A DNA stretch of 44,530 bases from positions 1 through 44,530 of the forward strand of contig CAISZK010000462.1 of NCBI GenBank assembly GCA_903889915.1. Reading direction: 5' to 3'. Source of the DNA: an uncultured Bacteroidota bacterium (GTDB taxonomy: Bacteria; Bacteroidota; Bacteroidia; Bacteroidales; CG2-30-32-10). The notes beneath the pieces were generated by a model. The model was not told the origin of the DNA, did not search any database, and saw only the letters and a program-made list of their open reading frames with translations. The translations under genes were made by a program, and so were the position numbers. Positions 1 through 44,530 of the stretch are shown here, piece after piece (the stretch's first letter is position 1; each line of letters begins with the position of its first letter).

Positions 1-405
<405 letters not shown>

Positions 406-571
406 TTACCCAAACTAACTTCACTACAAACCTACATTATTTTTTTAGAATAAAAGTGGGAAGCCTTTCCGGCAGTCTCAATGAGGGGTGTTATTTTATG
501 TAAAAAAAAGATGAAAAAGGTAGCAGGATATTGAAATTTCCTGTAAGTTTGTAATATTAATTCTGAATAGC

Positions 572-1318
572 ATGAAAACTGAACTCAAAGAAAATTTCAT
601 CAGCAAATGGAAGAAATATTTTAATAATACCGAACTTCCGATCACTTTTTATTTTAGCGACAGCGATGGAAACGCAGCAAAAGCTGAGCGTCCCAAAGGA
701 TGGAGCTGCCTGATACGTGAACTGGTGAAGGTGCGCAACGGAGAATCTCTTTGCTATAGCGCCGAAGAGATTGCCTGTGGCGGCGCCAAACGTTATCTTG
801 GTTATACAGATCAGATGGCGCCCACTTTCAAATACTTTCTTTCATGCGGCATCCCTGATAAAATGGAAGGTGAAAGATATAAGATCAGTCCGGAAGTGGT
901 GGTCGAATCGTTGAAATTTCAAAAGACCTTGCCTGCAGCAGGGAAGAATATCATTTTTAAACGCTGGGACAAATTAACCGAAACAGACAATCCGGATGCA
1001 GTTATTTTCTTTGCAAAAGGTGAAGTATTGTCAGGATTATTCACCCTTGCCAATTTCGATCAGGCTGACCCCAATGGTGTGATCACGCCTTTTGCCGCCG
1101 GTTGTGGTTCCATCGTTCATTATCCATACCTGCAAAAAGATGAGGAAAACCCCAAAGCGGTGCTAGGCATGTTCGATGTTTCAGCACGTCCCTGTATGCC
1201 TGAGAATATGCTGAGCTTTGCAATCCCCATGAATAAATTTGAAAAAATGATCGGCTATATGGACGAAAGTTTTTTAATAACACCATCATGGGAGAAGGTG
1301 AAAACAAGAATTCCTTAA
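572..1318 (+). CDS. DUF169-family protein
   Basis: 248-aa ORF with RPKGWSCLIRELVKVRNGESLCYSAEEIACGGAKRYLG and later CGSIVHYPY / DVSARPCMP, typical of DUF169. TAAGTTTG (-7-like) lies at 544-551. Confidence 0.72.
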   Translation: MKTELKENFISKWKKYFNNTELPITFYFSDSDGNAAKAERPKGWSCLIRELVKVRNGESLCYSAEEIACGGAKRYLGYTDQMAPTFKYFLSCGIPDKMEGERYKISPEVVVESLKFQKTLPAAGKNIIFKRWDKLTETDNPDAVIFFAKGEVLSGLFTLANFDQADPNGVITPFAAGCGSIVHYPYLQKDEENPKAVLGMFDVSARPCMPENMLSFAIPMNKFEKMIGYMDESFLITPSWEKVKTRIP

Positions 1319-1534
1319 AAGAAATTTGAGACTGCTCCGAAAAGTAATAAATGCGAAAATTACCACTAAAACACAAAGACACAAAATACAAGTTTTTAAT
1401 AAAATACAATTTCGTGAAATTTGGTGTTTTCGTGCTTTTGTGGTAAAAAAGACTTATCGGAGTGGACTCAAATTTGAAATTTGAAATTTGATGTGCCCAG
1501 CAAATCCAGGCAGTAACTATTAATGCCGCGAAGC

Positions 1535-1590
1535 AAATGACCAATGACTATTGACTATTGACAAATGACTATTGACAAATGACAATTTTT
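1535..1590. repeat. Intergenic microrepeat tract (TGACTATTGACAAATGAC words)
   Basis: Direct reading: aaatgaccaatgactattgactattgacaaatgactattgacaaatgacaat. Confidence 0.7.
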
Positions 1591-1591
1591 T

Positions 1592-2260
1592 ATGAATGCA
1601 AAACTTATTTTATCTTTTCTGAAAGACGTTGAAAAGAACAACAACCGCGAATGGTTTCATGCTAATAAAGACCGATATGATGAAGCCAAAAAAGAATTTG
1701 AAACCTTTATAAATTCCCTGATCCCTGAGATCGCAAAATTTGATAAAGATGTTTTGGGCCTTTATGCAAAGGACTGCATGTTCCGAATTTATAATGATGT
1801 GCGCTTTGCCAAAAATAAGCCATTATACAAATCCAACATGGGAGCTTACATTGCAAAGGGCGGTAAAAACGGTGGTCGTGCCGGGTATTATTTCCACATT
1901 GAAAACGACAATTGTTTTTTGGGCGGAGGAATTTATATGCCTTCATCTGAAAATTTAAAACTGATCAGGCAGGAGATTTATTATAACTTTAAAGAGATCT
2001 CGGGAATACTTTCTTCAAAAGCGTTGCTGAAACATTTTCAAATGCTGGATGACATGAAAGTAAGCAGGGTGCCAAAAGAATTCCCAAAAGACAGCGAGAG
2101 TGCTGAGTTGTTAAAGTACAAGAGCTTTACTGTCCTTTGTCCTATTGAGAAGAAACAACTTTTATCAGATGATCTGCCTGCTGTTGTTGTTCAAATATTC
2201 AAAACGCTGGTGCCATTAAATCATTTTTTGAACAGGGCGCTTTTTGTCCCTCAAAGTTAA
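1592..2260 (+). CDS. DUF2461 domain-containing protein (TIGR02453-like)
   Basis: LSFLKDVEKNNNREWFHANKDRYDEAKKEFE...RIYNDVRFAKNKPLYKSNMGAYIAKGG...GGGIYMPSSENLKLIRQEI is the DUF2461 signature. Confidence 0.88.
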   Translation: MNAKLILSFLKDVEKNNNREWFHANKDRYDEAKKEFETFINSLIPEIAKFDKDVLGLYAKDCMFRIYNDVRFAKNKPLYKSNMGAYIAKGGKNGGRAGYYFHIENDNCFLGGGIYMPSSENLKLIRQEIYYNFKEISGILSSKALLKHFQMLDDMKVSRVPKEFPKDSESAELLKYKSFTVLCPIEKKQLLSDDLPAVVVQIFKTLVPLNHFLNRALFVPQS

Positions 2261-2380
2261 AAATCTTATTATGCCGGAAAATAACTTTTGCTTTCTCTTA
2301 AATTTATGAGTACTTTTATCGGCTATTTTACAACTGACATACTAAACTTTTAAAATCTGCGTTACCATACCTTCAACACA

Positions 2381-3487
2381 TTGAAGAGAAAAATAAAAAT
2401 GATGAATAAAAAGATCTTATTGGCAAGTATTACTTTGTTACTTTCATGTAGTTTATTTGCCCAAGCGCCCAAATACAGTAATGAGTTTTTGGCAATTGGT
2501 ATTGGTGCAAAAGCCCTTGGCATGTCCAATTCAAATGTTGCAATTGTTGACGACGTGACGGCAGGTTACTGGAATCCCGCAGGACTCGAACTCGTCAAAT
2601 CGAATATTCAGTTCGGGTTGATGCATTCCGAATATTTTGCAGGAATAGCGAAATACGATTATGGTGCCATTGCTGCACGAATTGATGAAAAAAGCACTGC
2701 CGGATTTTCGTTCATCCGTTTTGGCGTGGACGATATTCCCAACACAACACAGTTGATTGATGCCGAAGGAAACCTTGATTATTCCAAGATCACCACTTTC
2801 TCAGCTGCTGATTATGCATTTTTGTTTTCGTATGCAAGGACAGTGAAAGATGGGTTGAGAGTTGGTGCAAATGCCAAAGTTGTTTACAGGCAGGTTGGTG
2901 ATTTTGCAAAAGCTTATGGATTCGGACTCGATGTTGGCGCACAATATCAGGTTAAGAATTGGATATTTGGAGCCATGGCAAGAGACATCACCTCCACTTT
3001 CAATGCATGGAGTTTTAACCTTTCGGATCAAATGAAAGAAGTCTTTACGCTTACAGGTAATGATATTCCAGCAAGTTCTCTGGAAATAACCCTGCCCAGA
3101 CTGATACTTTCAGCGGGGCGTAAATTAAAGCTTTCCGGAAGTTTTACAGCCACACCCGACCTGGATGTTGATTTCACTTTTGATGGCAAAAGAAATGTGC
3201 TGGTGAAAAGCAATCCTGTAAGCATTGATCCCCACATGGGCGTTGAATTTTCTTACAAAAACTTCCTGTTCTTAAGAGGAGGGATCGGAAACATACAGAA
3301 TGAAACAGATATCAGCGGCAAACTTAAAACTACATTTGAACCCAACATGGGCGTTGGATTAAAAATAAAAGATGCTTTGTCAATAGACTATGCTTTGACC
3401 AATATTGGCGGAGTTTCAATTGCACTCTGGTCAAATATTTTTTCTCTGAAATTCAATATCAACAAAAAAGTAAAAGGAGCAAGTTAA
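2381..3487 (+). CDS. PorV/PorQ-family T9SS-associated outer membrane beta-barrel protein
   Basis: Signal peptide, then FLAIGIGAKALGMSNSNVAIVDDVTAGYWNPAGLELVKSNIQFGLMHSEYFAGIAKYDYGAIA, which is the PorV/UPF0164-like N-terminus. True start may be the ATG at about 2402. Confidence 0.82.
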   Translation: MKRKIKMMNKKILLASITLLLSCSLFAQAPKYSNEFLAIGIGAKALGMSNSNVAIVDDVTAGYWNPAGLELVKSNIQFGLMHSEYFAGIAKYDYGAIAARIDEKSTAGFSFIRFGVDDIPNTTQLIDAEGNLDYSKITTFSAADYAFLFSYARTVKDGLRVGANAKVVYRQVGDFAKAYGFGLDVGAQYQVKNWIFGAMARDITSTFNAWSFNLSDQMKEVFTLTGNDIPASSLEITLPRLILSAGRKLKLSGSFTATPDLDVDFTFDGKRNVLVKSNPVSIDPHMGVEFSYKNFLFLRGGIGNIQNETDISGKLKTTFEPNMGVGLKIKDALSIDYALTNIGGVSIALWSNIFSLKFNINKKVKGAS

Positions 3488-3505
3488 CCTCTAAAGTTAA
3501 TACTC

Positions 3506-6500
3506 ATGAAGAAGAAATTTTTACAGACACTTATCCTGATCTTTTTTTGCTGTCAGGCTTTCGCACAGCAGGAAAACGGATGGATACCCAATTACAGCCT
3601 GAAATACTACAGAATATTTGTATCACAGGATGGAATTTACAGACTTGATTCCACAACACTGGCAAATGCCGGTATTGATGTGAGCACCCTGAATCCAAAA
3701 CAAATTCAGATATTCGGCAGAGGAAAGGAACAAAATATTTTTATTACCGATAAAGGCGGAATAGGAACTTTTAAATCCCACGACTACATTGAATTTTATG
3801 GAATGCACAATGATGGATGGTATGATAAAAAATTATATCGCGACACCCTTGATCAGGCAAATCCTAATTATAGCATGTTTAACGATACGGCTATTTATTA
3901 TCTTACCATCAATCCAAATGTGAATCCGGGAAAGAGAATGAAATCTGAAAACGATGTAAATTATTCAGCTTACAATTCACCTCCGTTTTTTTACAAGAAT
4001 TCAAGGGCTGACCTGACTGACAAATATTATTTCGGACAAACGTGGGCTGATGGTGTGCTTACGGATCCTGAATATGTAGCAAGCGAGGGATGGTTTCTAA
4101 GTTCAGGGTTTGGCTTATGTTATCAGTGCCCACAGACTACTACTCTTATTGTTCCTACTGCAAAATGGGCTGCGGGAAATGCCTACATTGATTTCAAAGT
4201 GATTGGTACGTCTGATTATGCCGGTCTTCACCCAAATCATCATATCCAGATATCTTATTGCGGGAAAACTATTACTGATTTACAGGATGGATATTATTCG
4301 AAGCATTATTTCGATACACTTGGAACATCTGTGTTGAGTTCATCCAGCACAAATTTTGCATTTAGTTGTATTAATGATCTCGGAAGTGTGGATAATCCTG
4401 ATGGAAGTACGGTAGCTTTTATCAATATTAAGTACGCACACCAGTTCAACCTCGAAACGAGCAGTACTTTCGAAATGTATATTCCTAACGGGACACAATC
4501 AAAATCATCACTTACCTTCAGCGGACTTACAGTGAATAGCGGTGATACAGTATTCTTTTATGATCTCACGAATAACATGAGAAGCAAAGCAAGCTTAAGC
4601 GGAACCAATTATAAGGTTGTGGATACAAACATTACGGCCCATCCTGAAAAGAAATGTTACATTACTTCAGAAGGACAAATACATCATGTACTCTCGTTAG
4701 AGCCAGTTTCACGTGACCCTGCTCACTATGCACAATTCAAAAATTATGCTGATCAATCTTTAGCCAACACCAAATACCTGATCGTTACCAACAGAGCATT
4801 GTGGAATGAAGCAAGGGCCTACAGTGATTACCGGGCTACAACAGGTTTCGATACCCTAGTTGTTGATGTTAACGAGTTATACGATCAGTTTAGTTATGGC
4901 ATCAGGAAAGACCCTCTTGCCATAAAGAATTTCGCCCGTTTTGCCATTACCAATTTCAATTCCCCGCCAGAAAATCTTTTTATTATCGGAAAAGGATACA
5001 GGGCCGCCGAAGGTGATGCTTCGCAATGTTACAGGAAAAACCCTGCTATTTATTCCCAGACATTGGTTCCCGGTTTCGGTTTACCTCCTTCTGATATCCT
5101 TTTTACAACTTTTGGAACTGACTATAAACAATCCATTCCGACAGGAAGACTTGCGGCAAGAAGCGGAACAGATGTTACTTCATATCTGAATAAAATGGTC
5201 GAATATGAAAGTGTGCAGTCATCGGCCCAGTCAGGTTTTAACCCTCCTCAATTTGCATGGATGAAAAATGTTCTTCATTTTGGCGGAGGTGATGATGGCG
5301 CCCAATCGTTGGTTCTGCAAACTTATCTTAACCACTACAAGCAGATCATTGAAGGGCCTTTTTTCGGAGGGTATGTGCGGACATTCCTTAAAAATTCAAC
5401 ACAACCGATTCAGCAGAATTTGTCTGACTCCATGAAAGCGATCATCAACAGCGGAGTCTCCATTATGACTTTCTTCGGGCATGGTGCAGGAATTGGGTTT
5501 GATGTGAGTATTGACTATCCTTCCACCTATAATAATACAGCAAAGTATCCATTGCTTATTGCAAACTCATGTCTTGCCGGCGACCTTTATAGCCAGATCC
5601 CCAGCTCCAGCGAAGAGTTTGTTTTAATTCCTGAAAAAGGCATGATCGCCTATGTTGCTTCGGTTGCAAACGGATTGTCGGATAATCTTGATAAATATTC
5701 TACACAATTGTACGAAAATATCGGGGTGAAGAAATATGGGCAGTCAATGGGGAAGTGCATAAAAAGTACCATAGATACCTTGCAGATGTTATATCCGGGT
5801 GACTTTTACGCCAAATCTGTTTGTCTTGAAATGACGCTGCACGGCGACCCGGCTTTAAAAATAAATTACTTCGGCAATGCTGATTATACACTTACTCCAA
5901 CCGATATTTTTTTCACTCCTGCAAATGTCACCACCCAACTTGATTCGTTTACTTTGTTTTTTGTGCATTCAAACATTGGCAGGGCACTCGATACTTCCTA
6001 TTATGTGCATATAAAAAGACAATTTCCTGATAATTCTCCGGCATTGGATACTCTTTTGTTTGTGAAGGCACCTATGTATAAAGACACTGTAAAATTAAAA
6101 TTGCCGGTAAATCTTGCCCACGGAATAGGATTAAATACATTTACTGTCTCACTTGATTGTACTGATAAGGTTAAAAATGAGATTTCGGAAACTAATAATT
6201 CCGCATCCACAACACTACTTATTACATCCGATGATATTTCACCTGTTTATCCCTATAAATATGCGATAGTTCCTTCGCTCAATGTTACACTGAAAGCATC
6301 AACCGGAAATCCTTTTGCCTTGCCAAAGAATTATGTGTTTCAAATTGATACCACAGCAAAATTTAACAGCCCCGTTTTAATGACGCAAACCATCAATCAT
6401 GCCGGTGGCGTTGTTACATGGACACCTGTTCTTCCTGTTACCAAAGACAGTATTGTTTACTATTGGAGGGTTAGTATTGATTTTTCTTATTATCATAAAT

Positions 6501-8596
6501 TCAGTTGGAATGAAAGCTCATTTCAATACATAACCGGTAAAAGGGGATGGGGACAAGCTCATTTTTTCCAGTTCAGGAATGATGCCTATACCTTTATTAA
6601 AATTGACACATCACTGAGAAAATTTATTTTTGTCCCTAATACAGTTAGGCTAACTGCTCAGACCGGATATTTTACCGGCAATGCCCACTACAACTGGACT
6701 GAGGAATGGCTTAAAAGAAATGAAGCTTCACTGGGTTATTGGAGTTGTGCTGACGTTGGTCATAGCGCGTTGAAAATTGGAGTTTTTGATTCTCTTTCCG
6801 TTCAGCCATGGATTAGTCAGATACCCACTATTCATCCTGATACCGGTGTATATGGAGAATTTCATTGTCAATCTGGTTATACAACTCCTTGTTTTGATTT
6901 TCGTTTTTCATCCAATCATGATAGAGACACCGTTAAATATTTTTTGAATCATATCCCACATGGTGATTATGTGGTAGTGATGACTCACGAAAGTCCTATC
7001 TACTCTTCATGGAATGCCGGATTACTAAGCGCATTCCAGTCCATTGGAAGTTCAATAACTGCTGCAAGTTTGCCTGCAAATAATAATACACCTTATATTA
7101 TTATCGGACAAAAAGGAGCACATCCAGGATCTGTTCCTGAAGCATTTTCTCCTTCTGGTGATTTAGTTCAAAGTTACGAAGACATTACTACAAACTGGAC
7201 AGTAGGAGATATTAAATCAGAACTGATTGGCCCTGCCAGAAGTTGGGATTCCCTGCACTGGAGAGTGAGAAGGGATATTTACGACAGTGTTAAACTTAAT
7301 GTTTATGGAGTTAAAAATGATGGAACCGAGGTATTGGTAGTTTCAAATCTTAAACCTATAGCGGGAAATATGGATATCAGTTTGGCAAGTGTGGTGGATA
7401 GTACTCAGTATCCTTACCTGAGGCTTGACATGCAGATAATGGACACCAATTTGCATACGCCATCACAAATGGGAAGATGGCAGGTGATCTTTAAAGAAGT
7501 GCCCGAAACGGCTCTTGATCCCTCCCTCAATTCTTATTTTTATAAGGATACTCTCAATGAGGGCGACACACTCCGGTTCTCAACGGCAATTCATAACATC
7601 AGTGAGTTTAATATGGACAGCCTTTTGGTTCATTACTGGGTGCTCGATGCCAGCAGGCATATTCATCCTGTGTATTATCACAGGTTCAGAAAACATCCTG
7701 CCGGCGATATTCTGATTGATACCGTTAAATATTCTACTATGGGCTTGCCGGGTTTGAACAGCTTCTGGATTGAAGCCAATCCTAATAACGACCAGGTGGA
7801 ACAATACCACTTTAACAATATTGGTGAAAGATATTTCTATGTCAGATCAGATAAAACCAACCCACTGCTTGATGTTACCTTTGACGGGGTGCATATTCTG
7901 GATAATGACATTGTCTCAGCCAAACCTTTGATTGAGATCCGCCTCAAAGATGAAAACAAGTTTTTGCTGATGAATAACCAGTCTGATACGTCCCTGTTCA
8001 ATGTCTTTATTCAAAACCCGGGCGCCAGTACGGCAAACCGGATCTTTTTCACCCAGCTATCCACCGGGCAACAGATCATGAAATTCTATCCTACAACATC
8101 GGCGAATGACAACAAATGCAGAATAGAATATCTTGCTGATTTTCCTGTTGACGGCACTTACAAACTAATTGTTCAAGCCAAGGATAAATCAAATAATAAA
8201 TCAGGCGACAACGATTACGAAATAAATTTTGATGTGATTAACAAATCCACAATCACCGAAGTGATGAACTGGCCAAACCCGTTCTCCACTTCAACAAGGT
8301 TTGTCTTTACCCTTACCGGTTCGGTAATCCCGACTTATTTCAAGATACAGATAATGACAATAACAGGAAAAGTTGTCAGGGAAATCGGACTGAACGAACT
8401 TGGCGAAATTCACATCGGAAGAAACATCACGCAGTATGCATGGAACGGCAAAGATGATTTTGGCGATCAGCTTGCCAACGGCGTTTATCTCTACCGTGTG
8501 GTTTCAAACATTAATGGGAAGACTATTGATAAGAACGCAACGGATGCTGATAAATACTTTACGCATGAGTTTGGGAAAATGTACCTGATGCACTAA
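3506..8596 (+). CDS. PorU2-like C25 (gingipain-type) peptidase with FlgD/T9SS-like C-terminal domain
   Basis: Signal peptide; C25-type core with FFGHGAGIGFD and NSCLAGDLY; C-terminal WPNPFSTSTRFVF...YAWNGKDDFGDQLANGVYLYRV. Sits directly after the PorV-like gene. Confidence 0.78.
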   Translation: MKKKFLQTLILIFFCCQAFAQQENGWIPNYSLKYYRIFVSQDGIYRLDSTTLANAGIDVSTLNPKQIQIFGRGKEQNIFITDKGGIGTFKSHDYIEFYGMHNDGWYDKKLYRDTLDQANPNYSMFNDTAIYYLTINPNVNPGKRMKSENDVNYSAYNSPPFFYKNSRADLTDKYYFGQTWADGVLTDPEYVASEGWFLSSGFGLCYQCPQTTTLIVPTAKWAAGNAYIDFKVIGTSDYAGLHPNHHIQISYCGKTITDLQDGYYSKHYFDTLGTSVLSSSSTNFAFSCINDLGSVDNPDGSTVAFINIKYAHQFNLETSSTFEMYIPNGTQSKSSLTFSGLTVNSGDTVFFYDLTNNMRSKASLSGTNYKVVDTNITAHPEKKCYITSEGQIHHVLSLEPVSRDPAHYAQFKNYADQSLANTKYLIVTNRALWNEARAYSDYRATTGFDTLVVDVNELYDQFSYGIRKDPLAIKNFARFAITNFNSPPENLFIIGKGYRAAEGDASQCYRKNPAIYSQTLVPGFGLPPSDILFTTFGTDYKQSIPTGRLAARSGTDVTSYLNKMVEYESVQSSAQSGFNPPQFAWMKNVLHFGGGDDGAQSLVLQTYLNHYKQIIEGPFFGGYVRTFLKNSTQPIQQNLSDSMKAIINSGVSIMTFFGHGAGIGFDVSIDYPSTYNNTAKYPLLIANSCLAGDLYSQIPSSSEEFVLIPEKGMIAYVASVANGLSDNLDKYSTQLYENIGVKKYGQSMGKCIKSTIDTLQMLYPGDFYAKSVCLEMTLHGDPALKINYFGNADYTLTPTDIFFTPANVTTQLDSFTLFFVHSNIGRALDTSYYVHIKRQFPDNSPALDTLLFVKAPMYKDTVKLKLPVNLAHGIGLNTFTVSLDCTDKVKNEISETNNSASTTLLITSDDISPVYPYKYAIVPSLNVTLKASTGNPFALPKNYVFQIDTTAKFNSPVLMTQTINHAGGVVTWTPVLPVTKDSIVYYWRVSIDFSYYHKFSWNESSFQYITGKRGWGQAHFFQFRNDAYTFIKIDTSLRKFIFVPNTVRLTAQTGYFTGNAHYNWTEEWLKRNEASLGYWSCADVGHSALKIGVFDSLSVQPWISQIPTIHPDTGVYGEFHCQSGYTTPCFDFRFSSNHDRDTVKYFLNHIPHGDYVVVMTHESPIYSSWNAGLLSAFQSIGSSITAASLPANNNTPYIIIGQKGAHPGSVPEAFSPSGDLVQSYEDITTNWTVGDIKSELIGPARSWDSLHWRVRRDIYDSVKLNVYGVKNDGTEVLVVSNLKPIAGNMDISLASVVDSTQYPYLRLDMQIMDTNLHTPSQMGRWQVIFKEVPETALDPSLNSYFYKDTLNEGDTLRFSTAIHNISEFNMDSLLVHYWVLDASRHIHPVYYHRFRKHPAGDILIDTVKYSTMGLPGLNSFWIEANPNNDQVEQYHFNNIGERYFYVRSDKTNPLLDVTFDGVHILDNDIVSAKPLIEIRLKDENKFLLMNNQSDTSLFNVFIQNPGASTANRIFFTQLSTGQQIMKFYPTTSANDNKCRIEYLADFPVDGTYKLIVQAKDKSNNKSGDNDYEINFDVINKSTITEVMNWPNPFSTSTRFVFTLTGSVIPTYFKIQIMTITGKVVREIGLNELGEIHIGRNITQYAWNGKDDFGDQLANGVYLYRVVSNINGKTIDKNATDADKYFTHEFGKMYLMH

Positions 8597-8672
8597 GTGA
8601 GTCTGTAGTTTTGAATAATTTTTACTGATAAAATTCACAGGTATCAACAAACTTTTCAACATAATTAGTAAA

Positions 8673-10073
8673 ATGAAAATACCGGTAGTCATACTGGTAT
8701 TTTCATTTTTATATCTCCTGATCGTTCTGTTCAGTTCTTCTTTCCCCATGTTTTGGGATATGGGTTACGTTTCAAGGATCAGCAATCTTATTTATGAAAA
8801 TCATTTCTCTTCAGTTATCTTTTCCAATGCTGATAATGGAACGCCGCCGCTTTACAGCCTATATCTGGCCGGAGTTTGGGCTGTTCTGGGAAAATCATTA
8901 ATGAGTTGTCATCTTGCAATTCTGCCTTTCGTTCTTGCCACAGTTTACCAGTTCTACAATTTTGCAAAGAGATTCTTCAGCGGCCTTACTATTTATTTTG
9001 CTTTGGCGCTGCTTCTGATTGAACCAACCATGGCCACACAAACCATCCTTGCTGGCTGCGACATCGTGGTGTGTTTCTTATTTCTTTGTGCGCTCAATTG
9101 CATTATGGACAACAAAAGGCTTTGGCTTGCTATTGCAATGATGTTTCTGCCTTTGCTCAACTCTCGCGGTTTTTCTTATGTAGCGGCGCTTTTCCTCATT
9201 GACATTTTTATCAATCGTTCAGAATATTCAGGGATAAAAAAAATCTTCACAGGCATTGTGCCTTATCTTCCTGCATTTTTTCTTTGTCTGGGCTGGCTGT
9301 TTTACCATTACCGGGTTGCAGGCTGGATCGCTGTTTCGGACGGCAGAGAAACTTTTCATCATGTGAAAAACCTTACGGGAATACTGAGAAATTTTACTTT
9401 TATTTTATGGAAGATCGTTGACTTCGGAAGGATCTCTCTTTATCTTTTCCTCGTTTTTGTTTTCTTTAAATTTTGGAAAGTCAATGACCGTGCAGGCCGG
9501 CAGCTTTTCATTATTCTTCTTTTCACCATACTCCCATACATTATTTTTTTCCTTCCATTGTCGTACCCTGTTTCGCACAGATATTTTATGGTGACAAACA
9601 TGATCGCAATTGTTCTGTTTGCTTATTCAATCGGTTTTATAAAGATCAGAATTGTCCGTTATGTGATTTCTGTTGCAATAGTGATCAGCCTGCTCGCCGG
9701 TAATTTTATTCAGTATCCTGAACGTTTCGGCAATGGGTGGGACTCGTCATTGAAAGTGATCCCTTTTTTCAACCTGAAAGAACAACTTGATCAGTACCTC
9801 ACCGCTTCGCACATTGCCCCTGCTGATGTAGGCGCTGAATTCCCCATGAATTTCGACAGGCATGATTGCAATCCTGCTTCTGATCATTTTAAATTTACCG
9901 ATTTGGACACAAAGCCATTCAATTACTTCCCTTACATTGTGCAATCGAATATTTGTAATACTTTTACACCCGCAGAAATTGCTGCATTAAACGGCAGGTG
10001 GCAACTGGTTACTGAATTAAGATCGTGGCCTGTTTACATCAAACTATTTAAAAATCCTGTGAAGGCTGAATGA
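8673..10073 (+). CDS. Polytopic membrane protein, glycosyltransferase-39/ArnT-like
   Basis: Many hydrophobic helices; N-terminal FPMFWDMGYVSRISNLIYENHF...GTPPLYSLYLAGVW resembles GT39-type mannosyltransferases. Overlaps lnt by 4 nt (ATGA). Confidence 0.55.
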   Translation: MKIPVVILVFSFLYLLIVLFSSSFPMFWDMGYVSRISNLIYENHFSSVIFSNADNGTPPLYSLYLAGVWAVLGKSLMSCHLAILPFVLATVYQFYNFAKRFFSGLTIYFALALLLIEPTMATQTILAGCDIVVCFLFLCALNCIMDNKRLWLAIAMMFLPLLNSRGFSYVAALFLIDIFINRSEYSGIKKIFTGIVPYLPAFFLCLGWLFYHYRVAGWIAVSDGRETFHHVKNLTGILRNFTFILWKIVDFGRISLYLFLVFVFFKFWKVNDRAGRQLFIILLFTILPYIIFFLPLSYPVSHRYFMVTNMIAIVLFAYSIGFIKIRIVRYVISVAIVISLLAGNFIQYPERFGNGWDSSLKVIPFFNLKEQLDQYLTASHIAPADVGAEFPMNFDRHDCNPASDHFKFTDLDTKPFNYFPYIVQSNICNTFTPAEIAALNGRWQLVTELRSWPVYIKLFKNPVKAE

Positions 10074-11704
10074 AGAAAGTCATTAAAAAACGATACCTTT
10101 TCCTGTTGTCGCTCCTGAGCGGAGTGCTGCTCATCATCGGATGGCCGGTGAACGGATTTCCGCTTTTTCTTTTCATTGGTTTTGTGCCCCTCCTGTTTAT
10201 CGAAGACTATATTTTTAATAACAGGGAACAATTCAACTGGTTTAGCTTTTTCGGATATTCATACATTGCGATGTATATCTTTAATCTTTTCACAACCTAT
10301 TGGATCTACTTCTCAACACCCGCCGGCATTGGCGCCCAACTGATGAATGCGCTGTTCATGTCGCTCACATTGTCCCTTTTCCATTTTACGCGCATCATTC
10401 TCAAACACGGTTCGGCTTACATCACTTTTATTGTTTACTGGATAACCTTCGAATACCTGCATCTCAACTGGGATCTCACCTGGTCGTGGATGAATCTTGG
10501 AAATGGCTTTGCCAACTATCCTTCGTGGATACAATGGTACGAATACACGGGCAGCTTTGGCGGAACAATATGGATTTTGCTTGCAAATGTGATGATATTC
10601 CGGGCAATAAAAATGTTTATTAACAAAGAAAGAACTTTCAGAAAACGCATGCTGCTTGCAGCTTTCTGCGGCGATCTGATACTTGTCCCGATAATTATTT
10701 CTCTGGTTATTTACTATACTTACGAAGACAAGGGAAAACCCATTACTGTCGTAGCAGTGCAGCCCAACATTGATCCTTATAACGAGAAATTCGATGCATT
10801 GACTTCCGGTCAGCAGCTTGAAAAGATGCTGAAACTGGCACGACTTAAAACCGACAATAAAACATCGTTGCTTGTGGGCCCCGAGACCGCAATTCCCGAT
10901 GGTGAGTGGGAAGAACAACTTGACAGCTCGGTGAGTTTCGATAGCCTCAGATCGCTGGTGAAAGAATATCCACAGATGAGTGTGCTCATGGGCATGGCAT
11001 CGTATAAAATGTATAAAAAGGGCGAAAAGGTTTCATCTACCGCCCGGCCTTACCCGGAAGAGCACGGGTGGTATGATGCCTACAACACAGCTTTCATTCT
11101 CGACACTTCGAAAGGAGTTCAGCTTTATCACAAATCCAAGCTTGTTCCTTTTGTTGAGAAAATGCCGTATCCAAAATACATGGGATTTCTTGAAAAATAT
11201 GCCATTGATATGGGTGGCATTTCGGGCAGTCTTGGTGAGCAGGAGGAGCGCACCGTGTTTTATTCACCTGATAAGACCATCAAAGCAGCGCCGGTAATTT
11301 GCTATGAATCTATCTACGGAGAGTTTGTTTCGGAATATGTGAAGAACGGCGCCAACATTATCTGCATCATCACCAACGACGGCTGGTGGCGCAACACTCC
11401 GGGCTACAGGCAGCATTTTTGTTATGCTACCCTCCGTGCCATTGAAAACCGCCGCAGCATTGTGCAGTCAGCCAACACCGGTCTTTCAGGATTTATAAAT
11501 GAGAGGGGCGATGTGCTTCAGAAAACCTCGTGGTGGAAAGAGTTCTCGATAAAACAGGAGTTGCTGCTGAACGCCAAAACCACCTTCTATACCAGAAATG
11601 GCGATTACATTGCCCGCACCTCAAGCTATATGACGGCGGTGATTTTCCTGTATTCAATATTGATATTGATAAGACGGAAGGTGAAAAGGATATTTGATTT
11701 TTGA
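10070..11704 (+). CDS. lnt: Apolipoprotein N-acyltransferase
   Basis: N-terminal transmembrane block then nitrilase fold: VQPNIDPYNEKF, LLVGPETAIPD, YHKSKLVPFVEKMPYP, APVICYESIYGEF, ITNDGWWRNTPGYRQHFCYATLRAIENRRSIVQSANTGLSGFINERGDV. Confidence 0.93.
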   Translation: MKKVIKKRYLFLLSLLSGVLLIIGWPVNGFPLFLFIGFVPLLFIEDYIFNNREQFNWFSFFGYSYIAMYIFNLFTTYWIYFSTPAGIGAQLMNALFMSLTLSLFHFTRIILKHGSAYITFIVYWITFEYLHLNWDLTWSWMNLGNGFANYPSWIQWYEYTGSFGGTIWILLANVMIFRAIKMFINKERTFRKRMLLAAFCGDLILVPIIISLVIYYTYEDKGKPITVVAVQPNIDPYNEKFDALTSGQQLEKMLKLARLKTDNKTSLLVGPETAIPDGEWEEQLDSSVSFDSLRSLVKEYPQMSVLMGMASYKMYKKGEKVSSTARPYPEEHGWYDAYNTAFILDTSKGVQLYHKSKLVPFVEKMPYPKYMGFLEKYAIDMGGISGSLGEQEERTVFYSPDKTIKAAPVICYESIYGEFVSEYVKNGANIICIITNDGWWRNTPGYRQHFCYATLRAIENRRSIVQSANTGLSGFINERGDVLQKTSWWKEFSIKQELLLNAKTTFYTRNGDYIARTSSYMTAVIFLYSILILIRRKVKRIFDF

Positions 11705-11855
11705 TTCAGGATTTTTGATTTCCCCGGACTTTTACATTTTACATTTTTCTGTTTTACATTTTACATTTTCTTTGCTTTACCTTTTCATTATTTAAAAAAA
11801 CTTTCTTTACCTTTGTTATAGTTTTTCATTTTCTCTATTTTGAAAAATATTTTTC

Positions 11856-12173
11856 ATGAAAGATAATACACACATATTGCAATTGATCAAAATGTCAGTA
11901 ATGACTACTGAACCTGATGCAACATTGATTGTATATGGCTCATACGCCCGTGGTGATAACCGCGAGGATTCCGATTTAGACATTTTAATACTTGTCATCA
12001 AAGACACTGTTTCACGTGCTGACCAAAAGAGGATAAAATACCCCTTATATGATATAGAATTTGACTCAGGAATAATCATCAGCCCTTTAGTTTTCCCTAA
12101 AAAAGATTGGGAATCCAGGCACAGAATTACTCCATTTTATGAAAACGTTCAAAAGGAAAGTAGAATATTATGA
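11856..12173 (+). CDS. MNT-type minimal nucleotidyltransferase (antitoxin-like)
   Basis: LIVYGSYARGDNREDSDLDILILV = GSxARG...SDxDLx nucleotidyltransferase motif. TACCTTTG at 11808-11815. Confidence 0.82.
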   Translation: MKDNTHILQLIKMSVMTTEPDATLIVYGSYARGDNREDSDLDILILVIKDTVSRADQKRIKYPLYDIEFDSGIIISPLVFPKKDWESRHRITPFYENVQKESRIL

Positions 12174-12205
12174 ACGACATTGAACGGAATGAAATGATTC
12201 TCTGA
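12170..12205 (+). pseudogene. Truncated start of a HEPN partner (11 codons)
   Basis: ATGA overlap with the MNT stop; reads MNDIERNEMIL then TGA. HEPN partners of MNT proteins commonly begin in this way. Confidence 0.4.
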
Positions 12206-12284
12206 TTGCATTCCAATTCGCTGACTTTTACATTTTACATTTCTTGTTTTACATTTTACATTTTTTTGAATTGGTTCAAAGTTT

Positions 12285-12315
12285 ACCCCGTTGGATAGAA
12301 AATATCCCACGGGGT
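12285..12315. repeat. Palindromic intergenic element
   Basis: ACCCCGT-t-GGATA-gaaaa-TATCC-c-ACGGGGT: 12 paired bases with one mismatch and a 5-nt loop. Confidence 0.7.
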
Positions 12316-12898
12316 GAAAGTTCAAGGTTCAATGTTCCGCTATCCATTGACATTTGATTAATGACAATTGACCAATGATTAACGAAATTTGATCATTTTC
12401 CCACTATTCCAACCCGAAAAATGGCCGGAATTTTGGGCTTTTTCTTCTTTTTTAATGCCTTTTCAAAAACTATTTTGTTAAATTTTCATTCAATTTTTGA
12501 CAAAAAACTTCTTTTTTTCCAATCAAAAAAATCATTGAAAATTATTCCATTTTTTTATAGTGCAAAAAATTGGTTGATTTTGCTTGCTGTATATATGGCT
12601 AAATTGATTTAGATACTTTTTGCTTGTAATTTTATTTTATATTAAAAACAGATATTAATTTACATCCTTGAATAATTTCTTTAATAATTGTATATAAACA
12701 ACATACCTATTATTCAAAATGCGTAACTCATTTTTCACCTCTTTTGGTATAAAACAATAATAATTGTTTTTCTAAATCGTTTTATTAAATCGGTTTAGCA
12801 GAATTAAATATCAATGTTGTAGTATTAATAATTCTCATAAACTTGATAAAAAAAAATTGGCAGTATTAAAAATTGGTGATTTGATTTGTTTTTATTAT

Positions 12899-12906
12899 TA
12901 TTTTTG
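12899..12906 (+). promoter_or_regulatory. Possible Bacteroidota -7 element upstream of array A
   Basis: TATTTTTG fits TAnnTTTG; no well-spaced -33 TTTG. Would place array A in a transcribed leader. Confidence 0.25.
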
Positions 12907-13180
12907 CTGCAAATTATTTTGCTTATTACTCAAGTTAGAAAATGATTTATAAAAGCCCGATATTGACAAGCCTTCTTACTCCTCTTTCCAGTGGAATTTG
13001 TCCTGAAAACGTGCATAACACACCGTTTATAATAAGCGCATTATTACTTAATAACAGTGCTTCACTTTCAACTAATTGCTATTTTACAGACAATTACAGT
13101 ACAATTTTCAATCATTTTGGAGGCATACCATGCCATGAAATTCTCATTCCGGCCTCTTGTTTTAAGTCTCCGGGACAGGT

Positions 13181-13418
13181 GGGAGCGATTCCCATCGAAC
13201 CCGGCATGATGCCGACCTCAAAGGGAGAAGCTCCCATTGAGGCGGGAGTTGTTCCCGTTGAAATCGGATATGTCCCATTTACATCGGAGTCTCTCCCATC
13301 TCAATGGGAGTGTTGCCCATCTCAACGGGAGTCGCTCCCCTTGAGATGGGAGCCTTGCCCGTCTCAAAAAAGTTACTCCCATTGGGCCGGGAGCCTTGCC
13401 CGAAGAGGAGGGAGCGAC
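13181..13418. repeat. Array A: 21-bp GC-rich tandem palindromic repeats (11 units plus a partial)
   Basis: Units such as gggagaagctcccattgaggc, gggagttgttcccgttgaaat and gggagtcgctccccttgagat. Period 21, with two 20-nt units (13286-13305 and 13369-13388). Confidence 0.93.
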
Positions 13419-13478
13419 AAAAAAATCGAACAGTATCAATCAACAATAAACCAAATTTCTAATTAAATTTTTAAAATC

Positions 13479-14195
13479 ATGACAAAGAAAAAGCTTAAAA
13501 AGGAAGTTCTTGTAACTGCCAATCAATCAGATTTAACTGAATCAGAATTCATGACCGATTCTTATGATAAAATTGGGGCGGCTACTGATCATTCTTCAAT
13601 TGTTACCCTTGACCCGCTGCCTGCAGCGGTGAAAACAATGCTTGACGGATTGGCAGCAAAAATGTCAAAAAAAGTTGCATTGGAGCAAGAACATAAATCA
13701 TTGACTACCGAAATTCACGAAGGATCTGATGATGTGCGAAAAATATTTGCACGCCAGTGGGCAGTCCAAATAGAAACTGCAATTGGTGATGACTACAGCC
13801 AGGCACAGTTGTTTAAATTTGGAATAAAAAATGTTGATAACGGAAAAACCGATAACCCATTGGCAACGGCTGCCAACAGTCTTCCTGTTATTACAAGAAT
13901 CTTAAATGATGTAGAAATGCAACACACAATTTTCTTTTTGAATAGCCTCACCGGCAATGTTGCAATACCTGATGGAGGAGACCATATTGATGTATATGAG
14001 TGGACCGGAGAGGGAATGCCTCCACGCGATCTAAAAAAACTTACATATTTAGGAGTTGCAAAATATGGGAAGTTTGTAAATATTTTCGCTCCCGATGATA
14101 AAGGTAAGACTATTTGGTACATAGCTGTTTATGTCAGCAAAAAAACAAAAACAGCCAATCAGTTAAGTGTAGCTGAAAGTTCAATTGTTTTTTAG
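13479..14195 (+). CDS. Uncharacterised ~240-aa array-associated protein (P1)
   Basis: 238-aa ORF beginning ~60 bp after array A and followed by a strong terminator. Helical central part LDPLPAAVKTMLDGLAAKMSKKVALEQEHKSLTTEIHEGSDDVRKIFARQWAVQIETA. Confidence 0.85.
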   Translation: MTKKKLKKEVLVTANQSDLTESEFMTDSYDKIGAATDHSSIVTLDPLPAAVKTMLDGLAAKMSKKVALEQEHKSLTTEIHEGSDDVRKIFARQWAVQIETAIGDDYSQAQLFKFGIKNVDNGKTDNPLATAANSLPVITRILNDVEMQHTIFFLNSLTGNVAIPDGGDHIDVYEWTGEGMPPRDLKKLTYLGVAKYGKFVNIFAPDDKGKTIWYIAVYVSKKTKTANQLSVAESSIVF

Positions 14196-14212
14196 AAATT
14201 AATGAACAAACT

Positions 14213-14245
14213 ACTTTCCCAAAGTTTTCTTCACTTTGGGAAAGT
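14213..14245 (+). terminator. Hairpin terminator after P1
   Basis: ACTTTCCCAAAG-ttttcttca-CTTTGGGAAAGT, 12-bp perfect stem. Confidence 0.75.
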
Positions 14246-14372
14246 TTAAAAGAAAATTGGAACGAAGAAAGTAAATAAGTTGTAGTAGAGAAAAAAGGAG
14301 AGTATTTGAATTAGGAATAAAAAATGCCACAAGCAAAATTATGTTTGTAAATTATTCGTAAAGTATATTTAA

Positions 14373-14411
14373 GTCTGCCTGTTCTGAAAAGGACGGGTGG
14401 ACTTTTTTTTT
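14373..14411 (+). terminator. Rho-independent-like hairpin with T-tract
   Basis: gtctgcctgttc-tgaaaa-ggacgggtggac then TTTTTTTTT. The stem needs several G-U pairs, valid only for plus-strand RNA. Confidence 0.55.
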
Positions 14412-14441
14412 ATAAAAATTTAATAACCAAAAACAATTACC

Positions 14442-14954
14442 ATGAAAAAAACAATTACCTTAGTTTTTATGATTTTGCTTGTAGCTCTAAGCATCAAACT
14501 TAAAGCTCAGCAACCTCAGATGCAACCACAGCAACAACAACTGCCCGATACAATCACCTATTGGATGGATTATAATTGGGATAATCTGGATGCGAATGAT
14601 TTCGATACCATCTGGAACATCCGTTGTTTTATTCAAGTTCCGGCGGGTGTTTCAATGAAAAATTTTCATCTTAAACTTGATGATGTTTTGAATAACGTGA
14701 ATAATTTGTGCAACACAAATAGTCCTGATGTTACCACAATAACTTCAGGTGTTATTGCATCACCCTGTTATCTGACACCTCATCCAAAACGGACCGAAAC
14801 CAGCTACGTGCCGACATTTACAAAAAGCGGCAATTATATTGTAGCCGATCTTGGTTTTCACCGAAGCCACTATTTTAATGTCGAGGTCAAGCCCAAAGAC
14901 CTTTCGAACAATTTGATTTCAAAAGTTAAAAAATTAAAAGACATTAAATACTGA
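14442..14954 (+). CDS. Secreted protein of unknown function
   Basis: Signal peptide (MKKTITLVFMILLVALSIKLKAQQ) and coherent 170-aa ORF, 7 bp upstream of the large metalloprotease gene. Confidence 0.7.
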   Translation: MKKTITLVFMILLVALSIKLKAQQPQMQPQQQQLPDTITYWMDYNWDNLDANDFDTIWNIRCFIQVPAGVSMKNFHLKLDDVLNNVNNLCNTNSPDVTTITSGVIASPCYLTPHPKRTETSYVPTFTKSGNYIVADLGFHRSHYFNVEVKPKDLSNNLISKVKKLKDIKY

Positions 14955-14961
14955 TAACGTT

Positions 14962-17900
14962 ATGAAAACAACAATAAAATTTTTAGCAATTTTCCATATT
15001 TGCATTGCAACAACATTTGTTGCAAAAAGTCAAATAAAGGTTAAGTGGACAAACCTGAATGTTGCGACTTATGTCACTGTATCAAATGATACCTTGAAAA
15101 AAGTGTATAACCGCACCAACTGGTGCGATGGCGCTGAATCACAAAATGTGTTGAAATCAGGACAGGATGGTTGGGTTGCTTACAAAGTTAATCAAACCAA
15201 TTGCCACCGCGCTCTTGGATTTCAGAGTGGAGCCACCGGCACATGCATGGGTTCAATGGGATGGGGTTTGTATCTGAATACAAATGGCAATCTTATTAAA
15301 ATGATAGGTTCTGCACAAACTACACTTACCACTTATGCTGCTGGTGACTCAATAAAAATTGAGCGAAAAGGCGGTAAAATTTATTATAAAAAGAACAACA
15401 CAAAATTGGATTCAACCTCTGTGTCCAATAATGTTGATTTGTATGTTGATGCCATGCTTTACAGTTATCTCGCTGCATTTGAAAATGTAGTAGCATCATT
15501 TGATGTTTTAAATATTACCTCCACCACACCAGGGTCAAGATGTGGAACAGGAACTGTTACGTTAGGTGCTGTTTCATCAGGCGGAACCATTAACTGGTAT
15601 GCCGCATCTTCAGGTGGTACTTCCCTTGGCACTGGCGCTTCTTTTGTAACACCATCTATATCCACAACTACTAATTATTATGTTTCCACTACATCTGATC
15701 ATGGATATACTTCAACTCCCAGAGTTTCGGTTACAGCAACCATTAATACAATACCCACAGTTTCCATTAGTCCATCATCTAATCCAATTTGCAATGGTTC
15801 ATCAACAACTCTTACTGCATCCGGTGCAAGCACATATAGTTGGAGTGGAGGAGGAACCGGTAACACAAAAGTAGTATCACCAACTTCAACCACTGTTTAC
15901 ACAGTTACTGGTACGGCTGCTAATGGTTGTACTAATACAGCTTCTATAAGCATCACAGTGAATGCGAAACCAACAGTAACATTAAGCGCATCGCCTTCTA
16001 CCATTTGCAATGGCGCTTCTTCAACACTCACTGCAGGAGGAGCCACTTCATACAGTTGGAGCGGAGGCTTGGGAACAGGCAATCCAAAAACCGTGTCACC
16101 AACCACCACAACTGTATATACAGTTACAGGTACAGATGGAAATGGTTGTACAAACACAGCTACAGCAACTGTAACAGTTAATTCAAAACCGACTGTTACA
16201 TTAAGCGCATCGCCTTCTACCATCTGCAATGGCGCTTCTTCAACACTCACTGCAGGAGGAGCCACATCATACAGTTGGAGCGGAGGCTTGGGAACAGGTA
16301 ATCCAAAAACCGTGTCACCAACTTCCACAACTGTATATACAGTGACTGGTACTGATGGAAATGGCTGCACTAACACTGTCACAACCACTGTTACAGTGAA
16401 TGCGAAACCAACAGTAACATTAAGCGCATCACCTTCCACCATTTGTAATGGCGCTTCTTCAACCCTTACTGCAGGAGGAGCCACATCATACAGTTGGAGC
16501 GGAGGATTGGGAACTGGCAATCCAAAAACCGTGTCACCATCTTCCACAACCGTATATACTGTGACCGGTACTGATGGAAATGGCTGTACCAATACAGCCA
16601 CAGCCACTGTTACGGTGAATGCGAAACCAACGGCAACATTAAGCGCATCGCCTTCTACTATTTGCAATGGAGCTTCTTCAACACTCACTGCAGGAGGAGC
16701 CACTTCATACAGTTGGAGCGGAGGTTTGGGAACAGGTAATCCAAAAACCGTGTCACCGACTTCCACAACCGTATATACAGTGACCGGTACTGATGGAAAT
16801 GGATGCACCAACACAGCCGCAACCACTGTTACAGTGAATGCGAAACCAACGGTAACATTAAGCGCATACCCTTCCACCATCTGCAATGGGGTTTCTTCAA
16901 CACTTACTGCGGGAGGAGCAACTTCCTATAGCTGGAGCGGAGGTTTGGGAACGGGCAATCCAAAAACCGTGTCACCAACCACTACCACTGTTTATACGGT
17001 GACTGGTACAAATGCTAATGGTTGTACAAATACGGCAACAACAACTGTAACTGTTAATCCTTTACCTTCAGCAGAGGCAGGGAGAGATACAATCATTTAC
17101 AATGGTGATAGCATACAAATTGGTAGCATTCCTATTGCAGGTTACACCTATCATTGGTCGCCATCTACCGGATTAAATAATACTAATATTGCAAATCCAT
17201 GGGCGAAGCCTGCTGTCTCAAGATATTATTATGTAACTGTAACAAATACTGTTGGCTGTACAAATAAAGATTCAATAAAAATTGGTGTAGCTCTTAAAAT
17301 GAAATGTGCAGCTTCTGACTTTTTAAATCAGGCTTTGCTAAATGATACAATAAATGAAAAATTAAACACCTACGAGAATGTAATAAGCAATTATATTAGC
17401 ACACATTTTCATGCTAAACAAATGTGGAATGAATTTACAATTCCTGTAGTTGTTAATGTTATTAATTTGGGAGAACCTGTAGGAACAGGTACAAATATTA
17501 GTGATCTACAAATAATATCTCAAATTGACGCTTTAAACAGAGATTTTAGCAATAGTGCATCTTCTATTAATCAGTATGCTTCTAATACACATGTCCATTT
17601 TTGCCTTGCTCAAATTCCACCCACAGGATATACGTGGCCAGGAACACCTGGTATTATGAGATATACTGATGCAAGCGCTTCTGATCATCACATGAATCAA
17701 GTTGGTTGGAATCTGTTAGCCGGTTATGGCTTTCCAAGTAATAATTATTTTAATATCTGGGTGGTTAATAGTATAACTGATCAATATAGTACACCTGGTA
17801 TTCAAGGATATGCAACAATGCCCGGAGTTCCTGTAACTAATATAATTACTGGTGTTGTAATAGTTAATCAAATTTTTGGAGACAATTCACTTTATTCAAA

Positions 17901-20900
17901 TTGTCCCAATTGTTACAATTTATCTTTGATAAATGAAGCAGGCAAAATTGCATCCCATGAAGTAGGTCATTTTTTAGGTTTATATCATACATTTGATAGT
18001 ATGTTTGGAGGGGGCATAGCTTGTATTAATGCAAATTCTACTAATGATTGTACCTATTTGGGAGATAAATGTTGCGATACACCTCCCGAATTAAATGCTA
18101 ATTATGGTTTTACTACCATTAATTCTTGCAATACTGATGATATTCCCAATGCCGGCGGATTAAATCCATATTATCCTTCAACTGATGCCAATGATATGAT
18201 AGAAAACTATATGGACTACTCTCCAGATGATATAAGAAATACTTTTACAACAGAACAGGGTCAAAGAATACAAGCAGTTTTAGCTGTTTATCCAACAAGA
18301 TATAATTTGTGCACTCTTGATAATTTAGTATATACCGGGGTAGATGGTTTAACAGGTTGTATGGAACCTGATTTATTCTCTTATTTTAATGTGGTTCAAA
18401 ATACCTACTGTTTAAATTTAAATGGACCTTTAAGTTTCACTTTTACTCCTTCTTTAGGTAATGGTGCAACACACTGGAATTGGACATTTGCTGGTGGTAA
18501 TCCTACAATCGCAAACAATACAACTGCTGCTCCTGTAACTGTAACTTATACAACTGAAGGTAATTATACAGTATCCTTAACGGTCACCGATGATGACAAC
18601 AATAATGATGTATTTGAACAGTCAATTAATGTTACTAATTGCAATGAAATAGAAACTTCATGTTCAAATCCATGCTATGGAAATTTGATTGTTAATGGAG
18701 ATTTTCAGGATAATACATGGTTAGCAAATACTAATAATCCGTATAATGGTGTAAATACAGAATATACATGTACTTCCCAAGGTATGCTAGTTACAGGTCC
18801 TAATAAAGCAAATATTTGTAATTCTACAACTGTTCAGGCTGATAATAGTGGTTGGCTTTGTAATGATCATGACGGATTACCTAACGGCAATTTTTGGGTT
18901 GTTGATGGGCAATCTGATGCTCTTATAATGCCTCCTGTAATTGAAGCTTGGGGGCAGGTTATTCCGCAAGCCTCTTTTATTCCAAATACTGCTTATACTT
19001 TTAGTTTTTGGGTGAATAATATTATTAAGCCCACTTTGAATAGTTATAATTTTGACCCTACTTTGCCTCAAATTCAATTAAAAGTTAATGGTTCTATTGT
19101 TGATTTTGATAATGTTAACTATCCTTCAAACACAGCTTATATTCACCTGATTCCCGACAACTGGGTTCAGCTTTGCTATTCTTTTACTACTCCGAATACT
19201 CCAATAGCTATGAATTTTGTTATTCAATCATGTAATCCTGAAGGCAATGGAGATGATTTTGCTTTGGATGATATTACCTTAACACCTCACATGACTATTA
19301 CTGATAAAATAGGGAATGAAACATGCTTCGGGTCTCAAGATGGTGTTATATATATCTTTGTAACAGACGGCACTTCTCCTTATACATATAATTGGGCTAA
19401 TTCAAATGGCCCCTTTACACCCGTAGATCCAACAGCATTAACAAATCTAAGTGCAGATAATTATACTGTTACTGCTACTGATGCTAATGGATGTTCTGTT
19501 TCTGAAAGTATTGTTATTGGAAATTCAGTTACATCAGCTTGGCCTTATAATCCTTACAATGGAACTAGTAAAGAACTTGGTTCAAGTGTTGCAGTTAATA
19601 CAAATGTTGGAGATCATGATTTTGGTGATGTTTATTCTGTAGGCTATTTTGATGGAAATATTGCATTTGATAACTCTCTCCCAAATACATATACAACTAA
19701 CGGAGGCAAGGATATATTTATTTCAAAATTTGACGCTTGTGGTGATCTTTTATGGAGTAAACAGATAGGTGGCTCTGGTGCGGATATGGTTAATAAAGTT
19801 ATCGTTGATTATAATGGTGATATTATTATCACAGGCTATTTCTCAAATTCTATTAACTTTGGCGGAGGTACAAGAACTGTTGTAGGCTATCCCACTTCAA
19901 CAACTGATCTGTTTGTTGCAAAATATCTTAAAGATGGAACTTATTCTTGGGATTATACTTTTGACCATAATTCTCTAGGTTTACAAGATGTAGGAAATGA
20001 TTTGGTATTGGATCATACAGGAAGCTATGTATATGCAGTAGGAACTGTAGGCGCTTCTGGATTGACTGGAAATATTTATGTTGCAAAAATTAATGAAACA
20101 AATGGAATTCTGTCCTCTTCATATACTTATAATTCATCCACCGCAAAAGGTTTAGGCATTACCTATTGTAATGCATGTGGAACTAATTCAAAAATTCTGG
20201 TAACAGGTCAGGTTGCAGGCAATATCATACTCTATACCTGGGATGCAGGTTTAACAACTCTAACTCCTAATTATTATAATATTACAGGAGCTGGTCAGCA
20301 TATTGTTAGTAATGCAAATTATGCTTATATCGCAGGATATAAAGACGTGTCTGGCAATCATCAGATTGAATTGATAACAGCAGGTTTAAGTACTTTGGGT
20401 ACCCCTAATGTAATAACTTGCGGAAGCGCTCTTGGTTATGATGCTGCCACTGATATTCAACTTGATCAAAATGGGGATGTATTTATTACAGGTCAATTTA
20501 CGAGTAATCCGGCAGAATTTCCAATAGGTTCAGGCAATAACGTTTATAATTCTGCGGATCCATGCACTCCTCCATGTACAAACGATAATTTTGTTGCAAA
20601 ATATTCTGTAACAGGAAATGTATTTGATTGGATTTCTCATTCAGGTTCATCTGATGATGAAACAAGCATCGGAATGTCATTGATTGGAAATGGTTTCGGG
20701 TACATAACCGGAGGTTTTCAGAATAGTGCAACTTTTGGTTCAATTATACTGACTGCTTCTGCTGATCAGGACATGTTTATTGCACGTATTCATGATCTCG
20801 GACCAACACACGGACAATTTGAAAAATTAACTGCTAATGATAATTCTAACAATGCAGAAGATAATATTAGCATTTATCCCAACCCAACGAATGACAAGTT

Positions 20901-21108
20901 AAATATTGACTTATCATTTGTTACTGATACGAAGACAAAAATACTTTTATGTGATCTTGTTGGAAATACTGTAAAAGTAATTGATGAGGGTGTTTTCAGT
21001 AAAAGGCATATCACGACAGATACTTATAATTTAGCAAATGGTGTTTATCTGGTAAAATTTGAACTAGCAGATAAAACAGTAATTAAAAAACTAGCTATCA
21101 TCAAATAA
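14962..21108 (+). CDS. Large secreted M43 (pappalysin/cytophagalysin)-like metalloprotease with repeats, PKD-like domain and T9SS type A sorting domain
   Basis: HEVGHFLGLYHTFD (HExxHxxGxxH) with downstream YMDYSPDD Met-turn; six ~73-aa Ig/PKD-like repeats; C-terminal IYPNPTNDKLNIDLSF...LANGVYLVKFELADKTVIKKLAIIK. Confidence 0.88.
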   Translation: MKTTIKFLAIFHICIATTFVAKSQIKVKWTNLNVATYVTVSNDTLKKVYNRTNWCDGAESQNVLKSGQDGWVAYKVNQTNCHRALGFQSGATGTCMGSMGWGLYLNTNGNLIKMIGSAQTTLTTYAAGDSIKIERKGGKIYYKKNNTKLDSTSVSNNVDLYVDAMLYSYLAAFENVVASFDVLNITSTTPGSRCGTGTVTLGAVSSGGTINWYAASSGGTSLGTGASFVTPSISTTTNYYVSTTSDHGYTSTPRVSVTATINTIPTVSISPSSNPICNGSSTTLTASGASTYSWSGGGTGNTKVVSPTSTTVYTVTGTAANGCTNTASISITVNAKPTVTLSASPSTICNGASSTLTAGGATSYSWSGGLGTGNPKTVSPTTTTVYTVTGTDGNGCTNTATATVTVNSKPTVTLSASPSTICNGASSTLTAGGATSYSWSGGLGTGNPKTVSPTSTTVYTVTGTDGNGCTNTVTTTVTVNAKPTVTLSASPSTICNGASSTLTAGGATSYSWSGGLGTGNPKTVSPSSTTVYTVTGTDGNGCTNTATATVTVNAKPTATLSASPSTICNGASSTLTAGGATSYSWSGGLGTGNPKTVSPTSTTVYTVTGTDGNGCTNTAATTVTVNAKPTVTLSAYPSTICNGVSSTLTAGGATSYSWSGGLGTGNPKTVSPTTTTVYTVTGTNANGCTNTATTTVTVNPLPSAEAGRDTIIYNGDSIQIGSIPIAGYTYHWSPSTGLNNTNIANPWAKPAVSRYYYVTVTNTVGCTNKDSIKIGVALKMKCAASDFLNQALLNDTINEKLNTYENVISNYISTHFHAKQMWNEFTIPVVVNVINLGEPVGTGTNISDLQIISQIDALNRDFSNSASSINQYASNTHVHFCLAQIPPTGYTWPGTPGIMRYTDASASDHHMNQVGWNLLAGYGFPSNNYFNIWVVNSITDQYSTPGIQGYATMPGVPVTNIITGVVIVNQIFGDNSLYSNCPNCYNLSLINEAGKIASHEVGHFLGLYHTFDSMFGGGIACINANSTNDCTYLGDKCCDTPPELNANYGFTTINSCNTDDIPNAGGLNPYYPSTDANDMIENYMDYSPDDIRNTFTTEQGQRIQAVLAVYPTRYNLCTLDNLVYTGVDGLTGCMEPDLFSYFNVVQNTYCLNLNGPLSFTFTPSLGNGATHWNWTFAGGNPTIANNTTAAPVTVTYTTEGNYTVSLTVTDDDNNNDVFEQSINVTNCNEIETSCSNPCYGNLIVNGDFQDNTWLANTNNPYNGVNTEYTCTSQGMLVTGPNKANICNSTTVQADNSGWLCNDHDGLPNGNFWVVDGQSDALIMPPVIEAWGQVIPQASFIPNTAYTFSFWVNNIIKPTLNSYNFDPTLPQIQLKVNGSIVDFDNVNYPSNTAYIHLIPDNWVQLCYSFTTPNTPIAMNFVIQSCNPEGNGDDFALDDITLTPHMTITDKIGNETCFGSQDGVIYIFVTDGTSPYTYNWANSNGPFTPVDPTALTNLSADNYTVTATDANGCSVSESIVIGNSVTSAWPYNPYNGTSKELGSSVAVNTNVGDHDFGDVYSVGYFDGNIAFDNSLPNTYTTNGGKDIFISKFDACGDLLWSKQIGGSGADMVNKVIVDYNGDIIITGYFSNSINFGGGTRTVVGYPTSTTDLFVAKYLKDGTYSWDYTFDHNSLGLQDVGNDLVLDHTGSYVYAVGTVGASGLTGNIYVAKINETNGILSSSYTYNSSTAKGLGITYCNACGTNSKILVTGQVAGNIILYTWDAGLTTLTPNYYNITGAGQHIVSNANYAYIAGYKDVSGNHQIELITAGLSTLGTPNVITCGSALGYDAATDIQLDQNGDVFITGQFTSNPAEFPIGSGNNVYNSADPCTPPCTNDNFVAKYSVTGNVFDWISHSGSSDDETSIGMSLIGNGFGYITGGFQNSATFGSIILTASADQDMFIARIHDLGPTHGQFEKLTANDNSNNAEDNISIYPNPTNDKLNIDLSFVTDTKTKILLCDLVGNTVKVIDEGVFSKRHITTDTYNLANGVYLVKFELADKTVIKKLAIIK
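15967..17061 (+). repeat. Five tandem 219-bp (73-aa) coding repeats
   Basis: KPTVTLSASPSTICNGASSTLTAGGATSYSWSGGLGTGNPKTVSPT.TTVYTVTGTDGNGCTNTA repeated at 15967, 16186, 16405, 16624 and 16843; a more diverged copy precedes them. Confidence 0.93.
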
Positions 21109-21122
21109 TTTTTGATAATTTT

Positions 21123-21153
21123 GTGAGCCTGTATTTTTATAATACAGGCTCAC
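21123..21153 (+). terminator. Hairpin terminator after the metalloprotease
   Basis: GTGAGCCTGTATT-tttat-AATACAGGCTCAC, 13-bp perfect stem. Confidence 0.82.
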
Positions 21154-21181
21154 CATTTTTTAAACCTCAAATTTTAAGATT

Positions 21182-22384
21182 ATGAAAAAAGTAATTGTAT
21201 TAATTGTTTTTATGATAGGCTTTAATAATCTCACTAATGCACAATGGCAAAATTGTGGATTCAGTCATACTCTTAATCAAGTGTCGATCAGAGATTCTGC
21301 AATTTATGTTCTGGATGGAACAGTTGGTGATATTTATGCATCATTGAACAATGGAAACACCTGGAATTTATTAAGCGGACTTACTAATCATGGTATAACG
21401 TCTTTTGCTTTGCAAGGAACAAATATTTTTGCATGTTCTGGTAATCGTGGTATTTATTTATCAACCGATAATGGCGTAACATGGATTCAAAAAAACAATG
21501 GTTTGCTTGATACTAATATAACTTCATTAGCTGTACTGGGTAATTATATTTTTGCCGGTACATACACTCAAGGAATATTTATATCTTCTGATAGTGGTTC
21601 AAATTGGATGGCGGTCAATAATGGTTTGACTAATCTTTTGGTAAAAACATTAACAGTCAGCGGAACAAAAATTTATGCCGGTACATCCTGGTTTAATGGA
21701 GGGGTATTTGTATCTTCAAATAATGGATCAAACTGGACATTAATAAATAATGGTTTGCAACAGGAAGATGTTAAGAAAATTGCCGTAAAGGATACAAATA
21801 TTTTAGTTGCATATCCAACTCATGGTATTTATTACACCTCAAATAATGGGGTGAATTGGATATCATTAAATAATAAATTGCCTGATTCAACAATTTTAGA
21901 ATTGAAGTACTGCGAGTCATATCTTTTTGTTAACTCACAATTTGATAACGTATTTTTATCTATAAATAATGGAATCAGTTGGATTCCATTTAATGATGGA
22001 TGGACATTCGATACTAATATTTTGGATTTTGCAATCAATAATACTTATTTATTTGCAGCTGAAGGTGATCCTAATGGTTTATGGAGGCGTAGGATAACTG
22101 ATATACCATCTTCACTAAATGGAATATATTCAGAAGATCACTTTAGCATTTATCCCAATCCCACCAATGATAAATTGAACATTGATTTATCGTTCATTAC
22201 AGATACAAAAGCAAAAATAGTTTTGTGTGACCTGTTGGGAAATTCAATAAAAACCATTGATGAAGGTATATTCAGTAAAAAACACATCGTTACCGATACT
22301 TATATTTTGTCGGAAGGCGTTTATTTAATAAAAGTTGAATTGCCTAATAAAACTATTATAAAGAAACTTGCTATTATCAGATAA
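21182..22384 (+). CDS. T9SS-exported BNR/YCF48-like repeat protein with type A sorting domain
   Basis: Signal peptide; repeated xLSTDNGVTWIxxNNGL / SSNNGSNWTLINNGL motifs; C-terminal FSIYPNPTNDKLNIDLSF...KKLAIIR. Confidence 0.87.
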   Translation: MKKVIVLIVFMIGFNNLTNAQWQNCGFSHTLNQVSIRDSAIYVLDGTVGDIYASLNNGNTWNLLSGLTNHGITSFALQGTNIFACSGNRGIYLSTDNGVTWIQKNNGLLDTNITSLAVLGNYIFAGTYTQGIFISSDSGSNWMAVNNGLTNLLVKTLTVSGTKIYAGTSWFNGGVFVSSNNGSNWTLINNGLQQEDVKKIAVKDTNILVAYPTHGIYYTSNNGVNWISLNNKLPDSTILELKYCESYLFVNSQFDNVFLSINNGISWIPFNDGWTFDTNILDFAINNTYLFAAEGDPNGLWRRRITDIPSSLNGIYSEDHFSIYPNPTNDKLNIDLSFITDTKAKIVLCDLLGNSIKTIDEGIFSKKHIVTDTYILSEGVYLIKVELPNKTIIKKLAIIR

Positions 22385-22397
22385 TTTCAATAATTTT

Positions 22398-22431
22398 GTG
22401 AGCCTGCATTTACATATCAATGCAGGCTCAC
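22398..22431 (+). terminator. Hairpin terminator related to the one at 21123
   Basis: GTGAGCCTGCATT-tacatatc-AATGCAGGCTCAC, 13-bp perfect stem, with a compensatory change relative to 21123-21153. Confidence 0.82.
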
Positions 22432-22450
22432 TATTTTTAATTTAAATTCT

Positions 22451-23632
22451 ATGAAAAAGATATTTTTTCTTTTGCTTGTTTTTACAAGCGTTTCAAATTT
22501 CTCAAATGCTCAATGGCAACTATGCGGTCTAGTTCCTAGTACAACAAGAATGGCCATCAAAGATACAAATATTTTTGTGGTAACAGCCGGTATTGGCATT
22601 TCTTTATCTACAAATAATGGAAACACCTGGAGTACATTAAGCGGAATTTCTAATCGTGGTATCGAGAATGTTGTCGTAAATGGAACAAAATTATTTGCTG
22701 GGTCTGGTAATCGTGGTGTGTTTTTATCTTTTGATAATGGAGCGAGTTGGGTGCAAACAAATAATGGATTAACAGATACGAATATTACCTGCTTAGCAAT
22801 TTGCGGCAATAATATTTTTGCAGGTACATTTAGTCATGGAATTTTTGTATCATCAAATAATGGCGCTACTTGGTCAGCAGTGAACAATGGCTTGACAAAT
22901 CCATACATTAAATCCATTGCAGTTAGCGGATCAAATATTTATGCAGGTACATCTTATTTTAATGGTGGAGTATTTTTATCTTCAAATAATGGAGTAAACT
23001 GGACATTACTTAATAATGGATTGCAACAGGAAGATGTTTTAGAATTAGCTATAAAAGACACAAATATTTTTGTTGCATATCCAACTCATGGAATTTATCT
23101 GTCCTCAAATAATGGAGTAAACTGGTCGCAAATCAATAATGGATTGACCGATACAAATATCCAGGCATTAAAAGTATGTGGTTCAAATATCTTTACAGCA
23201 ACTGTTTTTGATAATGTTTTTATATCAACAAATAATGGTGCAAATTGGATTTCTTTTAGTGATAATTGGGTAGGTGGTCATGATATCAATGACTTTGCTA
23301 TAAATCAAGTATATATTTTTGCAGCAGATGCTGGTGGAGTGTGGCGTCGAAGGATTTCAGAAATACCTTCATGTATAAAAGAAGAATTAGTTAATAGTAA
23401 TTTGATTGTTTATCCCAATCCTACTATGGATAATTTTACAATAGATGTTTCGGCTTCGCTCAACATACCTGCCACCATTGAAATTTCAAATATCCAAGGT
23501 CAATTATTAAAAACTCTCACAACCACCGACACCAAAACAAATATTGATGTTTCCTCATTTCCAAGCGGAGTCTATATAGTGGAAGTGAAAACAGAAAAAG
23601 GAATTGCGGTGAAGAAATTTATTAAAGAATGA
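22451..23632 (+). CDS. T9SS-exported BNR/YCF48-like repeat protein, paralog of 21182-22384
   Basis: Same repeat body (GLQQEDVLELAIKDTNIFVAYPTHGIYLSSNNGVNW) but a different sorting domain: LIVYPNPTMDNFTIDVSASLNIPATIEISN...KKFIKE. Confidence 0.87.
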   Translation: MKKIFFLLLVFTSVSNFSNAQWQLCGLVPSTTRMAIKDTNIFVVTAGIGISLSTNNGNTWSTLSGISNRGIENVVVNGTKLFAGSGNRGVFLSFDNGASWVQTNNGLTDTNITCLAICGNNIFAGTFSHGIFVSSNNGATWSAVNNGLTNPYIKSIAVSGSNIYAGTSYFNGGVFLSSNNGVNWTLLNNGLQQEDVLELAIKDTNIFVAYPTHGIYLSSNNGVNWSQINNGLTDTNIQALKVCGSNIFTATVFDNVFISTNNGANWISFSDNWVGGHDINDFAINQVYIFAADAGGVWRRRISEIPSCIKEELVNSNLIVYPNPTMDNFTIDVSASLNIPATIEISNIQGQLLKTLTTTDTKTNIDVSSFPSGVYIVEVKTEKGIAVKKFIKE

Positions 23633-23774
23633 AATAGTGGCAGTAGCAATGGCAGCGGGCAGAATTTCCGTACTTCTTAAATTTCTGACCTCTGAAAAGA
23701 AATCTCCTTTAAAATGTTCTAATCCTTTCAAAAGGTGGAACAATTTTTTTAATAGTAATAGCCTGAGAATTTTG

Positions 23775-23782
23775 TAATTTTG
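23775..23782 (+). promoter_or_regulatory. Possible -7 element of the retropepsin-like gene
   Basis: TAATTTTG fits TAnnTTTG, 13 bp before the ATG; no clear -33 element identified. Confidence 0.35.
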
Positions 23783-23795
23783 CAAAAAAAACATT

Positions 23796-24176
23796 ATGGG
23801 CTTAGTTTATTCAACAATAATTCTTTCAAATCCTGTATTGCCGGAATTAAAACCAATTGAAGTAAAATGCCTTGTGGATACCGGTTCAACATTTTTGTGT
23901 ATTCCACCACATATAGCCACACAACTTCAAATCAAAACAATTGACACCCGTGAAGCTTCACTTGCCGATGGTGGAAGCAAAACAGTGCCTTATGGCGGTC
24001 CCGTGAAGGTGAGTTTTGAAAACAGAAGTTGCTTTACAGGGACTTTAATCCTTGGAGATGAAGTATTGCTTGGGGCAGTACCCATGGAAGACATGGATTT
24101 AGTAGTTCATCCAAAACTTTTAAAACTTACAGTAAATCCGGAAAGTCCAAACATTGCAAGAGGTCACCTGAAATAA
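23796..24176 (+). CDS. Retropepsin-like clan AA aspartic protease
   Basis: CLVDTGSTFLCIPPHIATQL (D-T-G-S active-site motif) and GTLILGDEVLLGAVPMEDMDLVVHP typical of small bacterial clan AA proteases. Confidence 0.82.
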   Translation: MGLVYSTIILSNPVLPELKPIEVKCLVDTGSTFLCIPPHIATQLQIKTIDTREASLADGGSKTVPYGGPVKVSFENRSCFTGTLILGDEVLLGAVPMEDMDLVVHPKLLKLTVNPESPNIARGHLK

Positions 24177-24209
24177 AAAAATCAATTAAGAATGCTTTGA
24201 ATGGGAATA

Positions 24210-25226
24210 TCACCAATCTCGATTATCTTTTAAAAACAATTCACAGGTTTCTTTTATCGAAACCCTCATCGGCATGAATTCAAACCCGGCCTTTGTTACA
24301 ATCTTTTCATTTGAATAATAACATTTGTGGTTGGCGGTGCGGGCGGTTTCTTTGGTTATTAAAGGTCTTGATGCGGTCAAAAGTGATTTTAGTTTTTCTG
24401 CTCTCCATGCCAGTTGGCTTAGCATTGTACCTGCTTTGATGGTTGGTTGTTTTTTATTCAGCCCTTCGGCCATCATTTGAAAGAACTGCTGATACGAGAG
24501 ATTTTCCGAACAAAGAATAAACCTTTCGTTTGCAGTTTCGCTGTCCATGAGCATGGTCATTGCTTTCACCACGTCGCGCACATCCACATAACCGTTCACA
24601 CCACTTGTGTAGAATTTAAGCCCCTTCCACATCAGCTCAAACAACTGACTGCTGCCTTTGCTCCAGTCGCCCGGCCCTATGATGACTGCCGGGTTTACCA
24701 TCACAGCCCTGAGTCCTTCAACAGTTCCACGCCACACTTCCCTTTCCGCGCCAAACTTGCTGATGGAATAAGCTGAAATCTTATCCGAATTTTTCCATTT
24801 TGTTTCCTCGGTGGTCATCTCATTGTTTTCAGCCTGTCCCAGACTTGCAATGGAGCTGACATAACAAAGTTTTTCAATGCCTTTGTGAAGACAGGCATTC
24901 ACAACATTTGCAGTCCCGTCAACATTCACCTTCATCATCTCATCTTTATCAGAAGCGAGAAACGAAACGATGGCCGCACAGTGATACATTTTGTCCACGC
25001 CATCCATAGCATCATAAAGAGAATAAATATCCTTCACATCGCCTGTCACCCACTCAATACTGTCAAGCAGTTCAGATGAATTTTCGGAATAATATCCAAA
25101 CACTTTACCCACCAATTTCATGGAGCAGTTCTCTCTTTTCAGCGCCCTGACTTTAATGCCTGAACTTACGAGGTTGAAGAGAAGATGTGAGCCAACAAGG
25201 CCTGTACCACCGGTTACGAATATCAT
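24210..25226 (-). CDS. NAD-dependent epimerase/dehydratase family protein (extended SDR)
   Basis: MIFVTGGTGLVGSHLL Rossmann motif, YSISKFGAEREV catalytic YxxxK, VNPAVIIGPGDWSKGS. Confidence 0.9.
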   Translation of the reverse strand: MIFVTGGTGLVGSHLLFNLVSSGIKVRALKRENCSMKLVGKVFGYYSENSSELLDSIEWVTGDVKDIYSLYDAMDGVDKMYHCAAIVSFLASDKDEMMKVNVDGTANVVNACLHKGIEKLCYVSSIASLGQAENNEMTTEETKWKNSDKISAYSISKFGAEREVWRGTVEGLRAVMVNPAVIIGPGDWSKGSSQLFELMWKGLKFYTSGVNGYVDVRDVVKAMTMLMDSETANERFILCSENLSYQQFFQMMAEGLNKKQPTIKAGTMLSQLAWRAEKLKSLLTASRPLITKETARTANHKCYYSNEKIVTKAGFEFMPMRVSIKETCELFLKDNRDW

Positions 25227-25378
25227 GCAGCTAAATTAGTTAAAAAATTGGCAGGAGTGGAAGGTTTGGGAAGCAAGGTATAAACCATAGGATATAAATG
25301 GAGATTTCGTAAGATGCCTGTAACTTATAAAAAAACAAGAAAGTATCAGGCACCATCTTTTCTATTTTCTATCAACTA

Positions 25379-26992
25379 TCATCTATTTACTATCTTTTCC
25401 TTCTCATACCATTCCTTCAGCAACCCATGCAGTATTTTGCCCTCTGCATTCTTTGGGATTTCCTTGACCACTTTAATTTCCTGTGGTGTGGCAATGGTTG
25501 AAAGTTTATTGGCAACACGCAAACGAACTGTCAGTTCAAGATCATCGGACCATTCACAGTTTTCTTTAAGTTTTAAAAAAGCCACAACTTTCTCGAACAG
25601 TATTTCATCAGGAGCGCCAATAACTCCACATTCATCAATTTCAGGGATCTCCTGCAATGCGAGTTCAATTTCCAGCGGACCTATCAGATGTCCTGCTGTA
25701 TTGATCACAAAATCGTTTCTTCCAATAAACCAGTAGTAGCCGTCTTCATCGCGGTATGCAAGATCGTTGGTGTAATAATAACCGTTTTTAAATTTCCTTT
25801 TATACACGTCTTCATTGTTCAGATATACGCTGAACATGCTATCCCATCCTTGCTTGAAACACAAATTCCCGGTTACATTGTCAGGTAAAATTTTACCATC
25901 ATCCGAAATGATAGCGGCTTCAACTTTGTCATGAGGTTTGCCCATGGAACCGGGTTTTATTGTCATTCCAGGTTGCCCGCAGATCATGATGCTTCCTGTT
26001 TCGGATTGGAAATAGGTGTCGTAAATATCCTTTCCAAAAGCTTTTCTTCCCCAAATAACAACTTCAGGATTGAGATATTCTCCGACACTGAAAATATGTT
26101 TAAGACTGCTCAGATCGTACTTCCTGAAAACAGAAAGATCTTCTCTCATCAGCATCCTGAGAGCTGTCGGAGCGGTGTACCAGATGCTGATCTTTTCTTT
26201 TTCCAGCAATGTCATCCATTGTTCAACATCGTAAGCGCCACCAAAATGAACCTGTGTCACACCCAGGCTCCATGGCCCAATGATACCATAGGAGGTGCCT
26301 GTTATCCATGCCTGATCGGCAGAGCACCAGTAAATCTCATCAGGTGTTAAACGGTGAATATTCTTTGAAGTATAATTGTGAAGCAGGACACCTTTGTGTA
26401 AATGAAGCGCGCCTTTGGGTTTGCCAACAGAGCCTGATGTGTATTGCAGCACCGAAGGAGTTTCGGGAGTTGTCAATGCAACTTTGTAATCAGCGGAAGC
26501 TTCTTTCATCAACAAGGAATAGCTGAGCACATCTTCCGAAATATGTTCAGGAATATCAGTAATGATGATGGTTTTCAGCGAAGGCAGTTTTTCCCTCACA
26601 CGGGCGATCTTTTTATACAGGCTTTTCTTGGTGATGACTCCTTTTGCTTTCGAATCTCCAAGCCTGTCGAGCAAAGATTCTTCTCCAAAATTTGAAAAGA
26701 GAGTTCCTGCGATCGCTTGTATTTTCAAAGTTCCGAGGAATGAAAAAAATTGTTCAGGCTGTTTGGGCAGAAAGGAAAAGAAAATATCGCCCTTCTGAAA
26801 GCCCAGTTTTTCCAACACATTGGCAAAGCGGTTGCTTTCTTTATTGAGATAGTCAAAGGTGTAATCCTTTTGTTCAAGGCTGCTGCTGATCCATCGCATT
26901 GCGATTTTGTCAGCGTATCCGGCAGCGCATTGTTGAGTGGTGCAGATATAGCCTATGTTGTATTGTCCGTTCTGAATAAGAGTATCGTCCAT
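25379..26992 (-). CDS. AMP-dependent acyl-CoA synthetase family protein
   Basis: LQYTSGSVGKPKGALHLHKG (AMP-binding P-loop) and terminal PKNAEGKILHGLLKEW (A10 lysine). Confidence 0.9.
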   Translation of the reverse strand: MDDTLIQNGQYNIGYICTTQQCAAGYADKIAMRWISSSLEQKDYTFDYLNKESNRFANVLEKLGFQKGDIFFSFLPKQPEQFFSFLGTLKIQAIAGTLFSNFGEESLLDRLGDSKAKGVITKKSLYKKIARVREKLPSLKTIIITDIPEHISEDVLSYSLLMKEASADYKVALTTPETPSVLQYTSGSVGKPKGALHLHKGVLLHNYTSKNIHRLTPDEIYWCSADQAWITGTSYGIIGPWSLGVTQVHFGGAYDVEQWMTLLEKEKISIWYTAPTALRMLMREDLSVFRKYDLSSLKHIFSVGEYLNPEVVIWGRKAFGKDIYDTYFQSETGSIMICGQPGMTIKPGSMGKPHDKVEAAIISDDGKILPDNVTGNLCFKQGWDSMFSVYLNNEDVYKRKFKNGYYYTNDLAYRDEDGYYWFIGRNDFVINTAGHLIGPLEIELALQEIPEIDECGVIGAPDEILFEKVVAFLKLKENCEWSDDLELTVRLRVANKLSTIATPQEIKVVKEIPKNAEGKILHGLLKEWYEKEKIVNR

Positions 26993-26997
26993 GGTGG

Positions 26998-28476
26998 TTA
27001 AAATTCAAGGTAAATAAAGGGTTGCGACTGTGAACTGAAAGCCTGGTAAATGATCATAAATGCGATAAAAATAATCACCGCTTTCAATGCCCAGTGCATC
27101 CTTGAGAATAATCTGACGAGGGATGTGTTCCACTTTAAGGGAGTGTAATGCAGCACAAGCGCCAGCATCAAAATGATGAATGGATACATGTAGAGATTGA
27201 TCCATTGTCCGGCAAGGCTGAAATCAACGCTTGTAAAGATCTTTTCATACATCTTCATGGCAGCAGCAACATCTGTCGCGCGGAACATGATAAATGCAAA
27301 ACACAGAAAATGGAAAGTGATGATGATACTGATCACCCTGTAAACTCCAGCATTGATCTTTTTCTTCAGCTTCTTCCTTATTTTGTTTGTCAGGATATCC
27401 CATGCAAGTGCAAGCCCGTGCAGTCCGCCCCAGATGATGTAAGTTATTTTTGCATCATGCCAGAAACCGCAAATGATAAAGGTTATGAAGATCGCAAACA
27501 TCAGCCCGAAGGTTCCAAAATTCCTCAGCTTTATTGACAAGGGTGTGAACAGGTAATCCCGCAGCCATGTTGAAAGTGTGATGTGCCAGCGTCTCCAGAA
27601 ATCTGTTACATTCATTGCTGAAAATGGCTTATTGAAATTGGGTGAAATGGAAAAACCAAGCAGGCAGGCAATGCCAATCACAATGTCGGTATATCCTGAA
27701 AAGTCAAAATACAACTGGAAAGTATATCCGTAACCGGCCATCAGGCTTTCAAATCCCGAGAAATAATCAGGCGCATCAAACACCCTGTCAACAAAATTCC
27801 CGGCAAGAAAATCAGCAATGAAAATCTTCTTGAATGCGCCGCTCATGATGAGGAAAAAGCCCAATCCCACAAGCTCTTTGTTGATCACCAATTTGCTTTT
27901 TATCTGTGGTAAAAGTTCAGAAGCCTTTGAAATAGGCCCTGCCAGTATGTTTGGGAAAAAGGAAACGTAAAGTACGTAGTTGATATAGTTCTTTTCAGGC
28001 GCTTCTATCGTTCCCCTGTACAGATCGAAAATGTAAGTGAGTGTTTTGAAAACGAAGAACGAAATGCCAACGGGAAGAATAATATCCAGCACCACCGGGT
28101 TCTGAACACTGTTTATGTCCGCCCATGTACGTAGGAAAAAGTTGACATACTTGAAATAGATGAGGCAGCCAAGATCAATAAGAATGGAAAGCAACAGCAG
28201 GAAGGTCTTTCCTGATTTCTTCTGAATTTTAAAAATTCCTTTGCCAATAAAAAAATCAGAAGTTGAGATCAGAAGCAATAGGATGATGGCGATTCCACCA
28301 ACTTTGTAATAAAAATAAAGGCTGAAAATCAACAGCAGAATATTTCTGATGGCGACCTTATTGAAAACAACTACGTAGAGAAAATAGAAAACAGAAAATA
28401 AAATAAAGAACAATACTGAGTTGTACAGCAACGGATGGTATTGGTTATATGTCAATGATTGAAAAAAATCTGTCAT
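26998..28476 (-). CDS. MBOAT-family O-acyltransferase (AlgI/PatA-like)
   Basis: SFFVFKTLTYIFDLYRG, FFPNILAGPISKASELLPQ, FQLYFDFSGYTDIVIGIACLLGFSISPNFNKPFSAMNVTDFWRRWHITLSTWLRDYLFTPL, CGFWHDAKITYIIWGGLHG. Confidence 0.95.
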   Translation of the reverse strand: MTDFFQSLTYNQYHPLLYNSVLFFILFSVFYFLYVVVFNKVAIRNILLLIFSLYFYYKVGGIAIILLLLISTSDFFIGKGIFKIQKKSGKTFLLLLSILIDLGCLIYFKYVNFFLRTWADINSVQNPVVLDIILPVGISFFVFKTLTYIFDLYRGTIEAPEKNYINYVLYVSFFPNILAGPISKASELLPQIKSKLVINKELVGLGFFLIMSGAFKKIFIADFLAGNFVDRVFDAPDYFSGFESLMAGYGYTFQLYFDFSGYTDIVIGIACLLGFSISPNFNKPFSAMNVTDFWRRWHITLSTWLRDYLFTPLSIKLRNFGTFGLMFAIFITFIICGFWHDAKITYIIWGGLHGLALAWDILTNKIRKKLKKKINAGVYRVISIIITFHFLCFAFIMFRATDVAAAMKMYEKIFTSVDFSLAGQWINLYMYPFIILMLALVLHYTPLKWNTSLVRLFSRMHWALKAVIIFIAFMIIYQAFSSQSQPFIYLEF

Positions 28477-28486
28477 GCCTCAATTG

Positions 28487-30376
28487 CTATTTGCTGATGT
28501 AAATGTATGTGCCCGGTTTAAGCGCATCGCTTGTAAGATTATTCAGTTTTTTGATATTGTCAACAGTTGTCCCGTATCTTTTGGCAATGGTCCAGAGATT
28601 ATCACCTGATAAAACCTGGTATTTAAATGCGCCTTTTATTGAAGGAGTAGTAGTGGTTGTTGGCTTTGTCTGAGTCGTGGTAGTTGTTGGTGTTTTAACC
28701 TTTGTTGTTGTCGTGGTAGCCGGAATGACAGGGTTGGTGACTGTTGTTTGCGGTAACGAATTATACGATAATACCTGTTTGTAAATAGTCAGAACCTGGC
28801 CGGTTGTGATGGTGGTTCCCCTGATGCTGTTCCATGTTTGAAGCTGAGCTACCGTGACACCATAGTTATGGGCAATGGCTCCCAGATTATCACCATCCTT
28901 GACCCTGTAGTAATATGTTTGAGTAATCCACACCTGCGATTGTTCTTTAACTCCCGAATTGGTGATGGTGGTATCAGAGATGGCAGGAACATTTTTCTTG
29001 ATGACCTGTACAATTGGTTTTGTTGTATCGGGGAAAGCTTTTGCTGCAATGAGTGAATTTAAGCCGGGTTTGTTAAGCTTCAGACAATAGGAATTCAGCA
29101 GTGCATTTGCAAACAATTCGCCTCTCACAAAATATCCGGCAGCATTCAGATGCACCTTGTCATATATTGCAAGCTGGTTGGCGGACCAATATAGCATTGA
29201 ATATTGCCCCCCGCTCACATAGTAGTAATCATAGAATGCACAGCCTTTGCGGAAAGCAATTTCGCGCATAAGCGCTGCGTACGTCTTGCAGTTTCCTTCG
29301 TCCCAATAGCGGTAATATACATCCTGGCCATCTGATAAGATGATAGTAGCATCGGGCGAAGCACGCTGGATAATGTCAATAATGTTGGATAATTTCTTTT
29401 CGATATCAGCGGCGTAGAATGGCACTTTGTAAAAATCATTTAACCCAACATCAAGAACAACGAGGTCTGGCTTAAGTTCTGAAAGCTGATAGATCAAAAG
29501 GTTTTCTCTCAAAATACTTGTCAGTCCGGCACCATTGATACCAACGCTGTTATACAACACTCCTTTATTTTCGCTTGTTTCTATGAGCAAACCATAACAC
29601 TCAAAAGATTTCTGCGCAGTGTCGGTCTTGTTCACAAAGAATTCAAGAGTGTCGCTGGCTTTCGGAAGTTTTACTTCAATGTAAAGTTTGTCATTAAAGG
29701 AATTGCAGTCAATGTACAATGGAGTTTCACCTGCTGAGGTTTTCAATTTCAGGTTGAAGCTTTCCTTCGAGCGCTTGCAATAGATCTTTAAAACATTGAA
29801 GTTTTCTTTGAGCGCCCACGAAGGGAAAATCAATTTGAAACTGGCTGTACTATCTTCGGTGTGTACGGTGGCTCCTGTAATGCCCAGATCATAGACAGGA
29901 TAAGGTTGAATGTTTCTTGAATAATCCCATTTTCCTTTGCAGGAAGTTTTATAATCATAAGCTGCGTGTGTAGCTGCTGCGGCATAAGGAAAAACAAAAC
30001 CCCTGCCACCATCACCAAATACCGCCTGCAATTCATTTCGGATATAACCTGTAAAAATATCAGCCTGCACATGCGAATCTCCAATGTGCAATACCTTCAA
30101 TTTACGCGTTGGCGTTAGTTTCATTTTTTCAAACAAACCATTAATAGAAGAAGAATCATTCCACTCAATATAATTCTGATTGTAGTGAATGAAAGGATAC
30201 ACTTTGTTATAGGTGATCAGGCGTTTGATGTATTGTGGGTTTGCGATAGAATCATTGTTGATTGGTTTGGTAAGAATAGTGGGAACATCTCCCTTTTTGA
30301 ACGCAAGGATACAGCAAAGTACCACAATGCCCGGCACCATGAATAAAATGTATTTCTTCAGCTTTGTTTGCTTCAT
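28487..30376 (-). CDS. SGNH/GDSL hydrolase with two C-terminal LysM domains
   Basis: VLHIGDSHVQADIFTG (GDS block), VLDVGLNDFY, DKVHLNAAGYFVRGE; LysM at YYRVKDGDNLGAIAHNYGVTVAQLQTWN and FKYQVLSGDNLWTIAKRYGTTVDNIKKLNNL. Confidence 0.92.
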   Translation of the reverse strand: MKQTKLKKYILFMVPGIVVLCCILAFKKGDVPTILTKPINNDSIANPQYIKRLITYNKVYPFIHYNQNYIEWNDSSSINGLFEKMKLTPTRKLKVLHIGDSHVQADIFTGYIRNELQAVFGDGGRGFVFPYAAAATHAAYDYKTSCKGKWDYSRNIQPYPVYDLGITGATVHTEDSTASFKLIFPSWALKENFNVLKIYCKRSKESFNLKLKTSAGETPLYIDCNSFNDKLYIEVKLPKASDTLEFFVNKTDTAQKSFECYGLLIETSENKGVLYNSVGINGAGLTSILRENLLIYQLSELKPDLVVLDVGLNDFYKVPFYAADIEKKLSNIIDIIQRASPDATIILSDGQDVYYRYWDEGNCKTYAALMREIAFRKGCAFYDYYYVSGGQYSMLYWSANQLAIYDKVHLNAAGYFVRGELFANALLNSYCLKLNKPGLNSLIAAKAFPDTTKPIVQVIKKNVPAISDTTITNSGVKEQSQVWITQTYYYRVKDGDNLGAIAHNYGVTVAQLQTWNSIRGTTITTGQVLTIYKQVLSYNSLPQTTVTNPVIPATTTTTKVKTPTTTTTQTKPTTTTTPSIKGAFKYQVLSGDNLWTIAKRYGTTVDNIKKLNNLTSDALKPGTYIYISK

Positions 30377-30422
30377 AAATTGCCCCTCTTTTTAAAGTCT
30401 CAAGTCCCAAGTCTCAAGTCTC

Positions 30423-30455
30423 AAATTCCAAGCCGAAAGACACACCTTGGAATTT
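30423..30455. repeat. Intergenic inverted repeat in an AAGTCTC/CTTGGAATTTG word tract
   Basis: AAATTCCAAG-ccgaaagacacac-CTTGGAATTT, 10-bp perfect stem. Confidence 0.7.
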
Positions 30456-30482
30456 GGATCTTTGAATTTGGAACTTGGTTCT

Positions 30483-32036
30483 TTATTTGTGCTTTCCTTT
30501 TTTCTTCTTTTTTACCGGTGTTTTATTTACCGGTGATGCCACTTCCTTTTTTTGTTTCCCTAGTCTGTACTGATATTGATTATATTCTACCATCAATGCA
30601 TTGAACAATTCTTTCCCGATTATTTTCTGACCCTTGGCAGAAAAATGTCCGTCGTGCGATGCCAGTCCCTTTTTTGTCCATGTGAGTATTGAATTCGATC
30701 CTCCCATCACTTCAAACAAATCCCAGTACGCACAGCCTGCTTCCAGTGCGGCTGCTTTTTGAGCATCTTTGATCTTTGGAATAAAAGGGTAAGAGGTATA
30801 TTCTCCTTCAATCTTTGTTGCCATGTCGCCGGCGCCGATAACGAGGACACTGATATTGGGTGCAACGCTTTTAAATCTCTTAAAAATATTCAGGTACATT
30901 TCCCTTATCTGAGCACAGGCTTTGTCTGATTTTACAGAGGGAACAACATTGTTGCCATACTGAAAGATCACCAGTTTCACGTTCAGTTTTTTTAACTGCG
31001 TTGCAAGATATTCTGGGTTGATAAGAAGAAGACCATCGCCCGAATGCCCGCGGATACCATAGTTATCTACCTGCACTCCTTTAGTACCATCAATCATCAA
31101 TCCATAAAAATCGGGACTGACACTTCCTGAAAATTCAAGTCTGAAACTTCTCACGGATGTAGAGAAATTAAGAGGGTACATGGTAAAACCAACAGCAGGT
31201 TTTAAAGTTTCAGAAAGTAACTTTTGATTGTTGGCAAGGTTATAAACATTCATTGAACAATCCTCCTGTGAATGGCCATACATCAGGTAAGCATGTGTAT
31301 AATATACCGTAGGTCTTAGGGTGATATTTACGATGGCATTGTTGTAAATTTTCTGCACATCAAGTTTTGGTGCGGTAGTGTCGCCGGGCTTGGTATCACT
31401 GGTATCTTTCTTTGCCTTTACCACTGCATATTTGGAGTATTTGTACACATTGCCCGACAATCCATAATATCCGCAACCATAACGGTTATGAAATACTGTA
31501 TATCGTATCCAGTTTGGGCTTGAAATCCTTGACAGGTTCATATTGTCAGCAATATCTTCGAAGGGTACAAACCCGATTCCGGAGCCTCCGAATTTCTCCT
31601 GAAAATAATCTCTGACATAGCAGGTGATCCTGTCGCCTTCAAGTTGTGAATCGCCGTAGTGTTCTATACGAACAGTGGCGCTGTCTTTCTGATTCAGTAA
31701 AGCTGAGAAGAAATTATCCAGCGCATAACTTCCATCTTTTTGCTTGTTTGTAAGAAAACTATTTTTGATGCTGGGGCCAAGATCAAGAAGTGAACGCCTA
31801 TATAGCCTGCCATTGCTTGTACTGTCATCATCAAGGTAGGCGTTGATGAGACTATCGGCTGTTTTGCTGTTGCCTTTTATACGGAAATCTGTGAGCGAGG
31901 CATAATTCATAATTTTTATTTTCAGATCATCCGATCCGGGAATAGGAATGGAAATATCAGGAGCCAATGAAACAGCAACCATAAAAACATCAACCAGAAT
32001 GATGATCAATAATATTTCAATAATCCTGTTTTTCAT
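30483..32036 (-). CDS. SGNH/GDSL hydrolase family protein (AlgX/PatB-like)
   Basis: VRIEHYGDSQLEGDRITCYVRD, FQYGNNVV, GHFSAKGQKIIGKELFNAL; N-terminal membrane anchor; same operon direction as the MBOAT gene. Confidence 0.85.
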   Translation of the reverse strand: MKNRIIEILLIIILVDVFMVAVSLAPDISIPIPGSDDLKIKIMNYASLTDFRIKGNSKTADSLINAYLDDDSTSNGRLYRRSLLDLGPSIKNSFLTNKQKDGSYALDNFFSALLNQKDSATVRIEHYGDSQLEGDRITCYVRDYFQEKFGGSGIGFVPFEDIADNMNLSRISSPNWIRYTVFHNRYGCGYYGLSGNVYKYSKYAVVKAKKDTSDTKPGDTTAPKLDVQKIYNNAIVNITLRPTVYYTHAYLMYGHSQEDCSMNVYNLANNQKLLSETLKPAVGFTMYPLNFSTSVRSFRLEFSGSVSPDFYGLMIDGTKGVQVDNYGIRGHSGDGLLLINPEYLATQLKKLNVKLVIFQYGNNVVPSVKSDKACAQIREMYLNIFKRFKSVAPNISVLVIGAGDMATKIEGEYTSYPFIPKIKDAQKAAALEAGCAYWDLFEVMGGSNSILTWTKKGLASHDGHFSAKGQKIIGKELFNALMVEYNQYQYRLGKQKKEVASPVNKTPVKKKKKGKHK

Positions 32037-32041
32037 TTTGA

Positions 32042-32102
32042 ATGGTCAATAGTCATTGGTCAATAGTCATTAGTCATTAGTCAATGGTCAATAGTCAATG
32101 GT
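32042..32102. repeat. Intergenic microrepeat tract (GGTCAATAGTCATT words)
   Basis: atggtcaatagtcattggtcaatagtcattagtcattagtcaatggtcaatagtcaatgg. Confidence 0.8.
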
Positions 32103-32274
32103 TGCAGAGGCTGATAATGCAATGCTTCCTGATACATGCTGCCTTGTTTCAGTTTGCAAAAATAGAAGTTAATTAAAGCAAAACTTGTTAAACAATGGAA
32201 TTTATTTAACAATGGATTGTTTGAAACATTGCGTGGATTTGAAGGGTAAGTGAAACTTTCAAAATAACTTCCCA

Positions 32275-32383
32275 TATTATTTCATCGAAGTACGAATTTT
32301 TTACGAATTTACGAAGTACGAAAGCGCTGACAGTTTCGTAATTCGTATATTCGTACCTTTTTTCGTAATTCGATGGAATAATG
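32275..32383. repeat. ~109-bp palindromic (MITE/REP-like) element rich in TACGAA
   Basis: Left end TATTATTTCATCGAAGTACGAA versus reverse complement of the right end CATTATTCCATCGAATTACGAA: 19/22 match; internal TTTACGAATTTACGAAGTACGAA words. Confidence 0.75.
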
Positions 32384-32455
32384 TTTTTAATGATTTTATT
32401 TTAAACTTTTCATTAAGATGATTTGAAAATTTCAAAACTGATATTAGCTTGAAAA

Positions 32456-32824
32456 TTATTTTGTCAATTGATATTCGTTGATCAATAATCCCGGTGAAAG
32501 ATTTAAAAGTTTTGTCAGTTTACGGATCATTTCAACAGTTAATTTACGTTTGCGGTTAAGAATTTCGGAAACCCTGCTTTTTCCACCAATTGCATCAACA
32601 AGATCAACTTGTTTTAACTGCATTTCTTCCATTCTGATTTTAATGGCTTCAACCGGATCCGGAGCGTCTATCGGGTAATGTTTTTTCTCATAATCGTCAA
32701 TCATCAATGCCAGTAAATCTGCTTCATCGCTTTTAGGTGTTCCAATTGGGGCATCAAATATGATCTCCAGCCTTTTTAAAGCAAATTGATAATCTTCTTC
32801 GGTTTTTATTGGTTTTATTTTCAT
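32456..32824 (-). CDS. HigA-type antitoxin / HTH XRE transcriptional regulator
   Basis: EEDYQFALKRLEIIFDAPIGTPKSDEADLLALMIDDYEKKHYPIDAPDPVEAIKIRMEEMQLKQVDLVDAIGGKSRVSEILNRKRKLTVEMIRKL is the HigA architecture. Confidence 0.9.
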   Translation of the reverse strand: MKIKPIKTEEDYQFALKRLEIIFDAPIGTPKSDEADLLALMIDDYEKKHYPIDAPDPVEAIKIRMEEMQLKQVDLVDAIGGKSRVSEILNRKRKLTVEMIRKLTKLLNLSPGLLINEYQLTK

Positions 32825-32949
32825 CGTGTATTTCTAAACAACAATTGATACCGCAAAATTAGTGGTAAATTGATAATATTTTTTCATTGTTGTCCGATTA
32901 ATTTTCTATGTCGTCACTAACGTGACTTAAATACCATCACATTTTCTTT

Positions 32950-33026
32950 ATTACAAAGATTTCATCCCTCTGGGATTGCTGTTCCGCTGCGGCATCTGCA
33001 CTTTGTAGGAGTGCTATCTTTGTAAT
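32950..33026. repeat. 77-bp inverted-repeat element (MITE/REP-like)
   Basis: ATTACAAAGAT ... ATCTTTGTAAT, 11-bp perfect terminal inverted repeats around a 55-bp GC-richer core (tcatccctctgggattgctgttccgctgcggcatctgcac). Confidence 0.8.
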
Positions 33027-33145
33027 GAAAACAATAGCCTTTAATTTTTCATTATTATTTTGATTACTCTTCAAATCTCAATTGAAACCAAAGATTTGCT
33101 TAAATTTGAAAAGTTTTTAAACCTTAATTTCCTTAAACCAAAACC

Positions 33146-33874
33146 ATGAAAATAAAATCTGCTTTTTACGTGATGATGCTGGCAGTGGCCGGCACTACAT
33201 TGTCGGGGTGTTATTCAAGTCAGCATTCTGCAAAATTTAGTCCTACCTATGTTGGCAATACTTATAGTGCTGCTTCCTCAAGCTCCACCACGTCTGGATC
33301 ATTTGCCGCTGAATCCACATCTGATTGGGAAAGTAAAAATGTTGAACCACCCGATCATAAAATGATCTACAATGCATCAATTACCATTGTTGTAAAAAAG
33401 CCTGATACTACGAATGCACATCTTATGACAATTGCCAGGAAATACAAAGGCTATGTGCTTAGCCAAAATGCAAATTATACTGAAATAAGGGTGAAGTCCG
33501 ACAGCCTGCAACTGGCTATGAAAGAAATTGCACTGCTAGGGAAGGTGAAATACAAGAACATTTATACGCAGGATGTCACCGAGGAATATGCTGACCTGAA
33601 GATACGCCTTGACAATGCAAAGAAAGCCCGCGCCCGTTATCTTGAACTGCTTGACAAAGCCACAACAGTGGAGGAAACTTTGAAAGTGGAAAAAGAACTG
33701 GAAAGGCTGAATACTGAAATTGATCTGCTGGAAGGAAAAATGATCAGGATAACTTACCTTGAAGAATATTCTACCATTACAGTGTCGGTGAAACAACGTG
33801 TAAAACTGGGCCCTGTTGGATTTGTGTTTAAATATCTTTTCAAAGGAGTGAGTTATTTGTTTGTGTGGAACTAA
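33146..33874 (+). CDS. DUF4349 domain-containing lipoprotein
   Basis: Lipobox LSGC; MIYNASITIVVKKPDTTNAHLMTIARKYKGYVLSQN...VTEEYADLKIRLDNAKKARARYLELLDKATTVEETLKVEKELERLNTEIDLLEGKM. Confidence 0.88.
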   Translation: MKIKSAFYVMMLAVAGTTLSGCYSSQHSAKFSPTYVGNTYSAASSSSTTSGSFAAESTSDWESKNVEPPDHKMIYNASITIVVKKPDTTNAHLMTIARKYKGYVLSQNANYTEIRVKSDSLQLAMKEIALLGKVKYKNIYTQDVTEEYADLKIRLDNAKKARARYLELLDKATTVEETLKVEKELERLNTEIDLLEGKMIRITYLEEYSTITVSVKQRVKLGPVGFVFKYLFKGVSYLFVWN

Positions 33875-33919
33875 GGATAGTCATTGGTCAATAGTCAATA
33901 GTCAAATGGGGATAAGAGA

Positions 33920-34372
33920 GTGAAAAAGAAAACAGATATTGAACAATCTCCGGCGCTGGAATTTTTCATGCCGGAGAAAGGTAAGAAGCTTAAGCTTGAC
34001 TTGTACAGCAGCACTATTTCTGCAGGCTTTCCTTCGCCTGCAGAAGATTACCTGGACAAGAAACTTGACCTGAACGAATACCTGATAAGAAATCCTTCTG
34101 CAACTTTTCTTGTGAAGGTGAACGGAAATTCAATGATCAATGCGGGTATCAATAATGGCGACATCCTCATCGTTGACCGCTCACTGGAACCTGCAGATGG
34201 CAAAGTGGTGATAGGTGTGATCAATGGTGAATTTACCGTGAAAAGGATAAGAAAAAGTGGAAAGAAACTCTTTCTTGAACCTGAAAATGATCTGTTCAAA
34301 TCTATTGAAATTACTGAGGACACTGACTTCAAAACATGGGGTGTGGTGGTTTATGCGATACATAAATTGTGA
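33920..34372 (+). CDS. umuD: UmuD-like S24 peptidase
   Basis: GFPSPAEDYLDKKLDLNEYLIRNPSATFLVKVNGNSMINAGINNGDILIVDRSLEPADGKVVIGVINGEFTVKRI; GTG start in the track. Confidence 0.9.
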   Translation: MKKKTDIEQSPALEFFMPEKGKKLKLDLYSSTISAGFPSPAEDYLDKKLDLNEYLIRNPSATFLVKVNGNSMINAGINNGDILIVDRSLEPADGKVVIGVINGEFTVKRIRKSGKKLFLEPENDLFKSIEITEDTDFKTWGVVVYAIHKL

Positions 34373-34459
34373 AAGTGACAGAAATAAATAGATAAATCAA
34401 TCCGCTTTTATCCGCATCATCCGTTTCATCCGCGTTCCCATTCCTTCATAAATACTCTG

Positions 34460-35593
34460 CTAAAAAAATTCGTAATTATTCTCAACCCTCATTGTTTTTT
34501 TACCACTATGATTAAAGGTAGTTGTGCCGGTGCGCAGGCCTTTTTCATTAAAATCAAAAACGTAAGTGTTCTTCAGTTTATCATGCCGAAACTTCGTGTA
34601 TTTTGTGCATTGCTTGCTGGCATTATATTCCATGGTGGTTTTCAATTTTATTTTTTCGCCTCCTTTTTGGTATTGTATCCAGCTTGTAATTATTTTATCA
34701 GCATTAAATGTGTAAATGTATTTCACAGTGATTTTATTTTTGCTGTTATAAAACGTGTATTCCGTAAGGTTTCCGGCAGGGTCGTATTTCAGCACGTTCT
34801 TGGTAATTCGTTTTTTCCGGTCGGTATAGATCAGTGTTTTTATTTTGCTGCCGTCGTTGATGTAATCATACTTCACGCAGACATTGGTTGAATCCACATG
34901 CGAAGGTTTTTGAACTGTGCCTTCAGGGTTGCATTTAAAACTCCAGTCGTGTTTCAGCTTTCCTTTGCCGTTATACCATTTGGTTTCGCCCTTGCTGCCG
35001 TCGGCATCATAAATGGTGACATATCTCCCCCAGGGTTTTTCTGTTCCTTTTTTGTTGTATTTAAAATCGTTGATCTCCGTTATCTGCCCTCGGTTATTGT
35101 AACTCGTAAGGATTTTACTTTGCAGCAGCGCTCCGCCCCGCCTGAAAAAATATTCGCCCGTCTGTTTGCCATCATTGTTGTAAGTGGCCGAATCCTTCAC
35201 TTTCGTTATTCCCTTTTTATTTTTTTCAATATACTTCAGTACTTTGTTGCTGTCGTTGTACTGGTAAACGCTGTTTGAGTAAGCAACATTTTTTTTATCC
35301 AGCCTTTGCTTTGCAATTACATTTCCCCGCTTATCGAAAGTATAAATTGTGATGCCACGGAGCTTAGTATTTCCTTTTTTATCAAAATGCGAAGTACGGG
35401 TTTTCCACACATGGATGTTGTTTTTGGCGATGTGCTTTTTCTCGTCCGGCATTTGACCGGCATAGAAATTTATCATGCTGAAAGATTCCACGGTGGTGTC
35501 GGATTCCAACCACATATAGGGAAGATAATTCATATTCTGTGAATAGCCTTTAAAGGCAAAAAGAACAAGAATGAGGAGGAGGATTTTTTTCAT
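34460..35593 (-). CDS. Secreted protein with degenerate YD/RHS-like repeats
   Basis: Signal peptide; repeated strands YTFDKRGNVIAKQRL, YQYNDSNKVLKY, YNNDGKQTGEYF, YNNRGQITEINDFKY, YDPAGNLTEYTFY. Confidence 0.65.
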   Translation of the reverse strand: MKKILLLILVLFAFKGYSQNMNYLPYMWLESDTTVESFSMINFYAGQMPDEKKHIAKNNIHVWKTRTSHFDKKGNTKLRGITIYTFDKRGNVIAKQRLDKKNVAYSNSVYQYNDSNKVLKYIEKNKKGITKVKDSATYNNDGKQTGEYFFRRGGALLQSKILTSYNNRGQITEINDFKYNKKGTEKPWGRYVTIYDADGSKGETKWYNGKGKLKHDWSFKCNPEGTVQKPSHVDSTNVCVKYDYINDGSKIKTLIYTDRKKRITKNVLKYDPAGNLTEYTFYNSKNKITVKYIYTFNADKIITSWIQYQKGGEKIKLKTTMEYNASKQCTKYTKFRHDKLKNTYVFDFNEKGLRTGTTTFNHSGKKTMRVENNYEFF

Positions 35594-35765
35594 TTTGGGT
35601 TAGTTTTAATGAGCGTAAAATTAAATAAAATTTCTAATAAAATTCAGAAATTTCTATTCATAATTTATGTTCAAGAAAAAAAATTCTCCAAACACAATAA
35701 AACCCATATTTCGACGTTGATTAATAAAAAGACCTATTTGTCAATTTAACTGTGGAGGAATAAAC

Positions 35766-36344
35766 ATGATTGCCATCATCACGAATGTCACATGCCCGTG
35801 TGGTTGCTGTGGCGAAATAATAGGAATATATCTGAGGAAACATTACGAAGGCGGTTTCAGGATTGAAAAAGACAGGGTGATCTTCGACAACGATCCTCCC
35901 CTTGAGATGTTTGAAATTGTCAATGCTGAATTACGTTTCAAGGGGCATCAATTGCTGACAGGCATTGATGCCGTCTATGTTGAGCTTATTCAGGATGCCC
36001 TTAAAGAAATGCTGAAAAGTGTTGAAAACCGCGATGTTCTTAAGCTCACACCAAAAGAGGAAATAAAAAACATCCAACAACTGGTGCTTGAGAAAACCGG
36101 GAGGGCATACGATGGTATGGAAAAGTTTTACAAAAAAAAGATGAACATGAGTATTCTTCATAGCTATATTGTGATTAAAGTTGAAAGGTTGCAGCAGTTG
36201 ATCATTGAAGAAATGGAAGAATGGGATATAATGATAAGGCTGAATTATTGCAACAAATCATACATGGAAAAACAGTTCAGAGATGTGACAGGTAAAAAAC
36301 TCAAAGAATTTATTCTTGAAATAAAATTTCAAAAAAATCACTAA
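35766..36344 (+). CDS. Protein with AraC-type C-terminal HTH
   Basis: C-terminal YIVIKVERLQQLIIEEMEEWDIMIRLNYCNKSYMEKQFRDVTGKKLKEFILEIKF resembles the second AraC HTH; N-terminal TCPCGCCGEIIG cysteine cluster. Confidence 0.6.
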   Translation: MIAIITNVTCPCGCCGEIIGIYLRKHYEGGFRIEKDRVIFDNDPPLEMFEIVNAELRFKGHQLLTGIDAVYVELIQDALKEMLKSVENRDVLKLTPKEEIKNIQQLVLEKTGRAYDGMEKFYKKKMNMSILHSYIVIKVERLQQLIIEEMEEWDIMIRLNYCNKSYMEKQFRDVTGKKLKEFILEIKFQKNH

Positions 36345-36347
36345 AAC

Positions 36348-36382
36348 ACCGGAAAAGTGTTTTTTTTACCGGAAATGTGTTT
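36348..36382 (+). promoter_or_regulatory. Pair of 15-bp direct repeats, candidate operator
   Basis: ACCGGAAAaGTGTTT (36348-36362) and ACCGGAAAtGTGTTT (36368-36382), start-to-start 20 bp. Confidence 0.6.
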
Positions 36383-36412
36383 GATTCGCCCCCCATCCTT
36401 AATATACCTTTG
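36380..36412 (+). promoter_or_regulatory. Bacteroidota-type promoter for the P2 gene
   Basis: TTTG (36380-36383), 21 bp, TACCTTTG (36405-36412), fitting TTTG-N(19-21)-TAnnTTTG. Confidence 0.6.
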
Positions 36413-36471
36413 TACCGTCATTGCGCATCAAAAAGCATCCACCAAAAGTAATCCCTGCCGACTTGCGATGA

Positions 36472-37224
36472 GTGCCTGCTGACAAAAAAAACTGGCGGGG
36501 ACAACAATCAAAAATTTATGTTATGCAGACAATTTTTGTAATGGGTTCAATTGAGCTTTCACGCAATGTAACTCAGCCGGTGGTCAATGATCATGTGGCA
36601 GAGCACTACATAAAGCTCAACGTCACCTGGAACCATCTTCCCCCTGAAAAGAAAATCCAGGATGCAATAACAAAAAAGGCCGACATCACAGCCGGAAGTG
36701 ATTTCCCGCTGCCCTGGTCACCCGAGTTCACTTCCCTCACTGCGCTGGGCGCTTTAATTACCGATGCAAATGCCAAATTGCTGGCACGTTCGCAAAAGCT
36801 GCCCAACAGCAAAAGAAACCTGACAGCGTCGCTCAAGGCGCTTTACCGCGGTGTTACCAACATTGGCATGATGATCCAACTCAAGATGGACACTGTTGTT
36901 CCAACAGAAGCCATCCGTATGTGCCTGGCAGCAGGCTATACCTACAAGGCCATCAATGTCCGTGGGAAGAGACCAAATTGTGTAAAGCAAACGACCACGC
37001 CGGGTACAGTTGTAGTTTGGGGCGAAGGACAAGGTTCAAGGCTGTGGCAGATGAGTCCCGATCCAAACCATGAAACCATTACCGACCTGAAGGCAACCAA
37101 AGGTGGTGTTAAAACGGTGGATAGTTTGACATCAAAGAAGGAAGTCTGGTTCCGCTGGAGTTTGATGCTTGCCGATGAAGCTTATGGTGAATGGTGCCCC
37201 TGGTATTCGGGAATCGTTCCATGA
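36472..37224 (+). CDS. Uncharacterised ~240-aa array-associated protein (P2)
   Basis: FTSLTALGALITDANAKLLARSQKLPNSKRNLTASLKALYRGVTNIGMMIQLKMDTVVPTEAIRMCLAAGYTYKA then a beta-rich C-terminal part. Track start is GTG; ATG 36523 or 36541 may be the true start. Confidence 0.82.
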   Translation: MPADKKNWRGQQSKIYVMQTIFVMGSIELSRNVTQPVVNDHVAEHYIKLNVTWNHLPPEKKIQDAITKKADITAGSDFPLPWSPEFTSLTALGALITDANAKLLARSQKLPNSKRNLTASLKALYRGVTNIGMMIQLKMDTVVPTEAIRMCLAAGYTYKAINVRGKRPNCVKQTTTPGTVVVWGEGQGSRLWQMSPDPNHETITDLKATKGGVKTVDSLTSKKEVWFRWSLMLADEAYGEWCPWYSGIVP

Positions 37225-37244
37225 TGCATTTGTTAAGCATTAGA

Positions 37245-37271
37245 AAAGGGGTGGTCTCAGATCACCCCTTT
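37245..37271 (+). terminator. Rho-independent terminator after P2
   Basis: AAAGGGGTG-gtctcagat-CACCCCTTT followed by CTTTTTT. Confidence 0.88.
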
Positions 37272-37398
37272 CTTTTTTACTGAAGATGATGTTTAAAGCA
37301 CCTGAATTAACTCAAATTCTACAATAAACCCGACAGTAAAAAAGTGATAAAAATTTATTCTGACAATTGCCGTTGCAAAACAGACAATCACCATCGTG

Positions 37399-37665
37399 TA
37401 ATAGTTTATTCACGAAGTGAAATAGATTATTCAGTATGTGGAATAGATTATTCACGAAGTGGAATAGTTTATTCAGTAAGTGAAATAGTTTATTCACGAA
37501 GTGGAATAGATTATTCACGAAGTGAAATAGTTTATTCATGAAGTGAAATAGTTTATTCAGTAAGTGAAATAGTTTATTCACGAAGTGAAATAGTTTATTC
37601 AGTAAGTGAAATAGTTTATTCAGTAAGTGAAATAGTTTATTCACGAAGTGAAATAGTTTATTCAC
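37399..37665. repeat. Array B: 21-bp AT-rich tandem palindromic repeats (12 units plus a partial)
   Basis: Unit [a/g]aatag[t/a]ttattcaNNaagtg, strictly 21 bp, e.g. aaatagtttattcacgaagtg and aaatagtttattcagtaagtg. Confidence 0.97.
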
Positions 37666-37950
37666 GTCGCCGATCAACTTAGTCTTGCAGGTTATACAAA
37701 ATCAGGCTGATGGATCAATTTTTAATCATTTTGATGAGGGGAAAGAAGGGAAGAGAGGGGAGAAATGAGAGAATTTTGAAGCAAAAAAAGGAAATGAGAG
37801 GGGTTCTGCAAAATGATAATCTTTTTCAATAAGCAAAAAATAATCTATTTTGAATGCCTGATTAATTCAAGAATTTTTCTGGACTAATGATTTTTTATTT
37901 TAATTTTGAAGTCCTAATATTATTGAATATTTAATCCCGAAAAAAATTTA

Positions 37951-38154
37951 ATGGAACTTCAACTTGAAAATTTAAAATATCAGGACATCGCTATTCAATC
38001 GGTGATTAAAGTGTTTGATGGTGCTGAGAAAAACACTTTTGATAATGCCTGTGAGGAAGAAAAAAGGGAATTGGATTTGATGATGATGAAAATGATTAAT
38101 TTTGAAAAAAAATCACCCGTAAAATTTCCGTTGACATGGGGTTTGAAAAATTAA
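37951..38154 (+). pseudogene. Possible N-terminal remnant of a type III restriction enzyme (Res) subunit
   Basis: MELQLENLKYQDIAIQSVIKVFDGAEKNTFDNACEE resembles the (M)xLxFExLKYQxxAIxxVxxxFxG start of type III Res; ORF stops after 67 aa with no helicase motifs. Confidence 0.4.
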
Positions 38155-38187
38155 AATCCAACGGGATAAACTTAAAAAACGAAGATT

Positions 38188-39567
38188 ATGAGATTGTCAA
38201 ATTTAAAGATCAAAAATTACAGGCAGTTCAAAGACCTCGAATTAGATCTTACATATCCAGCTGGACATAATAAGGAAGGATTGCCGCTCGATAAAGTATG
38301 TTTTATAGGACAAAGTGGAACAGGGAAAACCACCCTTCTAAAAGCAATTTTTGATATGTGCATACCATCATTGACGAATCTGCCTTTAAATGAGTTCAAA
38401 TTGCAATTGGATTTACAAACTCATATTCGCGGAAATGTCGTTCATGATAATTTCTCATACTCAAAATCTATTTACAATAATGGACATTCCATGAGAAGTT
38501 ATGGCGATTTAAAAAATGACGGTATTGAACCTAATGATACTTCAGCTATCAATGATTTTACTCGTTTATTTGAGGAAAAAATCATAAACGATAAGGTAAA
38601 ATTTCTTTATTATCCGGATCTTTTAGGACAAAGAACACCTGGGAAACTTCATTTTTCAGTAGCGCCGGTTGTTCCTGATGTTACGTATAAGGATCAAATG
38701 TTTTTTGATTTTTCTAAAATTGACATTATTGGTATTTGGCAAGATATGCAGAAAGAGATTGATAAATGGAGTGAAGAAGAAAGTGAATTGGCATTATTGC
38801 TGCTTGATTATAGAAATGAACCAGAGAAACAATCAGAAATAAAAGTGCGTATTGAAAACTGGTATAAAGAAAATCCGCACCCAACCGAATCTTTGGGAAT
38901 AAATTTTGATGAATTGCTCAACAAGTTTTTTTTGGAAGTGGCTAAAGGCGTAAACCCCGAAATCCTTAGAAAGAACAAGAGTATTTCTATTGCTAATAAA
39001 ATGACTAAGGAAATTTTTGAGTACTCCTCATTAAGTTCCGGAATTCAAAGTATAATATTCAAATCATTGCCACTGTATTTGTATCGTCCTGAAAAAGGAA
39101 TAGTGATCATGGATGAAGTTGATGTATCCTTGTATCCCGATATCCAAAGGACCTTTATTGATTATCTTACAGGCATTGCCCCTTCTGCACAGTATTTCTT
39201 TGCTACACATTCGCCTTTTATACTCTCTTCATTTGAACCCTGGGAAGTTATCGAATTGGCTTTCGACAAAGAAGGTAATGTTACTCAAAAGAAATATTAC
39301 GATGCAAATAAAGGACGGCATGTGGATAATTATTTTATCTGGCCTCAATATTTGCGATGGGATGACATTGTAATGAAATCTTTCGGAACAAATGTCGAGG
39401 GCAATGAAAATATCAGGAATGAATTTATCACAAAAGCCCTAAGGCTAAAAAAACAAATTGAAAAATTAAGGAAAGATCAAAAAGAAGGTTCTCCTGAATA
39501 CAATGAAAAAGTTGAAAAGTACCGTATGATCATAAATAAAATCGGGTGGAATTATGAGGCGCATTAA
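38188..39567 (+). CDS. AAA/ABC-type ATPase, Septu PtuA-like
   Basis: MRLSNLKIKNYRQFKDLELDL; Walker A GQSGTGKTTLL; SSGIQSI signature-like; Walker B GIVIMDEVDVSLYPDIQR; FFATHSPFILSSFE H-loop. Confidence 0.82.
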   Translation: MRLSNLKIKNYRQFKDLELDLTYPAGHNKEGLPLDKVCFIGQSGTGKTTLLKAIFDMCIPSLTNLPLNEFKLQLDLQTHIRGNVVHDNFSYSKSIYNNGHSMRSYGDLKNDGIEPNDTSAINDFTRLFEEKIINDKVKFLYYPDLLGQRTPGKLHFSVAPVVPDVTYKDQMFFDFSKIDIIGIWQDMQKEIDKWSEEESELALLLLDYRNEPEKQSEIKVRIENWYKENPHPTESLGINFDELLNKFFLEVAKGVNPEILRKNKSISIANKMTKEIFEYSSLSSGIQSIIFKSLPLYLYRPEKGIVIMDEVDVSLYPDIQRTFIDYLTGIAPSAQYFFATHSPFILSSFEPWEVIELAFDKEGNVTQKKYYDANKGRHVDNYFIWPQYLRWDDIVMKSFGTNVEGNENIRNEFITKALRLKKQIEKLRKDQKEGSPEYNEKVEKYRMIINKIGWNYEAH

Positions 39568-40222
39568 TAAAGTTGATAATCGGATTGCAACCGAATATCA
39601 CCGTCGGCTTGCTCAGGGCGAGATGGCTGCTGAATACAGCAAGGACAAAAAATATTATCATGACGTGCTTCATAATCTTCTCTTTTGCCAGGATGGTTTA
39701 TGCGCCTATACTGAAAAAAGAATAATTGCTGGAGAAGAAATTGAAGAAATTGCCAATGCATTTGCAGGAGGAAGAAATACAATGGAAAAGCCTGAAATTT
39801 CAGTAAACATTGATCATTTTGATTCTGATTTAAAGGATAAACAAGGTTGGGACTGGAATAATTTATTTGCTGTTGATCCCAGGGTGAATATGGAAGTTAA
39901 GAGAGTTATGGAACCTATCGCAAGGACAAGATTTGATTTTGAAGAGTACATGTTTCTGAAGCCGGATTCTGAAAGTTATTCACCTTTTAAATTCCTTGAA
40001 TACGATTCCAAAGAACATATTTTTTTCCCAAGTTCAGAAATTGATGATGACGTTGCTGAAAAAGTTGATATTGTTCTTGATTTTCTTGGAATAAATTACG
40101 GCACTGTTAAAAGAGAACGTGGACAATATCTGGATGACCAGATTTTATTAAACCATCAGCCTGATCAATATTTAACGGCATATCAAATGATGATGCAAAA
40201 TCAAAAAAACCCGAAACCATAG
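39554..40222 (+). CDS. HNH endonuclease, Septu PtuB-like (TIGR02646-like)
   Basis: LLFCQDGLCAYTEKRI ... VNIDHFDSDLKDKQGWDWNNLFAVDPRVN HNH-type core; overlaps the ATPase gene by 14 nt. Confidence 0.8.
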   Translation: MRRINKVDNRIATEYHRRLAQGEMAAEYSKDKKYYHDVLHNLLFCQDGLCAYTEKRIIAGEEIEEIANAFAGGRNTMEKPEISVNIDHFDSDLKDKQGWDWNNLFAVDPRVNMEVKRVMEPIARTRFDFEEYMFLKPDSESYSPFKFLEYDSKEHIFFPSSEIDDDVAEKVDIVLDFLGINYGTVKRERGQYLDDQILLNHQPDQYLTAYQMMMQNQKNPKP

Positions 40223-40335
40223 AATATTTTAAAAAGAACACAGCCAAAAAATTCATCTGCCTTGAAAGGGCTTTGGATACTACAAAGAAATACAATTTGA
40301 AGCATTATATGGGGGATAGGTTTGATGCATTTTAG
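40183..40335 (+). pseudogene. C-terminal gene fragment, possibly of a modification methyltransferase
   Basis: Alternative frame overlapping the HNH end: SNDDAKSKKPETIEYFKKNTAKKFICLERALDTTKKYNLKHYMGDRFDAF stop. Protein-like composition and no start codon in place. Confidence 0.4.
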
Positions 40336-40495
40336 AAAACTAAATAAGAAAAAGAAAGGCAAAAAATAATTATTGAGATTCAAAATAACATTCATCAAAT
40401 CATAATTATATCCTGATAACTAATGTTGAATTGAAAGTGCTTTTTCTATCATTATTGGATAAGGCATTTGAAGGGAAACTATAAAAACAAATAAT

Positions 40496-43186
40496 ATGGG
40501 AGGCAATGCAGGAATCAGAGGTTACATTATACAGACCATCATCTGTGTGTTAGATGCTTTAGAAACAGACAATGATTGGCTATCAGTAACATTAGAACCG
40601 TTGGAGGAATCTGAAAAAGTTGACATTAAGTGGACTTATCCAAATGATAAACTAAAAGTAAGTCAAGTAAAATCTTCAGAGAATGTTATTAGATATTCTG
40701 CTGCAAAGACTTGGTGTGAAGAACTTGAAACAAGTTCACCTAATGCAACAGACTTTGAGTTATTGCTGATAGGTTCTACAGACAAGACACTATTAAAAAG
40801 ACAAGATATTGGAAAAGTAAAAATAGGTGAATTCAAACCTTTGAACATTCAATTTTTAATAGACCAAGCATCTACAAAAATTGATTCCTATTATGAAAGA
40901 AAAGGAAAAACGAAAATTTCCTCAAAAGTCAGAGAGATAATTGTAAAAGTATTGACTATACATTTTGGAACAAGCTCCATTGTAGGTGCAGAAATAAAAA
41001 GAAGCGATTTTGATTATTCATTATTAGAATGGATAAGTGCAATTGAAAATCAGATTGATGTAAATCCTTTTGTTACTTTGGCTCCTCCAATTGAAAATCA
41101 AAACATCCCTTTCAGTCATAGAATTGCAAAAAAAATATTGGAACTAATCGGATGGAGCCAATTTGGAGAAAACTACAAGATTGAAATTTTTAATGAACGA
41201 ACTTTAGAAAATGATATTCACTTAATTGATTTCGTTGGAGATTTTGAAAGTAAATTGAAAGAAAATTCTGGTGATTTTATAATGGTTTCATCTTTTCATA
41301 GCCTCCAATATCCAGATACCTCAAAAACACAAATAGCAAAATATCTTAACGACACAGAAATCCTTTTTAATGATTTCAAACAAAAAAACAGAATTCCTTT
41401 AAAAACATTTGAGACTACTGAAAATTTTGGTCTGTTGTTTTGGCTTACTACCGAAACTAGCGAATTGTCTAGCAATTTTATTCATCATGCTAAAGATAAC
41501 TACAAACGAAATTTATTGAATGAAGACTTAAACTATTTTTTAATTGATAATAACAAAGCAAATTTTTTAATAAGCAGCATTGTGACTGCAAAAAATTATC
41601 GTGAAGACGTTGCTGTTAGGTTTCTTTATCCAATTACGGAATCTAATCAAAGCCCAAATAAAATTGGCCAACGTGGATTGAAGCTTCCAGTTCAGTATAT
41701 CAATTCTTCTATTCTTCCAATTATTAAAGAAGAGAAATCAAAAATTAGCCTTCTTCTCTTTTGCTCCGATTTATTCTCTACTGAGGGTTTAAAAAAGTTG
41801 ATATGGCTTGCCATACGGCTAACAAGTGGTTTTGGCAATGAGTATCATTTATATTTTCCAGATTACGATGAAATTTTACATTATAATGATGCTTTGGAAG
41901 TTATTCGGTCTTTCAACGAAGAGCTATTAGATGAAAAAATAAAAATTCTACGATACAAACAAACAAATATAGAAGCTTTAGATTCATTACCTAAAACACA
42001 AGTGACAATAAATAAAAATGAAATATATGACGAACCTGAGCAACCATCTCTCCTTACATCAAAGCATTTAAATGAGGCGTTCATAAACATTTTACCTTAT
42101 GGCGATTTATTAAAGCCTTTTCTTAAAACTGAGGCTATTACTGCAAACGATTTAATATATTTCTTAGCAAAAAAAGGCATTTTCATCAAAAACGCTGATA
42201 AAATAAAGCTGATAAACTTAATGACAACTTTATTATTTAGCCCAAATGAATTGGAAGATTTTAAATCTTATATAAATGTTAAGGATAGAAGCATACACAG
42301 CAACGAAGAATTTTATAATGTAAAGCAAAACAAAAATCTTGATGTTGTTTTTAACCAAGTAAAATTAAATCTTGATAATTTAACCGACGGACTAAATACA
42401 AAAATTGTCAACTATGACAAAATAAGATTTATTCAAGATTCGGCTAATAAAAATGAATTTAAGCTAAGTTTAATAACAGAAGTAAAAGACCCAACATGTA
42501 ATTTATCTGTAAATACAAATTGGGGAAAATCTGAGGTGATAGTTAGAAAAGAAAATGATAAGCTGATTATCGTTTCTGTAAATACAATCACACGCGAAGA
42601 TAAATTGATAGCTAATAGAGCAGTTAAACAGTTGTCCAGCGAGTTTTTAAGGGTAGATTTTATTGAAGAGGAAAAAATTAAAGTCATGTTTAGTAACTTC
42701 AATTCAAATCTCGAAAGGGTAAATTTCCTATTATCATTTAGTAATGTCTCAAATTCTATCATTTTCAAAGAAGCAGACATACAATCAATAAAATTCAAAT
42801 TTGATGAAAATGTTGAAATACCTGAGATGTATAAGGATAAAGTTGACAAAGATTTGATAATTCGGTTTGAAGGCAGAGGGCTAACAACATTACAAGAATT
42901 AAGCCAACAAAATGCAAAAGAATCAATCTTTTTAGAAGAAATTGCAATAGTATATAAATTTGATTTTATAAACATTAAAAATGGGCTTTATAAGGTAACA
43001 TATAATTTTTCAAACGCTTTGAAAAATAAATTAGGTTATGAAGGTATCTTTAAATCAGAACCTTTTTTGTTTCTAACATATCAAGTTAAATCACTTGATA
43101 ACATTGAAAATTTAAAAAAGGAACTTTCAAAAGAGGTGGAAAAATTGAAACTCGAAAAATTGAAACAATTTAATATTATAGAATGA
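40496..43186 (+). CDS. 896-aa protein with N-terminal PD-(D/E)xK nuclease-like (DUF4297/Cap4-like) domain
   Basis: GNAGIRGYIIQTIICVLDALE...WLSVTLEPLEESEKVDIKWTYPNDKLKVSQVKSS: E...D-I...Q-V-K pattern of DUF4297-type nucleases. No Walker A seen in the other ~750 aa. Confidence 0.6.
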   Translation: MGGNAGIRGYIIQTIICVLDALETDNDWLSVTLEPLEESEKVDIKWTYPNDKLKVSQVKSSENVIRYSAAKTWCEELETSSPNATDFELLLIGSTDKTLLKRQDIGKVKIGEFKPLNIQFLIDQASTKIDSYYERKGKTKISSKVREIIVKVLTIHFGTSSIVGAEIKRSDFDYSLLEWISAIENQIDVNPFVTLAPPIENQNIPFSHRIAKKILELIGWSQFGENYKIEIFNERTLENDIHLIDFVGDFESKLKENSGDFIMVSSFHSLQYPDTSKTQIAKYLNDTEILFNDFKQKNRIPLKTFETTENFGLLFWLTTETSELSSNFIHHAKDNYKRNLLNEDLNYFLIDNNKANFLISSIVTAKNYREDVAVRFLYPITESNQSPNKIGQRGLKLPVQYINSSILPIIKEEKSKISLLLFCSDLFSTEGLKKLIWLAIRLTSGFGNEYHLYFPDYDEILHYNDALEVIRSFNEELLDEKIKILRYKQTNIEALDSLPKTQVTINKNEIYDEPEQPSLLTSKHLNEAFINILPYGDLLKPFLKTEAITANDLIYFLAKKGIFIKNADKIKLINLMTTLLFSPNELEDFKSYINVKDRSIHSNEEFYNVKQNKNLDVVFNQVKLNLDNLTDGLNTKIVNYDKIRFIQDSANKNEFKLSLITEVKDPTCNLSVNTNWGKSEVIVRKENDKLIIVSVNTITREDKLIANRAVKQLSSEFLRVDFIEEEKIKVMFSNFNSNLERVNFLLSFSNVSNSIIFKEADIQSIKFKFDENVEIPEMYKDKVDKDLIIRFEGRGLTTLQELSQQNAKESIFLEEIAIVYKFDFINIKNGLYKVTYNFSNALKNKLGYEGIFKSEPFLFLTYQVKSLDNIENLKKELSKEVEKLKLEKLKQFNIIE

Positions 43187-44223
43187 TAGACTTTACACAA
43201 ATTCAATTTGACGGCATCTTCATCCATCAAGTTGGTAACAAGCTTAGAGATGAAGGATTAAAAATATCGAGCAAGGATATTTCTTTTGAAGATGATGAAA
43301 CGAGAAGTTATTTATTAAAATATTTCCTATCTCCATTTAATAATAATGAAGTATATAATTTTTTTCATCCTTCAGAACTTGATTTAAATGCAATTTATGT
43401 TTTTGTTAAAAGGTTGTTCGCTTCTCCAATAACTCTTTATCAATCATCAATTGATATTTCAAAACATTTGTATGAAAATTCCACTCACCCTAAAATTAGT
43501 GGAGGGGAACTTTGTGTTTGTTATTTTACGAACTGCTTATTTGATGGTGTCTCTGCTGATGCCATTGGTTTTTTCAAATCAGAAAATAAAGATGTTTTTT
43601 TGAAATTTGATTCTATACGAAATAACTTTAAAATAAAGCATGAAAGTGGTATTAATATTAATAAGCTTGATAAAGGGTGTTTAATATTTAACTTAGAAAA
43701 AGACAAAGGATACAAGGTATGCATAATTGATTCTAATAAATCGAATGACACTCAATATTGGAAAAATGATTTTTTAAATATCAAACCAGCCTCAGATGAT
43801 TATCATTTTACAAAAGATTTTTTATCTATCACAAAAGATTTTGTTACAAAACAATTTTCAGAAGATTTTGAAGTAAGCAAAGCCGACCAAATTAATTTAT
43901 TAAACCGTTCTGTTGATTATTTCAAGACACATGAAAGTTTTGATAAGAAAGAATTTGAAAAGGAAGTATTCCAAGACCCTGAAATAATTAAATCATTCAG
44001 AAAATTTGATAAAATTTATCGTGATGATAACGAAATTGAATTAACTGAAAACTTTGATATTTCAACGCAAGCAGTGAAAAAGCAAGCAAGGGTTTTTAAA
44101 AGCGTTTTAAAATTGGATAATAATTTCGACATCTATATTCACGGCGACCGCGAATTGATTGAACAAGGCGTGGAGAAGGATGGAAGAAAATATTACAAAA
44201 TTTATTACAAGGACGAGAGTTAA
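43183..44223 (+). CDS. Nucleoid-associated protein NA37 (YejK/NdpA-like)
   Basis: IHQVGNKLRDEGLKISSKDISFEDDETRSYLLKYFLSPF...GGELCVCYFTNCLFDGVSADAIGFFKSENK...LDKGCLIFNLEKDKGYKVCIIDSNKSNDTQYWKNDFLNIKP is the NA37 pattern. ATGA overlap with the preceding gene. Confidence 0.82.
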   Translation: MIDFTQIQFDGIFIHQVGNKLRDEGLKISSKDISFEDDETRSYLLKYFLSPFNNNEVYNFFHPSELDLNAIYVFVKRLFASPITLYQSSIDISKHLYENSTHPKISGGELCVCYFTNCLFDGVSADAIGFFKSENKDVFLKFDSIRNNFKIKHESGININKLDKGCLIFNLEKDKGYKVCIIDSNKSNDTQYWKNDFLNIKPASDDYHFTKDFLSITKDFVTKQFSEDFEVSKADQINLLNRSVDYFKTHESFDKKEFEKEVFQDPEIIKSFRKFDKIYRDDNEIELTENFDISTQAVKKQARVFKSVLKLDNNFDIYIHGDRELIEQGVEKDGRKYYKIYYKDES

Positions 44224-44530
44224 CAATAAAATAAGTAACCATAAAAATATTTAATGATGAATCTAAAACCCGGCAAATGGGGCTAATTCTTTTTTTAAGG
44301 TGCTATGAGACTTTGAAAGTTGTAACTTTGCCCTACTATGGGACAAAAAAAGAAGCAACCGCAGCAAGACCTTCTATATGAGATGGCCAAGATGATGGTT
44401 TGTTTTACATGAGGTTTAAGAATAAAAGTTTTCCCAAACACTGTATCCCTGGGTTTCACACTGCAGCGAAGTTCAATTGGCGATTCGCCATAATTTAAAA
44501 ATTCAATCCTTGTTTCAGGCAGCCATTTGC

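Follow-up and report, generated by a model that had tools for sequence, protein, structure and literature searches.

Do two tandem arrays that share a 21-bp period, have unrelated sequences and each adjoin a gene for a small protein belong to one system, and what might such a system be? The question is raised by a 44,530-nt stretch of DNA from an uncultured Bacteroidota bacterium (the window), in which the original prediction had paired two such arrays, A and B, with two genes, P1 and P2.

Two Arrays and Their Genes

Array A (13181..13418, no strand assigned) consists of ~11 degenerate, dyad-symmetric 21-bp units 5' of P1 and has a lag-21 identity of 0.49. Array B (37396..37666, likewise unstranded) has a lag-21 identity of 0.89 and was called by TRF as 12.9 units of 21 bp (37396-37666, score 409); the degenerate array A was called only partly, and its 21-bp register is held along the whole length. 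At lags 20 and 22, identity in both arrays is 0.29-0.33, and the best-period score of either array was reached in 0/500 dinucleotide shuffles. Hence, both arrays are real, as predicted. Their sequences are mutually unrelated. Perfect 5-3-5 palindromes occur three times in array A (shuffles: mean 0.38, maximum 3) and seven times in array B (shuffles: mean 0.38, maximum 4). The seven in array B include both TTCAC-gaa-GTGAA and GAATA-nnn-TATTC, since a palindrome repeated at a fixed period generates a second dyad within each period.

P1 (13479..14195, + strand) encodes a 238-aa helical and Fn3-like protein of the class with an upstream array, assigned by profiles A5 and A9, the latter aligning with the Fn3 family profile A7 at a probability of 89%. 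P2 (36523..37224, + strand) encodes a 233-aa helical and Fn3 protein of the class with a downstream array, assigned by an AF2 model, Foldseek and its paralogues. While the predicted coordinates of P1 stand, the GTG at 36472 proposed as the start of P2 probably does not; the ATG at 36523 is the more likely start because the P2 paralogues begin there. Between P2 and array B lies an intrinsic terminator (37245..37271, + strand) with a 12-pair stem and a T-run, and this terminator recurs at paralogous loci on contigs C26 and C353 (the same element in L170 and L180). A tail 3' of array B (37667..37749, unstranded) is common to three other array copies, according to alignment with L168, L169 and L170. 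Gene, terminator, array and tail together form a duplicated module (36319..37749, + strand) that BLASTN blocks show to be common to contig C26, the outer flanks of the two copies being unlike.

An Unannotated Protein Superfamily

P1 and P2 do not match each other by BLASTP. Enlarged P1-type and P2-type profiles, in turn, align over 182 columns spanning the helices and Fn3 (hhalign probability 89%, E 2e-6), which supports the family relationship that had earlier been judged by eye. Sequence comparison thus supports a single unannotated superfamily with N-terminal helices and a C-terminal fibronectin type III (Fn3) domain. In the C-terminal half, PF00041 is found in 10/20 members (best E 1.4e-6, mostly under the curated cut-off), and the family profile matches solved Fn3 chains including titin (best E 1.7e-29). 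The AF2 model of P2, of moderate quality (pLDDT 65), comprises a strand, four helices and Fn3, and its best Foldseek matches are Fn3 domains. For P1, the AlphaFold model computed without an alignment (pLDDT 34) is unusable, and Fn3 membership follows from the profile link only. The N-terminal part of the family proteins matches nothing, Pfam scans of the family return no recognised DNA-binding domain, and NCBIfam and PADLOC hold no fitting family; PHROG matches are Fn3-bearing tail proteins. The median pI of the family is 9.0 and that of P1 is 5.97, so the proteins are not consistently basic. A phage or plasmid origin was considered and rejected: one member had no match in phage or plasmid records, and the P1- and P2-type profiles had none in viral contigs.

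Close paralogues show dN/dS values of 0.15-0.32, and the proteins are therefore real and constrained by purifying selection; positive selection on the protein was rejected on the same values. In some pairs, dS is uneven (mosaic) along the genes, a sign that paralogues may have recombined.

Copy Number and Distribution

P1 and P2 were used as queries against the source assembly (5.55 Mb, 476 contigs), which yielded paralogues of both. Within ~1 kb of almost every paralogue lies a tandem array, its period being 21, 42 or 63 and its sequence different each time. Profiles A4, A5, A7 and A9 were built from the paralogues and used for wider searches. In the source genome, A7 gives 43 matches and A5 nine, from which we estimate ~45 near-complete copies, leaving out two matches within a 970-aa protein and about five fragments. 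The profile search finds members in 16/198 genomes of the order. In a 396-genome sample of the phylum, full-length members occur in a handful of genomes and most matches are only to Fn3 domains inside large proteins, so that occurrence is sparse. The genomes are mostly fragmented assemblies, and contigs break at arrays. Judged from gene content, the group belongs to Bacteroidota. Bacteroidota hold a large family of small proteins, each gene accompanied by its own block of ~14 palindromes, nearly always of 21 bp, whose letters turn over quickly at constant spacing and position; this suggests a new protein-plus-repeat system. No published description of this pairing was found among openly licensed papers.

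Association of Gene and Array

Under a fixed criterion, a period-21 array lies within 800 bp of 59/74 family genes versus 48/639 control intervals. This control rate is too high, since heptad repeats and sequence coding for leucine-rich repeats (L119) make up some of the control and unlinked arrays. In an out-of-sample set, 35/45 further genes have a period-21 array, while periods 19, 22 and 23 were found at none and period 20 at four. Hence, the enrichment of 21-bp arrays near homologues, set beforehand as the test on which the original prediction could fail, holds both in the sample and outside it. Period-21 arrays fill 16% of the 250-bp bin nearest the gene, 30% of the next one and 0.2-1.4% of bins past 2 kb; periods 18-20 and 22-24 near the genes stay at ~1% or lower. 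Among the 15/74 genes lacking an array call, eight lie within 650 bp of a contig end (one of these, L104, carries an array of period 20), and in several others a weak register is visible by eye. Similarly, in two of the out-of-sample failures the contig ends 32-45 bp from the gene on the expected array side. Arrays of 20 bp occur at five loci, including L104, that are scattered over the protein tree.

Whether the array lies up- or downstream of the gene depends on the clade. Mapped on the protein tree, its side changes three times among 68 genes compared with 19.8 times when shuffled, and on a larger tree five times among 103 genes compared with 30.6. Since the side follows the protein tree, the pairing of gene and array is old and inherited. 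No neighbour gene is general to the loci; a partner of 296-332 aa occurs at three loci only.

Architecture and Turnover of the Arrays

Arrays have a median length of 290 bp, or ~13.8 units. Identity is 0.63 at lag 21, 0.70 at lag 42 and 0.64 at lag 63, other lags are near background, and there is no sub-period. The dyad score is 41.7 versus 16.4 +/- 1.6 in column-shuffled arrays, and the dyad arms are the best-kept columns. The original prediction of a fixed 5-3-5-8 layout does not generalise: 41 arrays have a clear dyad, and their loops vary between 0 and 12 nt. What the arrays have in common is a 21-bp period combined with dyad symmetry, and a minority of arrays, e.g., L087 and L100, have no clear dyad. 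In most arrays the sequence is nearly uniform from end to end (median 1.32 bits per column), and some have variable stretches; in L183, L184 and L074, the 21-bp register is kept by eye although the units have little in common. Arrays carry no codon-phase or coding signal, which rules out a coding repeat, and no clear pattern of a Bacteroidota-type promoter motif was seen near them. Compensatory covariation within units, scored at first with a z of 14, was also rejected: with the dyad re-optimised on column-shuffled arrays, the values were 179.6 versus 180.0.

The original prediction held, for two arrays, that sequence is replaced at a constant unit length, and this is borne out across the family loci. 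Repeat letters turn over faster than synonymous sites, with both flanks still alignable. In the pair L098 and L099, the proteins are 95% identical, 89/100 fourfold sites are unchanged, and the flanks are 94% identical on the far side of the array and 89% on the gene side (from BLAST blocks, gapped global alignment being judged unreliable). The two arrays do not align, but they are related above background, their nearest-unit identity being 0.69 versus 0.53 +/- 0.03 for unrelated arrays. Thus, any sequence-specific match would have to shift very fast, and the earlier idea that a protein and the hairpin array next to it are matched is weakened. For protein pairs of 73-93% identity, array relatedness is mostly kept in part, and at ~70% and below it is at background.

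Such turnover between alignable flanks could be expected of a neutral satellite, that is, functionless DNA prone to slippage or recombination and carried along with a duplicating gene family. The degenerate end units, the repeated origin of 20-bp variants and the mosaic dS fit this explanation as well. However, slippage would not preserve a 21-bp unit across some hundred unrelated sequences and leave none at 19, 22 or 23, nor does it sit well with the register held between dissimilar units in L183, L184 and L074, the excess of dyads, or an array side that tracks the protein tree. We therefore regard a neutral satellite as improbable.

Some arrays stand apart from a family gene. Relatives of array B occur on C241, C129 and C245. 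C129 carries an array with approximately the first 100 bp of the tail but lacks the P2 gene there, and two more arrays lie alongside. In L180 and L181, an intact array follows a gene remnant of just the final 30-44 codons; the C241 and C245 contigs stop inside the array, and a gene may have lain beyond. Gene-less arrays and arrays beside gene remnants would suit a DNA element used by another host factor, such as a nucleoid protein, a recombinase or a segregation protein, with the Fn3 gene linked in some other way, e.g., through regulation by the array. The rapid divergence of an array beside a nearly unchanged protein that has no recognised DNA-binding domain points in the same direction. Yet the linkage is stable over deep divergence with the side inherited together with the protein, the loci have no other gene in common, and 61 arrays lie near family genes versus ~10 unlinked, in stretches that were picked around family genes. 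Use by a third party thus appears unlikely.

DNA or RNA

If the arrays acted as RNA, they might be transcribed into small hairpins or processed units bound by the Fn3 protein, much like the antitoxin RNA of type III systems or the guide arrays of TIGR loci. A unit length kept while sequence varies between loci is known from ToxI (PMC5086642) and TIGR arrays, and TIGR arrays too sit up- or downstream of their gene with 5-15 units (PMC12045711). Furthermore, the folding of both array strands is more stable than after column shuffling (mean z -2.9). The sense strand, however, has no overall folding advantage, and among mismatches G-T (191) and A-C (177) are about equal, so that G-U pairs are not in excess over A-C. 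Arrays have no match in Rfam. Terminators are enriched neither at array ends nor, for the upstream class, in the interval from array to gene (8/41 versus 15.9% of shuffles). In the downstream class, a strong terminator lies between gene and array at 16/23 loci versus 19.6% of shuffles and sets the array apart from the gene's transcript. Taken together, an RNA system is rather unlikely. Because a sense-strand RNA signal is missing and the terminator cuts the gene from the array, a cis-acting DNA platform is favoured over RNA; judged from these indirect sequence features, the array would be a duplex DNA element resembling a centromere or an operator.

A Possible DNA Platform

We propose, tentatively and at somewhat less than an even chance, that each locus is a two-part module composed of a small helical and Fn3 protein and a cis-acting DNA platform of ~14 dyad-symmetric sites. 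A distance of 21 bp corresponds to about two helical turns, which would place the sites on the same side of the double helix. The proposal builds on the observed gene-array pairing, the constant period, the dyad excess, the inheritance of the array side, the purifying selection acting on the proteins, the rapid change of repeat letters and, for the downstream class, an array lying beyond the end of the gene's transcript. The adjacent family protein, alone or as part of a complex, might load cooperatively on the array as symmetric dimers and form a local nucleoprotein body, by analogy with SopB on sopC or omega on heptads. Recognition could combine spacing, symmetry and a fast-shifting sequence preference, and recognition of this kind may keep the tens of modules in one genome apart. 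Such a body might serve in partition, silencing, self-recognition among modules or phage sensing.

Several observations count against a platform. The proteins are not consistently basic and have no recognised DNA-binding domain, the 95%-identical pair with non-aligning arrays is awkward for sequence-specific binding, and the 20-bp arrays at five loci would drift around the helix. Moreover, the dyad is unclear in some arrays, and some arrays have no family gene nearby.

In a broader sense, the loci may form an undescribed class of bacterial modules, a multigene helical-Fn3 family in which each member would assemble on its own repeat platform, recognised mainly through the 21-bp period and dyad symmetry and less through any set sequence, with tens of mutually distinct platforms per chromosome. 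We put this forward as a possibility that leans toward doubtful.

Comparison With Known Systems

As originally predicted, no known system matches: type III toxin-antitoxin, TIGR-Tas and ParB/parS each fail at least one tested defining feature. In the F plasmid, sopC adjoins sopB, the gene of its binding protein. This centromere of a type Ia ParABS system consists of ~12 tandem 43-bp repeats with inverted repeats (PMC6238139). The loci described here resemble sopC/SopB in their clustered dyad repeats beside a gene, with ~14 units of 21 bp, many of them alternating as 42 bp. In contrast to sopC/SopB, neither a ParA partner nor a ParB-type domain was found by Pfam or among neighbour genes, and tens of loci per chromosome each have a different sequence. 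Omega (ParB) of pSM19035 is a small protein that binds cooperatively to 7-10 contiguous short repeats (PMC9499535). Its heptads differ in being non-palindromic 7-bp units bound by a ribbon-helix-helix protein, a domain that Pfam does not detect in the present family.

Type III toxin-antitoxin systems (ToxIN, CptIN, TenpIN) keep repeat length with variable sequence, in 2.8-5.5 copies of 34-36 nt (PMC5086642), and here as there a tandem repeat array adjoins a small gene. Their toxin is an endoribonuclease, whereas the family described here has a C-terminal Fn3 domain and no Pfam match of the ToxN, CptN or TenpN kind. Their array lies upstream with a rho-independent terminator before the toxin, whereas here such a terminator is not enriched and many arrays lie downstream. 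TIGR-Tas loci have 5-15 units up- or downstream of one gene, some arrays are palindromic, and repeats are conserved within but not between loci (PMC12045711). They differ in their Nop-domain protein, compared with helical and Fn3 proteins in which Pfam detects no Nop domain, and in 36-nt units with two spacers, compared with 21-bp units that mostly appear to lack spacers. REP/RAYT systems link palindromic repeats to one gene family, with some gene-less copies (PMC3733652). They rely on an HUH tyrosine transposase and a GTAG tag; here neither is present (no Pfam transposase match), and the arrays are strictly head-to-tail.

The family libraries and open-licence papers searched contain nothing comparable to a constrained family that has ~45 copies in one genome and is tied across the phylum to arrays of fixed period and free sequence. 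Such a family offers a natural experiment in which a protein-linked DNA or RNA element holds spacing and symmetry while its letters change, and the many gene-array pairs within one genome allow a direct test of specificity. If RNA is involved, the loci would constitute a new protein-plus-structured-repeat system, with a layout comparable to that of type III toxin-antitoxin or TIGR loci.

Variation in array period and a confounding signal

Although most members of the family of helical proteins with an Fn3 domain are accompanied by arrays with a 21-bp unit, the arrays at five loci (L104, L209, L215, L216 and L219) repeat every 20 bp (or every 40 bp), and on the protein tree these variants have separate origins. 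Heptad repeats produce a weak period-21 signal and were handled as a confounder. Short tandem repeats of 7 bp, with units including TTTTACA and AATAGTC, lie in the window at 1534-1587, 11730-11789, 12226-12264, 32041-32102 and 33877-33905, and are also frequent near the paralogous loci.

Organization of paralogues

In one searched genome (G099), family genes occur as tandem pairs at L101, L102, L105 and L107, each consisting of a short member (~210 aa) and a long member (340-355 aa) with an N-terminal extension. Synonymous divergence is mosaic within the gene in the paralogue pairs L062/L063 and L093/L094 (e.g., dS of 0.15 in the N-terminal part versus 1.5 in the remainder). This sequence pattern suggests recombination or gene conversion between copies.

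Genes neighboring the arrays

At three loci, all P2-type or related, a protein of 296-332 aa from an unknown family is encoded immediately upstream of the Fn3 gene (L070, 8678-9619; L071, 6520-7518; L090, 8497-9387); at L090, a 21-bp array immediately precedes the gene for this protein.

Arrays are also found away from family genes. Two 21-bp arrays at L065 (12171-12777) lie ~4 kb from the closest family gene, and the closest gene of any kind, which starts ~170 bp away, encodes an AAA-type ATPase of 374 aa (PF00004, E = 2.5e-7). Three differing 21-bp arrays cluster at L174 (12059-13736) on C129, a 15-kb contig of the window's own assembly that carries no family gene; a 320-aa protein of unknown family is encoded ~60 bp from the last array.

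Within the window, a tandem repeat with a 219-bp unit (15877-17048) is part of a 2048-aa open reading frame (14962-21108), whose product is probably a large surface protein containing repeated domains. A short distance downstream of array B, beside P2, lies an AAA_15/AAA_21 ATPase gene (38188-39567; PF13175, E = 1.6e-20), possibly a defense gene, whose product is putatively OLD- or AbiEii-like.
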